A stretch of DNA of 64,000 nt from Kaistia dalseonensis (GTDB lineage Bacteria > Pseudomonadota > Alphaproteobacteria > Rhizobiales > Kaistiaceae): the NCBI RefSeq assembly GCF_030814715.1, contig NZ_JAUSVO010000001.1, positions 1,054,001 to 1,118,000 of the forward strand, written 5' to 3'. Below the pieces are notes generated by a model. The model made no database searches, had not been told where the DNA came from, and saw only the letters and a program-made list of their open reading frames with translations. Positions 1 through 64,000 of the stretch are shown piece by piece. The position numbers were made by a program, and so were the translations under genes. The stretch's first letter is position 1. Every line of letters starts with the position of its first letter.

Positions 1-178
1 TATCCGGCTTGTCCGTGCCGGAAAGTATCTTCACCAGCGTCGATTTTCCCGCGCCATTATCGCCGATCAGCGCGCAGATTTCGCCGGCATGAACGGCGAA
101 ATCGGCCCCGTCGAGCGCCGTGACGTGGCCGAACCTGCGCTTGATGCCGCGCGCCTCAAGGAGCGGCGCGCCTGTCAT
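1..178 (-). CDS. Sugar-type ABC transporter ATP-binding protein (N-terminal part, cut by window edge)
   Basis: Only the first 59 residues are inside the window. They carry the start of an ABC nucleotide-binding domain, with a complete Walker A motif GDNGAGKST at residues 39-47. The wording around it ([21 protein letters not shown]) matches the single-domain ATPases of ribose/xylose/fructose-type importers rather than MalK. The ATG at 178-176 overlaps the TGA of the upstream 99-aa gene (ATGA), so the two are translationally coupled. It is the third gene of a minus-strand operon starting at 1205. The matching permease and binding protein are probably beyond the left edge. The substrate is unknown. 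Confidence 0.9.
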
Positions 179-474
179 TCGATCGGACCGAAGCCAATAT
201 TGTTGGCGTAGGCGAACCACTCATTGTAGCCGGCAATCGTAAGCCGGACCCAATGCTCATAGGCCGCCTCGGCATTCGGAAAACTCCATATTTCGACCGT
301 CTCGAAATCATGGTTGCCGCGAATGTGATAAGCGCCGACGCGTGCAGCGCCGACGGATTTCGAACGCTCGGCCGAGGCCGACCATTCGGCCTTCAATGCC
401 GTCTGGCGTTCGTCGGAAAGGTCGTACCAATGCGGCCTTGGACGGGCATAGTGAATCCAGATCGTTTCGCTCAT
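175..474 (-). CDS. Small conserved-type protein of unknown function (99 aa)
   Basis: This is a soluble 99-aa protein without signal peptide or membrane segment. It is rich in aromatic residues (repeated Trp, Tyr, His), which fits a small ferredoxin-like alpha/beta fold of the NIPSNAP/EthD/Dabb sort, but I recognise no specific family. It lies 11 nt after the 239-aa unknown gene upstream and overlaps the ABC ATPase gene downstream by 4 nt, so it belongs to a carbohydrate-transport operon. It may be a small accessory enzyme for the imported compound. The function is not assigned. Confidence 0.7.
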
Positions 475-485
475 CGGTGGCGCCC

Positions 486-1205
486 TCAGTTCGTCGCGAG
501 GAAATCGGCGAGCGGACGACGCCGGCCGACATAGTGGCGGGATGTGGTGAAGCGGAAATCGAGCACGCGCTCATGCTCGTACATCGCGTGATCGATCAAT
601 TCGGGACTGGTCGCCTCCCAAATGCTGAGATGCTGCCAGCCATGCATCCAGTCGGTGCGGTGACGGCCCGTCATGTTGATGTTGGCGTCGAGGTCGGCCT
701 GAAAGGCTATGTCGCAATCGGCGTCGTTCCTGCGCCGCTCTTCGGGGCTCGCTGCCGTCCGCGCATCGTTCCACTCCCAGAAGGCGACGAAGCCCCAGGG
801 TCGATCGACCGGATCACCAATGCCCTTCACGGTGGAGAGCTCGCGCGGCCCGATCAGCCATTCGGTATCGAAGCGCCGGTTCCAGCCTGCGGCCTCGAGC
901 CGTACAGTGCCCTCGAGCGCCGCGGTCACGCTCGGCGCCTCGAAGACGCCGGCGAGATCGATATTGTGGGCAAAACCGGTATCGAAGACCATCGGCTCGG
1001 CGACCGACGGATCGAACATCGCCCGGACCGAGAGCTGCCAGCCCTCGTCTGCCAGTTCAGCCAGTACTTGCCCGATGGCGAGGCGCTGGGCCTCCCCGAA
1101 TACCTTCGGCGAGGCCGGCACGCGCTTTGCCAGGAATATGACGGCGCAACCGGTACTGAGCTGGTCGACCGAGAAAACCTGGGTGGCACCTGGGATTAGG
1201 GACAT
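486..1205 (-). CDS. Unknown protein, probable tandem ferredoxin-like domains (239 aa)
   Basis: The 239-aa soluble protein looks two-domained, each half having the aromatic-rich alternating pattern of dimeric alpha/beta-barrel proteins. Its C-terminal half (residues about 120-235) has a WEWND...HGWQHLSIWEA segment resembling in style the downstream 99-aa protein. I chose the ATG at 1205 (MSLIPGATQ) because the upstream ATG at 1226 would add only an arginine-rich MRRRRVP stretch. It is first in the minus-strand operon ahead of the ABC ATPase. A perfect palindrome that also fits the RpiR-side repeats lies 43 nt upstream. No function can be given. Confidence 0.65.
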   Translation of the reverse strand: MSLIPGATQVFSVDQLSTGCAVIFLAKRVPASPKVFGEAQRLAIGQVLAELADEGWQLSVRAMFDPSVAEPMVFDTGFAHNIDLAGVFEAPSVTAALEGTVRLEAAGWNRRFDTEWLIGPRELSTVKGIGDPVDRPWGFVAFWEWNDARTAASPEERRRNDADCDIAFQADLDANINMTGRHRTDWMHGWQHLSIWEATSPELIDHAMYEHERVLDFRFTTSRHYVGRRRPLADFLATN

Positions 1206-1247
1206 CGGGACACGCCTCCGCCGCAACGTCCGAGCCTGGGCGCAGAC

Positions 1248-1261
1248 GAAACATATGTTTC
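1248..1261. promoter_or_regulatory. Perfect palindrome GAAACATATGTTTC, candidate RpiR operator
   Basis: A 14-bp perfect inverted repeat lies upstream of the minus-strand operon that starts at 1205. Its GAAAC/GTTTC half-sites recur in the intergenic region of the RpiR gene at 2328-2353. It is inferred to be the operator by which the neighbouring RpiR regulator controls this operon. Confidence 0.5.
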
Positions 1262-1392
1262 CGCATCTAATCTAGTGGAAGCATTGTTTCACAAGCTGGC
1301 GAAGCTGTCACCGGGTCTGGACGTTCGTTTTTTAGGCAGGATGACAATCGCGCCGCCTGCGATCCGTCAGGCAGCGGCGATCCGGATCGCCA

Positions 1393-2238
1393 TCAGTCCG
1401 TCCGGAGTTGCTCGCGCAGGCCTTCGATCAGGTCCGAACGCACCAGGGCAGTGTTACCGAGCTTGTCGATCGTTGCGAGCTGCAGCAGCGCGATCATGCT
1501 CATGAGTGCGGTGTAGGAGGCGCCTGCCCCGTTTTGCGGGAGCTGGCAGATCAGCGGGATGCCGCCGTGCCGCTTGACCTTGGCCTGGCTGGCCGGATCC
1601 GTGATGACGACAATGTGGACGCGGGCCGTCTGCGCGAACTCAAGCAGGCCCGGCACCATGGAGGGCCACGGCCGCGTTGCGATGACGAAGAGGAGATCGC
1701 CCGGCCCCATCGACGCCAGTTCCTCCGGCCAGGTCTCGGCATCCTCGCTGAGCAACTGGACCGCAGGACGGACCTGGGCGAAGAGCGAGCGGGCCAGTCG
1801 GGCGCTGCCCGAATGCGGACCGGAACCGGCGATCCAGATCCGCCGCGCCGAGGCGAGATGTTCCGCGACCTCGGCGAGAAGATCGGAGCGCAGGAATTCG
1901 AAGGTGCGGGTGAGGCTCGCAATTTCCGACTGGAGATGGCCGGAGACGGTCGAGGCTCCCGTCGGACGTTCCATCGAGACGACGATGTTCTGGGTCGGGC
2001 CGGTACGATTGCGCTCCTCGCGAGCCTGAAGTCGCACCTCGTTGAAATCGCTGTAACCGAGGCTACGGAACAACCGCGCCGCCGTCGCCTTCGACACGCC
2101 GGAGAACTGCGCGAGCTCCGTGGCCGAAAACGTGAGGATCTCATCGGAACGGTCGAGCAGCACCGCAGCGAGGCGCTGCTCGCTCGGTGTCAATTGCTCG
2201 AAGCGCTCCTGGATGCGGAGCGAAAGAAGGGTACCCAT
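1393..2238 (-). CDS. MurR/RpiR-family transcriptional regulator
   Basis: The 281-aa protein has an N-terminal RpiR winged helix-turn-helix (FEQLTPSEQRLAAVLLDRSD, then FSGVSKATAARLFRSLGYSDF, residues about 10-75). A C-terminal SIS domain (about 110-260) would sense a phosphosugar. The start at 2238 (MGTLLSLRIQERF) fits the family; the frame is open further upstream. It is divergent from the plus-strand transport operon at 2372 and faces the minus-strand operon at 1205. GAAAC/GTTTC repeats sit in front of both. RpiR proteins usually repress or activate sugar catabolism in response to a phosphorylated intermediate, here plausibly the product of the PfkB kinase at 6949. The effector is unknown. 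Confidence 0.9.
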   Translation of the reverse strand: MGTLLSLRIQERFEQLTPSEQRLAAVLLDRSDEILTFSATELAQFSGVSKATAARLFRSLGYSDFNEVRLQAREERNRTGPTQNIVVSMERPTGASTVSGHLQSEIASLTRTFEFLRSDLLAEVAEHLASARRIWIAGSGPHSGSARLARSLFAQVRPAVQLLSEDAETWPEELASMGPGDLLFVIATRPWPSMVPGLLEFAQTARVHIVVITDPASQAKVKRHGGIPLICQLPQNGAGASYTALMSMIALLQLATIDKLGNTALVRSDLIEGLREQLRTD

Positions 2239-2327
2239 CGATCGACTTTCGACGACTAGGAACGGATTCGCAACGCGCGAGTTTTGCACATTTTTTTGGC
2301 GTGACAAGAATTGCGGTCTGGAACTAA

Positions 2328-2353
2328 TGTTTCAGCATGATCGTTTCAGAAAC
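2328..2353. promoter_or_regulatory. GTTTC/GAAAC repeats in the rpiR-transporter divergent region
   Basis: TGTTTC at 2328-2333 and the imperfect palindrome GTTTCAGAAAC at 2343-2353 lie between the divergent regulator and cyclo-ligase-like genes. The half-sites match the palindrome at 1248-1261. They are inferred to be autoregulatory RpiR sites. Confidence 0.45.
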
Positions 2354-2371
2354 AGTTGTGACGGAGTGACG

Positions 2372-3115
2372 ATGAGCAGGGCCAAGATCGTTCGGGAGCG
2401 CATTTGGGAAAAGCTGCGCCCCGTCGCCAAGCCGGATTCCCGCTTTCACCTGAATTTCGCGGAAGTAATCCCCGATTTCGAAGGCAGCGAAAGCGCAACC
2501 GACAGGCTCGTGGCGCAGCCTTTCTACAAGAAGGGCAACTACGCCTTCATCACGCCGGACAATGGCCTGGTCGATCTGCGGCGCCGCATGCTGGAGGCCG
2601 GCAAGACGCTCGTCGTCTCGACCTATGGCATCTATCGCGGCTTCTATCTGCTGGAGCCGTCGGCCGTTCCTCCGGGTCAGGCGCTCTACGCCGCCTGGCT
2701 CGATGGGCTCGAGCATTTCGGGCGCCCGATAACACTGGCAGAAATCGCCGATCGCGGCCGTTTCGATTTCATGGTGACCGGCGCCTCCGCCGTCTCGCTC
2801 GACGGCGTCCGCTTCGGCAAGGGCCACGGCTTCTTCGACCTGGAATGGGGCATGTTCACCGAAATCGGCATCGTCGACGAAGCCACACCCGTCACGGCCG
2901 TCGTCCACGATGTTCAGGTCGTCGAGGAGAAGCTGCATCCGAGTGAGACCGACATTCTGGTCGATGCGATCGCGACGCCGACCCGTTTCATCGAGGTGAA
3001 GCGTGCTCATCGGCCCCGCGGCATCAAGTGGGACATGCTGGCGCCCGAGCAGATCGCCGCGACACCGCCGCTTCTCGAATTGCAGCGCATGCGCGGCATG
3101 GCCGCGTCGGCGTGA
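2372..3115 (+). CDS. 5-formyltetrahydrofolate cyclo-ligase-like family protein
   Basis: The 247-aa protein has the MTHFS-like fold. It contains a central FYKKGNYAFIT segment and the late glycine-rich motif GVRFGKGHGFFD, corresponding to the family's GxGxGYYDR loop. It is longer than typical cyclo-ligases (about 190 aa). The start at 2372 is preceded by an ACGGAG ribosome-binding site. It heads the sugar-type ABC operon and is divergent from the RpiR gene. True 5-formyl-THF activity is doubtful here. Distant members of this family sit in many catabolic operons with unknown substrates, so a role in the local pathway is as likely. Confidence 0.75.
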   Translation: MSRAKIVRERIWEKLRPVAKPDSRFHLNFAEVIPDFEGSESATDRLVAQPFYKKGNYAFITPDNGLVDLRRRMLEAGKTLVVSTYGIYRGFYLLEPSAVPPGQALYAAWLDGLEHFGRPITLAEIADRGRFDFMVTGASAVSLDGVRFGKGHGFFDLEWGMFTEIGIVDEATPVTAVVHDVQVVEEKLHPSETDILVDAIATPTRFIEVKRAHRPRGIKWDMLAPEQIAATPPLLELQRMRGMAASA

Positions 3116-3237
3116 AGCCCGAAACTGCCGCTTGCAAGGCGTGCAGTGAGGCGCAATAAAGGTACTTAAATATAGACCTCTTCCAGATCGCGACCACACG
3201 GGGAAACGGGTGGCCGCACCAAGCACAGGGGAATTCG

Positions 3238-4548
3238 ATGCTCGCTCGCCTTCGAAATGCTGCCCGCCTGCCGCTTCTCGCGGCGCTCATGGTGACATCC
3301 GCCGCCATCGCGCCGGCCATGGCCCAGGAAAAGCTCGTCGTCTTCGGACCGTCGAGCTGGGATACCTTCGCCCCCGGCTCGCCCGAGGATGTCGTCAAAT
3401 CGACCACCGAGGCCTTCGACGCCAAGTTCAAGGCCGCGCATCCGGAAGTCGGCGAAATCGTCCATGACAGCCGTGGCACCATCGCCGACGGCCTGGCGCG
3501 CCTGCGCAATGCACAGCTCGCCGGCGATCAGGTCGACGTCATCGTCTGCGCCGCCAATCCGGTGAACACATCCTATGCCCGCCTCGGCCTGATCAGCCCG
3601 GTCGACGACATTGTCGGCGCGATGGCCGATACGTTCACGGAGGGCTCGACCGCGAATTTCACGGTGGGCGGCAAGGTCTGGGGCGTGCCGGTTTCGGCCG
3701 TCAACGTCACGACCTTCTTCTACAACAAGGACCTCTTCGACCAGGCCGGCATCGCGGTCCCGAAGACCTATGAAGAGTTCAAGGCGGCAGGGCCGAAGCT
3801 GGCCGCGCTCGGCGTCATTCCCGTCATCCATCAGGGCAAGAACGCCTGGATGTGGCCGCTCTATTACATGAGCTCGCTCGCCGAGACGACCGACAACAAG
3901 CAGCTCGCCTTCGTGCAGGACCTGCTGCAGGGCAAGGCCAAGTTCACCGATCCGGTCAGCGTCGAGGCGCTGAAGCTCTCGCGCGCCTGGGTCGATGACG
4001 GCCTGCTCGATCCGCAGTCGAACGAGCTCGACGAGGACGCCATGAAGGCGGTGTTCTATTCGGGCAAGGCGGCAGCCTATTTCGGCGGCTCATGGGATGT
4101 TCCCGGCGTGGCGTCGAATGCCGGCTTCAAGTGGGGCGTGTTCAAGTTCCCGAAATATGAGAGCCAGCCGGGCAATCCGGTCGCCTTTGGCGGCGCGGAA
4201 AGCGGCCTCTGCATCTCCTCGTCTTCGAAGAACCCCGACCTCGCCAAGGCCTATGTGACCTTTGCGGCTCAGGATGCGAACGCCAAGATCCTGCTCGATC
4301 CGCTGAAGCCGATAGCGACCTCGCACAAGGGCGTCGCCGGATCGGACGACCCGATCTCCAAGGATCTGCAAGGCTATCTGCCGGCCGACAAGTTCCTCGA
4401 TTGGGTCTGGCCGCGCGAGTTGACCGAGACCATCCAGCGCGAAGTGCAGTCCATGATGGGCGGAACCGAGACGCCGGAGCAGGCCGCGGCCAACATGCAG
4501 GCGAAGTTCGACGCCATGGTCGCCGCCGGCTACGTCTACGGCAAGTAA
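3238..4548 (+). CDS. Carbohydrate ABC transporter extracellular substrate-binding protein (family 1)
   Basis: The 436-aa protein starts with a Sec signal peptide (residues 1-30, cleavage after AMA before QEKLVV). The mature part is a bacterial family 1 solute-binding protein. The ATG at 3238 has an AGGGGAA site 4-10 nt upstream. It delivers a sugar or sugar derivative to the two permeases at 5215 and 6080. The gap to those permeases, 666 nt, is unusually long for such an operon and is filled with repeats. No MalK-type ATPase is nearby, so the system must use one encoded elsewhere. Confidence 0.92.
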   Translation: MLARLRNAARLPLLAALMVTSAAIAPAMAQEKLVVFGPSSWDTFAPGSPEDVVKSTTEAFDAKFKAAHPEVGEIVHDSRGTIADGLARLRNAQLAGDQVDVIVCAANPVNTSYARLGLISPVDDIVGAMADTFTEGSTANFTVGGKVWGVPVSAVNVTTFFYNKDLFDQAGIAVPKTYEEFKAAGPKLAALGVIPVIHQGKNAWMWPLYYMSSLAETTDNKQLAFVQDLLQGKAKFTDPVSVEALKLSRAWVDDGLLDPQSNELDEDAMKAVFYSGKAAAYFGGSWDVPGVASNAGFKWGVFKFPKYESQPGNPVAFGGAESGLCISSSSKNPDLAKAYVTFAAQDANAKILLDPLKPIATSHKGVAGSDDPISKDLQGYLPADKFLDWVWPRELTETIQREVQSMMGGTETPEQAAANMQAKFDAMVAAGYVYGK

Positions 4549-4601
4549 GGGGCCCGTGGTCGTGTTGAAAGCCGATCGAACCGTGACGTCCTGCTCTTGT
4601 C

Positions 4602-4622
4602 CCCTCCCCCTTGTGGGGAGGG
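4602..4622 (+). terminator. Hairpin after the binding-protein gene
   Basis: CCCTCCCC (4602-4609) and GGGGAGGG (4615-4622) form an 8-bp stem with a 5-nt loop, 54 nt after the stop of the binding protein. There is no U-run, so this may be an mRNA-stabilising or attenuating hairpin rather than a full terminator. It would raise binding protein over permease levels. Confidence 0.45.
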
Positions 4623-4738
4623 TTAGCGAGGGGTTACCGGCTCGGTCTCTTCGAAAAGGCCTGTCTTCGACGCGCCCAACATCGGCGCTGCCACGCCCAC
4701 CCCGGCCCTCCGCAAAAGGCGGAGAGCGAAGATCCCCC

Positions 4739-4880
4739 CTTCCTTCCCCTCTCCCGCTTGCGGGGGAGGTCGGGAGGGGGTTTACGCGCTCCGCCCGCGG
4801 GCATTCGAACTCCGACATCCAAGACTACGGCCCATCACGCCCCCTCTCCAACTCTCCCCCGCTTTGCGGGAGAGAGGGCC
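4739..4880 (+). repeat. 142-bp repeat, copy A (hairpin-rich, CCTCTCCC/GGGAGAGG type)
   Basis: This is the first of two near-identical 142-bp blocks (about 95% by eye, roughly seven differences) set 315 bp apart. It holds two GC-rich inverted repeats, one at each end (CCCGCTTGCGGG-type and CCCCGCTTTGCGGG-type), with a variable centre. The design resembles dispersed intergenic palindromic units of alphaproteobacteria. It does not encode an obvious protein. Confidence 0.8.
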
Positions 4881-4906
4881 CGGCACGTCGTTTGCTGCAT
4901 GGCGGT

Positions 4907-5047
4907 ATGACGCCTGGCCGCAGCTCACGCCGCTTGAAGCTGCGCCTTGCATGCCGGCACAAGGGGGAGCGCGCCGCGAGACCTTCGCTCACCACGCTTC
5001 TGGTCCCCGGCATGACGCCGTTTTTCATCTTCACGCTGCTGCCGGAA
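4907..5047 (+). pseudogene. Relic of a permease N-terminus
   Basis: From the ATG at 4907 the frame gives a basic N-terminal tail followed by TTLLVPGMTPFFIFTLLPE. This aligns with YALLVPGMALLFVFMLLP at the start of the intact permease at 5215. At DNA level the stretch around TCCCCGGCATG matches well (roughly three-quarters identity by eye). The homology stops at repeat copy B (5054), so only the first part of membrane helix 1 survives. It is most simply read as a fragment left by duplication or by repeat insertion. Confidence 0.6.
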
Positions 5048-5053
5048 GTGCTT

Positions 5054-5195
5054 CTTCCTTCCCCTCTCCCGCTTGCGGGGGAGGTCGGGAGGGGGTTTAC
5101 ACGCTCCGCAATCGGGCATTCGAACTCCGACATCCCAGACCACGGCCCGTCACGCCCCCTCTCCAACTCTCCCCCGCTTTGCGGGAGAGAGGGCC
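5054..5195 (+). repeat. 142-bp repeat, copy B
   Basis: This is the second copy of the block at 4739-4880. It ends only 19 bp before the ATG of the permease at 5215, so the permease leader is made almost entirely of the repeat. Copies A and B bracket the permease relic. Confidence 0.8.
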
Positions 5196-5214
5196 GACCG
5201 CGCGCTGCATTGCC

Positions 5215-6087
5215 ATGAACACGTCCGCCACCCCTTATGCGCTGCTTGTCCCCGGCATGGCGCTGCTGTTCGTCTTCATGCTGCTGCCGATCGGCTATGG
5301 CCTCTGGCTCAGCGTGCATGATTTCGACGGCCTGCATGTCGGCGCCTTCGCCGGCCTCGCGCACTACAGGGAAGTTCTGAGCGACCCGTCCTTCCTGCAG
5401 GCGCTCGGTCATACCGTCATCTTCGCGATCATCGTGGTGATCGGGAAGAACGTCGTCGGGCTTGCTTTGGCGAGCCTCGTCAGCCTGCCTTTGCGCGGCT
5501 CGCGCGCTGTCCGAACGATCCTGTTCCTGCCTGTCACGTTGAACATCATCGTGATCGGCGCGTTCTGGACGTTCTTCCTCTCCGCGCGCCGCTTCGGCGG
5601 GCTTTTCAACGAGATCCTCTTTTCGCTCGGCCTTGGTTCGCTCGAAGCCTCCTGGCTCGCGACGCCGGGCGTCGCCCTCGTGACCGTCGCGCTGGTCGAG
5701 GTCTGGCGCTGGTCGGGCCTGCACATGCTGATCTTTCTCGCCGGCATGCAGACCATCGACCCCTCGCTCTATGACGCGGCACGCCTCGACGGCGCCAATG
5801 CCTGGGCTCGCTTCCGCAATGTGACGCTGCCGCAATTGAAGCCGATCCTCTTCGTCTCGACCCTGCTCGCGCTGATGGGCGCCTTCGTGCGGTCCTTCGA
5901 TGTCGTCTGGGTGCTGACCCGCGCCGGCTTCGGCACGGATGTCGTGGTCACGCATCTCTATAACGAGGCGTTCCAGTTCGGCCGTTTCGATCGCGCCGCG
6001 GCCATGGGCTACATCCTGTTCGCGATCATCGCGGTGATCAGCTTCGTCTATGTCGCCGCCTCGAAGGGCGGGCGCGCCAATGTCTGA
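5215..6087 (+). CDS. Sugar ABC transporter permease (MalF/UgpA type)
   Basis: The 290-aa integral membrane protein has the usual six-helix CUT1 permease layout, starting with helix 1 at about residues 8-30. The cytoplasmic EAA loop is visible near residues 180-200 as DAARLDGANAWARFRNVTLP. I chose the ATG at 5215 (MNTSATPY) because the frame further upstream runs through repeat sequence. It forms the importer with the permease at 6080, which it overlaps by 8 nt, and the binding protein at 3238. Its leader has been replaced by repeat copy B, so it may have its own ribosome-binding context. Confidence 0.92.
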   Translation: MNTSATPYALLVPGMALLFVFMLLPIGYGLWLSVHDFDGLHVGAFAGLAHYREVLSDPSFLQALGHTVIFAIIVVIGKNVVGLALASLVSLPLRGSRAVRTILFLPVTLNIIVIGAFWTFFLSARRFGGLFNEILFSLGLGSLEASWLATPGVALVTVALVEVWRWSGLHMLIFLAGMQTIDPSLYDAARLDGANAWARFRNVTLPQLKPILFVSTLLALMGAFVRSFDVVWVLTRAGFGTDVVVTHLYNEAFQFGRFDRAAAMGYILFAIIAVISFVYVAASKGGRANV

Positions 6088-6952
6088 CGTGCTCGCCGCC
6101 ACGCCCCGCATCGGTGCCGGCCGTGGAGTCGCAATGCCGCCGCTCGGCCAGACGTTAGGCTACGCCGCGCTGGTCATCGCCGCTGTCCAGGCGCTCGGCC
6201 CCGTGGTCTGGATCATCTTCGGCTCGTTGAAGTCGAAGCCGGAATTCTACACCAATGCCTGGGGCCTCCCCCGCGCCTGGATGTTCCGCAACTATGCCGA
6301 CGCCTTCGTGGTGGCGAAGGTGGGCGACTATGTCTGGAACAGCCTGATCGTGGTCGCGCTCGGCCTCTTGATCCTGCTGTTCACCGCATCGACCACGGCC
6401 TACGCGCTCGCGCGCTTCAAGTTTCGCGGACGCGAAGCGATCGCCGCGCTGATCCTGATGACGATGATGGTGCCGCCCGACATTCTCACCATCCCGCTCT
6501 TCGTCGTGCTGCGCTCGCTCGGCCTGCTCGGTTCGTTCTTCGGCCTCGCCTGCATCTATGCCGTTGGTGGCTTCGGCATGTCGGTCTTCCTGCTGCGCGG
6601 CTATTTCATGAGCGTGCCGGTGGAGCTGGAGGAAGCCGCGCGGATCGACGGCGCCGGCCCGCTCTCGATCCTGCGCCATGTCATCCTGCCCATGACGCTG
6701 CCCGGTTTCCTCTCCGTCGTCATCATCCAGGCAATGGGCATGTGGAACGATCTCTACCTCGCCTTCGTCTTCCTGCGCGATCCGGCGAGCGCGACGGTCC
6801 CCGTGGGCCTGCTCAACTTCTTCCACCGCGAATCCATCGATTGGCCCCGCCTGCTCGCAGCCCTCACCGCCCTCACCATTCCGGTCCTGATCCTCTACGC
6901 CATGTTCCAGAAGAAATTTGTCGAAGGCTTCACCTCTGGAGCCGTCAAATGA
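6080..6952 (+). CDS. Sugar ABC transporter permease (MalG/UgpE type)
   Basis: The 290-aa inner-membrane protein is the second CUT1 permease. Helices span the whole length, and the EAA loop EEAARIDGAGPLSILRHVILP lies at about residues 193-213. The C-terminus ends KKFVEGFTSGAVK, which is characteristic of the MalG subfamily. The ATG at 6080 (MSDVLAATP) overlaps the upstream permease stop. Its TGA overlaps the kinase ATG at 6949 (ATGA), showing one transcription unit. It pairs with the permease at 5215. Confidence 0.93.
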   Translation: MSDVLAATPRIGAGRGVAMPPLGQTLGYAALVIAAVQALGPVVWIIFGSLKSKPEFYTNAWGLPRAWMFRNYADAFVVAKVGDYVWNSLIVVALGLLILLFTASTTAYALARFKFRGREAIAALILMTMMVPPDILTIPLFVVLRSLGLLGSFFGLACIYAVGGFGMSVFLLRGYFMSVPVELEEAARIDGAGPLSILRHVILPMTLPGFLSVVIIQAMGMWNDLYLAFVFLRDPASATVPVGLLNFFHRESIDWPRLLAALTALTIPVLILYAMFQKKFVEGFTSGAVK

Positions 6953-7893
6953 CCTTGCCGATCCTCGCCATGACCAATCTGATCATCGACGATCTCTGGC
7001 TCGCCGATGGCACGCACCATCCGGCAACGCTCGGCGGCGCAGTCGTCTATGCCGCGACCGCAGCCGCCTTCTGGTGGCCCGAGGTCGCCATGATCACCGG
7101 CGTCGGCAGCGACCTTGAAAAGGTCACGCGCGGTCGACTGCGCGATTTCGGCCTCAGGACCGAAGGCGAGATCGTGCGCGACAAGCACACGATCCAGTCA
7201 AGGCTGGTCTATTTCGAAGATGGCGAGCGCACCGAGACGCCGGCCTATGGTCCCGACCATTTCGCCGGCATGGAGCTGACGCCGGACGAGATTCCGGCTG
7301 CCCTGCTCCCCGCTGCTGGAACCTACATCTTCCGCAATCTCTGGCCGGAATTCTGGGCGAGCTATGAGACGCGGCGCGGTGATCTCGGCACGACGCTTTG
7401 GGAATTGCAGGGCGATGTCGCCGAGATCCGGCACTGGCCGGCCATCCGTGCCATCCTGCCGTCTGTCGACATTTTCTCACTCAATCTGACCGAGGCGCGT
7501 GGCATTCTCGGCATAGATGATCCCGATGCGATCCTGCGCGAACTCAATCGCGCGGGCGCCCGGACCGTGGTGCTGCGCATGGGCGGGGAAGGGGCGTTGA
7601 TCGGCGATGCCCACCGCCAGCTCCGGCTGCGCCCTCCCCCTACCCCCGTCATCGACGTGACCGGTGGCGGCAATGCCTTCTGCGGTGGCTTCCTGGCCGG
7701 CTGGTGCCTCAAGCCCGGCGACCTCGAACATGCAGCGCGCTGCGCGGCCGCTTCCGCAGCCCGTGCGCTTGCGCAATATGGCCCCGCTAATCCGCGCGAG
7801 CGCGCAGGGCTTGCCGCCCTCGCAGCGACCACCGAAATCGATCGCCGCGAGGCGAGCCCTGCCCTCAGTTTCAACGAAACGAGTTCGAGATGA
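6949..7893 (+). CDS. PfkB-family carbohydrate kinase-like protein with altered catalytic motif
   Basis: The 314-aa protein has the ribokinase/PfkB fold. The C-terminal signature reads DVTGGGNAFCGGFLAG (residues 236-251) instead of the usual DTTGAGDAF, so the general-base aspartate is Asn242. This GGGN form resembles the MAK32-like branch of the family. It probably binds a sugar or nucleoside imported by the preceding transporter; whether it phosphorylates it is uncertain. It overlaps the permease upstream and the SIS gene downstream by ATGA junctions. The pairing of a PfkB kinase with a SIS protein recalls Amadori-product (frl/fra) operons. Confidence 0.85.
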   Translation: MTLPILAMTNLIIDDLWLADGTHHPATLGGAVVYAATAAAFWWPEVAMITGVGSDLEKVTRGRLRDFGLRTEGEIVRDKHTIQSRLVYFEDGERTETPAYGPDHFAGMELTPDEIPAALLPAAGTYIFRNLWPEFWASYETRRGDLGTTLWELQGDVAEIRHWPAIRAILPSVDIFSLNLTEARGILGIDDPDAILRELNRAGARTVVLRMGGEGALIGDAHRQLRLRPPPTPVIDVTGGGNAFCGGFLAGWCLKPGDLEHAARCAAASAARALAQYGPANPRERAGLAALAATTEIDRREASPALSFNETSSR

Positions 7894-9023
7894 CAGAACA
7901 GCGCGACAATTTCCTGAGCCAGATCCGCAGTCTCGGCGAATTGGTGAAGACGGAGACGATGGCGATCGAGGCGCGCGCCCGCCTGCTTCTCACCACGCCC
8001 GAGATCTACGGCATCCGCCAGATCATCCTGACTGGCTCCGGCGATTCCTTCTTTGCCGCGGTCGCGGCCGCGCCGGCGATCCGTGCCTGGACCGGACTGC
8101 CGGTGCAGCCCATGGTCTCGATGGAGGCCTCCCGCTATATCGACCACGGCGTTGCCCGTGAGAGCGGGCGCAATCGCGGCATCCTGGTCGTTGCCCTCTC
8201 CAATTCCGGCGAGGGCGCTCGCGTCGTCGAGGCGGCGACCCGGCTTCGGGCTTTTGGCGCGCTGACGCTGGCGCTGACGGCCAACAATGACAGCCGCCTG
8301 GGCAAGGCCTGTGAACGCGTGCTGAACGTCGCCGTGCCGTCCGGTGCGCCGGCGCCCGGCACGCGCTCCTATGTCGCCTCGCTGCTCGGCGCCTATCTCC
8401 TCGGCATCCGCATCGCCGAGGTGCTGATGACCAAGACGATGGACGAGGCCAATGCGCTGCGCAAAGAGCTGACGGACCTTTCGATTGGCCTCTCCGGCCT
8501 TTCGGAGAAGCTGGAGCCGATCGTGGAGCGCACCGTGGGCGGCTGGGCTGGCTTCCACGCAGCCAATTTCATCGGCAGCGGCCCCTCCTTCGGCACGGCC
8601 TCCTTCGCGGCGGCGAAGCTGGTCGAGGCCGCTGGCGTCCATGCGACACCACAGGACGCCGAAGAATTCCACCATCTCGACTTCTTCGTCGACAACCCGG
8701 CCAGTGTGCCGGCGATCCTGTTTGCGCCGGCCAAGGCGTTGTCGCGCACACGGGCCAAGGAACTGGTCGATACGCTCACCATGATCCAGCGCCCGTTCCT
8801 GGTCGCGACCGACGATCCGGATTTCGCTCCAGCTGACAGGCTCCTGCTTCTGCCGGCGACCTCGGAGCTCTTTGCGCCGATCGTCCAGACCGTTCCGGCG
8901 ACCCTGGTCGCGGCCTTTTGGGCGCACGCTATCGGCGCCAAGCACTATCGCGGCCATGCCGGCCTCTGGGCTGGTGCCCAAGGCGCGACGATCGTCCGCA
9001 ACAGTCCCATCGAGCTCGATTGA
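7890..9023 (+). CDS. SIS-domain protein (GlmS isomerase-domain/FrlB-like deglycase or isomerase)
   Basis: The 377-aa protein contains two sugar-isomerase (SIS) domains. The first has ILTGSGDSFFAA near residue 50 and SNSGEGARVVEA near residue 105; the second covers about 200-350. The layout matches the isomerase half of GlmS and its relatives AgaS and FrlB/FraB, which act on aminosugar phosphates or fructosamine phosphates. It is coupled to the PfkB gene by ATGA. I infer that the pair handles a phosphorylated N-substituted sugar, but the precise substrate is open. Confidence 0.88.
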   Translation: MTEQRDNFLSQIRSLGELVKTETMAIEARARLLLTTPEIYGIRQIILTGSGDSFFAAVAAAPAIRAWTGLPVQPMVSMEASRYIDHGVARESGRNRGILVVALSNSGEGARVVEAATRLRAFGALTLALTANNDSRLGKACERVLNVAVPSGAPAPGTRSYVASLLGAYLLGIRIAEVLMTKTMDEANALRKELTDLSIGLSGLSEKLEPIVERTVGGWAGFHAANFIGSGPSFGTASFAAAKLVEAAGVHATPQDAEEFHHLDFFVDNPASVPAILFAPAKALSRTRAKELVDTLTMIQRPFLVATDDPDFAPADRLLLLPATSELFAPIVQTVPATLVAAFWAHAIGAKHYRGHAGLWAGAQGATIVRNSPIELD

Positions 9024-9031
9024 GAGAAGAC

Positions 9032-9436
9032 ATGGTCAAGACCTACAAGCTGTCGACGGACAGAAACGGCCTCATCGACATCACGCCGCAGGTCGAGGCG
9101 GCGCTCGCCGAATCGGGCCTGTCGGACGGCATCCTGCTCGTCTCGATCCCGCACTCGACTGCGAGCCTCACGGTCATGTCACCCTGGGACCCGCTCGGTC
9201 TCGAGGACGTGCATGACGAGATCAACCGGATCGTGCCGACGCGGATCGATTTCAAGCATCAATACGATACGCCTCAGGATGCCTCCGCCCATGTGAAGGC
9301 GGCGATCGTCGGCCATTCGCGCTCCTTCTTCTTCGAGGGCGGCAAGCTCGGCCTCGGCCATTCGCAAAAGATCTATTTCTGGGAGTTCGATGGGCCCCGC
9401 AGCCGGCAGTTCCAGATCCAGTTCGTCGGCCAATAG
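9032..9436 (+). CDS. YjbQ/UPF0047 family protein
   Basis: The 134-aa protein has the YjbQ signatures: an IPHSTASLTV motif near residue 39, SAHVKAAIVGHS near residue 88 and YFWEFDGPRSR near the end. Family members have weak thiamine-phosphate-synthase activity, but their physiological role is unsettled. I chose the ATG at 9032 (MVKTYKLS), 8 nt after the SIS stop and preceded by GAGAGAAG. Its place inside a sugar operon suggests a phosphate-ester- or metal-dependent role in the same pathway. Confidence 0.88.
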   Translation: MVKTYKLSTDRNGLIDITPQVEAALAESGLSDGILLVSIPHSTASLTVMSPWDPLGLEDVHDEINRIVPTRIDFKHQYDTPQDASAHVKAAIVGHSRSFFFEGGKLGLGHSQKIYFWEFDGPRSRQFQIQFVGQ

Positions 9437-9451
9437 GGAAGCGACGCGCCC

Positions 9452-10375
9452 ATGAGCAAGTATGACCACCTTCCCGCCGTGAACCGCGAGACCTGGGGAA
9501 ACTACAAATATCGCGACAACGTGCCCCTGGAAGGCCTGATGATCGACGGCAAGCCCGCCTTGACCGGCATCGATCCCGAAAAGGTCGGCGACTACGTCCT
9601 GGTCTTCGTGCGCGATCCGCTCTGCGCCTATGACGATGATCCGGCGACGCAGCTTTCCCAGCGGCTGGAAGATCCGGTCCTCGTCGGCAAGACGGGCATG
9701 TTCACGACCTGGTCGGGCCACTACAAGGGCGCGCATGTCACTGCGATCTCCGGCGGCTCGGGCTCGCCCGAGGCCGAGCTCTGCATGGTCGAGTTTCTCG
9801 AACACACCAAGGCCTCGACCTATCTGCGCGTCGGCGGCTCCGGTGGCACGAACGAACAGGTCCGCCCCGGCGATCTGGTCATCGCCAAGGGCATTGTCCG
9901 CGCCGATGGCCTCTCGGCCACCTATGTCGATGGGGGCTGGCCGGCAGTCTGCAGCCCGGATGTCGTGATGGCGCTCGCCGAGGCCGCGCAGGCGCTTGGC
10001 GCGCGTTACCATATCGGCCTCACGCGCTCATCGGATTCCGATTTCATCGGTGGCGGAAGGCCATCCGTGCGCGGCTATCTCAGGCCGCAAAACGCCATGG
10101 TCGTCGACGAGTGCCGTCGCACGGGCGTGCTGAACGGCGATCGCGAGGCATCCGGCATCGTCACGCTCGCAACCCTCTTCGGCAAGCGCGGCGGCTCGGT
10201 CTGCTCTGTCGCCGACAACATCGCGACCGGCGAGGTCTTCAAGGCCGGTGCCGGCCACAACGCCGCAATCGACGTCGCGCTCGAAGGCGTCGCGCTGCTC
10301 GCCCGCATGGACCGCGCCCGGGACAAGGCGGGAGCCCCATATTGGCTCCCCTCGATGGGATTGGCCGAGGCGTAG
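9452..10375 (+). CDS. Nucleoside phosphorylase (PNP/UDP phosphorylase family)
   Basis: The 307-aa protein shows PNP/UdP fold signatures: ISGGSGSPEAE near residue 95, the phosphate-site-like RVGGSGGTNEQVRPGDLVIA near 130, and REASGIVTLATLFGKRGGSV near 230. The last corresponds to the family's MEAS ribose/base-binding motif. It follows YjbQ by 15 nt. It would cleave a nucleoside-like N-glycoside to base and sugar-1-phosphate. With the kinase and SIS genes this implies that the operon's substrate is an N-glycoside, a nucleoside analogue or a modified ribosyl compound. It is the last gene of the operon. Confidence 0.85.
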   Translation: MSKYDHLPAVNRETWGNYKYRDNVPLEGLMIDGKPALTGIDPEKVGDYVLVFVRDPLCAYDDDPATQLSQRLEDPVLVGKTGMFTTWSGHYKGAHVTAISGGSGSPEAELCMVEFLEHTKASTYLRVGGSGGTNEQVRPGDLVIAKGIVRADGLSATYVDGGWPAVCSPDVVMALAEAAQALGARYHIGLTRSSDSDFIGGGRPSVRGYLRPQNAMVVDECRRTGVLNGDREASGIVTLATLFGKRGGSVCSVADNIATGEVFKAGAGHNAAIDVALEGVALLARMDRARDKAGAPYWLPSMGLAEA

Positions 10376-10424
10376 CCGAGAAGAGAGAAAGTGCCGGCGC
10401 ACGTCGCCCCGGTGCGTTCTCCGA

Positions 10425-10886
10425 TCAGTCGCGAAACTCGATCACGGCCTCGATCTCCACCGGAATGCCGAATGGCAGCGACGCCACGCCGACCGCCGAA
10501 CGTGCATGGCGGCCGAGCTGGGGAAAGACCTCGCCGAAGAGGTTCGAGCATCCGTCGATGACGAACGGATGCCGGGTGAAATCCGGCGTCGTGTTGACCA
10601 TACCGAGGAGCTTGACGATCCGGCTCACGCGGTCGAGGCTCCCGAGTTCAGCCTCGATGACGGCGAGCAGGTTCAGCCCGACGAGACGCGCAAAGCCCTG
10701 CGCCTCCTCGGCCGTGAAATCGGCCCCGACCTTGCCGACGATGGGCCGGCCCTCGGCGTCGGCCGGAGCCAATCCCGAGATGAACAGCAGATTGCCGGTC
10801 CGAACGGCCGGCGTGAAATTGCCAACTGGTGCCGGCGGGCGCGGCAGGACGATGGCGAGGCTGGCGAGCCGCTCGGATATCGACAT
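10425..10886 (-). CDS. RidA/YjgF/Rid-family protein
   Basis: The 153-aa protein has the Rid fold. VRTGNLLFISGLAP lies near residue 30. The conserved ARSAVGVASLP segment (Arg of the active site) and EIEAVIEF at the C-terminus lie where the family has its Arg and Glu. RidA-like proteins hydrolyse reactive enamine/imine intermediates or related N-carbamoyl species (as RutC in pyrimidine breakdown). The start MSISERLA at 10886 is chosen over an upstream ATG at 10928. It lies 63 nt after the NIPSNAP gene in the N-heterocycle region and is probably co-transcribed with it. Confidence 0.88.
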   Translation of the reverse strand: MSISERLASLAIVLPRPPAPVGNFTPAVRTGNLLFISGLAPADAEGRPIVGKVGADFTAEEAQGFARLVGLNLLAVIEAELGSLDRVSRIVKLLGMVNTTPDFTRHPFVIDGCSNLFGEVFPQLGRHARSAVGVASLPFGIPVEIEAVIEFRD

Positions 10887-10949
10887 TTCTAGACCTGATG
10901 GAGAAAGGCGCCGCGCCTCCGCAGGCAACGGCGCTGGATTTGGCGATGG

Positions 10950-11588
10950 CTATTTGAGATCCGAGAACCCGGTCGCGACGAAGAGTTCCGACTGCAGCGA
11001 GGTGAGCCTGGCCGAGCTGCCGGGCGGCGGCCAGATCCCTTCCTTGCTCGCCTGGGCGCGTGCCTTCACGCGGTCCTCGATCGTCTTGTAGGGCCAGAAA
11101 TGCACCATTTTCTGCGGCGCGCCTTCGACCGAACCCATGACCATCAGGAGCTTCGACATCGTGTTGCGCCGGTCGACGACCTTGCTCCAGGCCTCCGCCG
11201 TCTCGGGCAGGCCGCCGGGCTGCAGCGTGTAGGTGCGGATTTCGTAGAAGGGTCCGTATTCGCCCGGCTCGATCGGATCCATGAAGAAAAGCGGCTCGAA
11301 GGCCGTGCTGCTGATTCCGCCAAGATAAGCGCCGATGCCGTAGGGATTTTCCGTCTGCATCAGGCGCGCGCGCTCGGCCGCCAGTGCCTCCGCATTCTCA
11401 TAGGCCGTCAGGAAGGCGAAGCGGTTGAGTACGCCGAACTCGCAGGAGAAGCAGCCGAGCGGCCGGCCCGTGCTCGAAAAATCCTTGTAGGTCTGCGGCA
11501 GGAGCGGCAGCACTGCGCCCAGCGTATTGGGCAGCAGCGACAGGATGGTCAGGTCATACAGCATTCGATCGTCCCGGAATTGAGCCAT
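10950..11588 (-). CDS. NIPSNAP-family protein
   Basis: The 212-aa protein has two ferredoxin-like NIPSNAP domains. The first is MLYDLTILSLLPNT..., the second FYEIRTYTLQPGGLPETAEAW near residue 112. Small bacterial NIPSNAP proteins are common in catabolic operons, but their function is unknown. The start is 11588 (MAQFRDDRM) or 11564 (MLYDLT); the second fits the domain better. It is divergent from the amidohydrolase at 11698, and an ATTGGTACACCA operator-like site lies between them. Confidence 0.82.
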   Translation of the reverse strand: MAQFRDDRMLYDLTILSLLPNTLGAVLPLLPQTYKDFSSTGRPLGCFSCEFGVLNRFAFLTAYENAEALAAERARLMQTENPYGIGAYLGGISSTAFEPLFFMDPIEPGEYGPFYEIRTYTLQPGGLPETAEAWSKVVDRRNTMSKLLMVMGSVEGAPQKMVHFWPYKTIEDRVKARAQASKEGIWPPPGSSARLTSLQSELFVATGFSDLK

Positions 11589-11618
11589 TCATGGCAAGGC
11601 TTTCCAAACTCGCACGGC

Positions 11619-11631
11619 ATTGGTACACCAT
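11619..11631. promoter_or_regulatory. Operator-like site ATTGGTACACCAT
   Basis: It sits between the NIPSNAP/RidA operon and the amidohydrolase. It is a variant of the palindrome ATTGGTATACCAAT at 13952. The 12 bp ACGGCATTGGTA here recur exactly in front of xdhA at 31080-31091. It is inferred to be a GntR operator. Confidence 0.6.
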
Positions 11632-11697
11632 AGGAATTCCATGTGCACGCCGAAATTCACTCGGCATCTGGCACCATGCATGCGGAGAGGAAACAGG

Positions 11698-13050
11698 ATG
11701 TACGATCTCGTGGTGATGGGGCGCGTTGTGGCTCCCGCCGGCATTGTCGAGGGAGGCTGGATCGCCGTTTCGGGCGGTCGCATCGCCGCAATCGGGACGG
11801 GCGCCGCGCCGATGGCATCGACCAGCCACGACTATGGCTCGGCCTATCTCCTCCCCGGAATCATCGACGGCCAAACCCATGCGGGCAGCCAGATCGGCTT
11901 TGCCGGGATGGCGCCGACCACCCGGGCGGCGGCCATGGGCGGCGTCACGACCATTGTCGACATGCCCTATGACGATCCCGATCCCGTGACGACCGGCGCC
12001 ATTCTGGCCGGGAAGATCGACGCGATCGAGCGGCTCGCCGTTTGCGACGTCGCCCTCTACGGCACGGTGCCGACGACGCCCGATCCGGACCACATTGCAG
12101 AGCTGATCGCGGGTGGTGTCTGCGCGTTCAAGATCTCCTCGTTCGAGGCGCATCCCCATCGCTTCCCGCGCATCGGCAACGCCGCAACCCATCTGCTGCT
12201 CGAAACGCTCGGGGGCTCCGGCCTGCCGGTAGGGCTGCACAATGAGGATCAGGAGATCGTCCGCAGCCTTGCCGCCAAATTCCGGGCCGAGGGCCGCACC
12301 AGCCCGTCCGACCACAGCCCCAGCCGACCCGAGGTCGCGGAGCTGACGGCGACGGCGAACTTCCTCGAACTCGGCGCCGCGACCGGTTCACATCTCCATA
12401 TCGTGCATATCTCGATCGCCGACGGCTTCGACCTGGTGCGCTCCTACCGTGACCGCGGCGTGAACGCGACCGCCGAAATGTGCGTGCATTATCTGCTCTT
12501 CGATGCGGCAGACGACGCGCCGCGCCTCGGCGGGCTGCTCAAGGTCAATCCGCCCATCCGCACGGGGCAGAAGGATGCGCTCTGGGAGGTGCTGGAAGCG
12601 GGCGGGTGCACGTTCGTATCGTCGGACCACAGCGCCTGGCCGCTCGACCGCAAGCAAAATGCCTCGATCTTCGACGTCGCAGCGGGCATGCCGGGCCTCG
12701 AGACACTGCTGCCGGCCTTCTTCACTGGTGCAGCGGCCCGTAAGTGTGCCGATGACGCGGCCCGCATGACGGCGGATCTTCTCAGCGACAGGGTGGCGAA
12801 ATTCTTCGGCCTTCCCCACAAGGGCCGGCTCGCGCCGGGTTTTGATGCCGACATCGCCGTGCTCGATCCGACTCCGGGCGTCTACGAGTCAACGCGCAAT
12901 GCCGACGGACCTGGCTGGAGCGCCTATGATGGCGTGGAGTTCGCCGCAACGCCGGTCGCGACCTTCGTGCGTGGCCGGCAGGTCTGGGATGGGACGTCCA
13001 TCACGGCGCCGGCCGGGCACGGCCAGTTTGTCGCCCGTCCGCCGCGCTGA
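11698..13050 (+). CDS. Cyclic amidohydrolase (dihydroorotase/hydantoinase/allantoinase-like) with altered HxH
   Basis: The 450-aa TIM-barrel protein belongs to the cyclic-amide branch of the amidohydrolases. Probable metal ligands are Lys145 (AFKISSF, the carbamylated lysine), His181 (LHNEDQE), His237 (IVHIS) and Asp310 (SSDHSAW). The strand-1 HxH motif reads QTH (Gln59-His61), so one expected ligand is replaced. It would open a cyclic amide or imide ring such as a hydantoin or dihydropyrimidine. The start at 11698 has GGAGAGG upstream and matches the MYDLVVMGRVV beginning of the family. It is the only plus-strand gene of its unit and is divergent from NIPSNAP/RidA. Confidence 0.87.
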   Translation: MYDLVVMGRVVAPAGIVEGGWIAVSGGRIAAIGTGAAPMASTSHDYGSAYLLPGIIDGQTHAGSQIGFAGMAPTTRAAAMGGVTTIVDMPYDDPDPVTTGAILAGKIDAIERLAVCDVALYGTVPTTPDPDHIAELIAGGVCAFKISSFEAHPHRFPRIGNAATHLLLETLGGSGLPVGLHNEDQEIVRSLAAKFRAEGRTSPSDHSPSRPEVAELTATANFLELGAATGSHLHIVHISIADGFDLVRSYRDRGVNATAEMCVHYLLFDAADDAPRLGGLLKVNPPIRTGQKDALWEVLEAGGCTFVSSDHSAWPLDRKQNASIFDVAAGMPGLETLLPAFFTGAAARKCADDAARMTADLLSDRVAKFFGLPHKGRLAPGFDADIAVLDPTPGVYESTRNADGPGWSAYDGVEFAATPVATFVRGRQVWDGTSITAPAGHGQFVARPPR

Positions 13051-13054
13051 CGCC

Positions 13055-13738
13055 CTAGCGAATGGCGCCGGACAGCCGGTCGATGAGCGCCAGTTTCACG
13101 ACTTCGATGTGCTTGGCCATGGCGGCCCGCGCCCGCTCGCCATCGCCGCTCTCGATCGCATCGAGCAACAGCGTGTTCTGCTCGACGCCAAAGCTCGGTG
13201 TCACGGACTTGCGCGAGGCGTTGAAGATATGGGTCCGGCGCCGGAGGTCGCGAATCATCGAGGCCATGAGCACGTTGCCGGCCGTGTCGGCGATCTCGCC
13301 ATGCAGCAGGTCGTCGACCTCCCAGATGTCGCTCAAGGTCGGCTTGGGGTTCTTGGCGATCTTCTCCAGGGCGGCGCGGATGATGGCGAGCCGTTCAGGC
13401 GGGATGCGACCGGCGGCGAGCCTTGCGGCTTCCGCCTCCAGCAACTGCCGCACATTCAGGATCTCGACAAAGGCTTCGGTTGAGAACGGACTGACGGTGA
13501 CGCCGCGATTGGGCTGCTTGTAGACCAGTCCTTCCGCCTCGAGCCGCCCCAAAGCCTCGCGGATCGGCGTGCGCGACGCGTTGAGCTGTTCGGCCATGCG
13601 CCGCTCGGTAATCACGTCGCCCGGCCTGAGCTCGCCCCGGATCAAAAGGTCGATCAGTTGCTCATAGACCTGTTCCGTGAGGTTGGGACGGTCTGCCGAT
13701 CCCGCGACATCCAGAACCAATTCATCGATTTCGCCCAA
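13055..13738 (-). CDS. GntR-family transcriptional regulator (FadR/FCD type)
   Basis: The 227-aa protein has a GntR winged helix (residues about 18-85, with MAEQLNASRTPIREALGRLEAEGLV) followed by an FCD effector domain (about 95-215). In such proteins the FCD domain binds a small carboxylic acid through a metal. It ends 4 nt from the amidohydrolase stop and is divergent from the nitrilase operon at 14005, with a perfect palindrome between. It resembles the second GntR at 25240 closely in the effector domain (RDLRRRTHIFN in both), suggesting paralogues with related signals. Confidence 0.93.
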   Translation of the reverse strand: MGEIDELVLDVAGSADRPNLTEQVYEQLIDLLIRGELRPGDVITERRMAEQLNASRTPIREALGRLEAEGLVYKQPNRGVTVSPFSTEAFVEILNVRQLLEAEAARLAAGRIPPERLAIIRAALEKIAKNPKPTLSDIWEVDDLLHGEIADTAGNVLMASMIRDLRRRTHIFNASRKSVTPSFGVEQNTLLLDAIESGDGERARAAMAKHIEVVKLALIDRLSGAIR

Positions 13739-13811
13739 GCGCCTATCTCCCAGCTTTGCGAGGCAGTCATATATCTCACTGTGCGCCGTTGGAAGACACT
13801 AGGGATAACTA

Positions 13812-13822
13812 CGGTATTCCAG
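13812..13822. promoter_or_regulatory. Operator-like half-site CGGTATTCCAG in front of gntR
   Basis: GGTATTCCA, a degenerate version of the regulon palindrome, lies about 75 nt upstream of the GntR start at 13738. It is possibly the autoregulatory site. Confidence 0.35.
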
Positions 13823-13921
13823 GAGATCCCTCGATTTGGCGCCTGTCGATGCAATCATGCCGACAATTCGCGCACGACACACCCCTGCCCGCGTTTTCAG
13901 CAGAACCTTCGTCACTGGGGC

Positions 13922-13965
13922 TTGCAATTCGAGACGGCTTGGCTATTAGCTATTGGTATACCAAT
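13922..13965 (+). promoter_or_regulatory. Promoter with perfect operator ATTGGTATACCAAT
   Basis: A TTGCAA box (13922-13927) and TATTAG (13944-13949), spaced 16 bp, precede the nitrilase-Rieske operon. The perfect 14-bp palindrome ATTGGTATACCAAT at 13952-13965 covers the expected start of transcription, a typical repressor position. The adjacent GntR protein is the likely ligand. Confidence 0.6.
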
Positions 13966-14004
13966 GGCGTGCAATTAGTCCGCCGATCGCATAGAGGTCT
14001 TCCC

Positions 14005-15045
14005 ATGCCCATAAAGCCCTGGCGCGCGACCAGCATCCAGATGCGCAGCGAACGCGCGACGCAGGCGCCGGACGACGCTGCCGCCAAAGCGCTCATGCTC
14101 CGGAACCTCGATCGCCTGATGCGCCTGATCGGAGAGGCCTGCGCTTCGCCGCTGAAGCCCGATCTCGTTGTTTTCCCCGAATTCGCGCTGCAGGGCCCAC
14201 CATTGCAGATGCATGTGCGCGAATGGATCGATCGGGCCTGTTCGACCATTCCCGGTCCGCTGACCGAACCGCTGCAGGAACTGGCCCGGCGCGAGCAGAT
14301 CTACATTGCCGGCAACATGTTCGAGGCGCCGACGGAGTGGCCGGGGCGCTATTTCAATTCGTCGTTCCTGATCGACCGCAACGGCGAGGTGATCCTCAAT
14401 TATCGCCGCATCAACACCGCCGCCTTCCCCTCGCCGCACGACTTCATGGCCGACTACATGGCCGCGACGCCGCAGGAGCAGGTGTTCCCCGTCGTGGAAA
14501 CCGAGCTTGGCCGGCTTGCGGTCATTCCTTGCGGCGAAATCAATATTCCGGAGGTCGCGCGCGTCTTCATGATGCAGGGCGCTGAGGTGATCCTGCATCC
14601 GACCAACTCGAAATATACGGTCGGCCAGGAGGCCGCCAAGGTCGGGCGCGCGACCGAGAACATGTGCTACCTCGTCAGCGCCAACGTTGCCGGCCCGATC
14701 GGCTTCTCGCCCGACAATACGATCATGGGCGGCCGCTCGCACATTCTCGACCATCACGGCAATACGATCGCGTTCCAGGAGGATGCGTCCGAAGGCGTCG
14801 GCGTTACCGGCATGATCGATATCGAGGCGCTACGTACCGATCGACGCGCCGATACCGGCATGCACAACCCGCTGCTGCGGGCGCGCTTCGAGATGTACCG
14901 TCCCTATTACGCGAGCGCGGAGTTCTACCCCGCCAACCATTTTCTCTCGTCGCCGATGACCGACACAGCGCAGACGCGCGAAAGCGTCGCGATCGCGCGC
15001 GCCAATCTCGAAAAGCTGCGCGTGCTGCAGCCCCTGACGAACTGA
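14005..15045 (+). CDS. Nitrilase-superfamily carbon-nitrogen hydrolase (first copy)
   Basis: The 346-aa enzyme has the nitrilase alpha-beta-beta-alpha fold. Glu59 (FPEFALQG) and Cys176 (IPCGEINIPE) match the catalytic Glu and Cys. The catalytic Lys position reads Arg135 (NYRRIN instead of YRK). The start at 14005 (MPIKPWRATSIQM) is preceded by AGAGGT. It likely hydrolyses an amide or N-carbamoyl group produced by ring opening. It heads an operon with the Rieske oxygenase (18 nt gap) and reductase. A collinear paralogue with the same substitutions is at 24022-25053. Confidence 0.85.
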   Translation: MPIKPWRATSIQMRSERATQAPDDAAAKALMLRNLDRLMRLIGEACASPLKPDLVVFPEFALQGPPLQMHVREWIDRACSTIPGPLTEPLQELARREQIYIAGNMFEAPTEWPGRYFNSSFLIDRNGEVILNYRRINTAAFPSPHDFMADYMAATPQEQVFPVVETELGRLAVIPCGEINIPEVARVFMMQGAEVILHPTNSKYTVGQEAAKVGRATENMCYLVSANVAGPIGFSPDNTIMGGRSHILDHHGNTIAFQEDASEGVGVTGMIDIEALRTDRRADTGMHNPLLRARFEMYRPYYASAEFYPANHFLSSPMTDTAQTRESVAIARANLEKLRVLQPLTN

Positions 15046-15063
15046 GCCCAGGAGACCACCACG

Positions 15064-16392
15064 ATGATCACCGCCGAAGAAAACGAACAGCTTTGCCGCG
15101 TTGGCAAAGGCACTCTGATGGGCAACTTCTTCCGTCAGTTCTGGATGCCCGTCTGCCTTTCCTCCGAACTCAAGGCCGATGGTGATCCGGTTCGCCTGAT
15201 GATCCTCGGAGAGAAGCTCGTCGCCTTCCGTGACAGCGAAGGGCGCGTCGGCGTGTTCGACCATCGCTGCCCGCATCGCTGCGCATCGCTCTTCTTCGGC
15301 CGCAACGAGCTGGGCGGCATACGCTGTGCCTATCATGGCTGGAAATTCGACGTGACCGGCAAGTGCCTCGACCAGCCCAATCTCGAGGATAAGTCCAAAT
15401 ATCCGGCGGGAACCCCGGCGATCGCTTACCGCGTTCAGGAATCCGGTGGGCTCGTCTTTGCCTATATGGGCGAGCGCCAGGAAAACCCGCCGCCACTGCC
15501 CGAGATCGAGGCGATCATGGGCGAGGGCCATGACGGCAACATCGCGCTCACCCACCGCGATTGCAATTACATGCAGGCGCTGGAGGGAGACGTCGACACC
15601 TCGCATCTCGGCTTCCTGCATGTCGGCGGCATCGACGGCGAGAAGCTCGACCTGAGCGATCCGGAGGCCTTCACGGTCACCGAGAAGGCGCCCAAGATCA
15701 ACGTCTCCGTCATGCCGTTCGGCACCATGTACTCCGCGCAGCGCAATGCCTATGAGGGCACCGAGCACCATCGCTTCGCGAGCTATATCTTCCCCATCTG
15801 GGTGACCTACCCCTCGGGGCTGATGGATGACAACGTCACCGTCAACGCCTGGGTCCCGATCGACGACGAGAGCACGATGATCTTCAACATCGACCTCGGC
15901 CGGATCAATGGGCGCAGGAAGAACCTGAAATACAAGGATGGTACGCTGGTTGGCGGCCTCGCGCGTCCGCTCGAATATTTGCCGACCACGACCGACTGGA
16001 AGGGCCGCTGGCGTCCGGTGAAGGATGCCTCCAACGACTATGGCATCGATCGCGAATGGCAGCGCAATGGCGACAGCTACACCGGCATTGTCGGCGTTCC
16101 TCTGCAGGACCAGGCGATCCAGGAGAGCATGGGGCCGATCGTCGATCGCACCATGGAGCATCTGGCGGCCAGCGACCGCATGGTCATCCTGACGCGCCGC
16201 GTCATGCTCGACGCCGCGAAGGAATTTGCGGAGACCGGCAAGCTGCCCGACGTTGTCGATCACCCGGAGCTTTGCCGCGACGCGCGCGGCGGCGACATCG
16301 TCGTGCCCCATGGCACCGACTGGCTCGACGGCTATGAAGAGAAGATGGCCGCCATCAAGGGCTATCGGCCGAAGCTCTTTGCCGCCGAATGA
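15064..16392 (+). CDS. Rieske non-haem iron oxygenase, alpha subunit (phthalate-dioxygenase type)
   Basis: The 442-aa protein has an N-terminal Rieske domain with CPHRC and CAYHGW ligating a 2Fe-2S cluster (residues about 75-100). The catalytic domain has the mononuclear iron motif EGDVDTSHLGFLH at about residues 178-190 (bridging Asp, two His). Domain layout and length match single-component oxygenases that hydroxylate or N-/O-demethylate heterocycles and aromatic acids. No beta subunit is present. Electrons come from the reductase at 16389, with which it overlaps by ATGA. The substrate is inferred to be an N-heterocycle from the cluster context. Confidence 0.92.
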   Translation: MITAEENEQLCRVGKGTLMGNFFRQFWMPVCLSSELKADGDPVRLMILGEKLVAFRDSEGRVGVFDHRCPHRCASLFFGRNELGGIRCAYHGWKFDVTGKCLDQPNLEDKSKYPAGTPAIAYRVQESGGLVFAYMGERQENPPPLPEIEAIMGEGHDGNIALTHRDCNYMQALEGDVDTSHLGFLHVGGIDGEKLDLSDPEAFTVTEKAPKINVSVMPFGTMYSAQRNAYEGTEHHRFASYIFPIWVTYPSGLMDDNVTVNAWVPIDDESTMIFNIDLGRINGRRKNLKYKDGTLVGGLARPLEYLPTTTDWKGRWRPVKDASNDYGIDREWQRNGDSYTGIVGVPLQDQAIQESMGPIVDRTMEHLAASDRMVILTRRVMLDAAKEFAETGKLPDVVDHPELCRDARGGDIVVPHGTDWLDGYEEKMAAIKGYRPKLFAAE

Positions 16393-17417
16393 CGACCGCC
16401 ATCAAAGATCGATCCGACGCGAGCCTCGCGTCGGATCCCCTTCACCTGCCATCGAGCGTGGCCGAATCCGGCCCGCTACAGCTCCGCGTCGAGGCGATCC
16501 GCTTCGAAGCCGAGACGATCCGCTCGATCGAGCTCCGCGCACCGGACGGCTCTGCGCTGCCGCCCTTCACGCCCGGCGCACACATTGATCTCGCTTTGCC
16601 GGGCGAACTCTCGCGCAGCTATTCGCTGATCAATGCGGCGAGCGACGGCGACCGCTATGTCGTGGCAGTCAACCGCGATGCGGCAAGTCGAGGCGGCTCG
16701 GCCTATCTCTGCGAGACGTTGCGGGTTGGCGAGATCCTCTCGGTCATGCCGCCGCGCAACAGCTTCCCGTTGGTCGAGACCGCGAGCGAAAGCGTCTTCT
16801 TCGCGGGAGGTATCGGCATCACGCCGATCCTCGCCATGATCCGCCATCTGGAGGCCATCGGCCGACCATGGCGCCTCTTCTATGCCGTGCGCGATCGCGC
16901 CAATGCCGCGTTCCTGGCGCAACTCGCGCGCCTGGAAGCAGTTCAGCCCGGTCGCGTGCATCTGCATGTCGACAAGGAGGCGGGTAGCGTCATGGCCGTG
17001 GCGGCACGCATCGCCGACGTGCCGGCCGATGCGCATCTCTATTGCTGCGGCCCCACCCCGATGATCGCCGCCTTCAAGGACGCTGCGGCCGGGCGCTCGG
17101 ACCACTATGTCCACGTCGAGCATTTCGTCGGTACGGCCGCCAAGCCGACGGGCGAGTTCAAGATCATTCTCAAGCGCAGCCAGAGGGAATTCACCGTTTC
17201 GGCCGGCAAGACGATCATGGATGTCTTGATGGAAGCCGGCGTGCGCGTCGCCCATTCCTGCCGCGAAGGCGTCTGCGGCACATGCGAAACCCGCGTGATC
17301 GAAGGCGTCCCCGATCACAAGGACAATGTGCTTTCGGCGCGCGAGCGCGCCTCCAACAAGCTGATCATGATCTGCTGTTCAGGCGCCAAGACGGACCGGC
17401 TGGTCCTCGACCTTTAG
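16389..17417 (+). CDS. PDR/VanB-family oxygenase reductase (FMN, NAD, 2Fe-2S)
   Basis: The 342-aa protein has an N-terminal flavin-binding barrel with RSYSLINAA, an NAD-binding domain with GGIGITPILAM near residue 140, and a C-terminal plant-type ferredoxin domain. The cluster cysteines are in CREGVCGTCETRV near residue 288, with a further CC pair near the end. It passes electrons from NADH to the Rieske oxygenase encoded just upstream (ATGA overlap). Its N-terminus is about 30 residues longer than needed for the barrel. It is the last gene of the operon. Confidence 0.93.
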   Translation: MTTAIKDRSDASLASDPLHLPSSVAESGPLQLRVEAIRFEAETIRSIELRAPDGSALPPFTPGAHIDLALPGELSRSYSLINAASDGDRYVVAVNRDAASRGGSAYLCETLRVGEILSVMPPRNSFPLVETASESVFFAGGIGITPILAMIRHLEAIGRPWRLFYAVRDRANAAFLAQLARLEAVQPGRVHLHVDKEAGSVMAVAARIADVPADAHLYCCGPTPMIAAFKDAAAGRSDHYVHVEHFVGTAAKPTGEFKIILKRSQREFTVSAGKTIMDVLMEAGVRVAHSCREGVCGTCETRVIEGVPDHKDNVLSARERASNKLIMICCSGAKTDRLVLDL

Positions 17418-17446
17418 CGCCCCTCGCCAGACGACATCCTCAAAGC

Positions 17447-17490
17447 AAGATCGTCATTGCCGGGTCACACCCGGCAATGACGACGATCTT
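17447..17490. terminator. Bidirectional hairpin between convergent operons
   Basis: GTCATTGCCGGGT (17453-17465) and ACCCGGCAATGAC (17469-17481) form a perfect 13-bp stem with a CAC loop. Outer AAGATC and GATCTT arms extend it. It sits between the stops of the reductase (17417) and the aldolase (17501), so it can terminate both operons. It also resembles a dispersed palindromic unit. Confidence 0.65.
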
Positions 17491-17500
17491 CAATGGGCCC

Positions 17501-18445
17501 TCAAGAGGCCGCACGCGCCAGCGACGCGCCGCTCTGCGCCAGGCGACGCATCAGCCGCCCATTCAGGGAGTCGAGCTCGCGATGGTCTTCCGCGTTCAGG
17601 CGCGGGCCGGGCGAGCGCACATGGGCCGAGGCGATGGCGCCGCGTCGGCGCAGCATCTCCTTGCGCAGCGCGATGCCGATGACCGGCATGGCCTCATGGC
17701 GCAGCAGCGGAAGATAGATGTCGTAGAGATCCTCGCCCTGTTCGGCCTCGCCGCGCGCGAAATGAGCGCAGACCTCGACCAGCATCTCCGGATAGGCGAA
17801 CCCCGTCATGGCGCCGTGTGCGCCGCGCCGCAATTCCTGCGGCAAATAGAGCCCGCCATTGCCGACGAGGATGCTGATCTTCCGCCCCTCGGCGGCGAGC
17901 AGGCGGCTGAGCTTGTTATGGCCCGGCCAATCCTCGTGCTTGAACATCACGACATTCGGATAGCGATCGACGATCCGGCGGATCGTCCCGACCGAAATGT
18001 TGACGTTGGTGACCAGGGGGAAGTCCTGCAGCACGACGGGCGCGTCACCGAGGCGATCGAGGACTTCGCTGAAATAGCCGTAGATCTGCTCTTCGGTGCG
18101 AACCGTCGGCACCGGGGCGAGCATGAGGCCCGCCGCGCCCTGCCCCATCGCCTCATCCGCGAATTGCACCAGCGGATCCGTGCCGGCGGCGGAAACGCCG
18201 ACCACGACCGGCACCCTGCCGTTGACGCGCTTCATGTAGCGGTCGAGCACCAGGCGGCTCTCGTCGGAGGTGAGCTTGTGCGCCTCACCCATCATGCCAA
18301 GCACCGTAATGCCGCTCACCCCCTTTTCGAGGTAGAACTCCACCACCCGGTCAATGCTCGCCTCGTCGATCCGGCCATCATCAGTAAAAGGCGTGACTGC
18401 GATGACGAAGACGCCGCTCGCGCGCTCGTCGAGCTTGTTGTTCAT
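17501..18445 (-). CDS. DapA/NAL-superfamily aldolase-like protein, substrate unknown
   Basis: The 314-aa TIM barrel keeps the Schiff-base lysine (Lys169 in MFKHEDWPGH). The usual GTTGE loop reads GMMGE (residues 50-54), and the conserved catalytic Tyr (YN.P) is replaced by QDFP (140-143). It is therefore not dihydrodipicolinate synthase and probably acts on another oxo acid. The start at 18445 has GGGAG 8 nt upstream. It is last in the operon running from the binding protein at 22083 through SDR, ATPase and permease. It could cleave or hydrate the carbon skeleton left after nitrogen removal. Confidence 0.85.
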   Translation of the reverse strand: MNNKLDERASGVFVIAVTPFTDDGRIDEASIDRVVEFYLEKGVSGITVLGMMGEAHKLTSDESRLVLDRYMKRVNGRVPVVVGVSAAGTDPLVQFADEAMGQGAAGLMLAPVPTVRTEEQIYGYFSEVLDRLGDAPVVLQDFPLVTNVNISVGTIRRIVDRYPNVVMFKHEDWPGHNKLSRLLAAEGRKISILVGNGGLYLPQELRRGAHGAMTGFAYPEMLVEVCAHFARGEAEQGEDLYDIYLPLLRHEAMPVIGIALRKEMLRRRGAIASAHVRSPGPRLNAEDHRELDSLNGRLMRRLAQSGASLARAAS

Positions 18446-18492
18446 TGTATTCTCCCAGAATTTCGATGCACGGCCGCCCGGCGGCCGGCTGG

Positions 18493-19311
18493 TCAGGCGT
18501 CCGTTTCGGACGGGCCGCGATGGCGCCACGGGATGACGACACGCTCGAGCCGCTCGATCACCATGAAGAAGACGATGCCGATGATGGTGATGAGGATGAT
18601 GGCCGCGAACTGGCGCGTGATGTTGAAGCTGGAGCCCGCGACCAGGATCAGATAGCCGAGCCCCTTATCGGCGCCGATGAACTCCGCGACGATGGCGCCG
18701 ATCACCGATAGAACGGTCGCGAGCTTGAAGCCGGCGAACATGCTCGGCAGCGCCTGCGGCAGGCGGAACTTCCAGAATTGCTGCCAGCCCGACGCACCCA
18801 TGGAGCGTGCCAGATAGATCATCTCGCGCGACGCGGATTTGAGCCCCATCACCGAATTGATGACGATGGGAAAGAAGGAGAGCAGCACCACGATCACGAT
18901 CTTGGGCGCGAGGCCATAGCCGAACCAGGTGAGCAGAAGCGGCGCGATCGCCACCTTCGGCACGGTCTGCGAGGCGACGATCAGCGGATAGATCGACCGC
19001 TCCATGAAGCGGGAATAGGTGATGAAGACCGAGAGCGGCACGCCGATCAGGACGGCGCAGAGAAAGCCGAACACGACCTCGCCGGCGGTCACCATGGCGT
19101 TGGGCAACAGCCGATGCCAGTAGGCGCCGAATTCGACCAGGATGGCCGAAGGCGCCGGCAACACATAATTGGGGATCTCGGCGACCTTGACCGCAAGCTC
19201 CCACACGACGACCAGCACAATCACGGACCAGAGCGCAGGCGGCACCATGGCGAGCAGGCGATTGAGGAGATTGACCTTGGGCACGACTGGCGTTTCAGCG
19301 GCGATCGACAT
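18493..19311 (-). CDS. NitT/TauT-type ABC transporter permease
   Basis: The 272-aa membrane protein has six predicted helices. The BPD_transp_1 EAA-type loop lies near residues 165-185 (SASREMIYLARSMGASGWQQ). The wording around it (PNYVLPAPSAI near residue 50, QTVPKVAIAPLLLTWFGYG near 115) is typical of the SsuC/TauC/ThiX group. It works with the ATPase at 19315 (gap 3 nt) and the binding protein at 21085. The importer probably brings in the heterocycle degraded by this gene region. Confidence 0.93.
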   Translation of the reverse strand: MSIAAETPVVPKVNLLNRLLAMVPPALWSVIVLVVVWELAVKVAEIPNYVLPAPSAILVEFGAYWHRLLPNAMVTAGEVVFGFLCAVLIGVPLSVFITYSRFMERSIYPLIVASQTVPKVAIAPLLLTWFGYGLAPKIVIVVLLSFFPIVINSVMGLKSASREMIYLARSMGASGWQQFWKFRLPQALPSMFAGFKLATVLSVIGAIVAEFIGADKGLGYLILVAGSSFNITRQFAAIILITIIGIVFFMVIERLERVVIPWRHRGPSETDA

Positions 19312-19314
19312 GGC

Positions 19315-20133
19315 TCAATACTCCTCCCGGAAGACACCGAGACCCTTGAAGATCTGGGTGAGCTCGCGCGTATATTCGATGAAGCGTGTGTCTTCGCGCA
19401 TGGCGAGGCGGCGCGGACGCGGCAGGTCGATATCGATGATCCGCTCGATGCGCCCGGGGCGGGGCGACATCACCACGACGCGGTCGCTGAGGAAGATCGC
19501 CTCCGAGATCGAGTGGGTGATGAAGAGCACCGTCATGTCGTTGTCGGAGCAGAGGCGCAGCAGATCGATCTGCAACTGGTCGCGCGTCATCGCGTCCAGC
19601 GCGCCGAAGGGCTCGTCCATCAGCATCAGCGGGGGATGATGCAGCAAGGCGCGGCAGATGGAGACACGCTGGCGCATGCCGCCGGAGAGTTCCTTCGGAT
19701 AGGAATTCTCGAACCCCTGCAGCGAAACCATCTTGAGCAATTGCAGCGCGCGTTCCTTCGCCTGCTTCAGATCGCCCTTCCGGATCTCGGCCTGCATCAT
19801 CACGTTCTGCAGCGCGGTGCGCCATTCGAGCAGCACATCCTGCTGGAACACGATGCCCGCATCGGCATTCGGGCTGTCGATATGCTTCTTGCCGACCATG
19901 ATGCGGCCGGTGCTGACCGGCAGCAGGCCGGAGACGAGCATCATGAGCGTGCTCTTGCCGCAGCCGCTCGGCCCAAGCACGGAAACGAATTCGCCCGGCT
20001 TGATATTGAGGTTGATGTCCTTCAGCGCGTGGACTTCGCCCTGACGGCCATTGAACGTCTTGGAGACGCCCGAAATGGAGATATAGGACTCGGCGGCACT
20101 GTTCATGGCGCGCGGTGCTGGCATGACATTCAT
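19315..20133 (-). CDS. NitT/TauT-type ABC transporter ATP-binding protein
   Basis: The 272-aa protein is a complete ABC ATPase with Walker A GPSGCGKST, signature LSGGMRQRV and Walker B LMLMDEPFGALD, in SsuB/TauB style. The start is ATG 20133 (MNVMPAPRAM); an internal ATG at 20106 is also possible because the first recognisable domain residues follow it. It couples closely to the permease at 18493. It powers the importer together with the binding protein at 21085, from which it is separated by an SDR gene. Confidence 0.93.
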   Translation of the reverse strand: MNVMPAPRAMNSAAESYISISGVSKTFNGRQGEVHALKDINLNIKPGEFVSVLGPSGCGKSTLMMLVSGLLPVSTGRIMVGKKHIDSPNADAGIVFQQDVLLEWRTALQNVMMQAEIRKGDLKQAKERALQLLKMVSLQGFENSYPKELSGGMRQRVSICRALLHHPPLMLMDEPFGALDAMTRDQLQIDLLRLCSDNDMTVLFITHSISEAIFLSDRVVVMSPRPGRIERIIDIDLPRPRRLAMREDTRFIEYTRELTQIFKGLGVFREEY

Positions 20134-20206
20134 GTGGTGCGGACGACCTTTCGGCCGGTCTCCTCTGTTGCCCCGAGGGCCTGATCTCTTCCGTCCGTGA
20201 CGCGGC

Positions 20207-20995
20207 CTAGATCGAGCGGATAGCGCCGCCATCGACCCGGATGACACTTCCGGTCACGTAGCTCGCGGGCGCGCTGGCGAGAAAGGCGGCGACGGCGCCG
20301 AATTCCTCGACGGTGCCGTAGCGACCGGCAGGAATGGATGAGGCGGATTCTTTGGTGATCTCGTCTTCGCTGCGTCCGGACCGCTTCGCCTGGGCGCTGT
20401 CGATCGACTGTGTGCGGGCGGTCGCGATGCGTCCGGGTGCCATCACGTTGACGGTCACACCATCCGCCGCAACTTCACCCGCAAGGGTCTTCATGAAGGC
20501 GACCAGCGAGGAACGCAGCGCATTCGAGATCGGCAGATGCGGAATGGGCTGGATGACGCCGCTGGAGGCAATCGTGATGATCCGCCCCCATTTGCGCGCC
20601 CGCATGCCGGGCAAGAGCGCGAGAGTCAGGGCCATGATCGGCTGGACCATCTTGTCGAACTGTCGGCTCATCTCGTCGACGGAGACGCCGCTCGGCAATC
20701 CGGTCGGCGGGCCGCCGGAATTGTTGACCAGTATATCGACCACACGGCCGTCTCGCTGCGCCCCATCCAGGATCGCATCGACCGCCCCGGGCTCGCCGAG
20801 ATAGGCCACGACGAGGTCGCAGCGTGCCTGTTCGTCAGCGGGCAAGTCGGCACGCGCGGCCGTCAGCCGTTCCATGGACCGCGCGACGAGCGTGACGCTG
20901 GCGCCCTCTCCAAGCAGCGCGCGCGCTACACCGAGGCCGAGCCCCTGGCTCGCCCCGAGCACGATCGCGTGCCTGTCCTTCAATCCCAGATCCAT
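20207..20995 (-). CDS. SDR-superfamily oxidoreductase of the YxxxK-lacking BKR-like group
   Basis: The 262-aa Rossmann protein has the cofactor motif GASQGLGLG near residue 14 and NNSGGPPTG near residue 93. At the usual YxxxK position it reads ISNALR, so the catalytic Tyr and Lys are absent. This combination is known for a BKR-like SDR branch of unclear chemistry. The start MDLGLKDRHA at 20995 is preferred over 21052. It is embedded between the binding-protein and ATPase genes of the NitT-type importer, implying a role in the same pathway. Confidence 0.85.
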   Translation of the reverse strand: MDLGLKDRHAIVLGASQGLGLGVARALLGEGASVTLVARSMERLTAARADLPADEQARCDLVVAYLGEPGAVDAILDGAQRDGRVVDILVNNSGGPPTGLPSGVSVDEMSRQFDKMVQPIMALTLALLPGMRARKWGRIITIASSGVIQPIPHLPISNALRSSLVAFMKTLAGEVAADGVTVNVMAPGRIATARTQSIDSAQAKRSGRSEDEITKESASSIPAGRYGTVEEFGAVAAFLASAPASYVTGSVIRVDGGAIRSI

Positions 20996-21084
20996 GTCGT
21001 CCAGTTCCAAATCGTCGCCTCGATGGCGATAGGAAAGCAATTTGGGCACCACCGGCCGGGCCGGCAGTGCCCAAATTTCAGCCG

Positions 21085-22083
21085 CTACTGAGGCAGGTAG
21101 CTGCCGTCATAGATCAGCGCCGGGGTCAGGCCGGGCTTCATGCCGCTGTACTTTTCCAGCAGGCTGATGGTCTGCTGAATGTCCTCGGGAGCGATCCAGC
21201 CGAAGGGCTTGCCCTTGCTCGCCGCGGTCTGGCGATAGTTTGGCATCACCTTGATTTCGCCGAGGATGATCTCGCGATCGGAGTCCGGACGGGCAGCCAT
21301 GATGATGTCCGCAGCGCCTTCGGGGTCCTTGTCGACATCGGCCTTGCCCTTGGTGATCGCGGCGAGGAAGCCACGGACGACGTCGGGGTTCTTGGCGAGG
21401 TAGTCCTTGCGGACGATCACGCTGCTGCCGAGGATGTTGACGCCATAGTCCGCGAAGAGGATCGGCGTCTCGATCGGCTTGATCTTGCCGATCTTGTCGC
21501 CGTCGGGATTGGCCCAGACGTTGACGAAATCGATATCGCCCTTGAGCAGCGCGACCTGCTCGCCGGTATTGATGATGATCGTCTCGACCTTCGACATGTC
21601 GATGCCGTTCGCTTCCGCAAAGGCCGTGATCATGCCGTCCTGGAGGTTGCCCGCGTCGGTGCCGAAGCGCTTGCCCTCGATATCCTTGGGCTTGAGAATG
21701 CCCGAGCCCTTGAGGGAGACGATCGACGATGGATCCTTCTGCAGGAGGCCGGCCACGGCGATGATGTCGTTGGCGCCGGAGGCCTGCTGCGCCTGCGCCG
21801 TCGCGCCGAGACCGGCAATGCCGATATCGAAGTCACCGCTGCCGACTGCCTGGATCGTACCGGTGCTGCCATTGCCGTCGACGATCTCGACGTCCAGCCC
21901 CTGCTCCTTGAAATAGCCCTTGGCGGCGGCCACGAACATCGGGGCGTCGACGCCGCCGGTGATATAGGCCAGCCGCAGGTGAACCTTCTTGAGATCCTGC
22001 GCCAATGCCGGCGAAAGGCTCACGGCGCCCATCATCGCCAGCGCTGCGAGCGGCGCTGCTGCCCGCATGAATTTGTTCATCAT
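21085..22083 (-). CDS. NitT/TauT-type ABC transporter substrate-binding protein (NMT1/THI5-like)
   Basis: The 332-aa protein has a Sec signal peptide (residues 1-29, ending SPALAQ). The mature NMT1/THI5 fold has characteristic YITGGVDAPMFVAAAKGYF and GSGDFDIGIAG segments. Related proteins bind pyrimidines, purine-like rings, taurine or phthalates. I favour the ATG at 22083 because the GGGG ribosome-binding site lies about 8 nt upstream of it and too close to the ATG at 22089. It is first of the operon SBP-SDR-ATPase-permease-aldolase, preceded by a regulon operator. Confidence 0.9.
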   Translation of the reverse strand: MMNKFMRAAAPLAALAMMGAVSLSPALAQDLKKVHLRLAYITGGVDAPMFVAAAKGYFKEQGLDVEIVDGNGSTGTIQAVGSGDFDIGIAGLGATAQAQQASGANDIIAVAGLLQKDPSSIVSLKGSGILKPKDIEGKRFGTDAGNLQDGMITAFAEANGIDMSKVETIIINTGEQVALLKGDIDFVNVWANPDGDKIGKIKPIETPILFADYGVNILGSSVIVRKDYLAKNPDVVRGFLAAITKGKADVDKDPEGAADIIMAARPDSDREIILGEIKVMPNYRQTAASKGKPFGWIAPEDIQQTISLLEKYSGMKPGLTPALIYDGSYLPQ

Positions 22084-22111
22084 TTGCATTCCCCGTCCTA
22101 CCCTCTCGGTG

Positions 22112-22135
22112 TTGGCATTCAGACGGTATGCCAAG
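22112..22135. promoter_or_regulatory. Operator-like inverted repeat upstream of the importer operon
   Basis: TTGGCAT (22112-22118) and ATGCCAA (22128-22134) form an inverted repeat. Inside it, CGGTATGCCAAG matches the right half of the regulon palindrome. It lies about 30-50 nt upstream of the binding-protein start, near a minus-strand TTGACT box (22152-22147). Confidence 0.5.
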
Positions 22136-22412
22136 GGAATATCTTGAGTCAATCAGCTTTGTCGCAACATTGAGCAAGATCATTGACCGCCTATTAGATA
22201 GGCAAAAAGCCTCGATGGCCGGCAGTCCCCGAGGACTGAACAACCGTCGACAAGTCCATGATTGGAAAACGAAACTCAGTCTTTAGCTTCGCCGCGAAAC
22301 AAATTCCGCAGCGCCATGCGCCGTCATATTGTGCGATGTCGGCGAGGCACGAGGCGTCCCAGGCGTGGGTCCGGAGCGCGGGTGGCCCGGTCCAGACCGC
22401 CCCGCGCGTGCA
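22136..22412. other. Intergenic region between the deaminase stop and the importer operator
   Basis: Together with the operator, this gives about 330 nt without a gene. It contains a short inverted repeat GCCTATTAGATAGGC at 22188-22202. I see no RNA gene or coding frame with a plausible start. It probably holds the importer promoter and the end of the deaminase transcript. Confidence 0.4.
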
Positions 22413-23987
22413 TCAACGACCGTTGAGCCGGTACCAGGGCGTCGGCTCCGGCAGGTCCCAGTCGCGGTAGAAATCCTCGATGAAGGGCAGGATGCGTCGC
22501 GAGAATCCGGCGCGCGCCAACTCGTCAGGACGATCGGGGCGATCGAGATCGGCACCAAGCGCCGCGAACACCGCCTCCCGATCGACAAAGGTGAAGCGGC
22601 CGTCGCGATAGACGACCCGGCCCTCGATCATCGTGGCCGTGACGTGCTCGGTCTTTGCGCGATGGATCAACGTCATGACCGGGCTGACCGTGTCGGCGGT
22701 GAACGGCCGCGTCATGCCGGCATAGTCGAGAACGACCAGATCGGCACGCTTGCCAATGGCGATCGAACCGATATCGGCACCGAAGCCCGTCGCGTTGGCG
22801 CCGTTCTCGGTCGCCATGCGGAAGATCTGGGCCGGCGTCAGCGGTGTTTCATAGAGGCCGGGAACGCAATGCAGATGCTTGACCAGCCGCATCTCCTGCA
22901 GCATGTCGCGATCATCGTTCAGTCCTGCTTCGTCGATGCCCAGCGCAACCGGGATTCCGCGCTTGAGGAATTCCTTGACCGGCGCGATGCCGCTGCGCAG
23001 TCGCAGGTTCGAACTGGCATTGTGGCAGATGCAAACGCCATGGCCGTGGATCAGGTCGAGGTCGTTCTCATCGACCCATGTGCCATGCCCGAGCGTCAAA
23101 TGCGGGCCGAGAAAACCGATATCGGCGAGATGCGCCACCGAGGACTTGCCGAACCGCCGGCGCGAGAATTCCTTCTGATAGGGCGTTTCCGACAGATGCA
23201 GATGGATGCCGATCCCGTATTTCCGCGCCCATTCCGACGTCAGAGTGAGTAGGCGATCGGATGCACGCTCGAGATTGATCGGCGCCAGCCAGAGGCGGAC
23301 CAAAGGGTCGCTTCGCGCGCCGAAGCGCTCGATCATCGGCTGGAGATAGTCGGTCTCGAAATCCTCGAGCCGGAAATGGGTCCGCCTCAAAAATGCCGAT
23401 GCCTCCTCGCGCAGGCCCGTTGGCAGCGTGGCGATGAAGACATCATCGTCGGCATAGACAAGGCGGTGCTGGTCGCGATTGCAGCAGGCATAGCTGACGC
23501 GCATGCCGATATCGCGATAGGCCGCGATCACGGCGCTCGCATGTTCGGGCCAGCCCGTGACCGGCGCCGGCATCATGCGGCCGAGATGCTGGACCGCCGT
23601 GACGCCGGAGGCGATCAATTCGAAGGCCGAATAGAGCGTATCGAGATAGGGATCGGGGCCGCGATGCCGGATCTGGTGCGTCAACCAGAGTTCGAGCGGC
23701 AGGTCGGGACTGCCGAGTTGCACCGGCGTCATGCCGACATGGTGATGACTGTCGACAAGCCCCGGAATGACAAGACTATCGGCATTACCGATGATCTCGA
23801 TGCCGGGATGCGAAGCGGAGATATCGGCAAACGGACCGATGGCCGCGATCCGGCCATCGACCTGAAGGATCGCGGCATCGTCCAGGGTCTCGACGATATC
23901 GTCGTCGAGCGCCCGCGTCAGTATATGCCGGCCGCGGACGATCGAGGTCCCGGCAGGATGGGCGCTCGCGCCCGTTCCCGTAATCAT
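22413..23987 (-). CDS. Amidohydrolase/deaminase of the TRZ/ATZ-cytosine deaminase group
   Basis: The 524-aa protein has amidohydrolase metal motifs: DSHHH near residue 86 (HxH), HLHLSET near 260, GHGTWVDENDL near 300 and GIDEAGLND with the final Asp near 355. The family removes amino groups or chlorine from purine, pyrimidine and triazine rings, for example guanine or 8-oxoguanine deaminase. I chose ATG 23987 (MITGTGAS), with GGAG 8 nt upstream. It follows the nitrilase gene by 34 nt in one operon. It most likely deaminates an aminated heterocycle. Confidence 0.85.
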   Translation of the reverse strand: MITGTGASAHPAGTSIVRGRHILTRALDDDIVETLDDAAILQVDGRIAAIGPFADISASHPGIEIIGNADSLVIPGLVDSHHHVGMTPVQLGSPDLPLELWLTHQIRHRGPDPYLDTLYSAFELIASGVTAVQHLGRMMPAPVTGWPEHASAVIAAYRDIGMRVSYACCNRDQHRLVYADDDVFIATLPTGLREEASAFLRRTHFRLEDFETDYLQPMIERFGARSDPLVRLWLAPINLERASDRLLTLTSEWARKYGIGIHLHLSETPYQKEFSRRRFGKSSVAHLADIGFLGPHLTLGHGTWVDENDLDLIHGHGVCICHNASSNLRLRSGIAPVKEFLKRGIPVALGIDEAGLNDDRDMLQEMRLVKHLHCVPGLYETPLTPAQIFRMATENGANATGFGADIGSIAIGKRADLVVLDYAGMTRPFTADTVSPVMTLIHRAKTEHVTATMIEGRVVYRDGRFTFVDREAVFAALGADLDRPDRPDELARAGFSRRILPFIEDFYRDWDLPEPTPWYRLNGR

Positions 23988-24021
23988 AAGGCGCGCTCCA
24001 ATCCTGCTGGTATGTGAGACG

Positions 24022-25053
24022 TCAGTCGGCGCGCAGGACGCCTGCGGCCTCGGCATTGGCGATCGCGCGCTCATGGACCGGAACCAGGTCCGCGACCGTC
24101 TGGATCGGCGTTTCGGCCAGCGCATTGGCGGGATAGAGCTCGGCCGCCGCATAGTGCGACTTGTACATTTCCAGACGCTGGCGGAGCAGTCCGTTGCCCA
24201 TGCCAGTGTCGCGCCGCGCGGCCTGAAGCGCCTCGATATCGATCATCGCCGTCACGGAGATGCTTTCCTGCGCCTCGCCATCGAAGGCCAGGTAATTGCC
24301 GTTGAAATCGATGATCTGGGAATGGCCGCCCTTCTCGTCGCCGGAGAGCGAGAAGCCGATGCCGCCGGCGACATTGGTGCTGATCAGATAGCACATATTC
24401 TCGGCCGCCCGGCAGATCTTGGCCGCCTCGGCCTTCGGCCCGATCGGTTCATTGGAAGGATGCAGCAGTACTTCGGCGCCGCGCAGCATCAGCACGCGCG
24501 ACAGTTCGGGCACGCTGATCTCGCCACAGGGGAAGATCGCGAGACGTCCGAGTTCGGTATCGGCAACCGGGAAAATGCCATCCTCGCCATAGGCGGCGCG
24601 ATAGGCGTCAAGAATATCGTGGGGCGACGTCCAGCTTGCCGTGTTGATACGCCGATAGCGTAGGATCACCTCACCCTTCGGGTCGAGCAGGAACGACGAG
24701 TTGAAATAGCGATCCGGCCAGAGCGGATCGACCTCGAAATGATTGCCGGCAATGTAGATGTCGAGTTGGCGGGCGACCTCGGCGAGACGATCCGTGATCG
24801 GGCCGGGGATCGTGGCGCAGGCCCGCTCGATCCAGACATCGACCGGGGTCGCGCGCGGCGGCCCTTGAAAAGCGAATTCCGGCAGCACGACGAGACGCGG
24901 CGGGGTCGGGCCGGCGCAGGCGGCTTCGATCATGGCGATGGCGTTGGCCAGGTTGCCATCGATGACGGCCCATGCCTCCTCGCGGCTCGTCGCGTTGCTC
25001 GCGACCACGCTGCCCATCTGAATGCAGGTCGCCCGCCAAGGTTGAATGGCCAT
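24022..25053 (-). CDS. Nitrilase-superfamily carbon-nitrogen hydrolase (second copy)
   Basis: The 343-aa protein is collinear with the one at 14005. Glu59 (LPEFAFQG), Arg135 (RYRRIN, where family members have Lys) and Cys176 (FPCGEISVPE) occupy identical residue numbers. Both start with PWRAT.IQM. The ATG at 25053 has GGAG 8 nt upstream. It leads an operon with the deaminase. The two copies are in different operons carrying the same operator, so they may act on successive or alternative N-carbamoyl/amide intermediates. Duplication followed by divergence is the simplest origin. Confidence 0.85.
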   Translation of the reverse strand: MAIQPWRATCIQMGSVVASNATSREEAWAVIDGNLANAIAMIEAACAGPTPPRLVVLPEFAFQGPPRATPVDVWIERACATIPGPITDRLAEVARQLDIYIAGNHFEVDPLWPDRYFNSSFLLDPKGEVILRYRRINTASWTSPHDILDAYRAAYGEDGIFPVADTELGRLAIFPCGEISVPELSRVLMLRGAEVLLHPSNEPIGPKAEAAKICRAAENMCYLISTNVAGGIGFSLSGDEKGGHSQIIDFNGNYLAFDGEAQESISVTAMIDIEALQAARRDTGMGNGLLRQRLEMYKSHYAAAELYPANALAETPIQTVADLVPVHERAIANAEAAGVLRAD

Positions 25054-25100
25054 TCTGTTCTCCGCCTGTCCCATTTCATGGGTTCGTTTTAGGTGTTCCA

Positions 25101-25112
25101 TTGGAATACCAA
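25101..25112. promoter_or_regulatory. Operator-like site TTGGAATACCAA
   Basis: A one-mismatch version of TTGGTATACCAA lies 48 nt upstream of the second nitrilase start. It is inferred to be a GntR operator for the nitrilase-deaminase operon. Confidence 0.6.
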
Positions 25113-25193
25113 CGGCACACGCAAGCCGTCAAGCATGACGCCCGTAAACCCGCACAAATTGCCGATTGGGGTCAAAAAGCGGGATCATTGACA

Positions 25194-25218
25194 TTTGGTA
25201 TATCGATGGTCTACCAAA
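25194..25218. promoter_or_regulatory. Inverted repeat TTTGGTA-N11-TACCAAA with TTGACA box
   Basis: The half-sites of the regulon palindrome are here moved apart by 11 nt, directly upstream of the GntR gene at 25240. A TTGACA box (25188-25193) adjoins the left arm. It is probably the autoregulatory operator. Confidence 0.5.
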
Positions 25219-25239
25219 CGACAAAGCGAGGGGCATGGA

Positions 25240-25935
25240 ATGGATCTGGTCATACCCGTTCAGGAGGCGCGCGAGCGTTCGACTGCGGGCAGCGCAGAGG
25301 TCAGTCTCAGCGAATTCGCCTATATGCAAATCCTTGAGCTGATGCTCTCGGGCAAACTCCAGGCCGGCGCCGTCCTGCAAGAGAGACGGCTGGCTGAGAT
25401 GCTATCAATCTCGCGCACGCCTGTCCGCGAAGCGCTCGGCCGTCTGGAGGCTGAATCACTCGTCTCACGGCGTCACGGACGCGTTCTCGTCGTGTCGGAC
25501 GTCAGCGTCGAAAGCTATGTGAGCCTACTCGACCTCAGGCGCATCCTCGAGGTCGAGGCAGCCGCCCGCGCGACCGGGCGCATTACCGTCGAACAGGCCA
25601 AGGCCGTCGAGGTCGCGATCGACGAACTGCTGCGCGTGACCGTCATCACGCCCGCCCATCATTGGGCTGTCGACGAAATGGTGCATGGCACGATTGCCGA
25701 GGCGGCCGGCAATCCGATGGTCGTCTCCGCGATCCGCGATCTCCGGCGGCGGACCCATATCTTCAACACTTCGCGCATTCCCCATCGCCTCCTGCCCGGC
25801 GCATCGGAGCATCTGGACCTGCTTCACGCAGTGACCGGCAACGATCCAGAAATGTCGCGCCGGTTGATGGGGCAGCATCTCGACAATGTGCGCGATGCGA
25901 TCATCGATTTCATTCTGGGAACGCGCCGGTCATGA
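25240..25935 (+). CDS. GntR-family transcriptional regulator (FadR/FCD type), second copy
   Basis: The 231-aa protein has a GntR winged helix (about residues 20-90, containing MLSISRTPVREALGRLEAESLV) and an FCD domain (about 100-220). The effector-domain segment RDLRRRTHIFNTSR is nearly identical to that of the GntR at 13055. I chose the ATG at 25240 with GCGAGGGG upstream. It is divergent from the nitrilase-deaminase operon and precedes two SDR genes. Both GntR proteins probably read the TTGGTATACCAA family of sites. Confidence 0.92.
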   Translation: MDLVIPVQEARERSTAGSAEVSLSEFAYMQILELMLSGKLQAGAVLQERRLAEMLSISRTPVREALGRLEAESLVSRRHGRVLVVSDVSVESYVSLLDLRRILEVEAAARATGRITVEQAKAVEVAIDELLRVTVITPAHHWAVDEMVHGTIAEAAGNPMVVSAIRDLRRRTHIFNTSRIPHRLLPGASEHLDLLHAVTGNDPEMSRRLMGQHLDNVRDAIIDFILGTRRS

Positions 25936-25972
25936 CCGGCGGCGGCCGGAGCGCGGTGAAAGGCAGTCTGAC

Positions 25973-26653
25973 GTGAGTACCATTCTGATCGCGGGCGCCA
26001 GTCGCGGCATTGGTCGCGAATTCGTGCGGCAATTGCTTGCGCGAGGCTGGCGCGTGCTGGCGACAGCGCGAGACCGGGCGGCTTGCACGGCGCTCGCTGA
26101 ACTCGGCGCCGAGCCCTTCATCCTCGACATCACCGATGACGGCTCCATCGCCGCGCTCGCCGAGAAACTCGCCGGCGTTCCCCTCGATGCCGTGCTCGCC
26201 AATGCCGGCATTTCCGGCGATCAGGCCATGCCGATGGAAGCCGTGACATGGGCCGAGATGCACGGCGTGATGGATACCAACACGCTCGGTGCCGTGCTGC
26301 TGGTTGCGGCGCTGAAGCCCAATCTCCTGTCCGGCGAGCGGCGGCTGGCGCTCGGCATGTCCAGCCTGATGAGTTCGATCTCATCCAACAATTGGGGCAC
26401 GCAATATTGCTATCGCGCCTCGAAGACGGCGCTCAATGCGATGTGGCGTTCGCTGGCCGACGAATGGTGCGGCGACGGCATCACCTGCGCGCTGCTGCGC
26501 CCCGGCTTCGTGAAGACCGACATGACCAGCCATAGTGATCGCGGCCTTGATGTCGATGTCAGCGTCGCCGGCATGGTGGGCGTAATCGAACAGCTCGGCA
26601 TAGCCGATACGGGTCGCTGCATCGGCTATGACGGGAAGGACGTGCCATGGTGA
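25973..26653 (+). CDS. SDR-family oxidoreductase
   Basis: The 226-aa Rossmann protein has GASRGIGRE near residue 7, NAGISGD near 75 and a canonical YCYRASK (YxxxK) near residue 142. It is a likely NAD(P)-dependent dehydrogenase for a hydroxy or oxo intermediate. The GTG at 25973 is chosen because an upstream ATG in the same frame would overlap the GntR gene and add non-family sequence. It lies 37 nt after the GntR stop and overlaps the next gene by 7 nt. Confidence 0.85.
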   Translation: MSTILIAGASRGIGREFVRQLLARGWRVLATARDRAACTALAELGAEPFILDITDDGSIAALAEKLAGVPLDAVLANAGISGDQAMPMEAVTWAEMHGVMDTNTLGAVLLVAALKPNLLSGERRLALGMSSLMSSISSNNWGTQYCYRASKTALNAMWRSLADEWCGDGITCALLRPGFVKTDMTSHSDRGLDVDVSVAGMVGVIEQLGIADTGRCIGYDGKDVPW

Positions 26654-27243
26654 GCGGGGCGAATTCAGCGGCGCATGTCGTGATCGTCGGGATCGAAACG
26701 CCGATCGGCGCCACACTTGCCGGCCTCTACCAGAGCACCGGCGCAAACGTGACCGGTTCGAGCCTTGATGGCGACATGGAGACGGAGGCCGCGCGCCTCG
26801 GCGAGAAACCAATCGACATCGTGATCTTCGCCGATGCCTTCAACGCACCAGCGCGCAATGCAGTCGAACTCGAGCGAAGCGATTTCGAGGCCGGATTATC
26901 TCGGCTGGCCTTCAAGCCGTTATGGCTTGCCAATCGGCTCAGATCCGCCCTCTCCGCTTCCGACGGACCCGGCAAGATCGTGCTCGTAACCCGCACCGCC
27001 GCCACGATGACCGAGCCGGATCCGGCAGGCAGCTATCTGGAGCGCCCCTTCCGTGCGGCGGCGCATGCGCTCTGGAAGTCCATGTCGGTCGAATGGCAGC
27101 CGCTCGGTATCGACTGCCTCGTCATCGCAATCGACGACGCCACGACAGTTAACGCCGATCTGCTCACTACGATCGCCGATACCAGCGTGTCGCCCGAGGG
27201 CTGCGTGCTGCAGGACGCCGCGGGCAAGCCCCTCGGCTGGTAG
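26647..27243 (+). CDS. Degenerate SDR-like protein
   Basis: The 198-aa protein follows the SDR fold, with strand-1 VVIVGIETPIGATLA, and is homologous in layout to the gene upstream, which it overlaps by 7 nt. The glycine-rich TGxxxGxG is altered (GIETPIG). The YxxxK position shows YLERPFR, so no catalytic Tyr-Lys pair is visible. It is therefore unlikely to be an active dehydrogenase by itself and may form a heterodimer with the upstream SDR. It converges with the xdhB stop 7 nt downstream. Confidence 0.7.
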   Translation: MVSGANSAAHVVIVGIETPIGATLAGLYQSTGANVTGSSLDGDMETEAARLGEKPIDIVIFADAFNAPARNAVELERSDFEAGLSRLAFKPLWLANRLRSALSASDGPGKIVLVTRTAATMTEPDPAGSYLERPFRAAAHALWKSMSVEWQPLGIDCLVIAIDDATTVNADLLTTIADTSVSPEGCVLQDAAGKPLGW

Positions 27244-27250
27244 GCGCCGC

Positions 27251-29587
27251 TCAGCTGCCGCGAGCCAACCGTTTCAGACGCTCGATCGTCAGCAGGACAC
27301 GCTCGGGCGTCGCCGGGGCGTCCATGCGCGGCGCGATCCGATAATCGGCGACGCTGGCGGCAGCCATGCCCAGCGCTTCGAACACCGAGAGCGCCAGCAT
27401 GAAGGGCGGCTCGCCAACCGCCTTCGAACGGCCGATCGTCGGCGCGCGGTTCTCCGACCACTCCGCCAGACGGACATTGAAGATCCTCGGCACGTCGGAG
27501 ACGACGGGAATCTTGTAGGTCGATGGCGCATGGGTCCGCAATTGGCCCTTGGCGTCCCACCAGAGCTCCTCGGTCGTGAGCCAGCCCATGCCCTGGATGA
27601 AGCCACCCTCGATCTGGCCGATATCGATCGCCGGATTGAGCGAGCGGCCAACGTCATGCAGGATATCGACCCGGTCGACCATGTATTCGCCGGTGAGCGT
27701 GTCGACAGTGACCTCCGAGCAGGACGCGCCATAGGCGAAATAGAGGAACGGCTTGCCTCGGCCGGCGTCGCGGTTCCAAGAGATGCCCGGCGTCTTGTAG
27801 AAGCCGGCGGCCGAGAGCTGGACACGGCCGAGATAGGCCTGCTCGGCAAACTGAGCCCATGAAAAGCGCTTGTCGCCGACGACCACTGCGTTCGGCTCGA
27901 ACAAGACGGCGCCCGCGGCGACGCCGTATTTCTCCGCGGCGAATGCGATGAGCCGGTCGCGGATCTGCTGCGCCGCGTTTTCGGCCGCCATGCCGTTCAG
28001 GTCCGAGCCGCTCGATGCTGCCGTCGAGGACGCGTTGGGGACCTTGTCGGTCGCGGTCGCCGAGACCTTCACGTGCTCGAGGTCGATCTGGAACACGTCG
28101 GCCACGACCTGGGCGATCTTGGTGTGGAGCCCCTGCCCCATCTCGGTGCCACCATGGTTCAGATGGACCGACCCGTCGCGATAGACGTGAACGAGCGCGC
28201 CGGCCTGGTTCAGCGCCAGCATGGTGAAGCTGATGCCGAATTTGAGCGGTATCAGCGCGATGCCGCGTTTCAGGATCGGCGATTTCTCGTTGAAGGCCAG
28301 GATTTCGGCGCGGCGCCGCGCATAATCCGCGCTCGCCTCCAATTCGCCGACCAGCCGCTCCAGGATGTTGTCGGTGATGGTCTGGTGATAGGGCGTGACG
28401 TTGCGCTCGGCCTCGCCATAGAAATTCGCCTTGCGGATTTCGAGCGGATCCTTGCCGAGCGCGTAGGCGATGTCCTCGATCCAGCGCTCGCAAGCGAGCA
28501 TGCCCTGCGGCCCGCCATAGCCACGAAACGCCGTATTCGAGACGGTATTGGTGCGAAGCGGCAGCGAGCGGACGCGCACCGCCGGATAGAAATAGGCATT
28601 GTCGGAATGGGTCAGCGCGCGATCGGTGACGCCGCGCGAGAGATCGGCCGAATGGCCGCAGCGCGCCGCAAAAACGGCGTCCACCGCCTCGATCCGGCCT
28701 GCATCGTCGAAGCCGACATCATAATCGACAACGAAATCGTGTCGCTTCCCCGTCATCTTGATGTCGTCGTCGCGATCCGGGCGGAGCTTCACAGCGCGCT
28801 TGAATGTCCGTGCGGCGATGGCAACAATGCAGGCGAAGAGATTGCTCTGCGATTCCTTGCCGCCAAAACCGCCGCCCATGCGCCGCACGATGATGGTGAC
28901 GGCATTGTCGGCGACGCCGAGCACGCGCGCCACCATGCGTTGCACTTCATCAGGATGTTGCGCGCTCGAATGCACGACCATGTCGCGATCCTCGCCGGGA
29001 ATGGCGAGCGCGATCTGGCCTTCGAGATAGAAATGCTCCTGCCCGCCGATGGTGATCGATCCGGCGACACGGCGCGGTGCATCGGCCAGGCCGGCAACGA
29101 CATCGCCACGCTCCAGCGTCAGTCCAGGCGTCACCAGCGCATCACCGGCAAGGCGGGCGGCGGCGACGTCGAGCACGGGCGGCAGTTCGCGATAGGTGAC
29201 CTTCGCCAGGCGCGCCGCACGGCGAGCAGCTTCGCGCGTCTCCCCGAGCACGACGAAAAGCGGCTGGCCCGAGAAGGTGACTTCGCGCGCGGCGAAGACC
29301 GGCTCATCATTCTTGTGCGACGGGCTGATATCGCGTTCGCCGGGAATATCATCCGCCGTCAGCACGCCGACGACCCCCGGCGCCGCACGCACGGCATCGA
29401 GGTCCAGCGTGACAATCTCGCCATGGGCGATGGTCGAGAGCCCGAGATAGGCGTGCAGCGTGCCGGCCGGCTCGATCAGGTCGTCAATATAGTCAGCGCT
29501 TCCGGCAACGTGCTTGTGGCCGGAATCATGCCGATGCGGCTGGCTCATGCCGCCAATGATCGCCTTGCGCTCGACGAGCGTGTCCAT
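27251..29587 (-). CDS. xdhB: Xanthine dehydrogenase-type molybdopterin-binding subunit
   Basis: The 778-aa protein has the aldehyde oxidase/xanthine dehydrogenase a/b-hammerhead domain (residues about 20-130) and the large Moco-binding domains. GGGFGGKES lies near residue 230, and the catalytic glutamate lies in KAVGEPPFM near residue 720. It hydroxylates a carbon beside ring nitrogen using water. The start at 29587 (MDTLVERKAI) overlaps the xdhA stop by 1 nt (TGATG). It pairs with xdhA into an (alpha-beta)2-type enzyme. The substrate may be a purine or another N-heterocycle; active-site wording alone does not settle this. Confidence 0.92.
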   Translation of the reverse strand: MDTLVERKAIIGGMSQPHRHDSGHKHVAGSADYIDDLIEPAGTLHAYLGLSTIAHGEIVTLDLDAVRAAPGVVGVLTADDIPGERDISPSHKNDEPVFAAREVTFSGQPLFVVLGETREAARRAARLAKVTYRELPPVLDVAAARLAGDALVTPGLTLERGDVVAGLADAPRRVAGSITIGGQEHFYLEGQIALAIPGEDRDMVVHSSAQHPDEVQRMVARVLGVADNAVTIIVRRMGGGFGGKESQSNLFACIVAIAARTFKRAVKLRPDRDDDIKMTGKRHDFVVDYDVGFDDAGRIEAVDAVFAARCGHSADLSRGVTDRALTHSDNAYFYPAVRVRSLPLRTNTVSNTAFRGYGGPQGMLACERWIEDIAYALGKDPLEIRKANFYGEAERNVTPYHQTITDNILERLVGELEASADYARRRAEILAFNEKSPILKRGIALIPLKFGISFTMLALNQAGALVHVYRDGSVHLNHGGTEMGQGLHTKIAQVVADVFQIDLEHVKVSATATDKVPNASSTAASSGSDLNGMAAENAAQQIRDRLIAFAAEKYGVAAGAVLFEPNAVVVGDKRFSWAQFAEQAYLGRVQLSAAGFYKTPGISWNRDAGRGKPFLYFAYGASCSEVTVDTLTGEYMVDRVDILHDVGRSLNPAIDIGQIEGGFIQGMGWLTTEELWWDAKGQLRTHAPSTYKIPVVSDVPRIFNVRLAEWSENRAPTIGRSKAVGEPPFMLALSVFEALGMAAASVADYRIAPRMDAPATPERVLLTIERLKRLARGS

Positions 29588-31050
29588 CAGGCCACCTCGT
29601 GCCGCAGGATGTGTATTTCGTGCCCGCCCTGCATTTCCAGGAAGAAGCGTGACAGAAGGTTCTTTGCCACCAGCATGCGGTATTCGGCCGATGCGCGCCA
29701 ATCAGACAGAGGCTGGAAGTCCTCTTCAAAAGCGGGCAAGGCAGCCTCGATGGTGGCCATCGTCCATGGCGCACCGATGAGCGCCGCTTCGACCGCCCGC
29801 GCTCGCCTGGGTGTCGCCGCCATGCCGCCATAGGCGATCACGGCGTCGCTGATCACGCCACCCTCGACGCGGATCCGGAACGCGCCGAGCACGGCCGTGA
29901 TATCCTCGTCGCGCCGCTTGCTGATCTTGTAGGCGGCGAAGAATGTGTCAGCGGCCGGGATGGGAACGGCGATGCTTTCGATGAATTCGCCTTTCGCCCG
30001 ATCCTGCTGGCCATAGGCGATGAAATAGTCTTCGAGCCTGACCGTTCGCCGCGTGTTCCCTCGGCGCAACGTGATTTCGGCGCCCAGCGCGATCAGCGGC
30101 GGTGGCGTATCGCCGATCGGCGAGCCATTGGCGATATTGCCGCCAATCGTGCCCATATTGCGAACCTGCCCGCCGCCGATACGGTCCAAGAGCGGAACCA
30201 ATTGCGGGATGTGCGCGGCAATGGTGGCGAACGCCCCGCTATAGCTGACGCCGGCACCGATGCGGATGATGTCGCCGTCGACCGCGATCTCATCCATCAG
30301 GCCTCTGATGAAGACGACTGGCGCGATATCGCGCATGAACTTGGTGACCCACAGCCCAACATCGGTCGATCCGGCGACGAGCGTGGCGCCCGGCATGTCC
30401 AGCAGGATATCCGCGAGATCGTCGACATCAGCCGGAATGACGAACTGTCCCTTCGGCGTCTCCACAACGACCCGATGCCCGTCCTGAAGCGCCTGCAGCC
30501 TGCCGCGCATGGTCTCCCGCTCGACCTCGATCGTGTCGGTGGCGGCATCGCCATAATGGGAGATCGCAGCGGCCGCGCGCACGATCGGCGCATAGCCTGT
30601 GCAGCGACACAGATTGCCCTGCAGCGCCGTTTCGATCTCCGGCAATGCAGGTTCGGGATTGGTCAACCAGAGCCCATAGAGCGACATGACAAAGCCGGGC
30701 GTGCAGAAGCCGCACTGGCTGCCATGATAGTCCACCATGGCCTGCTGCACCGGATGCAGCGATCCATCGGCGCGCGCCAGATGCTCGACCGTCACCACGT
30801 GACAGCCATCCAGCGATCCGACCAGGCGGATACAGGCATTGATGCTCTCATAGACCAATCCGGCCTCGTCGAGCCGGCCGACCAGCACCGTGCAGGCGCC
30901 ACAATCGCCCTCCGCGCACCCCTCCTTGGTTCCGCGCATCACGCGGTCGAGCCGGAGGAAGTCGAGCAATGTCCGATCGGGCGCGACGTCGGACAGGGTG
31001 ACGAGGCGATCGTTCAGGTAGAAACGAATATGGGAGCGAATGGGTGGCAC
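29587..31050 (-). CDS. xdhA: Xanthine dehydrogenase-type FeS/FAD subunit
   Basis: The 487-aa protein has an N-terminal plant-type 2Fe-2S domain with CAEGDCGAC (residues about 45-53), a second 2Fe-2S domain with CGFC and NLCRCTGY (about 112-155), and an FAD-binding domain (about 195-370; NMGTIGGNIANGSPIGD). It moves electrons from the Moco subunit to NAD+. It is first in the xdhAB operon, with the regulon operator 36 nt upstream of its start. Moco sulfuration and insertion genes (xdhC) are not in the window. Enzyme length and organisation match bacterial XdhA. Confidence 0.93.
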   Translation of the reverse strand: MPPIRSHIRFYLNDRLVTLSDVAPDRTLLDFLRLDRVMRGTKEGCAEGDCGACTVLVGRLDEAGLVYESINACIRLVGSLDGCHVVTVEHLARADGSLHPVQQAMVDYHGSQCGFCTPGFVMSLYGLWLTNPEPALPEIETALQGNLCRCTGYAPIVRAAAAISHYGDAATDTIEVERETMRGRLQALQDGHRVVVETPKGQFVIPADVDDLADILLDMPGATLVAGSTDVGLWVTKFMRDIAPVVFIRGLMDEIAVDGDIIRIGAGVSYSGAFATIAAHIPQLVPLLDRIGGGQVRNMGTIGGNIANGSPIGDTPPPLIALGAEITLRRGNTRRTVRLEDYFIAYGQQDRAKGEFIESIAVPIPAADTFFAAYKISKRRDEDITAVLGAFRIRVEGGVISDAVIAYGGMAATPRRARAVEAALIGAPWTMATIEAALPAFEEDFQPLSDWRASAEYRMLVAKNLLSRFFLEMQGGHEIHILRHEVA

Positions 31051-31085
31051 AGTCGATCATCCCATGGAATGCCTATGGTACGGCA

Positions 31086-31097
31086 TTGGTATTCCAC
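31086..31097. promoter_or_regulatory. Operator-like site TTGGTATTCCAC before xdhA
   Basis: A variant of TTGGTATACCAA sits upstream of xdhA. Its flank ACGGCATTGGTA (31080-31091) is identical to that at 11614-11625, and a CCTATGG box next to it also has a counterpart there. This links xdhAB to the rest of the catabolic regulon. Confidence 0.6.
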
Positions 31098-31267
31098 GAT
31101 ATCGACCTTGGCAAGACGAGATGACCGGCGCGATGGCGCGCAGAGCTGAACGCTTCTCAACAAGGAACCCGGCTTTGGGCGACGAACGAACCTGGCCGAG
31201 GTCTGTAGACGAGGCGATCCGCCCTGCATGACAGGGCGGATCGATGATGGGTCCGACGTGGTTCACC

Positions 31268-32611
31268 CTATTCGGCGGGAATAGCGACCGGGCCGATCGG
31301 CGCGTCGATGAGATCGCCATCGACCAGCTTGCCCGCCAGCGCAAGGCGCAGCTGCTCTTCGTCGAGCTCTCCCTCCCAACGGGCCACGACGATGGTCGCA
31401 ACCGCATTGCCGACGAAATTGGTGATCGCGCGGCATTCAGACATGAAGCGATCAATGCCGAGGATCAGCGCCATGCCGGCAACCGGGACCGAGGGAACAA
31501 CAGAGAGCGTCGCGGCGAGAGTGATGAAGCCCGCCCCGGTGATACCCGCCGCGCCCTTGGAACTCAGCATCGCGACGAGCAGAAGCAGGATCTGATCGCC
31601 GAGGCTCAAATGGATGCCGGTCGCCTGCGCGATGAACAGGGCGGCGAGCGTCATGTAGATGTTGGTGCCGTCGAGGTTGAAGGAATAGCCGGTCGGGATG
31701 ACGAGGCCGACGACCGATTTCTTGCAGCCAGCGAGCTCCATTTTCTCCATCAGGCTCGGCAGCGCCGCCTCGGAGGACGACGTGCCGAGGACGAGCAGGA
31801 TCTCTTCCTTGATGTAGCGCAGCAGGGCGAAGATCGAGAACCCGTTATAGCGGGCGACCGCGCCGAGCACGATCGACACGAAAAGGAACGACGTCAGGTA
31901 GAACGTGCCGATCAGCATGGCGAGATTGGCGACCGAGCCGATGCCGTATTTGCCAATGGTAAAGGCCATCGCCCCGAAGGCGCCGATCGGCGCGGCCTTC
32001 ATCAGCATCGCGACAAGGCGGAACATCACCTGCGACAGGGAGTTGAACACCGCCATCACGGGTTCGCCATGGTCGCCGATCGCAGCCAGCGCGATACCGA
32101 ACAGAACGGCGAAGAACAGCACCTGCAGGATATCGCCATTGGCAAGCGCGCTGACCGGCGTCGTCGGGATGATGTTGGTCAGGAAGCCGATGATCGTCTG
32201 GTCGTGCGCCTTGGCGGCATAGTCCGCGACGGCCTTGGGATCGAGTGTCGTCGGATCGATGTTGAGGCCGGCGCCGGGCTGAACGACATTGCCGACGAGG
32301 AGGCCGATGGCGAGCGCGAACGTCGAGAATGTCAGGAAATAGAGCATCGCCTTGCCGGCGACTCGGCCGACCTTGCCGAGATCGCGCATGCCGGCAATGC
32401 CGGTCACGACGGTCAGGAAGATCACCGGTGCGATGACCATCTTGACCAGCTTGATGAAGGCATCGCCCAGCGGCTTCATGTCGGCGCCGAGGCTCGGATA
32501 GAAATGGCCGAGCGCGATGCCGGCAGCGATCGCGATGATCACCTGGAAATAGAGATGCTGATAGATCTTGCGAGGGGCGGCATGAGCCGGTGCGAGAATG
32601 GCGTGCGCCAT
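31268..32611 (-). CDS. dctA: C4-dicarboxylate:cation symporter DctA
   Basis: The 447-aa integral membrane protein is of the dicarboxylate/amino acid:cation symporter family. It has about eight helices and the hairpin motifs, including [12 protein letters not shown] near residue 280 and a [15 protein letters not shown] segment near 320. It imports succinate, malate and fumarate. The start at 32611 has AGAGGA 9 nt upstream. It is transcribed away from dctB under a sigma-54 promoter, as in rhizobia. The C-terminus is polar and ends near its stop without a visible terminator before xdhA. Confidence 0.95.
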
Positions 32612-32722
32612 CGGGGTTGTCCTCTTTCTCGGCCCGTCGACGCTTCGTTGCCTGGAGCGTCGTGAGGAACCTGATGGTTTGATCGGTGCCGGCGCAGTCC
32701 CACGCCGCAAGCACAGATCCTT

Positions 32723-32740
32723 GCGCAAGGCGCATGCCAG
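32723..32740 (-). promoter_or_regulatory. Sigma-54 promoter of dctA
   Basis: On the minus strand the sequence reads CTGGCATGCGCCTTGCGC. The GG at 32738-32737 and the GC at 32726-32725 are separated by exactly 10 nt, as required for the -24/-12 elements. Transcription would start near 32713, about 100 nt before the dctA ATG. Confidence 0.75.
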
Positions 32741-32822
32741 CCTCCCGATTGGCGCGGGTCTCGTTCAACTAATTGATTTAACGCGATTATTTATTGTGGC
32801 ATCGAAAGGTCATTGACGGTCC

Positions 32823-32838
32823 GTGTGGATTTCCGCAC
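32823..32838. promoter_or_regulatory. DctD enhancer palindrome, site 1
   Basis: GTGTGGATTTCCGCAC is a near-perfect palindrome about 85 bp upstream of the sigma-54 -24 box of dctA. It matches the style of rhizobial DctD upstream activator sites. Confidence 0.7.
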
Positions 32839-32853
32839 ATATCGTCATGATCG

Positions 32854-34728
32854 ATGTGCGGCATTCCGCACGACGCTGGCTGCGCGAGGCCGATATTGAC
32901 CGCACAGGTGCATGCGCGCCCGTCACGATGGAGCCGGCTCTTGCCGAGGCTTCTTCTCATCGTCCTCGCGCTCGTTTTGCTCATTGGCCTCGATCGCTTT
33001 GCACGCTTCGGCGCGGAGCGCTGGGCCCTCTCCCAACTTCGTACGGACGCGCAGGCGGCGGCGGAACTGCGCGTGTCGCTGGTGCGCAGCGAAATCGAGA
33101 AGCAGCGCACTCTTCCGATCGTCCTGGCACAGGATCCCGATATGCGCGCGGCCCTGGAAAGCCGAGACGCCGCGCGGCTCGATGCGCTCGACGCCAAGTT
33201 CGAGCAATTGGCGATCGGCACGCGGGCCGGCGCGATCTATCTGCTCGACAACAAGGGCGTCGCGATCGCCGCCAGCAATTACCGGACGGCCACGAGCTTC
33301 GTCGGCAGCAATTACGCGTTCCGTCCCTATTATCTGAGGGCCATGGCGGAAGGCAGCGCCGAACATTTCGCCTTCGGCACGGTCAGCAAGCGCCCCGGCC
33401 TCTATCTGACGCGCCGGCTCGATGGTCCGAACGGACCGCTCGGCGTGCTCGTGGTCAAGGCCGAATTCGAGGCGATCGAGGCCGATTGGCGTCGTTTCGT
33501 CGAGCCCACCTTCGTGACGGACGATCGCGCGATCGTGCTCGTCACCAGCGTGCCGGAATGGCGCTTCCAGACCACCGGGACAATCCCCTCCGAGCAAAAG
33601 GCAGAGATCCGGACGAGCCTGCAATTCGGCGATGCCGAGCTGACGCCGCTTCCCATCACGGTCGATGATGCCGCTTCGGCTACCATTCGCGCCAAGCTGC
33701 CCGCTGACCCACGCGGGCGCCAGTTCGTCGAGGCCACGGCCGCCGTACCGACCACCGACTGGATGCTGCATGTGCTGGCGCCGACGGAGGCGGCGGTCAA
33801 TCTCGCCACGGCGGCTGGGCGCTCGCTCGCCCTGCTTGTCGGCGTGCTCGGACTGGGCGCTGCCGGGTTCTGGCTGCTGCGGCGACAGAGACTCTTGGGC
33901 GAACAGACCCGACAGGCGGCGATGCGCCGTGATCTCGAAGAGCGTGTCGCAGCACGCACGGCCGAACTCAGCGCCGCCAATGACCAGCTCCGAGCGGAGA
34001 TGGCCGAAAGGCGGCGCGCGCGTCTCGCCATGCAGGCCATGCAGGACGATCTTGTCCAGGCGAGCAAGCTCGCCGTGCTCGGCCAGATCGCGGCCAGCGT
34101 CGCCCATGAGGTCAACCAGCCGGTTGCTGCCATCCGCACCTTCGCGGAGAACGCCGAGTTGCTGCTCGCCCGGGGCGATACCGGAATGGTGCGCAGCAAT
34201 CTCTCGACCATCACCACGCTCACCGAGCGGATCGGCGCCATTACCGGAGAATTGCGGGCCTTCGCGCGCAAGACACCCGGCGAGGTCGAGCACGTCTCAT
34301 TGCGGGGAGTGATCGACGGCGCCCATCTGCTCGTCGGCCATCGCCTCCGCGAGCAGGAGATCGCGCTTTCGGTCGAAATGGCGGAAGCGGACATCATCGT
34401 GGTGGCCGCGCGGGTTCGGCTGGAGCAGGTCTTCGTCAATCTGCTGCAAAACGCGATCGAGGCGCTCTCAGGACAAACCGACGGGCGCATACGCATTGAT
34501 GCCAGGACGGAGGGCGAGCGTGTCACCATCATCGTCGCCGACAATGGCCCCGGCCTGCCGCCGGAAGTCATGAGTGAACTGTTCATGCCGTTCACCACGA
34601 CGAAACCGAAGGGATTGGGCCTCGGGCTGGTGATCTCAAACGACATCATCGCCGAATGTGGCGGCACCTTCGTCGCGGAAAATCGCGATGGTGCCGTCTT
34701 CACGATCACACTGCCGAGGGCACTCTGA
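32854..34728 (+). CDS. dctB: C4-dicarboxylate sensor histidine kinase DctB
   Basis: The 624-aa membrane sensor has an N-terminal helix (about 28-46), a large periplasmic double-PAS sensor domain (about 60-315), a second helix (about 325-345), a coiled coil and a kinase domain. The phosphoacceptor is His418 in [11 protein letters not shown]1 and G2 boxes follow ([23 protein letters not shown]). It senses dicarboxylates and phosphorylates DctD. The ATG at 32854 overlaps the second DctD site, so a TTG at 32896 with GCGAGG upstream is an attractive alternative start. TGATG overlap with dctD. Confidence 0.93.
32856..32871. promoter_or_regulatory. DctD enhancer palindrome, site 2
   Basis: GTGCGGCATTCCGCAC is a second palindrome centred 33 bp (three helical turns) from site 1. 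It overlaps the presumed dctB start codon. Confidence 0.7.
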
Positions 34729-36071
34729 TGGATGTCGCGTTCATCGATGATAACGAAACGCTGCGCGCCGCCAACGTCCAGGCCCTGATGCTCGCGGGGC
34801 TCACCGTCGTGCCCTATGCATCCGCCATGGCCGTGCTCGATGCCATCGACGCCGACTTTGCCGGTGTCGTGGTGAGCGATGTGCGCATGCCACGCATCGA
34901 TGGGCTCGAACTGTTCCGCCGCCTGAAGCGGATCGATCCAGACCTTCCGGTCATCCTCATCACCGGCCATGGCGACATCGCGATGGCGGTCGATGCGATG
35001 CGCGAGGGTGCTTATGATTTCCTGGCCAAGCCCTATGCCATCGACCGGCTGCTCGGCAGCGTTCGACACGCGCTCGAAAAGCGTCGGCTGATTCTCGAAA
35101 ACCGCGCCCTCCACCGGGCCGCCGAAGCGTCGAACGACGACATGCCCCTGCTCGGTGCAACGCCGGCCATGATGCGACTGCGGCAGACCTTGCGCCAGAT
35201 TGCCGACGCCGATGTCGACGTACTCGTCGAAGGCGAGACCGGCAGCGGCAAGGAGGTCGTGGCCAATACCCTGCACCGCTGGAGCCATCGCGCAGCCCGG
35301 CCCTTCGTGGCGGTCAATTGTGGCGCTCTGCCGGAGACGATGATCGAGAGCGAGCTGTTCGGTTACGAGGCGGGCGCCTTCACGGGCGCGGTCAAGAAGC
35401 GCATCGGCCGGATCGAGCATGCGCATGGCGGCACGCTGTTCCTCGACGAGATCGAGGCGATGTCGCCCGCGCTCCAGGTCAAGCTGCTGCGCGTGCTGGA
35501 GGCGCGGGAAATCACGCCGCTCGGCGCCAATGATCTGCGTCGGGTCGATATTCGCGTGGTCGCCGCGTCGAAGGCCGATCTGCATCAACTGGTGCGCAAG
35601 GATCGTTTTCGGGAGGATCTCTATTACCGACTGCACGTCGCCACCGTCAGCATCCCGCCGCTGCGCGAGCGACGTCCGGACATTCCGCTTCTCTTCGGGC
35701 ATTTCCTGGCCCGCGCGGCGAAGCGCTTTCGCCGGGACCCGGCCCCGATCGGCGAGACGGTCTGGCGCCGCCTCGACCAACACGATTGGCCCGGCAATGT
35801 CCGTGAACTCGCCCATTACGCGGAACGCGTCGCTCTTGGCCTGACCGACGAGCCCACCGCGCCCGAGCCCCTCCCGTCACCGGCCATCGCCGGCGGGACG
35901 CTCCCGGAGCGGGTCGACGCCTATGAGGCCGATCAGATCCGCGCCGCGCTGACCGCCAACCGGGGCGATGTGCAAGCGACCGTCAAGGCGCTCGGCATCC
36001 CGCGCAAGACCTTCTATGACAAGCTGCGCCGACATGGCATCCACCAGTCGGCATTCAGGGCGCCCCGGTAG
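34728..36071 (+). CDS. dctD: Sigma-54-dependent response regulator DctD
   Basis: The 447-aa protein has a receiver domain with phospho-acceptor Asp51 (VVSDVRMP). An AAA+ domain follows with Walker A GETGSGKE (169-176) and the sigma-54-contacting loop GAFTGA (216-221). A C-terminal Fis-type helix-turn-helix ([21 protein letters not shown]) binds the upstream palindromes. The ATG at 34728 overlaps the dctB TGA by 1 nt. It activates dctA from the -24/-12 promoter. Length matches rhizobial DctD. Confidence 0.95.
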
Positions 36072-36200
36072 CGCCGGACCTTCGCGGCGGAAGCCCGCTC
36101 GCGCCGGCCGGTCGGCGTCCCGGCCGTTGCGATTTCGTCTTCAAAATGCTGGTCGTCGCCACGACGACATTCCATTGCGAGCCGGATTGGGCTAACCAAC

Positions 36201-36218
36201 ATAGTATTATAATAATAG
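36201..36218. promoter_or_regulatory. AT-rich palindrome ATAGTATTATAATAATAG
   Basis: It contains the perfect palindrome TATTATAATA (36205-36214), 46 nt before the Ldh-type gene. The same TTATAATA core occurs at four other promoters (49771, 53345, 59523 and, degenerate, 63704). It is a candidate operator, though part may serve as a -10 box. Confidence 0.5.
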
Positions 36219-36263
36219 CCGCTCGACGGGGCCGTATGAGCGGTTTCTGGTTGGGGAAATGCC

Positions 36264-37343
36264 TTGGCTCTGGAAAGCATCGATGGCGTGCGCGTCCCTG
36301 CACGCGACCTCTCTCCGTTCGTGATCGACATCTTCAAGGCCGCGGGCGCGGATCAGCCGAGCGCCGAGGCGGTCGCAGCGGCCGTGGTCGACGCGTCTGC
36401 GCGGGCGTTCGACACGCATGGCGTCCGACTGGTTCCCTTCTACATGCGCGGTCTCGAAGGCGGGCGGATCAACAGCGCCCCGCATCTCGACATCACGCGG
36501 AAGGCACCGGCTGTCGCCCATGTCGATGCCGATGACGGCTTCGGTCATCTCGCAAGCTATCGCGCCATCGAGGAGGGTTGCGCCATCGCAGCCGAAACCG
36601 GCGTGGCCGTCGTCACGGTCGGGCGATCATCCCATCACGGCGCAACCGGCTGCTACACGAGGACCGCCGCGACCAAGGGCTTTGCGGCGATCGGCATGAC
36701 CCATGCCGACAGCGCCGTCATACCCTTCGGCGGGACGAAGGCGTTCTTCGGCACCAATCCGCTGAGCTTTGCCATTCCGGTTGCAGGCGAAGACCCGATC
36801 CTTCTCGACATGGCGACCAGCGCCATACCGTTCAATCGCGTCCAGCTTCGCCAGGCGACGGGGACACCCCTGCCCGAGGAGGTCGCGATCGACAAGAACG
36901 GTGCCTTCACGACGGATCCCAATGCGGCGGTCGCGGTCGGACCCGTCGGCGGCGCGAGGTTCGGCTATAAGGGCAGCGGGCTAGCCACGATGGTCGACCT
37001 GCTCTGCTCGGCCTTCACCGGCATGGCGCATGGCCGGGCGCTCGCGGCGTTCGGTGGGCCGGATTTCGCCACGCCGATCCCGATCGGACACTTCTTCATT
37101 ATTCTGTCGCCTGCCCTCTTCCAGACGCTCTCGCTGTTCGATGCGCGGATCGCCTCGTTCCTGGCCGATCTCAGGGCACAGCCGGGCAAGGACGGACGAA
37201 CCGTTCACGCACCCGGCGATATCGAAAAGGCGGAGGCACGGCGCCGCCTGACGGAAGGGCTGCCGATCGATCGCGTCACCTGGGCGGCGCTTTCGGATTT
37301 CAGCACGCGCTTTGGCGTTGCCTTGCCACTGACGATCAGTTGA
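36264..37343 (+). CDS. Ldh-family (malate/L-lactate dehydrogenase-like) NAD(P)-dependent oxidoreductase
   Basis: The 359-aa protein belongs to the MDH/LDH type-2 family. THGVRLVPFYMRGLEGG lies near residue 52, SSHHGATGCY near 120 and GTNPLSFAIPV near 167, with a final FGYKGSGLATMVDLL segment. The enzymes reduce or oxidise 2-oxo/2-hydroxy acids such as ureidoglycolate, sulfolactate or 2,3-diketogulonate. It starts with TTG at 36264, preceded by GGGGAA; no in-frame ATG gives the conserved N-terminus. It stands alone between dctD and the convergent hydroxyacid dehydrogenase. The AT-rich operator is upstream. Confidence 0.88.
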   Translation: MALESIDGVRVPARDLSPFVIDIFKAAGADQPSAEAVAAAVVDASARAFDTHGVRLVPFYMRGLEGGRINSAPHLDITRKAPAVAHVDADDGFGHLASYRAIEEGCAIAAETGVAVVTVGRSSHHGATGCYTRTAATKGFAAIGMTHADSAVIPFGGTKAFFGTNPLSFAIPVAGEDPILLDMATSAIPFNRVQLRQATGTPLPEEVAIDKNGAFTTDPNAAVAVGPVGGARFGYKGSGLATMVDLLCSAFTGMAHGRALAAFGGPDFATPIPIGHFFIILSPALFQTLSLFDARIASFLADLRAQPGKDGRTVHAPGDIEKAEARRRLTEGLPIDRVTWAALSDFSTRFGVALPLTIS

Positions 37344-37388
37344 TGGAGGGCGGAGGACCGGCACCGGTCCTCCGCCTGCTTGCCGGCG

Positions 37389-38426
37389 TCAGGACGCCTT
37401 GCGGATCGACACGGCTGGCTTCAGAAACTCGCGATTGACGCAGTTGGTCAACCGTCCCTCGTTCAGATAGGCGAGGATCACCTCCACCGCCTTGCGCTGC
37501 ATGTCCTTGATCGCATCGGGACTGTAGAATGCCGCGTGCGGCGTGAGGATCAGCCGGCCCGCGAGCCATGGCTCGCCGCTCGTCCAGGCCTTGACCAGCG
37601 GATGATCCTTATCGGCCGGCTCCTGCGGCAGCACGTCGAGCCCGGCACCGGCGACGCGTCCATCGCGAAGCGCGGCATGGAGAGCATCGAGATCGACGAT
37701 CGGGCCACGCGCCGTATTCACCAGAATCAGCCCGGGCTTGGCGGCGGCGAAGGCTGCCGCGCCGACGAAGCCCCGCGTCTCGTCGTTGAGCGGCGTATGC
37801 ACGCTGACGACGTCGCTTTGAGCCATCAAATCGGCGAGGCTGTGCACGCGGTCATAGCCGACTGACAGCTCGGCGCCGTTCGGCAGATAGGGGTCGTAGA
37901 ACACGACCTTCATGTCGAAGGCAGCAGCGCGGCGCGCGGCGGCCAGGCCAATCCGGCCGAGGCCGATCACGCCGAATGTCGCCCCCTTGTGGCGACGGAT
38001 GAGCGGCGCGGCGGCAAACCGCCAGTTGGCGACGGGATCGCGCTTCAATCCCTCGCCATAGGTCGATGTTCCGCGCGTCAGCGACAGCATCAGCGCGAGC
38101 GCATGGTCGGCAACTTCGGTGGTGCCGTAATCCGGCACGTTGCAGACCGGCACGCCGCGGGCGCCCCAGCCCGCGAGGTCGAGATTGTCGTAGCCCACGC
38201 CCTCGCGGACAACGATCCGGACGCGCTCGAAATCATCGAGATCGGCCGGCACGAGATGTGTCGCGGAGCAGTTGATCAACGCGTCGGCCGCAGCGCTTCG
38301 TTCGCGCGCGATCCGATAGGCTGGATCGGTTGGGATGGGATCGATATCGAAATCGACCTTGCCGCCGAAGAGCTTCCGCAGTTCCTCGTTCTCCGGCGGA
38401 TACCAATTGACCTTGAATATGCGCAT
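37389..38426 (-). CDS. D-isomer-specific 2-hydroxyacid dehydrogenase (CtBP/GyaR-like)
   Basis: The 345-aa protein has the NAD-binding GVIGLGRIGLAAARR motif near residue 155. Catalytic Arg lies in NTARGPIVD, Glu in VLPQEP and His in LTPHAAF. It reduces a 2-oxo acid or oxidises a D-2-hydroxyacid. The start at 38426 has GGAG 6 nt upstream. It is divergent from the GntR gene at 38496, and a TGTTAACA operator lies between them. It converges with the Ldh-type gene. It could finish the pathway of the sugar-acid operon downstream of that GntR gene. Confidence 0.9.
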   Translation of the reverse strand: MRIFKVNWYPPENEELRKLFGGKVDFDIDPIPTDPAYRIARERSAAADALINCSATHLVPADLDDFERVRIVVREGVGYDNLDLAGWGARGVPVCNVPDYGTTEVADHALALMLSLTRGTSTYGEGLKRDPVANWRFAAAPLIRRHKGATFGVIGLGRIGLAAARRAAAFDMKVVFYDPYLPNGAELSVGYDRVHSLADLMAQSDVVSVHTPLNDETRGFVGAAAFAAAKPGLILVNTARGPIVDLDALHAALRDGRVAGAGLDVLPQEPADKDHPLVKAWTSGEPWLAGRLILTPHAAFYSPDAIKDMQRKAVEVILAYLNEGRLTNCVNREFLKPAVSIRKAS

Positions 38427-38474
38427 AGTGCTCCTGCCATTCCTCGCCTGTTTTCCTACTGGCGTTCCTCTAAT

Positions 38475-38482
38475 TGTTAACA
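38475..38482. promoter_or_regulatory. TGTTAACA operator-like site (gntR/hydroxyacid dehydrogenase)
   Basis: A palindrome lies between the divergent dehydrogenase and GntR genes. It occurs again at 39246-39253, with a half-match at 45902. The GntR start is only 13 nt after it, so transcription of gntR is probably nearly leaderless. Confidence 0.55.
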
Positions 38483-38495
38483 GTAGACTGTGACC

Positions 38496-39206
38496 ATGAG
38501 CAAGAGCCCACTCATCCCCAATCTGCAACGTCGTGAACGCCGGGTCCTGACGGACGACGTCGCGGACTCGATCCGCGAGGCCATTCTGAGCGGCCGGCTG
38601 AAGGGGGGTGACCGGCTGATCGAGGACGAACTGGCGGAGAGCCTGAACGTCAGCCGGGGGCCGATCCGGCAGGCGATCTTTCGCCTGGAGCAGGAGGGCC
38701 TCGTCGTTCACGAGACGCATCGCGGCGCGACCGTCGCCGAGGTTTCCGTCGAAGACGCCGCCGAGATCTACAGCCTCCGCCAGGCGCTGGAACGACTCGC
38801 GATCGCCTCGGCATGCGAGCGCGCGACGGAGGCCGATCTGGCGCCGCTTGACGCCATTCTCGTGTTATTTCAATCGATTCCGCGTAGTTCCATTACACGC
38901 CGCCGTGTCGCGGAGCTCGATATCGACTTTCACGACGCCCTCTTCCGCGCCTCCCATCACGGCCGGCTCTGCCGCGCCTGGGAAGCGCTGCGCTCGCAGA
39001 TCTTCGTTTTTCTGCTGCTCCGCGACGGCCTGCCGGACGACTATCTGACCTCGTGGTATCGCGACCATTCCCGTCTGCTCCAGGTCGTGCGGTCGCGCGA
39101 CAAGGACTTGGCCATGGCGACGATCGAGGAGCATATCGGCGGCGCCTATGCGCGCCTGCTCGAACACATGGCCCAACACGACGTTCTGCGCATCCAGGCG
39201 AGCTAG
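38496..39206 (+). CDS. GntR-family transcriptional regulator (FCD type)
   Basis: The 236-aa protein has a GntR winged helix (about 20-85, with LAESLNVSRGPIRQAIFRLEQ) followed by an FCD domain. I chose ATG 38496 (MSKSPLIPN); a GTG two codons earlier is also in frame. No clear ribosome-binding site is visible, in keeping with a very short leader. The TGTTAACA sites in front of it and of the importer operon at 39330 point to autoregulation plus control of sugar-acid uptake. Effectors of such regulators are usually the sugar acids themselves. Confidence 0.92.
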   Translation: MSKSPLIPNLQRRERRVLTDDVADSIREAILSGRLKGGDRLIEDELAESLNVSRGPIRQAIFRLEQEGLVVHETHRGATVAEVSVEDAAEIYSLRQALERLAIASACERATEADLAPLDAILVLFQSIPRSSITRRRVAELDIDFHDALFRASHHGRLCRAWEALRSQIFVFLLLRDGLPDDYLTSWYRDHSRLLQVVRSRDKDLAMATIEEHIGGAYARLLEHMAQHDVLRIQAS

Positions 39207-39212
39207 CCTTTC

Positions 39213-39254
39213 TTGACAGGGCCTGATCTCATGCTATCGTCGGATTGTTAACAA
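39213..39254 (+). promoter_or_regulatory. Promoter and TGTTAACA operator of the sugar-acid operon
   Basis: A TTGACA box (39213-39218) and TATCGT (39235-39240) are spaced 16 bp. The palindrome TTGTTAACAA (39245-39254) covers the expected transcription start. It is inferred to be repressed by the GntR protein at 38496. Confidence 0.6.
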
Positions 39255-39329
39255 AAAACAATATGGCCTGCGCCAATGCGGGCCCGACGTCGGCGCGTTC
39301 GCATCGACGGTCCAGGGAGGGAAACGATC

Positions 39330-40670
39330 ATGACCAGGTTGCTTGGGTCAGAATTGCACGCGCATGCGTCGCAGGGGTCGACGGCGCATGCGGATATTCG
39401 CCCCACGAGACGCCAGATCCTCGGCGGCGCGGCCGCATTGGGCGGAGCCGTCGCGGCCGGCCCGCTTCTCAGCCGCCCGGCGCGCGCCGCCGACCGCATT
39501 CCGCTGAAGGTAATGAGCTGGGAGCAATTCCAGCCCGGCGAAAAGGAAGGCTGGAACGCTCTGTTCCAGAAGTTCAACGAATCCCAATCGAAATACACCG
39601 TCGACTGGACCGGCTGGCCGGCGAGCCAATATGTCTCCAACGTCGTGATCCAGGCGCAGGCCGGCGGCATCGATGCCGACGTGCTGATGGCGATGCCCGA
39701 CCTTTCGGCCCAGGTCATCCGCAAGTTCAAGCTGGCCGAACCGCTCGACGATGTGGTCGCCGCACTCGGCATTACGCCCAGCCCGGGGCATGAGTTCCTG
39801 CGCAAGGATGGCAAGCTCTACGGTCTCTCCGCCATCGATGTGAATTTCGCGCTCGTCTACAACAAGGCGCTGTTCGAGAAGGCGGGCCTCAAACCTGCGA
39901 CGACACCTGAAGAGTGGATCGAGACGACCGCGAAGCTGACCAAGCGGCCGGACCAGTTCGGCATCGCCCTCACCAACGTCATCGCCGATGCCGGCGAGTG
40001 GTGGTTCCAGCTGCAGAATTTCTGCCTTCCCTTCGACGGCAAATGGGCCGAGGGCAACACGCCGCTCGCCAACTCGCCCGAGGTGGTCAAGGGCCTTGAA
40101 CTCTGGAAGAGCCTTTACGAGGCCGGCGTGCCGCAGGGCACGGCACAGAGCGCCATCATGAAGCTGGCGGCGGATGGGCGCGTGGCCCAGGCGTTTGGCG
40201 TCAACCCGACCGTCGTCGTGCTCCGCGCCACCAACCCGGCCATCTATCCCGACCTTCGCTCCGCCGCGCCGCCATGGGCGAGCAAGCGCTCGCTCGACCG
40301 CATTCACCCGCTGATCGCGCTCAAGGGCAAGAATGCCGATGGCGCCAAGGAATTCATCAAGTTCGCGATGTCGCCGGACATCATGGCCGAGTTGATGATC
40401 ACCAATCTCTATGTGATGCCGCCCTACGATCTTGCGACCAAGTCGGAGAAGTTCAAGAAGTTCCTCGCCGACAAGCCCTGGATCACCGGCTTCAACGAGG
40501 CCAAGCAGGTGTCGCCCATCGACGTCATGGGTGACTTCGCCTTCGTCGACGACCAGTTCGGCCGGATCATCATGCAGAACTTCCAGAGCGCCTTGCGCCC
40601 CGGCGGTTCGGTGAAGACCGCGATGGATGGCGCCCAGCGCCAGCTCGAAGCGCTCGCCAAGCGGGTCTAG
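39330..40670 (+). CDS. Sugar ABC transporter substrate-binding protein, Tat-exported
   Basis: The 446-aa protein is a family 1 solute-binding protein. Its long N-region carries a twin-arginine motif (RPTRRQILGG) followed by an alanine-rich stretch and cleavage near ARAADR, so it is exported folded. The start at 39330 has GGGAGGGAA upstream. It is first of the operon with permeases at 40867 and 41802, two dehydrogenases/dehydratases and an aldolase. A sugar acid or its precursor is the likely cargo. No ATPase is encoded in the operon. Confidence 0.92.
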   Translation: MTRLLGSELHAHASQGSTAHADIRPTRRQILGGAAALGGAVAAGPLLSRPARAADRIPLKVMSWEQFQPGEKEGWNALFQKFNESQSKYTVDWTGWPASQYVSNVVIQAQAGGIDADVLMAMPDLSAQVIRKFKLAEPLDDVVAALGITPSPGHEFLRKDGKLYGLSAIDVNFALVYNKALFEKAGLKPATTPEEWIETTAKLTKRPDQFGIALTNVIADAGEWWFQLQNFCLPFDGKWAEGNTPLANSPEVVKGLELWKSLYEAGVPQGTAQSAIMKLAADGRVAQAFGVNPTVVVLRATNPAIYPDLRSAAPPWASKRSLDRIHPLIALKGKNADGAKEFIKFAMSPDIMAELMITNLYVMPPYDLATKSEKFKKFLADKPWITGFNEAKQVSPIDVMGDFAFVDDQFGRIIMQNFQSALRPGGSVKTAMDGAQRQLEALAKRV

Positions 40671-40718
40671 CTGCGGTGGGTCGAATGCCGGCCGACGTCG
40701 CCTGACAGGTCCTCCCGA

Positions 40719-40804
40719 CGTCATCCCCGCGGAAGGGGGGATCTCTGCCGCCGATGCGCTCAATATGTCGGCGGCAGGGATCCCGGGCCTGGCCCGGGAT
40801 GACG
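40719..40804. repeat. Intergenic palindromic repeat (REP-like)
   Basis: Outer arms CGTCATCC and GGATGACG enclose a stem of GATCTCTGCCGCCGA (40740-40754) with TCGGCGGCAGGGATC (40768-40782, one G-T pair), plus a short CCCGGGCCTGGCCCGGG hairpin. The type is dispersed in many alphaproteobacterial genomes. Here it lies between the binding protein and permease and could lower downstream expression. Confidence 0.7.
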
Positions 40805-40866
40805 GCGGAGGCTGTCGTAGTTGGCGGCAAGGCCAGTCAATACGGGAAGGCGTCAGGAGGATTGAC

Positions 40867-41805
40867 TTGGCATTGGCTTCGGCGCTCCCTCAAACCGTGG
40901 CACGCGAAAGCCGACGCGGCAGGTCCATGAAGGGCAAGCCACGCAATGGCGTGGTTGGCAGCCGTGCCTTTCCCTATCTGCTGATCCTGCCGATGCTCGC
41001 GCTCGAGGGCGCGCTGATCGTCTATCCCATCATTCGCGGCGCGCTGTTCAGCCTCGATACGCCCGATGGGCTCGGCCTCGACAATTACCGCCAGATGCTC
41101 GTCGATCCCGATTTCTGGCGCATGATCCGCAACACGCTGGTCTTCACCCTCTCCGTCGACGTGATCATCCTCACGATCGGGCTGTCGCTGGCGCTGCTGA
41201 TGAATTGGAGCTTCCGCGGCCGCAGCATCGTGCGCAGCCTTCTGACCGTCCCCTGGGCGATCCCGGAGGTGCCAGTCGCGATCACCTTCGTGCTGATGCT
41301 CGATCCGAGCTTCGGCGTCTTCAACGCCTTCCTGCGCCTCGTGCCGGGTGTCACCGAGAGCCCGCAATGGCTGCTCGATCCGGTGCTCGCCATGGTGGTC
41401 GTGATCACGGTTACGGTCTGGAAGGGCTTCCCCTTCTATTCGCTGGTGCTTCTCTCGGCGCTCCAGAGCGTGCCCGATGAGCTCTATGAGGCCGCGAAGA
41501 TCGATGGCGCCGGCCGTTTCGCCCAGTTCCGCTACATCACGATTCCCGGCATTCGCGGCACGCTGGCGCTCCTCGCCGTGCTCGCCTTCATCTATTCGAC
41601 GCAGCAATTCACCCTGATCTGGCTGATCACGGGCGGCGGTCCCGTCGATGCCACGACGACACTCGCGCCGGCGATCTACATGCAGGCGTTCCGCTTCTAT
41701 AATTTCAGCTATGCCGGCGCGATCGCGGTGGTGGGCTTCCTGATATCGGCCGTGGCGACCACCTTCTTCGTCATCGTCCAGCGGCGTCTGGAGGTGCGGG
41801 AATGA
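40867..41805 (+). CDS. Sugar ABC transporter permease (MalF/UgpA type)
   Basis: The 312-aa membrane protein is a CUT1 permease with six helices. The EAA loop (EAAKIDGAGRFAQFRYITIP) lies about two-thirds along. I favour TTG 40867 because AGGAGG lies 6 nt before it; the ATG at 40927 would give a 292-aa protein starting at the family's usual MKGKPRN and has only a weak site. It overlaps the next permease by 4 nt (ATGA). It imports the ligand of the Tat-exported binding protein. Confidence 0.9.
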   Translation: MALASALPQTVARESRRGRSMKGKPRNGVVGSRAFPYLLILPMLALEGALIVYPIIRGALFSLDTPDGLGLDNYRQMLVDPDFWRMIRNTLVFTLSVDVIILTIGLSLALLMNWSFRGRSIVRSLLTVPWAIPEVPVAITFVLMLDPSFGVFNAFLRLVPGVTESPQWLLDPVLAMVVVITVTVWKGFPFYSLVLLSALQSVPDELYEAAKIDGAGRFAQFRYITIPGIRGTLALLAVLAFIYSTQQFTLIWLITGGGPVDATTTLAPAIYMQAFRFYNFSYAGAIAVVGFLISAVATTFFVIVQRRLEVRE

Positions 41806-42668
41806 GTGCCACCGGCCTTTCCGCCTTTGCCCCCGGCCGCCGTTCGATCTCGGGCGAGGCCATCCTGCGCGGCGGCGCGATCATCGTCATTTCGGCGATC
41901 ATCTTCTTCCCGGTCTACTGGATGGTGCTGTCCTCGCTGCGTTCATCCAGCGAGTCCCTCTCCTTCCCGCCGCCACTCCTGCCGCATGGCATCGATCTCT
42001 CGGCCTATGCGCAGCTCTTCACCGATAAGCCGATCGCGCATTGGCTGCTGCTCTCGACCTTTGTCGCCACGCTGACGGTGATCGCCACGCTGCTGCTGGT
42101 GATCCCCGCGGCCTATGCGCTCTCGCGCCTCTATTGGGCCGGGCGCTCGGCTTTCGGGCTGCTGCTGCTCTTCACGCAGATGATGCCGGCGGCGGTCGTC
42201 GTGGCGCCGGTGCTGGCGCTCTACCGCAATCTCGGCTGGACCGACAATCTCTGGGCGCTCGCTTTGCTCCATACGGCCTTCGTCGTGCCGCTCTGCGCCT
42301 GGGTGCTCAAGACCTCTTTCGATGCCGTGCCGAAGGAGATCGTCGAGGCGGCGCTGATCGATGGCTGCAATCGCTGGAAGGTGCTCTGGCTGGTGGTGCT
42401 GCCGCTGACACGGCCTGGCCTCGTTGCCGTCAGCGTCATCGCCTTCTTCGCGAGCTGGAACGAATACCTCTTCGCGTCGACGCTGATCACGAAGAGCGAC
42501 CTCTACACCGCCTCGCTCGGTCTCGCGACGCTGATGACACAACTCGATACGCCGCTCTTCGTGCTGATGGCGGCGGGCGTCACCTTCTCGGTGCTGCCGG
42601 TCTTTTTCTACATGGCGATCCAGCGCCATCTGCTGCGCGGCCTGACCGCCGGCGCGGTTAAGGGCTGA
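41802..42668 (+). CDS. Sugar ABC transporter permease (MalG/UgpE type)
   Basis: The 288-aa second CUT1 permease has six helices and the EAA loop VEAALIDGCNRWKVLWLVVLP. The C-terminus LLRGLTAGAVKG is characteristic of the MalG group. It is coupled to the upstream permease by ATGA. The enolase-superfamily gene starts 11 nt after its stop, tying transport to catabolism. Confidence 0.93.
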   Translation: MSATGLSAFAPGRRSISGEAILRGGAIIVISAIIFFPVYWMVLSSLRSSSESLSFPPPLLPHGIDLSAYAQLFTDKPIAHWLLLSTFVATLTVIATLLLVIPAAYALSRLYWAGRSAFGLLLLFTQMMPAAVVVAPVLALYRNLGWTDNLWALALLHTAFVVPLCAWVLKTSFDAVPKEIVEAALIDGCNRWKVLWLVVLPLTRPGLVAVSVIAFFASWNEYLFASTLITKSDLYTASLGLATLMTQLDTPLFVLMAAGVTFSVLPVFFYMAIQRHLLRGLTAGAVKG

Positions 42669-42679
42669 GGGGGGAAACG

Positions 42680-43951
42680 ATGAAGATCACCAGGATCGAG
42701 ACGATCTGGTTCGAAGCGGTGCCGCAATCGGAATGGGCCAAGCTCAATCCCAAGGCCCGGCAGGCGTTGCCCAATAATCTCTGGGTCCGCATCTACACGG
42801 ATAATGGTCTGGTCGGCCTCGGCGAGACCTATTATCTGCCGCGCGCGGTCGCCCCGATCATCCACGATATCTTCGCGCCGCTCCTGATCGGCCGCGATCC
42901 GCGCGACATCGAAAACCACTGGTCGAACATGTTCGCGCTGGTGAATTTCTGCGGTGCCTATGGTGCGGAGATGCGGGCGATCTCGGCCGTGGACGTCGCT
43001 CTTTGGGACATTGCGGGGCAGAACGCCGGCGAGCCGATCTACACCATGCTGGGCGGGCGCAGCCGTGACCGGATCGCGATCTACAACACCTGTGTCGGCT
43101 ACGGAAAATATGACGATCTCAATGCCTGGCTGACCGGAAAGGCCGGCGAACTGGCCGAGAATCTCGTCGCGCAGGGCATCACGGCCATGAAGATCTGGCC
43201 GTTCGACCAGTTCGGTCCGACACTTTCCGGCCCGGTCGATAGCCGCAAGCCAATGGTGATCTGGGGCGCGCAAACGGCTGCCGGTCCGCGCGGCCACTCG
43301 CTCAGCCATGACGAGCTGAAGGCCGGCATCGCGATCGTCGAGGATATCCGCCGCGCGGTAGGCGACCGGATGCAAATCGCGATCGAGGGCCACGCGCGCT
43401 GGGATCTCGGCGTTTCCACGAAGATCGCCCGTGCGCTCGAACCGCTCGACATCATGTGGCTCGAGGAGATCATGCCGCCGGACAATGTCGACAGCTATGT
43501 CCGGCTGAAGCAGGAAACGACGATCCCGATCTGCCAGAGCGAGCGCGTCTTCACCCGCTATGGCTTCCGGCCCTGGATCGAGAAGGGCGCCGCCGACATC
43601 ATCATGCCCGACCTCTCCTGGGGCGGCGGCCTGACGGAGGGCCGCAAGATCGCATCGATGGCCGACACCTATTTCCTGCCCGTGACCTGCCACGACACGA
43701 TCGGCCCCGTCGCGCTCTGGGCGGCGACGCATCTGATGCACCATATTCCCAACGCGCTGATCATGGAGACGGTGCGCGGCTATATCGATGGCTGGTACGA
43801 CGATGTGGTCACCGACCGCATCGAGGTCCGCGACGGCCATCTGCATCTGCCGGATCGTCCCGGCCTCGGCACGAAGCTGCGCGACGACATCGTCGACCGC
43901 CCGAATGCGCGGATCGAGATCACCACCGAAGACACGCTGAAGCGGTGGTGA
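42680..43951 (+). CDS. Mandelate racemase/muconate lactonizing-type enzyme (probable sugar-acid dehydratase)
   Basis: The 423-aa enolase-superfamily protein has an N-terminal capping domain and a C-terminal barrel. Visible motifs are MKIWPFD at the KxK position, EGHARWD (metal-ligand strand), WLEE, SERV and TCHDTIGP with the His-Asp pair. Such enzymes dehydrate aldonic or uronic-type acids to 2-keto-3-deoxy acids. The context with an HpcH aldolase supports dehydration followed by aldol cleavage. It lies 11 nt after the permease and 1 nt before the next gene. Confidence 0.88.
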   Translation: MKITRIETIWFEAVPQSEWAKLNPKARQALPNNLWVRIYTDNGLVGLGETYYLPRAVAPIIHDIFAPLLIGRDPRDIENHWSNMFALVNFCGAYGAEMRAISAVDVALWDIAGQNAGEPIYTMLGGRSRDRIAIYNTCVGYGKYDDLNAWLTGKAGELAENLVAQGITAMKIWPFDQFGPTLSGPVDSRKPMVIWGAQTAAGPRGHSLSHDELKAGIAIVEDIRRAVGDRMQIAIEGHARWDLGVSTKIARALEPLDIMWLEEIMPPDNVDSYVRLKQETTIPICQSERVFTRYGFRPWIEKGAADIIMPDLSWGGGLTEGRKIASMADTYFLPVTCHDTIGPVALWAATHLMHHIPNALIMETVRGYIDGWYDDVVTDRIEVRDGHLHLPDRPGLGTKLRDDIVDRPNARIEITTEDTLKRW

Positions 43952-43952
43952 G

Positions 43953-45035
43953 ATGAAGGACTTCTCGGTCTTCTATACGGGCGACTATCTGGACGAGGAC
44001 GGCAGGCTCGCCATCCCCGACATCGCCCTCGATCACTATGACGGGCATCCGTCGATCCGTGTCGACTTTCTACGCAGCCAGTCGCCGAAGCCGGGCGACG
44101 CGCTCTACCAGAGCCGGCTCTATTCGCTCGAAGTCACGGCCGACGACATCACGAATGCCGATGCCGTCGTGATCTTCCGGCCGTGGGTCAAGGCCGCGAC
44201 CTTTTCGAAAGGGGCCGAACGGCTCACCGTGATCGGCCGTGCCGGAGCGGGCTATGACAAGATCGACCTCGAGGCCTGCACGGCGAACGACGTCGCTGTC
44301 TTCAATGCACCCGACACGCTGACCCATGCGACGGCCTCATCGGCGTTCCTGCTGATGCTCGCACTCGCCAAGCGCCTGCCGGAGCAGGAGCGGATGGTTC
44401 GCAATGGTCGCTGGGATTTGCAGCCCACTACCATGGGCATCGATCTGCCCGGCAAGACGCTCGGCATTGTCGGTCTCGGGGCGAGCGGCCGCGAATTGGC
44501 CCGCCTCGCCGCCCCCTGGGGCATGCGGATCATCGCCTACTCTCCAAGCGCCAAGGCGGAGGACGCTCTGGCGCTCGGCGTGGCGCTGGTGCCCAGCATA
44601 GACGATGTGTTTCGCCAGGCCGATTTCGTCAGCCTGCACAATCGCCTCGACGCGCGGACTCGCAATTCGATCGGTGCGCGCCAACTGCGGCTGATGAAGC
44701 CCACGGCCTATTTCATCAATGTCGCGCGCGGCGAGATCGTCGATCAAGCCGCCCTGCTCCAGGCACTGCGCGAGAAATGGTTTGCCGGCGCAGGTCTCGA
44801 CGTCTTCGAGCATGAGCCGCTGCCGAAGGACGACCCGCTGGTGGCGCTCGACAACGTCATCCTGACGCCGCACTGGCTCCCCTCCACCCGCGACGCCGCC
44901 CGCCTGACCATGACGACCATGGCCGAGGGCATCATCCGCGCGTCAGAGGGCCTCGTGCCCGACAATGTCGTGAACCGGGCCGTGATCGAGCGGCCGGGCT
45001 TCCAGGCGAAGCTCGCCCGTTTCGCTACGTCCTGA
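43953..45035 (+). CDS. D-isomer-specific 2-hydroxyacid dehydrogenase
   Basis: The 360-aa protein has an NAD-binding loop GIVGLGASGRELA, catalytic Arg in NVARGEIVD, Glu in VFEHEP and His in LTPHWL. It resembles glyoxylate/hydroxypyruvate reductases and phosphoglycerate dehydrogenase relatives. In this operon it could reduce the 2-oxo product of the aldolase, or oxidise the sugar acid. The ATG follows the dehydratase stop by 1 nt. Confidence 0.9.
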   Translation: MKDFSVFYTGDYLDEDGRLAIPDIALDHYDGHPSIRVDFLRSQSPKPGDALYQSRLYSLEVTADDITNADAVVIFRPWVKAATFSKGAERLTVIGRAGAGYDKIDLEACTANDVAVFNAPDTLTHATASSAFLLMLALAKRLPEQERMVRNGRWDLQPTTMGIDLPGKTLGIVGLGASGRELARLAAPWGMRIIAYSPSAKAEDALALGVALVPSIDDVFRQADFVSLHNRLDARTRNSIGARQLRLMKPTAYFINVARGEIVDQAALLQALREKWFAGAGLDVFEHEPLPKDDPLVALDNVILTPHWLPSTRDAARLTMTTMAEGIIRASEGLVPDNVVNRAVIERPGFQAKLARFATS

Positions 45036-45070
45036 CCCCAAGCCGAGCCTCAGAGGCCAAATGGAAGACC

Positions 45071-45856
45071 ATGATCAGAAAGAACCGCGTCAAAGCTAAA
45101 CTCAAGGCCGGGGAAAAGGCCTTCGGCATCTGGCTGCAGAGCGCCGACCCGACCTTCGCGGAGATTTGCGCGCTGATCGGATTTGACTGCTTCATCATGG
45201 ATCAGGAGCACGGTCCGGGCGACATGCAGGCGGCGATCGACATGGCGCGTGCCGCCGCGGTCACCGACACGACGTCCATCGTGCGCGTGCCATCGTCCGA
45301 TCCGCTCTATCTGCGCCGGATCCTCGATGGCGGCGTTGAAGGCGTGCTGGTGCCGATGGTCGAGACGGCGGAACAGGCGAAGAGCATCGCCGATGCCTGC
45401 CGCTTCCCCCCGCTCGGCAAGCGGGGCAATGCCTGGGATATCACCCGTGCTGCCGGTTATGGCGTGGCGCGGGACTATATGAAGCGCGTGCATGACGAAT
45501 TGCTCGTCATCGTGCAGTTGGAAACCGTCGAGGGCATCCGGAATGCCTGCGCCATCGCCGAGGTCGACGGCATCGATGTGATCTTCATCGGGCCGACCGA
45601 TCTCGCGGGAAGCGCTGGCGTTGGCGGCGATACCGGGCACCCGAGCGTCGAGGCGCTGATCGCGGAAGGTGTCGCCGCGGTGAAGCCGACTGGCAAGCCG
45701 CTCGCCACAGTGCCGCGCCGCGGCAAGACCTGGCAGCAGGCCTTCGACGATGGCTTTTCCTTCGTCGCGGCGGGCAGCGAGATCCATTATTTCCGCGGCG
45801 CCGCCGAGGCGCAGTTCAAGGATTGGCTGGACTATAGCGCCCTCGCCCCGACCTGA
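45071..45856 (+). CDS. HpcH/HpaI-family class II aldolase
   Basis: The 261-aa protein shows the family motifs IMDQEHGP, RVPSSD, GVEGVLVPMVET, VQLETVEGI (metal Glu) and GPTDLAGS (metal Asp). These enzymes cleave 2-keto-3-deoxy sugar acids to pyruvate and an aldehyde, as in rhamnonate and galactarate breakdown. It lies 35 nt after the dehydrogenase and is the last gene of the operon from 39330. The product aldehyde would be used by the hydroxyacid dehydrogenases nearby. Confidence 0.9.
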   Translation: MIRKNRVKAKLKAGEKAFGIWLQSADPTFAEICALIGFDCFIMDQEHGPGDMQAAIDMARAAAVTDTTSIVRVPSSDPLYLRRILDGGVEGVLVPMVETAEQAKSIADACRFPPLGKRGNAWDITRAAGYGVARDYMKRVHDELLVIVQLETVEGIRNACAIAEVDGIDVIFIGPTDLAGSAGVGGDTGHPSVEALIAEGVAAVKPTGKPLATVPRRGKTWQQAFDDGFSFVAAGSEIHYFRGAAEAQFKDWLDYSALAPT

Positions 45857-45901
45857 CCCGAGACCCTGATTTTCCTGAGCAACCGCTTGACGAAGCGCGA
45901 A

Positions 45902-45914
45902 TGTTAACGTTACC
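45902..45914. promoter_or_regulatory. TGTTAACGTTACC, partial match to the TGTTAACA operator
   Basis: It lies 27 nt upstream of the SDR start at 45941, downstream of a TTGACG box (45887). It may place the SDR-transketolase operon under the same GntR regulator. The second half-site is imperfect. Confidence 0.35.
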
Positions 45915-45940
45915 ATTTGTGCATAATCACGGAAAAGAAA

Positions 45941-46732
45941 ATGCCCAAGGATAGTGGAACACATGGCGCCCGCGCTCTGGTAACAGGCGCAGGCGGCGGT
46001 CTTGGCCGCCAGATCGCGATCGATCTGGCAATGCGCGGCGTCGACGTCGCGGTCGCGGACCTCAATGAAAAAGGCGTCGACGAGACAATCGCGCTTTGCG
46101 CGTCGTCAAAGGCGCGCCTCCTGCCGGTCATCGGAGACCTGACCGCTGACGATGGGCCCGAGAACGCGGTTCGTAAGGTCGTCGGTGCATGGGGCGGCCT
46201 CGACATACTGGTCAACAATGCCGGCTATGGCGGCATTGAGCGCTTTCTTGAAATGACGGCCGGGCTTTGGGACCGAACGCTCGCCGTCAACGTCAAGGCG
46301 CTGGCACTCATGACGGCAGCCGCCGGTCGTGTCATGGCCGAGCAGAAATCCGGCCGCATCGTCAACATCACCTCCCCTGCCTCCCGCATGGCACTGCCCA
46401 ACTACACCGCCTATGCGGCGAGCAAGGCGGCGGTGGATTCGATCACGCGCTCTGCCGCGATCACGCTCGCGCCGCTCGGCGTGACGGTGAACAGCGTGGC
46501 ACCGGGCATGATGGACACCGAGATGCAGCGCTCGACCGAAGCCGTTTTGGCACGTCTCGAAGGCCGCAACGATGTCGACGCCTTCCTCGACGAACGGACA
46601 CGGCGTGTCCCGATCGGACGGCGTGCCGAGATCACCGAAGTGTCCGCGACCGTCATCTGGCTCGCGCTCGACGCACCGGCCTACATCACCGCCGAGCGGC
46701 TGAACGCTTCTGGCGGACTGGACAGGGACTGA
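45941..46732 (+). CDS. SDR-family oxidoreductase
   Basis: The 263-aa Rossmann protein has TGAGGGLGR near residue 13, NNAGYGG near 90 and canonical YAASKAAV (YxxxK) near 160. It is probably an NAD(P)-dependent sugar or polyol dehydrogenase. The ATG at 45941 is preceded by GGAAAAG. It is first of an operon with the split transketolase (3 nt gap) and an enolase-superfamily enzyme. It most likely oxidises the substrate before transketolase acts. Confidence 0.9.
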   Translation: MPKDSGTHGARALVTGAGGGLGRQIAIDLAMRGVDVAVADLNEKGVDETIALCASSKARLLPVIGDLTADDGPENAVRKVVGAWGGLDILVNNAGYGGIERFLEMTAGLWDRTLAVNVKALALMTAAAGRVMAEQKSGRIVNITSPASRMALPNYTAYAASKAAVDSITRSAAITLAPLGVTVNSVAPGMMDTEMQRSTEAVLARLEGRNDVDAFLDERTRRVPIGRRAEITEVSATVIWLALDAPAYITAERLNASGGLDRD

Positions 46733-46735
46733 GCC

Positions 46736-47590
46736 ATGGCGCTCCGCAACCATCCCCCGGGACCGCCCGACCTTCAGGCTATCCGCGCACATGCAACCAA
46801 CATGCGCCGGCACATATTGCTCATGGCCGAGGGACCGGGCCAAGGCTATGTCGGCCAGGGACTCGGCATCGCCGACGCGCTGGCGGCGCTCTATTTTCAC
46901 GAGCTTCGTTATGATCCGGCCGATCTCGAGGCCGAGGAGCGCGATCGCTTCCTGCTTTCGACCGGGCATTATTCGATCGCGCTCTGGGCGGCGCTCGCAG
47001 AGGCCGGCATCATCCCGCTTTCCGAACTTTCGACCTATGGCGCCGACGATAGTCGCCTCGATATGTCGACGATCGACACGACGCCGGGGGTCGAGATCAT
47101 CGGCGGCTCGCTCGGCCATGGCCTCGGTCAAGGCGTCGGCATGGCGCTTGGCCTGAGGCTGAAAGGATCGACTGCTCGGGTTTTCGTCGAGCTCTCCGAT
47201 GGCGAGATGCAGGAGGGCGCGACATGGGAAGCTGCCATGTCGGCCGGCCATTTCCACCTCGACAATCTCGTGGCACTCATCGATTGCAACGGCATCCAGG
47301 CCGATGGCCCGGTGGTGCTGGACATGGAACCCGTCGCCGACAAATGGCGCGCTTTCGGCTTTGCGACGCAGGAAATCGACGGCAATGATCTCGCCGCCGT
47401 CCTGCGTGCGCTCGAGCAAGCCCGTGCGACCGACGGCAGGCCGCACGCGATCATCCTGCGCACGCTGCCCGGCAAGGGCGTGCCGACACTTGAGAAGCGC
47501 GAAAAGGCGCATTTCGTGCGCGTCGATGCCGGCGAATGGCAGGCCTTGCGCGCCGAACTCGAACGCGAAGCGGAGACGTTCCATGGCTGA
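46736..47590 (+). CDS. Transketolase, N-terminal (TPP-binding) subunit
   Basis: The 284-aa protein corresponds to the first half of transketolase. The thiamine diphosphate motif is present as SDGEMQEG...DCNGIQ, with Ser where most have Gly in GDG, and substrate His is in STGHYS and GGSLGHG. It must pair with the C-terminal subunit at 47583. Split transketolases occur in specialised sugar pathways of alphaproteobacteria and in sulfosugar breakdown. It overlaps the next gene by 8 nt. Confidence 0.9.
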   Translation: MALRNHPPGPPDLQAIRAHATNMRRHILLMAEGPGQGYVGQGLGIADALAALYFHELRYDPADLEAEERDRFLLSTGHYSIALWAALAEAGIIPLSELSTYGADDSRLDMSTIDTTPGVEIIGGSLGHGLGQGVGMALGLRLKGSTARVFVELSDGEMQEGATWEAAMSAGHFHLDNLVALIDCNGIQADGPVVLDMEPVADKWRAFGFATQEIDGNDLAAVLRALEQARATDGRPHAIILRTLPGKGVPTLEKREKAHFVRVDAGEWQALRAELEREAETFHG

Positions 47591-48566
47591 GGCTGCTCGC
47601 ACACTGGCGATGGGCCAGGACGAGGCGACCGGAACGCGCGCCACTGTCGATGCGCCGTTCGGACAGGCATTGCGAACGCTGGGCGCGACCCGGCCCGATA
47701 TCGTCGGACTGACCGCCGATCTCGGCAAATATACCGACATCCTGCCCTTCCGCGACGCCTATCCCGACCGCTTCTTCAATGTCGGCATGGCCGAGCAGAA
47801 CCTCGTCGCGATCGCGGCGGGCCTCGCCCAGACCGGCTACACGCCGTTTGCCACCACCTATGGCGTCTTCGCCAGTCGGCGAGCCTATGACTATGTCGCG
47901 ATCGCAGTCGCCCACGCGCGGCAGAACGTGAAGATCGTCGCGGGCCTGCCCGGGCTCACAACCGGCTATGGCGGCACGCATCAGGCGATCGAGGATCTGG
48001 CGCTGATGCGCATGACTCCCGGCCTCGTCGTCATCGATCCGTGCGACGCAACCGATATCGCGGCGGCGACCATCGCCGCTGCCGAGTATGACGGCCCGGT
48101 CTATATGCGCCTCCTGCGCGGCAAGGTGCCGGTCGTTCTCGATCCTGTGACCCACCGTTTCGAGATCGGTAAGGCGCACCAGCTTCGCACCGGCGCCGAT
48201 GTCGGCATCATCGCCACTGGCTTCATGACGGAACGCGCGCTCGATGCGGCAACCGCTCTTGCAGCGCGTGGCATTCATGCGGGCGTCCTGCATGTGCCGA
48301 CTATCAAGCCCTTCGACGCGGACGCCGTTGCCGCCTTCGCGGCGTCCGTCGACAGGGTCGTGACGGCCGAGAACCATGTCGTGCGCGGTGGATTGGCAAG
48401 CCTCGTCGCCGAAACCCTGTTCAATGCCGGCATCGTGCGGCCCTTAGCGCGCATCGGCCTGCCGGACCGGTTCATCGAATGCGGCGCCGTGCCGACGCTG
48501 CAGAAGCGCTATGCGATCACCACGGCGGATATCATCGCGGCAGCCGAAGGGAGGCCCATGGCATGA
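47583..48566 (+). CDS. Transketolase, C-terminal subunit
   Basis: The 327-aa protein contains the central pyrimidine-binding domain (GLTADLGKYT near residue 45, GMAEQNLVAIAAGLA near 70) and the C-terminal domain. It completes the enzyme with the subunit at 46736. The ATG at 47583 overlaps its partner by 8 nt, favouring balanced synthesis. Its TGA overlaps the next ATG (ATGA). The operon context of SDR and sugar-acid dehydratase-like enzyme suggests a ketose or keto-acid substrate rather than the pentose phosphate pathway. Confidence 0.92.
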   Translation: MAEAARTLAMGQDEATGTRATVDAPFGQALRTLGATRPDIVGLTADLGKYTDILPFRDAYPDRFFNVGMAEQNLVAIAAGLAQTGYTPFATTYGVFASRRAYDYVAIAVAHARQNVKIVAGLPGLTTGYGGTHQAIEDLALMRMTPGLVVIDPCDATDIAAATIAAAEYDGPVYMRLLRGKVPVVLDPVTHRFEIGKAHQLRTGADVGIIATGFMTERALDAATALAARGIHAGVLHVPTIKPFDADAVAAFAASVDRVVTAENHVVRGGLASLVAETLFNAGIVRPLARIGLPDRFIECGAVPTLQKRYAITTADIIAAAEGRPMA

Positions 48567-49735
48567 AGATCACCGAGATCGAGACGTTCACGGTCGGCGC
48601 CGGATGGAAGAACTGGCTCTTCGTGCGCGTTCATACCGATGCGGGCATTACGGGCCTCGGCGAAGGCACGTTGAACGGCTTCATCCGCACCACGGAAGCG
48701 GCCGTGCGCGAGCTTGAGCATTTCGTCATCGGCAAGGATCCGCGCCAGATCAATCGGATCGCCAAGGCGATGCTCGACGGTGTCTCGCTTGATGGCGGTC
48801 ATATTCACCGCACCGCCATCGCGACGATCGAAGTCGCCTGCTGGGACATTCTCGGCAAGTCGCTCGGCGTGCCGATCCACCAATTGCTCGGCGGCCGCGT
48901 GCGCGACAGCGTGCTCGGCTATGCCAATGGCTGGTATCGCACGGAGCGCACGCCCGAGGCGTTCCTGGAGGCAGCGGAACTGGTCATCGCCAAGGGCTTC
49001 AAGGCGATGAAGCTGGACCCGTTCGGCACGGCACAGGGCTTCATCGACGAAGGCGAACTCGACCTCGCTTATGAGATTCTCGCCAAGCTGCGCGAGAATC
49101 TCCCGAAGCACACACGCCTCCTGATCGATGTCCACGCCCGCTTCACGGAAGCCGAGGCGATTCGCGCGGCCAACCGACTGGCGCCGCTCGATCTCTATTG
49201 GTGGGAGGAACCGACGACACGCGACCGGCAGGAGACCGTGCACGCCGTCGCAAGGCTCTCACCCATCCGCGTCGCGACCGGCGAAATGTACGACACGATC
49301 GGCCAGTTCTTCACGCTCGCCGAGGGCGGCGGTGTCAACATCTTCCAGCCCGAGCCGATGTCGCTCGGCGGCATCACCAATACGCTCGCTGTCGCCAATC
49401 TGGCGCTCGCCCATGGCAGCTATATCGCCCCGCACCAGAGCGGCGGCCCCGTGGCAACGGCCGTCTGCCTCCAGCTCGCCGCCTGTGTGCCGAACTTCCT
49501 GATCCAGGAGCATTTCGACGCGTTCAACGAGCCGTGGACGCGCGATCTCGTCACCTGGCATCCGGCCATCGATCCCGCTACGGGCCACCTCTCTTTGCCC
49601 GACGCGCCCGGTCTCGGCGTCGAGCTCAACGAGGCGGTGGCGCGGGCACATCCCTATGATCCCGACGCCTATCTGAATGTTCATCAGGAAGGCTGGGAAC
49701 GCCGTCTCGGCGCGCGCGGCCAGAGAACACAATAA
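48563..49735 (+). CDS. Mandelate racemase/muconate lactonizing-type enzyme (galactonate dehydratase-like)
   Basis: The 390-aa enolase-superfamily protein has KAMKLDPFG at the KxD position, DVHARF (metal Asp and following His), WWEEP, ATGEMYD and APHQSGGPV with the catalytic His. This pattern fits acid-sugar dehydratases near GalD/ManD subgroups. The ATG at 48563 overlaps the transketolase stop. It is only distantly similar to the other family member at 42680, which has CHDTIGP and KIWPFD instead, so the two act on different acids. Confidence 0.88.
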   Translation: MKITEIETFTVGAGWKNWLFVRVHTDAGITGLGEGTLNGFIRTTEAAVRELEHFVIGKDPRQINRIAKAMLDGVSLDGGHIHRTAIATIEVACWDILGKSLGVPIHQLLGGRVRDSVLGYANGWYRTERTPEAFLEAAELVIAKGFKAMKLDPFGTAQGFIDEGELDLAYEILAKLRENLPKHTRLLIDVHARFTEAEAIRAANRLAPLDLYWWEEPTTRDRQETVHAVARLSPIRVATGEMYDTIGQFFTLAEGGGVNIFQPEPMSLGGITNTLAVANLALAHGSYIAPHQSGGPVATAVCLQLAACVPNFLIQEHFDAFNEPWTRDLVTWHPAIDPATGHLSLPDAPGLGVELNEAVARAHPYDPDAYLNVHQEGWERRLGARGQRTQ

Positions 49736-49764
49736 AGACGCTGCCGTTACGTCGGCTGCACTTG

Positions 49765-49783
49765 ATATTGTTATAATAGTATG
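49765..49783. promoter_or_regulatory. AT-rich operator-like site with TTATAATA core
   Basis: ATATTGTTATAATAGTATG lies about 150 nt before the binding protein at 49929. The core TTATAATA (49771-49778) is shared with 36207 and 53345, and the flank TATTGT with 63701. Confidence 0.5.
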
Positions 49784-49826
49784 TTCGTCTCATGACCTCG
49801 CTGCCTTGGAGAGGAAGGCCAGCGGG

Positions 49827-49928
49827 TGCCGGAAACGGCAGTGCGTCCTGCGTTGAGGAATCGAGGAACGCTGAAGCCCGGACAACGCCATCAAGAGCGA
49901 ACGGGTGAAACCAGAGGGAGGAAATCAC
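49827..49928 (+). other. Long leader with GNRA-loop hairpin
   Basis: The roughly 140-nt leader of the amino-acid-type importer contains TGCCG-GAAA-CGGCA (49827-49840), a perfect 5-bp stem with a GAAA tetraloop. A second possible stem lies at about 49849-49871 (GCGTT/AACGC). Leader structure could affect translation; no known riboswitch is recognised. Confidence 0.3.
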
Positions 49929-50747
49929 ATGCGGAACAGTCACCGCCGCGCCATGCTGCGCGGCGCCGTCGCACTCGTCTTCGGCCTGTTCGTGGCAGCG
50001 GCACTGCCGAGCGCCGGCAATGCGACCACGATCGACGAGATCATCTCGCGCGGCAAGGTCACGATCGCCATCGACACGACCACGCCACCCTATGGCATGA
50101 TCGACGACAATATGCAGCCGACCGGCTTCGACATCGAGCTGGCGCAGTTGATCGGCACGGCGATGGGCGTGCCGGTCGAGTTCGTGACCGTCACCTCGCC
50201 CGGACGCATTCCGGCGCTGCTGACCAATCGCGCCGACATGGTGGTCTCGATCTTCTCGATCACCGCCCAGCGCGCCCTGCAGGTCTCCTTCAGCATCCCC
50301 TATGCCTCGCAGTCCTCCGTCGTGCTGGCGCCGAAGAGCACCGCCATCAAGTCGGCCAAGGATCTCGTGGGTCTCAAGGTCGGCGTCACGCGCGGCACCG
50401 GCGAAGACGGCCTCCTGACTGCGGCCGCCAAGGACACGCCCGGCATCGAAATCCTGCGCTTCGACGACTATGCCTCGATCTCGCAGGCCATGCTCTCCGG
50501 CCAGATCGACGCCATGGGCGGCGGCGACTATGGCGACATCTACTTGAAGAAAAGCGCCAAGGGCGATGATTTCGAACTGAAATACATCCTGAAGACGTTC
50601 TATTTCGGCATCGGCGTCCGCAAGGACAGCCCCGAACTGCTGCAGTGGTTGAACACCTTCATCTTCACCTTGCGCCAGGACGGCACGCTTGATCGCCTGT
50701 CGTTGAAGTACCGCAAGACGCCGCTGCCGCAGCTTCCGACGTTCTGA
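49929..50747 (+). CDS. ABC transporter substrate-binding protein, polar amino acid type (family 3)
   Basis: The 272-aa protein has a signal peptide with an RR pair (HRRAMLRG), possibly Tat, ending near AGNA. The mature protein is a family 3 solute-binding protein (ISRGKVTIAIDTTTPPYGM near residue 40, GFDIELAQLIG near 65). The ATG at 49929 has GGAGGAAA upstream. It precedes two permeases of the amino-acid type. The cargo may be an amino acid, opine or amino-sugar acid. No ATP-binding protein of this type is adjacent. Confidence 0.9.
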   Translation: MRNSHRRAMLRGAVALVFGLFVAAALPSAGNATTIDEIISRGKVTIAIDTTTPPYGMIDDNMQPTGFDIELAQLIGTAMGVPVEFVTVTSPGRIPALLTNRADMVVSIFSITAQRALQVSFSIPYASQSSVVLAPKSTAIKSAKDLVGLKVGVTRGTGEDGLLTAAAKDTPGIEILRFDDYASISQAMLSGQIDAMGGGDYGDIYLKKSAKGDDFELKYILKTFYFGIGVRKDSPELLQWLNTFIFTLRQDGTLDRLSLKYRKTPLPQLPTF

Positions 50748-50829
50748 TCGACGATCCCGCACGAAACGCCATGGCGACCCGGCTTGCGACAGCCGGGTCG
50801 GACAAGCTCGGTTCCGATGGGAGGTGCGC

Positions 50830-51495
50830 GTGAACTACGTCTTTCAGTTCGGTCCGATCTTCCAGCGCATGGACGAGCTTCTCTATGGTGCGCTCCGCAC
50901 GATGGAGTTGACCGCCGCCTCGGTCGCGGCAGGCCTCGTGATCGGCATCCTCGGTGCGCTTGGACGCAGCTTCGGCCCGCGCTGGCTGAGCCGGATCATC
51001 TCCGCCTATGTCGAGATCATCCGCAACACGCCGCTGCTGATACAGCTCTATTTCGTCTTCTTCTCGCTTCCGCTCTTCGGCCTCAGGCTGTCGAGCGACC
51101 AGGCGGCGATCCTCGCGCTCTCGATCCATCTCGGCGCCTATGCGACCGAAATCCTTCGTGCCGGTGTCGAATCCATTCCCGCCGGCCAGATCGAGGCGGC
51201 GAAATCGCTGGGCCTTTCGCGCCGGCAGATCATCCGCCATGTGATCCTCGTCCCCGCCGCCCGGGCTGTCTATCCCGCGTTGACGAGCCAGTTCATCCTG
51301 CAATTGCTGGGCACGTCGATCGTGTCCGCCATTGCAGCCGAAGAGTTGACCGCCGTCGCCAACAACATGGCGATGCAGACCTTCCGCAACTTCGAGATCT
51401 ATATCGTCATCGCGGTGATCTATTTCGTGTTGGTCCAGGGATGCAGCCTCTTCTTCCGGCTGCTGTCGCTGGTCATGTTCCGCTGGAAGATGTGA
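50830..51495 (+). CDS. Amino acid-type ABC transporter permease (HisM/GlnP family)
   Basis: The 221-aa membrane protein has about five helices and an IEAAKSLGLSRRQIIRHVILV EAA-type loop. I favour GTG 50830, with GGAGG 6 nt upstream; an in-frame GTG at 50824 is too close to that site. It pairs with the permease at 51506 and the binding protein at 49929. The gap from the binding protein is 82 nt. Confidence 0.92.
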   Translation: MNYVFQFGPIFQRMDELLYGALRTMELTAASVAAGLVIGILGALGRSFGPRWLSRIISAYVEIIRNTPLLIQLYFVFFSLPLFGLRLSSDQAAILALSIHLGAYATEILRAGVESIPAGQIEAAKSLGLSRRQIIRHVILVPAARAVYPALTSQFILQLLGTSIVSAIAAEELTAVANNMAMQTFRNFEIYIVIAVIYFVLVQGCSLFFRLLSLVMFRWKM

Positions 51496-51505
51496 GGCCG
51501 GACCG

Positions 51506-52177
51506 ATGAGCCTGCGCGAATTCGGCCTGCACGAAGTCTTCTTCCTTCTGATGGCAGCGCGTTGGACAGTGCTGCTCGCACTCGTCACCTTCGTTGGCGG
51601 TGGTCTTCTCGGGCTCGTCATCGCAGCCCTTCGCGTCAGTCCGACGGCGATCCTGCGCCATGTCGCATCAGGCTATATCGGCTTCATGCAGAGCACGCCG
51701 ATCCTGATCCAGCTCTTCATGGTCTATTATGGCTCGTCATTCATCGGCTTGCGCCCCGATCCATGGCCGGCGGCCGCAATCACCTTCTGCCTGAATGCGG
51801 GAGCATTCTTCGGCGAGATCTTCCGCGGCTCCATCGAATCCGTTCCCAAGGGGCAATGGGAGGCGTCGAAGGCCCTTGGCCTTCGCTATCTCGCGACACT
51901 CCGACTCGTCATCATTCCGCAGGCGATGCGCCTCAGCCTTCCGCCCACGGTCGGCTTCATGGTGCAGATCGTGAAGACCACCTCGGTCGCCTCGCTGATC
52001 GGCCTCGTGGAGCTGTCGCGCACCGGCACCATGATCAATACGGTGACGTTCCAGCCCGTCCTCGTCTTCGGCACGGTCGCGGCGATCTATTTCGCGCTCT
52101 GCTGGCCGCTCTCGCTCCTCGGCCAGCATCTGGAACGGCGCCTGATCGGCGGACGCGAAAGACGGGTGGCGCTTTGA
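51506..52177 (+). CDS. Amino acid-type ABC transporter permease (HisQ/GlnP family)
   Basis: The 223-aa membrane protein has the motif QSTPILIQLFMVYYG near residue 70 and EASKALGLRYLATLRLVIIP in the cytoplasmic loop. It is the partner of the permease at 50830, 10 nt downstream. The operon ends here, converging with the LacI gene with a 20-nt gap. Thus the transporter lacks a dedicated ATPase in the locus and must borrow one. Confidence 0.92.
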   Translation: MSLREFGLHEVFFLLMAARWTVLLALVTFVGGGLLGLVIAALRVSPTAILRHVASGYIGFMQSTPILIQLFMVYYGSSFIGLRPDPWPAAAITFCLNAGAFFGEIFRGSIESVPKGQWEASKALGLRYLATLRLVIIPQAMRLSLPPTVGFMVQIVKTTSVASLIGLVELSRTGTMINTVTFQPVLVFGTVAAIYFALCWPLSLLGQHLERRLIGGRERRVAL

Positions 52178-52197
52178 GCGCGTTCAGCGCGGAAGCC

Positions 52198-53244
52198 TCA
52201 GGCACTCTCGCGATCGATAATCTCGAAGCCGAGCGTCTCGATCCTGGGTACGTCCGTTTCACCATGCAGCCGCCGCAGCAATTGCTCGACCGCCCGGCGT
52301 CCCATGGCGTAGCGGTTGACTCTCAGCGTTGTCAGGGCCGGGAAGAGCTGGACCGCGAGGTCGACGTCGCCATAGCCGGCAATCGCCAGCCGGTCCGGGA
52401 TTTTCCAGCCGCGCCGATGGCACTCTTGAACGGCACCGATCGCCAGTGTGTCGCTCGAGCAGAAGATGACGTCGACGGCCGGGTCGATTTCAGTGAGCAT
52501 CTGCACCGCATCGGCGCCGCCGGCCGGCGTGATGGGGAGCTCCACCTCGAGCGGCGCCTCGTAGCGATGGCCACGGTCCAGCAATGCCTGCCGGTAGCCG
52601 ATGCGTCTTTGCTGCAGGCGGTCATTGCCATGGACGGGCGTCGAGACGAAGCCGATCCTGCGATAGCCCTTGTCGACGAGATGCGAGGTCATCGCATAGG
52701 CGGTTTCGAAGTTCGACACACCCACGGCCATGTCGAGGGGTTCGTGTCCCCTCACCTCGCTGATCTCGACGATCGGCGCTGTTCCCGCCTGAAGCAACTG
52801 GCGCGCGGCGGGCGATTGCACGAAGGCCTGCAGGATCAACCCGGCCGGCTGCCAGCCGAGCAAGGCGCGGATGGCGTTTTCCTCCGCATCGGGCGTGAAA
52901 TCGCCCTGGATCAGCAGCAGCTGGTGTCCGCTGGCGTGACAGACATCCGACATGCCCTGAACCTGCTCGGCAATGCCCGAATTGATCAGCGGCGGCACCA
53001 TCGTGCCGATGATGCGACGGCCGCTCCGCATGCTGGAGGCGAGCTGGTTCGGGATGAATCCTTCCCGCTCCACGAGCTCCAGAATGCGGGCCCGGGTATC
53101 GGGCGAGACCTTTTCCGGATCGTTCAGCGCGCGCGAAACGGTCATCGGCGCGACGCCGGCGCGACGCGCGATCTCCTTGATGCCCAGCCGGCGCGGCCTC
53201 TCCGGCCCCGGTCCACTCGGGGGCTTTACCATCGGCGTTCGCAT
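52198..53244 (-). CDS. LacI-family transcriptional regulator
   Basis: The 348-aa protein has a LacI helix-turn-helix with hinge (IKEIARRAGVAPMTVSRALN, residues about 23-42) and a periplasmic-binding-type effector domain. I chose the ATG at 53244 (MRTPMVKPP); an ATG at 53232 is also possible and no strong ribosome-binding site is seen. It is divergent from the ribose-type importer at 53456 and probably represses it, with the imported sugar as inducer. A TTATAATA site lies between. Confidence 0.93.
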   Translation of the reverse strand: MRTPMVKPPSGPGPERPRRLGIKEIARRAGVAPMTVSRALNDPEKVSPDTRARILELVEREGFIPNQLASSMRSGRRIIGTMVPPLINSGIAEQVQGMSDVCHASGHQLLLIQGDFTPDAEENAIRALLGWQPAGLILQAFVQSPAARQLLQAGTAPIVEISEVRGHEPLDMAVGVSNFETAYAMTSHLVDKGYRRIGFVSTPVHGNDRLQQRRIGYRQALLDRGHRYEAPLEVELPITPAGGADAVQMLTEIDPAVDVIFCSSDTLAIGAVQECHRRGWKIPDRLAIAGYGDVDLAVQLFPALTTLRVNRYAMGRRAVEQLLRRLHGETDVPRIETLGFEIIDRESA

Positions 53245-53343
53245 CGATCGAGCATGGGAATCATCGCCCCAGTCTACCCTCTGCGCGCGGGTTCGCCATC
53301 GGCCTTGCAAGACGACAAATCCACCGCGATTGGTCGTGACAAA

Positions 53344-53357
53344 ATTATAATATCATG
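53344..53357. promoter_or_regulatory. AT-rich operator-like site ATTATAATATCATG
   Basis: It lies between lacI and the ribose-type importer. Core TTATAATA at 53345-53352, followed by TCATG. It belongs to the 36-64 kb motif family. LacI operators usually have a central CG, so another regulator may bind here. Confidence 0.45.
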
Positions 53358-53455
53358 TTTTTATACCGGCAGGCGACGAGCGGTCATCTCGGCGCCATGG
53401 CCGAAGCCGGCACGACGAATCTTCGTCGATAGAGCGGCACGGTGGGAGGAACGGA

Positions 53456-54535
53456 ATGAATTTGGCAGCGCATGAGAATGCGCCGGCGAGCGCTGGCGGA
53501 TTCGGCAATCGGATGAGAGGACTTCTCTCCGTCAGCGAACTCGGCGTCTTCGTCGCCGTCGTCGCGATCAGTCTCATCTTCTACGCGATCGCACCGGCTT
53601 TCCTGTCGGCGCAGAACATTCGCGCAATCATCAATTTCGTGTCCTTTGTCGGGATCATCGCGATCGGGCAGACGATCCTGATGATCGGTGGCGAGTTCGA
53701 CCTTTCCGTCGGGTCGATCGCCGGGCTCTCGGCCTGCGTCACCGCCATGCTGATGAAGGATGCGCATCTGCCGATCTTCGCCGCGATCATCGGCGGACTG
53801 GCACTCGGGGCGGTCATTGGCCTCGTCAACGGCATTGTCGTGGTCAAGCTGAAGATCCCGGCCTTCATCCAGACGCTGGGCATGCTCTTCATCGGGCAAG
53901 GCCTGATCCAGGTGGTGACCGGCGGCAACCCGGTCTATCCCCTGCCCGAATCCGTCGGGGATTTCGGCGCGACGCGCGTCTTCTTCGGCCTCGGCTATAG
54001 CTTCGTCTTCTTCTTCATTGCCGGTTTCATCGCCGATTTCGTCCTTCGCCGGACGGTACTTGGGCGCAATCTCTATGCGACCGGCGGCAATGCCGAGGTG
54101 GCACGGCTCGTCGGCATTAATGCGAGCCTCTACAAGATCTGCGCCTTCGTCTTCGTGTCCGTCATGGCCTCGATATCGGGCATGTTCGTGATGGCGGATC
54201 TCGCCAGCGGCATCACCTCGATCGGCACGGGCTGGGAGCTGACCGTCATCGCCGGCGTCGTGGTCGGCGGCGTCAGCCTCTTCGGCGGCGCAGGCACCAT
54301 CATCGGCGGCCTGCTCGGCATGCTGCTGCTGCAGGTCATCCAGAGCGGCCTCGTGGTCATCGGCGTCGGCGCCAACTGGCAGCAGATCGCGGTCGGAACG
54401 ATCATGGTTCTCGCGGTCGGTCTGGATCTGCTGCGCCGCCGCGTCTTCATCGGCGCGCACAGCAAGCCGACGGGCGGAACCGGTGGCGCAGTCGCCACGA
54501 CCGAGCAGCCGACCTTGCCGGCCAACGCCAACTAA
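53456..54535 (+). CDS. Ribose-type sugar ABC transporter permease (RbsC/XylH family)
   Basis: The 359-aa membrane protein of the BPD_transp_2 family has about nine to ten helices. Typical segments are IGGEFDLSVGSIAGLSA near residue 80 and a glycine-rich GGVSLFGGAGTIIGGLLG near 280. It forms a complete importer with the binding protein at 54593 and ATPase at 55604. The C-terminal tail is Gly/Thr/Ala-rich. The ATG at 53456 follows GGGAGGAACGGA. A pentose or hexose is the likely cargo. Confidence 0.93.
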   Translation: MNLAAHENAPASAGGFGNRMRGLLSVSELGVFVAVVAISLIFYAIAPAFLSAQNIRAIINFVSFVGIIAIGQTILMIGGEFDLSVGSIAGLSACVTAMLMKDAHLPIFAAIIGGLALGAVIGLVNGIVVVKLKIPAFIQTLGMLFIGQGLIQVVTGGNPVYPLPESVGDFGATRVFFGLGYSFVFFFIAGFIADFVLRRTVLGRNLYATGGNAEVARLVGINASLYKICAFVFVSVMASISGMFVMADLASGITSIGTGWELTVIAGVVVGGVSLFGGAGTIIGGLLGMLLLQVIQSGLVVIGVGANWQQIAVGTIMVLAVGLDLLRRRVFIGAHSKPTGGTGGAVATTEQPTLPANAN

Positions 54536-54592
54536 CACCCAAGCCATAACAACGCCCGCGATAGTCGACGGGCGAATACTGGAGGAGACGAC

Positions 54593-55540
54593 ATGACAAT
54601 ACGGAAAGCGGCGGGGGCGCTCGCGCTTCTGCTCACGCTGGGAGCCGCCGCGCAGGCAGCGGAGAAGACCATTCTCTGGGTGCAGCCGCTGCGCGACCAT
54701 CCCGTGCACAAGCTCATGCAGGCGGGCTTCCTGGATGAGTGCAAGAAGCTCGGATACACCTGCGAGATCGTCGGCAATCCGAGCGCCTCGACCTGGGATG
54801 TCCCGGCGACGCTGCCGCTTGCGGAAGCGGCCCTCGCCTCGAAGAAGTTCGACGCGGTCGCCGTCTACACACCCGATCCGGCGATCTACCCCTTCATCGC
54901 CAAGCTCGCCGCAGACGGCCTGCCCGTCGTCACCTGGCACATGGTGCCGGCCGAAGGCACCGTGAAGGGCCTGCTCGCGACGACGGCGGAAGACGTCACC
55001 GAAGCCGGCACGAATGCGGGTATCGCCATGGGCGAGAAGCTCGGTGGCAAGGGCACGGTTGCGGTCACGCAGTCGGGCTCCAACGTCACCGAGAACGAGA
55101 TGGCCGCGTCGTTCAAGAAGGCGCTGAACGCGAAGTATCCCGACATCAAGGTTCTCGACGTACAGTATGAGGGCGTCGAGCCGGGCGCAGCCCGCGCCAA
55201 GGCGGTCGGCATCCTGCAGGCCAATCCCGATGTCACCGGCGCATTCTCGACCACCGGCTATGGTCCCATGACATGGTCCGGCGCCAAGCGCGCGACCGGC
55301 CGCGACATCGTGATCATCTCGATGGACTATACCCGCCAGAACCTCGATCTGGTGAAGTCCGGCGACGTCTACGGCCTGGTGGCGCAGCCGCTCTACGAGG
55401 AGGGCGGCAAGGCCGCCGAACTCGCGGGCGCGGCCGCCGATGGCCAGAAGCTCGCATATGTGAACACGCTGCCGGCGAAGGTCATCACCGCGTCCGACCT
55501 CGACCCCTACTACAAGATCCTCGACTCGGCCGGCCAGTAG
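54593..55540 (+). CDS. Ribose-type sugar ABC transporter substrate-binding protein
   Basis: The 315-aa protein begins with a signal peptide (MTIRKAAGALALLLTLGA, cleavage near AQAAEK). The mature protein is a periplasmic-binding type-1 fold (family 4-like, RbsB group). The ATG at 54593 has GGAGGAGA upstream. It sits between permease and ATPase genes, and a strong hairpin follows its stop, a common way to keep binding protein in excess. The exact sugar is not predictable. Confidence 0.92.
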   Translation: MTIRKAAGALALLLTLGAAAQAAEKTILWVQPLRDHPVHKLMQAGFLDECKKLGYTCEIVGNPSASTWDVPATLPLAEAALASKKFDAVAVYTPDPAIYPFIAKLAADGLPVVTWHMVPAEGTVKGLLATTAEDVTEAGTNAGIAMGEKLGGKGTVAVTQSGSNVTENEMAASFKKALNAKYPDIKVLDVQYEGVEPGAARAKAVGILQANPDVTGAFSTTGYGPMTWSGAKRATGRDIVIISMDYTRQNLDLVKSGDVYGLVAQPLYEEGGKAAELAGAAADGQKLAYVNTLPAKVITASDLDPYYKILDSAGQ

Positions 55541-55560
55541 GCTTCAACCGACGGGAAAAC

Positions 55561-55584
55561 GAGGCGGAGCACAGGCTCCGCCTC
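55561..55584 (+). terminator. Intercistronic hairpin after the binding-protein gene
   Basis: GAGGCGGAGC-ACAG-GCTCCGCCTC forms a perfect 10-bp stem with a 4-nt loop, 20 nt after the binding-protein stop and 20 nt before the ATPase start. There is no U-run, so it more likely protects the upstream mRNA or partly attenuates than fully terminates. Confidence 0.65.
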
Positions 55585-55603
55585 GACATTGAGCGGGGTG
55601 GAA

Positions 55604-57175
55604 ATGATGAGCGAAGAAACCGCCATTCGAACGATCGGCATCGTCAAGAGTTTCGCCGGCGTCCAGGCGCTGCGCGGCGTGGACCTGGCGGTCCGCCGAG
55701 GCGAGATCCACGCCTTGCTCGGCCAGAACGGCGCCGGCAAGTCGACGCTCGTCAAGATCCTGAACGGCGTGCACCGGGCCGGCAGCTATACCGGCACGAT
55801 CCTGCTCGGCGACAAGGACGTGACCTTCAAGTCGCCGCTCGAGGCGCGCGCCGAAGGCGTCGGCTATGTGCCGCAGGAAATCGAGATCCTCGAGCAATTG
55901 ACGGTCGCGGAGAACGTCTTCGCCGGCCAGATGGGCCTCGGCCGCGGTCTCATGGTTCATCGCCGCACGATCAACCAGCGCACCGAAGCCATCTTCGCCG
56001 AGATGGGGCTTTCGATCGATCCGCGCTCGCTCGTCGCCATGCTGACGGCCGCACAGCGCCATCTCGTCATGATCGCACGGGCGCTTTCCATGCGGCCCAA
56101 GGTGCTGATGCTGGACGAGCCGACCGCGTCGCTCTCGGGCACCGAGGTCGATCAGCTCTTCGCCATGCTGCGCCGGCTGCGCGCCAATGGCACCACGATG
56201 ATCTACATCACCCACCGCCTGCCGGAGGTGATCGCGCTCTGCGACCGCGCCACGATCCTGCGCGATGGCCGCGTCGTTGCCGAGATCGACCGCGCCGAAT
56301 TCAACGAGGAACGCATCATCTATGCGATGTCGGGCCAGAAGCTGCAGCGCCTCTATCCCCATCACGAGGCGCCGGCCAATTCCGATGTCCTGCTGCGCGT
56401 GCGCAAGCTCTCGGTCCCGGGCCGGTTCGGGGTCAATCGCGGCGTGAGCGAAGTCAATTTCGACGTCAGGGCCGGCGAGATCGTCGGCCTTGCCGGCCTG
56501 CTCGGCTCGGGGCGGACCGAAATCCTGCATGCCATCTATGGCCGCATCCCCTTCTCCGGCGATGTCAGCGTCGCCCACCACGCGAAGAGCGTGCGGACGA
56601 CGAGCGAAGCCCGCGCGGCAGGGATCGCGCTGCTGACCGAAGATCGCAAGCGCGACGGCCTGCTCTTCAACCTGCCCGTCGGCGGCAATATCACGATCGG
56701 CAATCTCCAGAAATTCGCCCATCACGACATCATCAGCCGATCGAGCGAGAAGAAGGCGATCCTGGAGGCGATGCGCGCCCTGAACGTCAAGGCGCGTTCG
56801 CCCCAATCGAGCGTCGCGCATCTGTCGGGCGGCAATCAGCAGAAGCTGCTCTTTGCCCGCGTCTTGATGAACGGCCCCCGCATTCTGCTGCTGGACGAGC
56901 CAACCAAGGGCGTCGATGCCTCGACCCGTCACGAAATCTACCGGCTGATCGTCGAACTCGCTGACAAGGGCGTCGCGCTGATCGTGGTGGCGTCCGAGCT
57001 GGAAGAGGTCATCGGCCTCGCCGATCGCTGCCTGGTCGTCGCGGACGGCCGGATCGTCGACGAATTCAAGCGTGGCGCATGCGACGAGGAACGCGTCCTG
57101 CGCAGTATTGCGAGCGCCCAGGCGGCGATCGCCTCGGGCGCGCAGATGGAAACCAATATCGGGGTCTGTGCATGA
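55604..57175 (+). CDS. Ribose-type sugar ABC transporter ATP-binding protein (RbsA, two domains)
   Basis: The 523-aa protein has two tandem nucleotide-binding domains. The first has Walker A GQNGAGKST and a degenerate signature LTAAQRHLVMIARAL. The second has GLLGSGRTE in place of Walker A and a full LSGGNQQKL signature, typical of RbsA/XylG. The start is ATG 55604 or 55607 (MMSEETA). It energises the importer with the permease at 53456. Its TGA overlaps the SDR ATG (ATGA). All domains look complete. Confidence 0.94.
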   Translation: MMSEETAIRTIGIVKSFAGVQALRGVDLAVRRGEIHALLGQNGAGKSTLVKILNGVHRAGSYTGTILLGDKDVTFKSPLEARAEGVGYVPQEIEILEQLTVAENVFAGQMGLGRGLMVHRRTINQRTEAIFAEMGLSIDPRSLVAMLTAAQRHLVMIARALSMRPKVLMLDEPTASLSGTEVDQLFAMLRRLRANGTTMIYITHRLPEVIALCDRATILRDGRVVAEIDRAEFNEERIIYAMSGQKLQRLYPHHEAPANSDVLLRVRKLSVPGRFGVNRGVSEVNFDVRAGEIVGLAGLLGSGRTEILHAIYGRIPFSGDVSVAHHAKSVRTTSEARAAGIALLTEDRKRDGLLFNLPVGGNITIGNLQKFAHHDIISRSSEKKAILEAMRALNVKARSPQSSVAHLSGGNQQKLLFARVLMNGPRILLLDEPTKGVDASTRHEIYRLIVELADKGVALIVVASELEEVIGLADRCLVVADGRIVDEFKRGACDEERVLRSIASAQAAIASGAQMETNIGVCA

Positions 57176-57963
57176 GTTTGTCTCTTCCCGGCTCGCCGTC
57201 CCTCGCGGGTCGCACGATCCTCGTCACCGGCGCCGGCACGGGTATCGGACGGGCGACTGCCGAGCATCTCGTCGCCAATGGCGCGCGCGTGTTCGGCATC
57301 GGGCTCGACGGCAAGGATGGCGAGACCCTGCATCGGAAGCATGCCGATGCAGGCTCGCCGCTCATCTTCCGCGAGACCGACGTGACGAACGAGGGTGAAG
57401 TCCGTGCGGCCGTCGACGCGGCAATCGCGGCCTATGGCAAGCTCGATGGCGTCGTGAACGCGGCCGGCATCTACATGACCGGCCAGCGCCTGGAGGATGT
57501 TTCCGATGAAGCCTGGGACAGGACGATCGCGGTCAATCTGACGGCGATCTTTCGCATCTGCCGGGCGACCTTGCCGCTGCTGCGTCAGGCGGGCGGCGGC
57601 AGCGTCGTCAACATCGCCTCGGTCCATGCGCTGGCGACCGTCCCGGGCGTCCCTGCCTATGCCGCATCGAAGGCGGCCGTGCTGGGCCTCTCCCGCCAGA
57701 TGGCGCTCGATTATGCCGTCGACCATATCCGGGTCAACGCGCTGATCGTCGGCTCGGTCGCGACGCGCATGACGCTCGATGGGCTCGACGAGGCCGGCGG
57801 CGCGGAGGCGGCCGGCCTTTCCTTCGAGACCAACAAGATCGCCCGCATTGCCGACCCGCGCGAGATCGCGACCGGCATTGCGTTCCTGTTGTCCGACGCC
57901 GCCTCCTTCGTCACGGGAAGCGGTTTCGTCATCGATGGCGGCATGACCGCCCGCCTTCTCTAG
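57172..57963 (+). CDS. SDR-family oxidoreductase (sugar dehydrogenase type)
   Basis: The 263-aa protein has TGAGTGIGR near residue 18, NAAGIYMTG near 90 and YAASKAAVLG (YxxxK) near 155, ending with FVIDGGMTARLL. It is a probable NAD(P)-dependent sugar or sugar-lactone-forming dehydrogenase acting on the imported sugar. The ATG at 57172 overlaps the ATPase stop. Its own TAG overlaps the TAG of the convergent epimerase in the tetranucleotide CTAG at 57960-57963. Confidence 0.92.
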   Translation: MSLSLPGSPSLAGRTILVTGAGTGIGRATAEHLVANGARVFGIGLDGKDGETLHRKHADAGSPLIFRETDVTNEGEVRAAVDAAIAAYGKLDGVVNAAGIYMTGQRLEDVSDEAWDRTIAVNLTAIFRICRATLPLLRQAGGGSVVNIASVHALATVPGVPAYAASKAAVLGLSRQMALDYAVDHIRVNALIVGSVATRMTLDGLDEAGGAEAAGLSFETNKIARIADPREIATGIAFLLSDAASFVTGSGFVIDGGMTARLL

Positions 57964-58871
57964 AGGCGGAACGGTTCGAAGCGGATTGTGCCGCTCGCGG
58001 TCTCGCCCGGCTGCAGGACGATGATGCCGAGGCCCGTCCGGTCGCCGGCGAGCCGATCGAAAGCGCCGGACGAATTGCTCTGCGGCTCCAGGCAGAAGAA
58101 CGACCTTCGGGGATCGGCATAGAACATCAGGTGTCCGAAGACCGGATCCGCACGCATCCTGAGGCCGCAGCCACGCTTGGGAAAGCGGATTTCCGCGTCC
58201 CCGGACCAGCCGCTGTAGCAGTTGTTCCGCCAGCCCTCGGGCAATCGCGCGCCCGCGCTGAAATCGAGCTCGGGCGGGACGGTGATGCGATCCGACGCGA
58301 CCCCATCCGGGCCGTCGAGCCAGAAATGCGACGCGGCGAAGGTGAGACGCGTATCGGGATCGCGCGGGAACCAGGGGTGTTGGCCGAAGCCGAAGGGCAT
58401 CGCCACCGCACCGCGATTGGTGACCGAGGTCGTGACGGCGAGCCCCGTCTGGTCGAGCACGAAATCCTCGGCCGCATCATAGCTGTAGAGCGCGGGATCC
58501 TCGACGCTGAGCGTCAGCCGAACCTGATCCGCGCCTTGGCTTTCGACCGTCCAGGCCCTGTGCCAGGCGGTGCCGTGCACGTTGAAGCGCTCCGGCGGAT
58601 TGTTGGCGGTGAAGAGATATTCGCGCCCCTCGAAGACAAAGCGGTTATCGGCGATGCGGTTGGCGTAGGGCATCATCGGGAACATCGCCGTATCGACGGG
58701 ATTGCGGCGCGACGCCAGATCAGCCGAGAGCGGCCGCATCAGGTCGACCGACTGTCCGTCCATGTCGAAGCGGAACGACGCCAGGCCGCCGCCGATCTCC
58801 GGCACGATCTCGGCCGAGATGGCACCGGAGCGGATCCCGATCAGTTCCACCGGCTCAGAAATTGCGGCCAT
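57960..58871 (-). CDS. Aldose 1-epimerase family protein
   Basis: The 303-aa beta-sandwich protein has NPVDTAMFPMMPYANRI near residue 60, HGTAWHRAW with the conserved His near 95, GFGQHPWF with the catalytic acid His near 160, and CLEPQSN with the catalytic Glu. It mutarotates sugars for the transporter-coupled pathway. I chose ATG 58871 (MAAISEP). It overlaps the upstream SDR-like gene by 17 nt, so both form one minus-strand operon from the AT-rich promoter near 59504. Confidence 0.92.
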   Translation of the reverse strand: MAAISEPVELIGIRSGAISAEIVPEIGGGLASFRFDMDGQSVDLMRPLSADLASRRNPVDTAMFPMMPYANRIADNRFVFEGREYLFTANNPPERFNVHGTAWHRAWTVESQGADQVRLTLSVEDPALYSYDAAEDFVLDQTGLAVTTSVTNRGAVAMPFGFGQHPWFPRDPDTRLTFAASHFWLDGPDGVASDRITVPPELDFSAGARLPEGWRNNCYSGWSGDAEIRFPKRGCGLRMRADPVFGHLMFYADPRRSFFCLEPQSNSSGAFDRLAGDRTGLGIIVLQPGETASGTIRFEPFRL

Positions 58872-59460
58872 AGCCCGCCCCCCAACCACCATCGACCGTC
58901 AGCACCTGCCCCGTCATGTAGCTGTTCATCGGGTCGGCGAGAAAGAGCACCGCATGGACGATGTCCTCAATCGTGCCGGCCTCGCCAAAGGGGACATGGC
59001 TGAGCAACGCCGCGCCACCGGCCAGGAACCCGCCCTCCCCGTCCTCTATGGCGCCCGCACCGACGGCGTTGACCTGGACATTCGGGCCGAGGCGCATGGC
59101 GAGCGCGCGCATGGCGGCGACCGTTCGTGCCGTGGCCACCGATTGCACGGCGTGCCGCCGCGCCGGCAGCAGGCCGAAGCTCGCTGTGAGCACGATCACC
59201 CGGCCGCCACGCTCCTGCATGGCCTCGCCGATCCGGTCGGCCGCAGCGACGAGAGCCTCGACATCGGCCGCATCACCCTCCGCCACGAGATCGTGTGCCA
59301 CGACCAGAAGATCAGGCGCGACAAGGGTGTTGACCGTGTCTGCCGGCGCCCGCCGTGACACGCCCGCCCCATTCGTGATCAAGGCCGCGACAACGGCCTC
59401 GATGACCGCGCTGTCGCGGCCCACGACAAGCGCCGCGCGCCCGTCGAGATCGACTTTCAT
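58855..59460 (-). CDS. Degenerate SDR-like protein (catalytic residues missing)
   Basis: The 201-aa protein ends like an SDR (YMTGQVLTVDGGWGAG). The cofactor motif reads VVGRDSAVIEA instead of TGxxxGxG, and the YxxxK region reads HAVQSVATAR, so neither Tyr nor Lys is present. The body is also about 50 residues shorter than a normal SDR. It is unlikely to be a free dehydrogenase and may be a subunit or pseudoenzyme. It is divergent from the E1 fusion at 59597, with an AT-rich operator between. Confidence 0.7.
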   Translation of the reverse strand: MKVDLDGRAALVVGRDSAVIEAVVAALITNGAGVSRRAPADTVNTLVAPDLLVVAHDLVAEGDAADVEALVAAADRIGEAMQERGGRVIVLTASFGLLPARRHAVQSVATARTVAAMRALAMRLGPNVQVNAVGAGAIEDGEGGFLAGGAALLSHVPFGEAGTIEDIVHAVLFLADPMNSYMTGQVLTVDGGWGAGYGRNF

Positions 59461-59503
59461 GCATTCCTCCCGGCTGTGATTTTCTTTTGCATCTTGAAGG
59501 GCT

Positions 59504-59534
59504 CTATCATAACATCATGCTATTATAATCATAG
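59504..59534. promoter_or_regulatory. AT-rich double site between SDR-like gene and E1 fusion
   Basis: CTATCATAA (59504-59512) and TATTATAATCATAG (59521-59534) lie between the divergent genes. Core TTATAATC at 59523-59530. It belongs to the same AT-rich motif family as 36201 and 53344. Confidence 0.5.
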
Positions 59535-59596
59535 ATGCCCGATTTGACCGATTTCGCTCCCGCGCCTCGGCAATTGACGGCACGTAGGGAGAAGGC

Positions 59597-62047
59597 ATGA
59601 GCGTCCAGGTTTCCCGTCCCTCCGCACGGTCCGGCAAGGCCGGCTCCCCCCAGAAATCCGGCAGCCTGCCCGCAGGGCTGACAGCCGAGGCCATGATTGA
59701 TCTCTATGAGAGCATGGTCCTGCTGCGCAAGTTCGAGAGCGTTGCGCAAATGGCCTGCCGCAAGGGCGAGACGCCCGGCTTCTTCCATCTCTATATCGGG
59801 CAGGAGGCGACCGCGGTCGGCATTTGTGCGCATCTGCGCAAGAGCGACTGGGTAACATCGACCCATCGCGGCCACGGCCACGCCCTGGCCAAGGGCATGG
59901 CGCCCGATATCCTTATGGCCGAACTCTACGGCCGCGCCGATGGCTGCTGCGGCGGGCGTGGCGGCACCATGCATCTCTATGATCGTTCAATCGGCTTGTT
60001 CGGCACCAACGGCATCGTCGCGGCCGGCATCAGCCATGCGGTCGGCGCGGGCATCAGCGCCCGTACGCGCGGCAAGGACGATATCGGCGTCGCCTTTTTC
60101 GGCGACGGCGCCACCAACCATGGCGGTTTCCACGAATCCCTGAATTTTGCCGGTGTGATGCGGGCCCCTGCCCTGCTCGTCTGCGAGAACAATCTCTACG
60201 CGACGGCGACGCCCCTGAAGTCCGCGACGCTCAATCCCGAGATCGCGTCAAAGGCAGCCGCCTACGGCATTCCGGGCGTGGCGGTCGATGGCAATGACGT
60301 GATCGCGGTCTATCAGGCGGCGGGTGAAGCGATCACCCGCGCCCGCGCCGGCCAGGGTCCGACGCTGTTCGAGGCGAAGACCTATCGCACCGTCGGCCAC
60401 CATGAGGGCGACCACGTCACGGGCACCTACCGGACGCAGGCCGAGGTCGATGAATGGGCCGCACGCGACCCGATCAAGACTTATCGCCAGCGGCTCATCA
60501 ACGAGTTTGCAGTCGCCTCCGCCGAGGAACTCGACGCGATCGACGCACGCATTGACGGCGTGGTGCAGCACGCGCTCGAATTTGCCCGCAATTCGCCCGA
60601 GCCCGATCCGGCGACCGTCGGCCAGCACATCTATGCCGAACCGATCAACCCGGCGGAGGCTCTGGTGCAGGCGGCACCGTCCGGCACCGTGACCCAGAGC
60701 TGGCTCGATGCCGTGCGAGACGGCATTGCGGAAGAAATGCGCCGCAATCCGCACGTGCTCTATTTCGGCGAGGGAACCGGCGAGCGTGGCGGCACCTTCG
60801 CCCACACCAAGGGTCTCTGGACAGAGTTCGGCCCCAACCGGATGATCGACACGCCGATCTCCGAGCAGGGCTTCACCGGGGCCGCGATCGGCGCCTCGGC
60901 GACGGGCGCCCGCGCCATCGCCGATCTGATGTTCGCCGATTTCATGTTCGAGGCCGCCGGGCAGATCGTGCTGCAAGGTTCCAAGCTTCGCTACATGTCG
61001 AACGGGCAGATGAACGCGCCCTTCATCGTGCGAGTCGGTGCCGGCACGGTGAGGAGCGCCGGCCCGCATCATAGCGGCACCTACCATCCAGTCTGGGGGC
61101 ATATACCGGGCCTCATCGTCTGCATGCCGGCGACGCCGGCCGATGCCAAGGGACTGATGAAGACGGCGCTCCGCGCCGGTGATCCCGTCATCATGATGGA
61201 GCCCAAGGCGCTCTTCGCCAGCAAGGGCGAGGTGCCGGTCGGCGATCATCTGGTGCCGTTCGGCCTCGCGCGGATCGCGCGGCCGGGCCGTGACATCACC
61301 ATCGTCGCGGCGGGCCAGATCGTTCACCGCGCGCTCGAAGCGGCGGAGAAGCTCGCTGACCGGGGCATCGAGGCCGAGGTGATCGACCTGCGCACCATCA
61401 TGCCGCTCGACGTCAAGACGGTCGCGGCGTCCGTGGCGCGCACGCATCGCCTGCTGATCGCCGATGAAGGCTATGGCCCGTTCGGCGTTGGCGCCGAAAT
61501 CGCGCAGGCGATCAACGAACTCGCCTTTGACGATCTCGACGCGCCCGTCGGGCGCGTCCACACCGAGGCGATGTCGCACCCGCTGGCGCCCTCGCTCGAG
61601 CGCGCGATGATCGTCGATGCCGATCGCATCATCGCCGCGGTCGACGGTGTCATGTCGGGTCGTCCGCCGGTCTCGCGTCACTGGCACGCGCTCGGCGGTC
61701 AGGCAGCCGAAGCGCCCGCGCCAAGCCCAGCCCCGAAGGCCGAGGCACCGAAGAAGACGGAGCCTGAAAGGGCGGCCGCTGCTCCAAGCCCGTCCATATC
61801 CGGCGAGGGCGAGCCGATCACCATGCCGTTCGGCGATCTCACCATCAGCGAAGGCACGATCGTGCGCTGGCTGAAGGCGCCCGGAGAGACGGTGAAGGCG
61901 GGCGATATCGTCGCCGAGATCGAGACCGACAAGGCCGTCGTCGAGATCGAGGCGCCGATCGCCGGCATGCTCGGCCCGATCGAGCAGGATGTCGGCGCGG
62001 TCGTCCCGATGGGCGGGCGCATCGGCGCCGTCCTCGGCGCGAAGTGA
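59597..62047 (+). CDS. Fused thiamine-dependent dehydrogenase: E1alpha-E1beta-lipoyl single chain
   Basis: The 816-aa protein joins three modules. Residues about 30-345 are an E1alpha subunit (TPP motif GDG 169-171 to NN 198-199, GGRGGTMHLYD before it). About 365-695 are E1beta (NPHVLYFGEGTGERGG, EQGFTGAAIG, DEGYGPFGVG). After an Ala/Pro-rich linker comes a lipoyl domain (about 735-816) with ETDKA placing the lipoate on Lys779. In acetoin and 2-oxoacid complexes these are usually three chains. The start at 59597 follows GAGAAGG. It is followed by the E2-like gene at 62058. Confidence 0.92.
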   Translation: MSVQVSRPSARSGKAGSPQKSGSLPAGLTAEAMIDLYESMVLLRKFESVAQMACRKGETPGFFHLYIGQEATAVGICAHLRKSDWVTSTHRGHGHALAKGMAPDILMAELYGRADGCCGGRGGTMHLYDRSIGLFGTNGIVAAGISHAVGAGISARTRGKDDIGVAFFGDGATNHGGFHESLNFAGVMRAPALLVCENNLYATATPLKSATLNPEIASKAAAYGIPGVAVDGNDVIAVYQAAGEAITRARAGQGPTLFEAKTYRTVGHHEGDHVTGTYRTQAEVDEWAARDPIKTYRQRLINEFAVASAEELDAIDARIDGVVQHALEFARNSPEPDPATVGQHIYAEPINPAEALVQAAPSGTVTQSWLDAVRDGIAEEMRRNPHVLYFGEGTGERGGTFAHTKGLWTEFGPNRMIDTPISEQGFTGAAIGASATGARAIADLMFADFMFEAAGQIVLQGSKLRYMSNGQMNAPFIVRVGAGTVRSAGPHHSGTYHPVWGHIPGLIVCMPATPADAKGLMKTALRAGDPVIMMEPKALFASKGEVPVGDHLVPFGLARIARPGRDITIVAAGQIVHRALEAAEKLADRGIEAEVIDLRTIMPLDVKTVAASVARTHRLLIADEGYGPFGVGAEIAQAINELAFDDLDAPVGRVHTEAMSHPLAPSLERAMIVDADRIIAAVDGVMSGRPPVSRHWHALGGQAAEAPAPSPAPKAEAPKKTEPERAAAAPSPSISGEGEPITMPFGDLTISEGTIVRWLKAPGETVKAGDIVAEIETDKAVVEIEAPIAGMLGPIEQDVGAVVPMGGRIGAVLGAK

Positions 62048-62057
62048 GGCCAGGCCG

Positions 62058-62792
62058 ATGGCAAGCCAAGCCCTGGAACGGATCGCCGCGTCACCCTATG
62101 CGCGGCGCCTGGCGCGCGAGCGCGGTATCAATCTGAGTGGTCGCCGGGGGTCCGGCCCCAATGGCCGCATTGTCGCCGCTGACCTTGAGGCATTCGTCGC
62201 AGCCCCGGTCCCGACACCTGCGACGGCGCCGGTCGCCGCAGCTGAAACCCCAGCGATCAGCCCCCCGTTGGCGACGGCGCCCGCCATCATGGTGGCACGT
62301 CAGGTCTCTGGATTCGCGGCGAGCTTCGATCTCGCGCCGGTGCGTGGCCTGCTTCCGGCGATCGCCGATGTTGCGCCGGACGTGACGGTCGACGATCTCG
62401 TACTGAAGGCGATCGGCCGCGCGCTTCGCGTCGCCGAGGTGCCCGCGGAAACCGTGCTCTGGCGCGACAAGGCAGCGAAGGCCGAGGCGGTGATCCCGCG
62501 CGCCGATGGCCTCTCGCCCTCGCGCATCGCTGCCTTGCGCAGCGGGCTCGAACAGGAGCCGATGCGAGGCGCATCGATCGTCGTCTCGCGCATCCGCGAG
62601 GATGGCATACGCCCCGTCGCGGCAATGCTCGACCCGGATAATGCGCTGCGTCTCACCATCGTTTCGGGGAATAGCGATACGGCCGAAGCCCTGCTCGCCT
62701 TCGACGAGGCGGAGATTACCGACGCGGCGGCAGCGCGCTTCCTCGCTGCCTTGCGCGATTGCCTCGGCAATCCGCTGCGGCTCCTCGTCTAG
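62058..62792 (+). CDS. E2-like protein: peripheral subunit-binding domain plus degenerate acyltransferase core
   Basis: The 244-aa protein begins with an E3/E1-binding domain (SPYARRLARERGINLSGRRG, residues 12-31, to about 46). An Ala/Pro linker and a short 2-oxoacid dehydrogenase acyltransferase-type core follow. The catalytic HxxxDG motif is not visible; the corresponding end reads FDEAEITDAAAARFL. It has no lipoyl domain, that module being on the E1 fusion. The ATG at 62058 is 10 nt after the E1 stop. It probably forms the structural core linking the E1 fusion and E3. Confidence 0.8.
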   Translation: MASQALERIAASPYARRLARERGINLSGRRGSGPNGRIVAADLEAFVAAPVPTPATAPVAAAETPAISPPLATAPAIMVARQVSGFAASFDLAPVRGLLPAIADVAPDVTVDDLVLKAIGRALRVAEVPAETVLWRDKAAKAEAVIPRADGLSPSRIAALRSGLEQEPMRGASIVVSRIREDGIRPVAAMLDPDNALRLTIVSGNSDTAEALLAFDEAEITDAAAARFLAALRDCLGNPLRLLV

Positions 62793-62807
62793 CGAGGAAC
62801 TACACGG

Positions 62808-62844
62808 CATCGCCCTCTCGCGCTTGCGCGGGAGGGGCTCGATG
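62808..62844 (+). terminator. GC-rich hairpin after the E2-like gene
   Basis: CATCG (62808-62812) and CGATG (62840-62844) bracket an inner CGCGC/GCGCG stem, lying between the convergent E2-like and SDR genes. It is a plausible bidirectional terminator. Confidence 0.5.
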
Positions 62845-62879
62845 CGTTGGCAGACGGGCCAGGCCCGTCCGTGCTTGCC

Positions 62880-63659
62880 TCACATCATGTAGCCTGCCGT
62901 CCAGCCACCATCGACGGTCATGATATGGCCGTTGATGTAGCAGCTCTCCGGCGCCGACAGGAACAACACCGCTTCCGCGATCTCGTCGAGCGTTCCGGGA
63001 CGTCCGAGCGGCAGGTGATCCATAAAGGCCTGCGTGCGGGCATGGAACGTGCCGTTCTCGCCATAGAAGAGCTGGCGGGTACCCTCCGTCATGATCGATC
63101 CGGGCGCCACCGCATTGGCGCGCACGCCCTTCGGGCCGAGTTCGAGCGCCATGGATCGCGTCAGGTGGATGATGCCGGCCTTGGCGGCGACGAAGGGACT
63201 CTGCAGCCGCATCGCCGCAAGCCCGACCACCGAGGCGATATTGACGATCCGCCCGCCCTCGCCGCGCGCCAGCATCGGCTTCAGCGCGCTGCGCGTCACC
63301 AGGAACAGCCCATCCAGATCAACGGATATGATGCGGTGCCATTCCTCTGTCGGGAAGGCATCGATATCGACCCGGTGCGCAAACGTGTTCACGCCGGCAT
63401 TGTTGACGAGGATGTCGAGCCGGCCGAAATGCTCCACGGTCTTGGCGACCGCGCTGTCGATCGCGGCTTCGTCGCGTATATCGACCCGGCAAGCCAGGGC
63501 GCGCGGCAAGCCGGCGGCGATCCGTTCGGCATTGGCGATATCGATATCGGCGATCACCACCGCCGCGCCATTGTCTGAAAGGCGGCGCGCAATGGCGCTG
63601 CCAATACCGTTTGCCGCACCGGTCACGAAAGCGACCTTGCCGCCGAGATCACATTGCAT
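62880..63659 (-). CDS. SDR-family protein with Tyr-to-Phe change at the catalytic site
   Basis: The 259-aa Rossmann protein has TGAANGIGS (13-21), NNAGVN and the catalytic Ser (IAS, 141-143). The YxxxK motif reads FVAAK (Phe156, Lys160), so the catalytic Tyr hydroxyl is absent. The rest, including YINGHIMTVDGGW, is intact. It is convergent with the dehydrogenase operon and divergent from the GntR gene at 63844, with an AT-rich operator between. The activity is uncertain. Confidence 0.85.
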   Translation of the reverse strand: MQCDLGGKVAFVTGAANGIGSAIARRLSDNGAAVVIADIDIANAERIAAGLPRALACRVDIRDEAAIDSAVAKTVEHFGRLDILVNNAGVNTFAHRVDIDAFPTEEWHRIISVDLDGLFLVTRSALKPMLARGEGGRIVNIASVVGLAAMRLQSPFVAAKAGIIHLTRSMALELGPKGVRANAVAPGSIMTEGTRQLFYGENGTFHARTQAFMDHLPLGRPGTLDEIAEAVLFLSAPESCYINGHIMTVDGGWTAGYMM

Positions 63660-63696
63660 GGAATTGAGCCTCCCCGGAGCGCTCCATGGCGCCCTT

Positions 63697-63719
63697 TTAT
63701 TATTGTGATAGTATAATCT
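63697..63719. promoter_or_regulatory. AT-rich operator-like site before SDR and GntR genes
   Basis: TTATTATTGTGATAGTATAAT lies between the divergent SDR and GntR genes. Its TATTGT-N-ATA-N-TA part aligns with the site at 49765-49783. It may be the autoregulatory site of the GntR protein that begins at 63844. Confidence 0.45.
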
Positions 63720-63843
63720 TTAGCGCCAGCGTGGCAATATCCGCGCGGTGTATTGCCGGCTTGGTGTCGCCCTATGGCAGCGGGCTCATGTCGGCTAGGA
63801 TGAGGGACGAATCCGGCTCCGTGCCGGTCCAGCGAGGACAGCG

Positions 63844-64000
63844 GTGAAAGAGACGGCGAGAGAGCACGAAGACGAATTGGAGCCGAAAGCTGCGGTGAGC
63901 CGTGACGTGGATGAGAGCGATGGCGCCGCGCTTGCGCTGCTGCCTGCCCGCCCGCTTTCGCGCGATGATGGCCCGCTCTATCGCCAGCTCACCGAACTCC
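63844..64000 (+). CDS. GntR-family transcriptional regulator (N-terminal part, cut by window edge)
   Basis: The 52 visible residues start at GTG 63844 (CGAGGA upstream) with a charged, disordered-looking tail. They end with RDDGPLYRQLTEL, the typical beginning of a GntR winged helix. The effector domain is outside the window. The AT-rich sites found at five promoters in this part of the window make it a candidate regulator of the local genes. Confidence 0.75.
   Translation, partial: MKETAREHEDELEPKAAVSRDVDESDGAALALLPARPLSRDDGPLYRQLTEL

What the first reader, a model, noticed from the sequence alone, without database searches (positions are those of the whole stretch)
10425..31050. Candidate undescribed N-heterocycle degradation regulon
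Within 21 kb are a Moco hydroxylase (xdhAB), a TRZ/ATZ-type deaminase, a Rieske oxygenase with reductase, a cyclic amidohydrolase, two nitrilase-fold amidases, a RidA, a NIPSNAP protein, a DapA-like aldolase, SDRs, a NitT/TauT-type importer and two paralogous FCD-GntR repressors. Established knowledge: these families hydroxylate, deaminate, open and de-amidate N-heterocycles. Inference: they form one pathway, because the promoters share an operator. The gene set does not match standard uric acid, Rut, Pyd or nicotinate pathways, as urate oxidase, ureidoglycolate enzymes and PydB-type dihydropyrimidine partners are absent.
Basis: partly seen in the sequence, partly recalled or inferred. Interest (0 to 1): 0.85.

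Follow-up and report, generated by a model that had tools for sequence, protein, structure and literature searches.

The report
Conserved regulon for breaking nitrogen compounds
A block of about twenty genes, switched by one shared DNA control sequence and kept largely together in a range of other bacteria, probably imports and breaks down a nitrogen-containing ring compound that has not been identified.

Summary
In detail: the named gene families are where stated, and a shared operator is real. A motif from 30 sites in other genomes was scanned over the window. All 13 hits above the best of 8 simulated windows fall in six promoters: Hyd, Nit1, importer, Nit2, GntR2 and xdhA. Genome-wide, an extended pattern occurs four times, all here. 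The block recurs, whole or in part, in 23 other genomes.

The single-pathway idea needs refining. The core is the Rieske oxygenase and reductase, two amidase-fold paralogues, NIPSNAP, usually a hydantoinase-like enzyme and an SDR, the importer and two repressors. The TRZ/ATZ deaminase (5 of 23) and XdhAB (4 of 23) look like optional entry steps. XdhAB is not the only copy: another lies about 59 kb from the cluster, and the cluster type forms its own clade with a changed pocket residue. Both amidases have Arg where solved relatives have Lys, in 43 of 43 sequences.

Ten paper searches found no characterised equivalent. The substrate is unproven; a fused-pyrimidine or aminopyrimidine ring is my best guess.

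The parts
10425..10928 (-). RidA-family protein (optional)
   Evidence: PF14588/PF01042; 16 of 23 genomes
10950..11564 (-). NIPSNAP; core
   Evidence: PF07978; AF2 pLDDT 91; 19 of 23 genomes
11615..11646 (.). operator between NIPSNAP and Hyd
11698..13050 (+). Hyd: hydantoinase/allantoinase-like amidohydrolase with DGQTH in place of HxH; usual member
   Evidence: below ErtD and AllB cut-offs; 17 of 23 genomes; motif
13055..13738 (-). GntR1, FCD-GntR regulator; core
   Evidence: PF00392+PF07729; 22 of 23 genomes
13948..13979 (.). operator between GntR1 and Nit1
14005..15045 (+). Nit1: nitrilase-fold protein, Glu-Arg-Cys; core
   Evidence: PF00795; 23 of 23 genomes
15064..16392 (+). Rieske oxygenase, phthalate/isophthalate dioxygenase family; core
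   Evidence: PF19301+PF00355; 23 of 23 genomes, best segment 67% identity or more
16389..17417 (+). reductase with C-terminal 2Fe-2S domain; core
   Evidence: 23 of 23 genomes
17501..18529 (-). DapA-like lyase/aldolase (optional; start uncertain)
   Evidence: PF00701; 12 of 23 genomes
18493..19311 (-). ABC permease, NitT/TauT type; core
   Evidence: 22 of 23 genomes
19315..20247 (-). ABC ATPase; core (start uncertain)
   Evidence: 21 of 23 genomes
20207..21052 (-). SDR1; usual member
   Evidence: 18 of 23 genomes
21085..22089 (-). NMT1/THI5-class substrate-binding protein; core
   Evidence: PF09084; best solved relatives 4nmy and THI5; 22 of 23 genomes
22108..22139 (-). operator upstream of the importer operon (weaker)
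   Evidence: score 11.9 against best simulated 11.0; score 7.0 or more in 26 of 27 locus rows
22413..23987 (-). TRZ/ATZ-type amidohydrolase (presumed deaminase; optional)
   Evidence: PF01979; 5 of 23 genomes
24022..25053 (-). Nit2, 55% identical to Nit1; core
   Evidence: 20 of 23 genomes
25086..25117 (-). operator upstream of Nit2
25191..25222 (.). operator upstream of GntR2
25240..25935 (+). GntR2, FCD-GntR regulator; core
   Evidence: 20 of 23 genomes
25886..26653 (+). SDR2 (optional; start uncertain)
   Evidence: 8 of 23 genomes
26647..27243 (+). SDR3, weak SDR match (optional)
   Evidence: 2 of 23 genomes
27251..29701 (-). XdhB, Moco subunit (optional; start uncertain)
   Evidence: TIGR02965 1295.1 bits against cut-off 849.5; clade and pocket change; 4 of 23 genomes
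29587..31050 (-). XdhA, FeS/FAD subunit (optional)
   Evidence: TIGR02963 652.5 bits against cut-off 467; 4 of 23 genomes
31060..31102 (-). operator upstream of xdhA; shares a 17-base site with the Hyd operator

Best explanation
This is one substrate-inducible catabolic regulon. Two paralogous FCD-GntR regulators probably repress six promoters through TGGTAYACCA-type operators and let go when a pathway compound is present. A NitT/TauT-type ABC importer with a THI5-class binding protein takes up a small nitrogen-containing ring compound. In the window's genus and a few others, a TRZ/ATZ deaminase and a dedicated purine-type XDH first turn ring amino groups or ring CH into oxo groups. The core follows: the Rieske oxygenase and reductase hydroxylate a ring carrying one acidic group, and the SDR oxidises the product. 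The hydantoinase-like enzyme opens a cyclic amide or ureide, Nit1 and Nit2 hydrolyse amide or carbamoyl nitrogen, RidA clears imines, and a DapA-like lyase splits the carbon chain where present. Shown: recurring gene order, operator sites, paralogue clade, changed active-site residues. Inferred: binding by GntR, each reaction, order of steps, and substrate class. Most likely a fused pyrimidine (pteridine or modified purine) or an aminopyrimidine.
For: Recurring block in 23 genomes beyond the window. Operator: strict TGGTNNACCA in 21 of 24 Nit1 promoters and 13 of 16 Hyd promoters, against 252 of 20,000 random pieces of the same loci; a motif from other genomes finds, above the simulated best, only cluster promoters in the window; 4 genome-wide pattern hits, all here, 0 for the reversed control. 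xdhA shares a 17-base site with Hyd. The five cluster-type XdhB genes (own, BR1-1-16, two Devosia, Prosthecomicrobium; six sequences, one gene being there twice) carry RGYGG where the other 18 sequences carry RGFGG, keep the residues aligned to R. capsulatus E232, R310 and E730, and lie beside cluster genes. A second xdhAB exists. By alignment, the Rieske residue at isophthalate dioxygenase R234 is Arg and that at H257 is Asn, in 21 of 21 sequences. The binding protein's best solved relatives are 4nmy and THI5.
Against: TRZ and XdhAB are missing beside the core in most relatives, so the core substrate need not be a heteroaromatic that XDH acts on. L048, L050, L051 and L052 lack Hyd beside NIPSNAP; of their three genomes that could be searched, one has no Hyd match and two only 52-53% paralogues. 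The Rieske family is known for phthalates, which are not N-heterocycles. The Lys-to-Arg change could mean that the Nit proteins are not hydrolases. Strict sites are absent at Hyd in 3 of 16 and Nit1 in 3 of 24; at Nit2 only 1 of 20 is strict and 12 of 20 relaxed. The genome-wide pattern did not pick up the xdhA and importer sites, which are more diverged. xdhA has no site in Devosia RYN_485, where xdhAB follows DapA and RidA. No expression or binding data.
Confidence: 0.6

Rival explanations
1. The core degrades a carbocyclic aromatic carboxylate or amide, as its phthalate-type Rieske relatives do. The deaminase and XdhAB are later additions that feed in other compounds.
For: Closest solved Rieske relatives are 7fhr (named a putative phthalate 4,5-dioxygenase), 9ina (isophthalate dioxygenase) and 7fjl (PMC12445078, search listing and passages seen). 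The carboxylate-binding Arg is kept in 21 of 21. TRZ in 5 and XdhB in 4 of 23 genomes.
Against: No ring-cleavage dioxygenase among the 21 ORFs annotated from RidA to DctA. A cyclic amidohydrolase plus two amidase-fold proteins suit nitrogen-rich rings. The second carboxylate residue is Asn in 21 of 21.
Confidence: 0.22
2. It is a duplicate of ordinary purine degradation.
For: XdhA and XdhB pass the curated xanthine dehydrogenase cut-offs and keep the residues aligned to R. capsulatus E232, R310 and E730.
Against: A second xdhAB with an XdhC-like and an HIU-hydrolase-like ORF lies about 59 kb from the cluster (the last two named by eye). Hyd is below the allantoinase cut-off, 250.3 against 357.85. 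No urate oxidase family among the 21 annotated cluster ORFs; the rest of the genome was not searched for one.
Confidence: 0.08
3. It is an alphaproteobacterial version of lumichrome/riboflavin catabolism.
For: The Nocardioides pathway combines hydrolases, a deaminating hydrolase, a xanthine-oxidase-like enzyme and a Rieske dioxygenase (PMC12746152, parts 1-2 of 6 and passages read).
Against: No P450, thiamin-dependent decarboxylase, extradiol dioxygenase or Rieske beta subunit among the 21 annotated cluster ORFs.
Confidence: 0.06
4. The operons are unrelated neighbours.
For: Prosthecomicrobium, Peristeroidobacter and Faunimonas hold only parts, or parts split over places.
Against: Extended operator pattern found genome-wide only here and recurring gene order.
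Confidence: 0.03

Closest known systems
Lumichrome catabolic cluster of Nocardioides simplex (PMC12746152; parts 1-2 of 6 and passages read)
   Same: Hydrolytic opening of a pyrimidine ring, a deaminating hydrolase, a xanthine-oxidase-like hydroxylase and a Rieske dioxygenase in one pathway.
   Different: It has a P450, a thiamin-dependent heterocycle decarboxylase, an alpha/beta Rieske enzyme with separate ferredoxin, and a catechol dioxygenase; none among the annotated cluster ORFs here. What I read names no nitrilase pair, NIPSNAP or GntR pair.
Isophthalate dioxygenase of Comamonas testosteroni KF1 (PMC12445078; passages read)
   Same: Rieske family, two-component system with a reductase, Arg aligned to R234.
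   Different: By alignment Asn at H257 and Pro at I246; different gene context.
E. coli ygeW-ssnA-xdhABC purine cluster (PMC4016543; abstract and passages read)
   Same: XDH, hydantoinase-like and SsnA-type amidohydrolase genes together.
   Different: No carbamoyltransferase, carbamate kinase or M20 peptidase family among the annotated cluster ORFs here; an oxygenase is added.
ErtD hydantoin-5-propionate amidohydrolase (NCBIfam NF058538)
   Same: Best curated family for Hyd, 498.7 bits.
   Different: Below its cut-off of 600.

Membership tests
Xanthine dehydrogenase (XdhAB) | Curated equivalog scores and substrate-pocket residues | tested here: met
   TIGR02965 1295.1/849.5 and TIGR02963 652.5/467; residues aligned to E232, R310, E730 kept, but Tyr at the place of F344
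Xanthine dehydrogenase (XdhAB) | XdhC partner encoded beside it | tested here: not met
   None among the 40 window ORFs annotated, 486-45856; an XdhC-like ORF sits beside the other xdhAB (by eye)
Nitrilase superfamily | Glu-Lys-Cys catalytic triad | tested here: not met
   Glu and Cys kept, Lys is Arg in 43 of 43; Lys in the 5 alignments shown of 11 solved relatives matched; fold kept
Hydantoinase/allantoinase | HxH, Lys, His, His, Asp metal ligands (recalled) | tested here: not met
   First His is Gln in 16 of 17 aligned, the other one gapped; other ligands kept in the same 16; same change in 8 of 8 paralogues
ErtD | NF058538 cut-off | tested here: not met
   498.7 against 600
Allantoinase AllB | TIGR03178 cut-off | tested here: not met
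   250.3 against 357.85
Isophthalate dioxygenase | Two carboxylate-binding residues (R234, H257) | tested here: not met
   Arg kept, His is Asn in 21 of 21, by alignment
Lumichrome (lum) pathway | P450, ThDP decarboxylase, catechol dioxygenase | tested here: not met
   No such family among the 21 annotated cluster ORFs
FCD-GntR-controlled catabolic regulon | FCD-GntR regulators and palindromic operators at the controlled promoters | tested here: met
   by sequence only
FCD-GntR-controlled catabolic regulon | Repressor binding and release by an inducer | not testable with these tools
   No binding or expression data
Any named substrate | Turnover or growth | not testable with these tools
   No experimental data

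The most novel reading that the evidence does not exclude
A dedicated aerobic pathway for pteridines (pterin or lumazine, including folate-derived pterin carboxylates) or for a thiamine-type aminopyrimidine: a vitamin-ring catabolic route without known genes. It would use a Rieske oxygenase re-tuned from phthalates to a heteroaromatic carboxylate and a pair of amidases with a Glu-Arg-Cys active site.
Probability: 0.2. Interest if true: 0.75.

Novelty: new variant of a known kind. Interest (0 to 1): 0.52.

Why it matters
It is a coherent, testable regulon of unknown substrate, found in genomes named Devosia, Rhizobium, Mesorhizobium and several roseobacter-type genera. It adds a purine-type XDH clade beside the ordinary one, a nitrilase-fold subfamily with the catalytic Lys replaced, and a Rieske oxygenase whose pocket changes are invariant in the sequences seen. 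The tight operator gives a direct reporter for finding the inducing compound, which would turn an annotation puzzle into a substrate assignment.

Tried and rejected
Literature searches on homarine, hydantoin/Rieske/nitrilase, pterin/lumazine, ergothioneine and NIPSNAP/Rieske listed no matching cluster (listings seen). Homarine is not excluded: I recalled that it has a dedicated gene cluster, but no listed title described one, so it could not be compared. Riboflavin/lumichrome was checked against PMC12746152 and set aside on gene content. Plasmid copies: all 43 matching records are below 60% identity to the Rieske protein. Rieske relatives at 48-52% from the class sample (L014-L020) had no other cluster gene of like identity beside them, only weak ABC, SDR and XDH matches and a 63% Rieske fragment, and were set aside. 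Models of Nit1 and NIPSNAP confirm folds only. The hydantoin-racemase module was not followed beyond annotation.

Rows dropped and limits: L057 (27% identity) was left out of the counts. One search counts segments of at least 40% identity and 60 residues in the stretches held; 8 of 23 genomes had extra stretches, so absence elsewhere means not in the stretch held. Only TRZ, XdhB and Hyd were searched in whole genomes, 21 of them (L052's genome was not held, BR1-1-16 was not included). The matrix used one Hyd and one Nit1 site per genome where a strict site existed, leaving out the window genome and BR1-1-16, and was judged against 8 simulated windows. The random pieces did not exclude real sites, so those backgrounds are too high; the 95% point was 14.2, above several importer-promoter scores. 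Some rows are one genome twice. The gene picker misses some ORFs.

Full report
What is there. The window lies in a 5.18-Mb genome of 11 contigs. A same-genus relative, G008, has a contig of the same length as that of Mesorhizobium sp. BR1-1-16, and its stretches carry the whole block from xdhA to RidA. XdhB and XdhA exceed the curated xanthine dehydrogenase cut-offs. Hyd is nearest to ErtD and allantoinase but below both cut-offs. DctA, immediately to the right, was found in none of the stretches held for 23 genomes.

Operator. I collected promoters from related loci. Strict TGGTNNACCA lies 25-120 bases upstream of Nit1 in 21 of 24 genomes and of Hyd in 13 of 16, against 252 of 20,000 random 105-base pieces of the same loci, real sites included. 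At Nit2 it is strict in 1 of 20 and relaxed in 12 of 20; at xdhA relaxed in 3 of 5. A weight matrix was built from 30 Hyd and Nit1 sites, leaving out the window genome and BR1-1-16, and scanned over the window. Its 13 hits above the best of 8 simulated windows (11.0) are all in six promoters: Nit1/GntR1, NIPSNAP/Hyd, GntR2, Nit2, xdhA and the importer operon. The importer site at 22108-22139 is weak in the window (11.9), but a site of score 7.0 or more recurs upstream of the binding-protein gene in 26 of 27 locus rows, some of them one genome twice. Genome-wide, an extended pattern with up to 3 mismatches occurs four times, all in this cluster, with none for the reversed control; it does not reach the xdhA and importer sites. 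The xdhA and Hyd promoters share a 17-base site with no other exact match in the genome. I wrote that pattern to fit both, so the strength of the result is its absence elsewhere. GntR1 and GntR2 share the stretch SRTP(I/V)REALGRLEAE in the HTH region.

Recurrence. A scan of the genome collection (84,980 genomes by its description) with the Nit alignment returned 25 loci; 24, from 23 genomes, carry the cluster or part of it. By their names these are alphaproteobacterial (Hyphomicrobiales and Rhodobacterales, recalled) except Peristeroidobacter. Counts over these 23: Nit1, Rieske and reductase 23; GntR1, permease and SBP 22; ATPase 21; Nit2 and GntR2 20; NIPSNAP 19; SDR1 18; Hyd 17; RidA 16; DapA 12; SDR2 8; TRZ 5; XdhA and XdhB 4; SDR3 2. 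The Rieske protein is the best conserved, 67% identity or more in its best segment. The scan uses two peptide patterns, so it gives a lower bound. Distribution is patchy. With the window genome counted, 3 of 199 relatives had a Rieske match at E <= 1e-100. In a class-level sample of 385, the five other matching genomes had only 48-52% relatives, without the other cluster genes beside them.

XDH. The genome has a second xdhAB, 60% identical in XdhB, about 59 kb from the cluster's edge, with an XdhC-like and an HIU-hydrolase-like ORF beside it (both named by eye). In a tree of 24 XdhB sequences, the copies of the window, BR1-1-16, two Devosia and one of P. pneumaticum form one group (support 0.938). 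These six sequences (five genes) carry RGYGG; the other 18 carry RGFGG. L037 and L081 are the same gene, L080 and L084 fragments of one gene. The changed residue aligns with R. capsulatus F344, a substrate-stacking residue (recalled). The P. pneumaticum copy sits beside GntR2, an MFS gene, SDR2 and SDR3, much as in the window.

Changed active sites. In Nit1 and Nit2, 43 of 43 sequences have YRR where the five solved relatives shown have YRK; Glu and Cys are kept. The title of one matched structure names a cysteine-glutamate-lysine triad. The model keeps the amidase fold. Hyd has DGQTH where solved hydantoinase and allantoinase have HxH. Its 51-56% paralogues share this in 8 of 8, so it marks a subfamily and not this cluster. 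In the Rieske protein, alignment to isophthalate dioxygenase (9ina), whose substrate residues I read in passages of PMC12445078, puts Arg at R234 and Asn at H257 in 21 of 21. NIPSNAP models as tandem alpha/beta-barrel repeats, with weak matches to monooxygenase-like barrels.

How it probably works. The two regulators hold six promoters and probably respond to a pathway compound. The importer's binding protein is of the NMT1/THI5 class; its best solved relatives are 4nmy and THI5. The core hydroxylates a ring carrying one acidic group, oxidises it, opens a cyclic amide and removes nitrogen. TRZ and XdhAB widen the range of entry compounds in a few genera. Beside the core in Devosia RYN_485 lies another amidohydrolase, 28% identical to TRZ. 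Faunimonas has a 42% TRZ relative near its Rieske genes, although a 71% TRZ lies beside Nit2 elsewhere on that contig. Deamination may therefore matter, but this is inference.

Known systems. The closest working parallel is the Nocardioides lumichrome pathway, published in 2025 (parts 1-2 of 6 and passages read). It also uses a xanthine-oxidase-like enzyme, a Rieske enzyme and pyrimidine-opening hydrolases, but its other enzyme families are not among the annotated cluster ORFs. The E. coli yge/ssnA cluster shares XDH, hydantoinase-like and SsnA-type genes (PMC4016543, abstract and passages); an oxygenase was not mentioned in what I read. Ten paper searches listed no description of this cluster; the library holds open-licence papers only.

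Verdict. A real, recurring, apparently co-regulated and, as far as these searches go, undescribed catabolic gene set. The substrate remains open.

Noticed in passing
L106 9135-14013; also L096, L101, L108-L112: A paralogous module with Hyd-like, DapA-like and (in six of eight) SDR1-like genes. In L106, the one annotated by family, it has a hydantoin racemase, a PatB-type C-S lyase, an oligopeptide-type binding protein and a rhodanese nearby: possibly catabolism of a sulfur-containing hydantoin.
   Followed up: partly
L100 14321-16791; L102 7748-10300; L103 9003-15121: TRZ relatives of 38-42% identity next to questin-oxidase-like proteins, with a gamma-glutamyltransferase in L103 and NitT-type ABC genes nearby.
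   Followed up: partly
window 1393-10375: A separate block with an RpiR regulator, sugar-type ABC importer, SIS protein, UPF0047, a nucleoside-phosphorylase-family protein and a 5-formyltetrahydrofolate cyclo-ligase-like protein.
   Followed up: no
window 31268-36071: DctA transporter next to a sensor kinase and a sigma-54 response regulator (DctBD-like); no operator hit in front of it among the listed top 25.
   Followed up: no
L041 7104-12611: In Faunimonas a penicillin-amidase-family gene lies directly before Nit2 and TRZ, about 200 kb from the Rieske part of the cluster on the same contig.
   Followed up: no
window 30660: A strict TGGTNNACCA site inside xdhA coding sequence; probably chance.
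   Followed up: no
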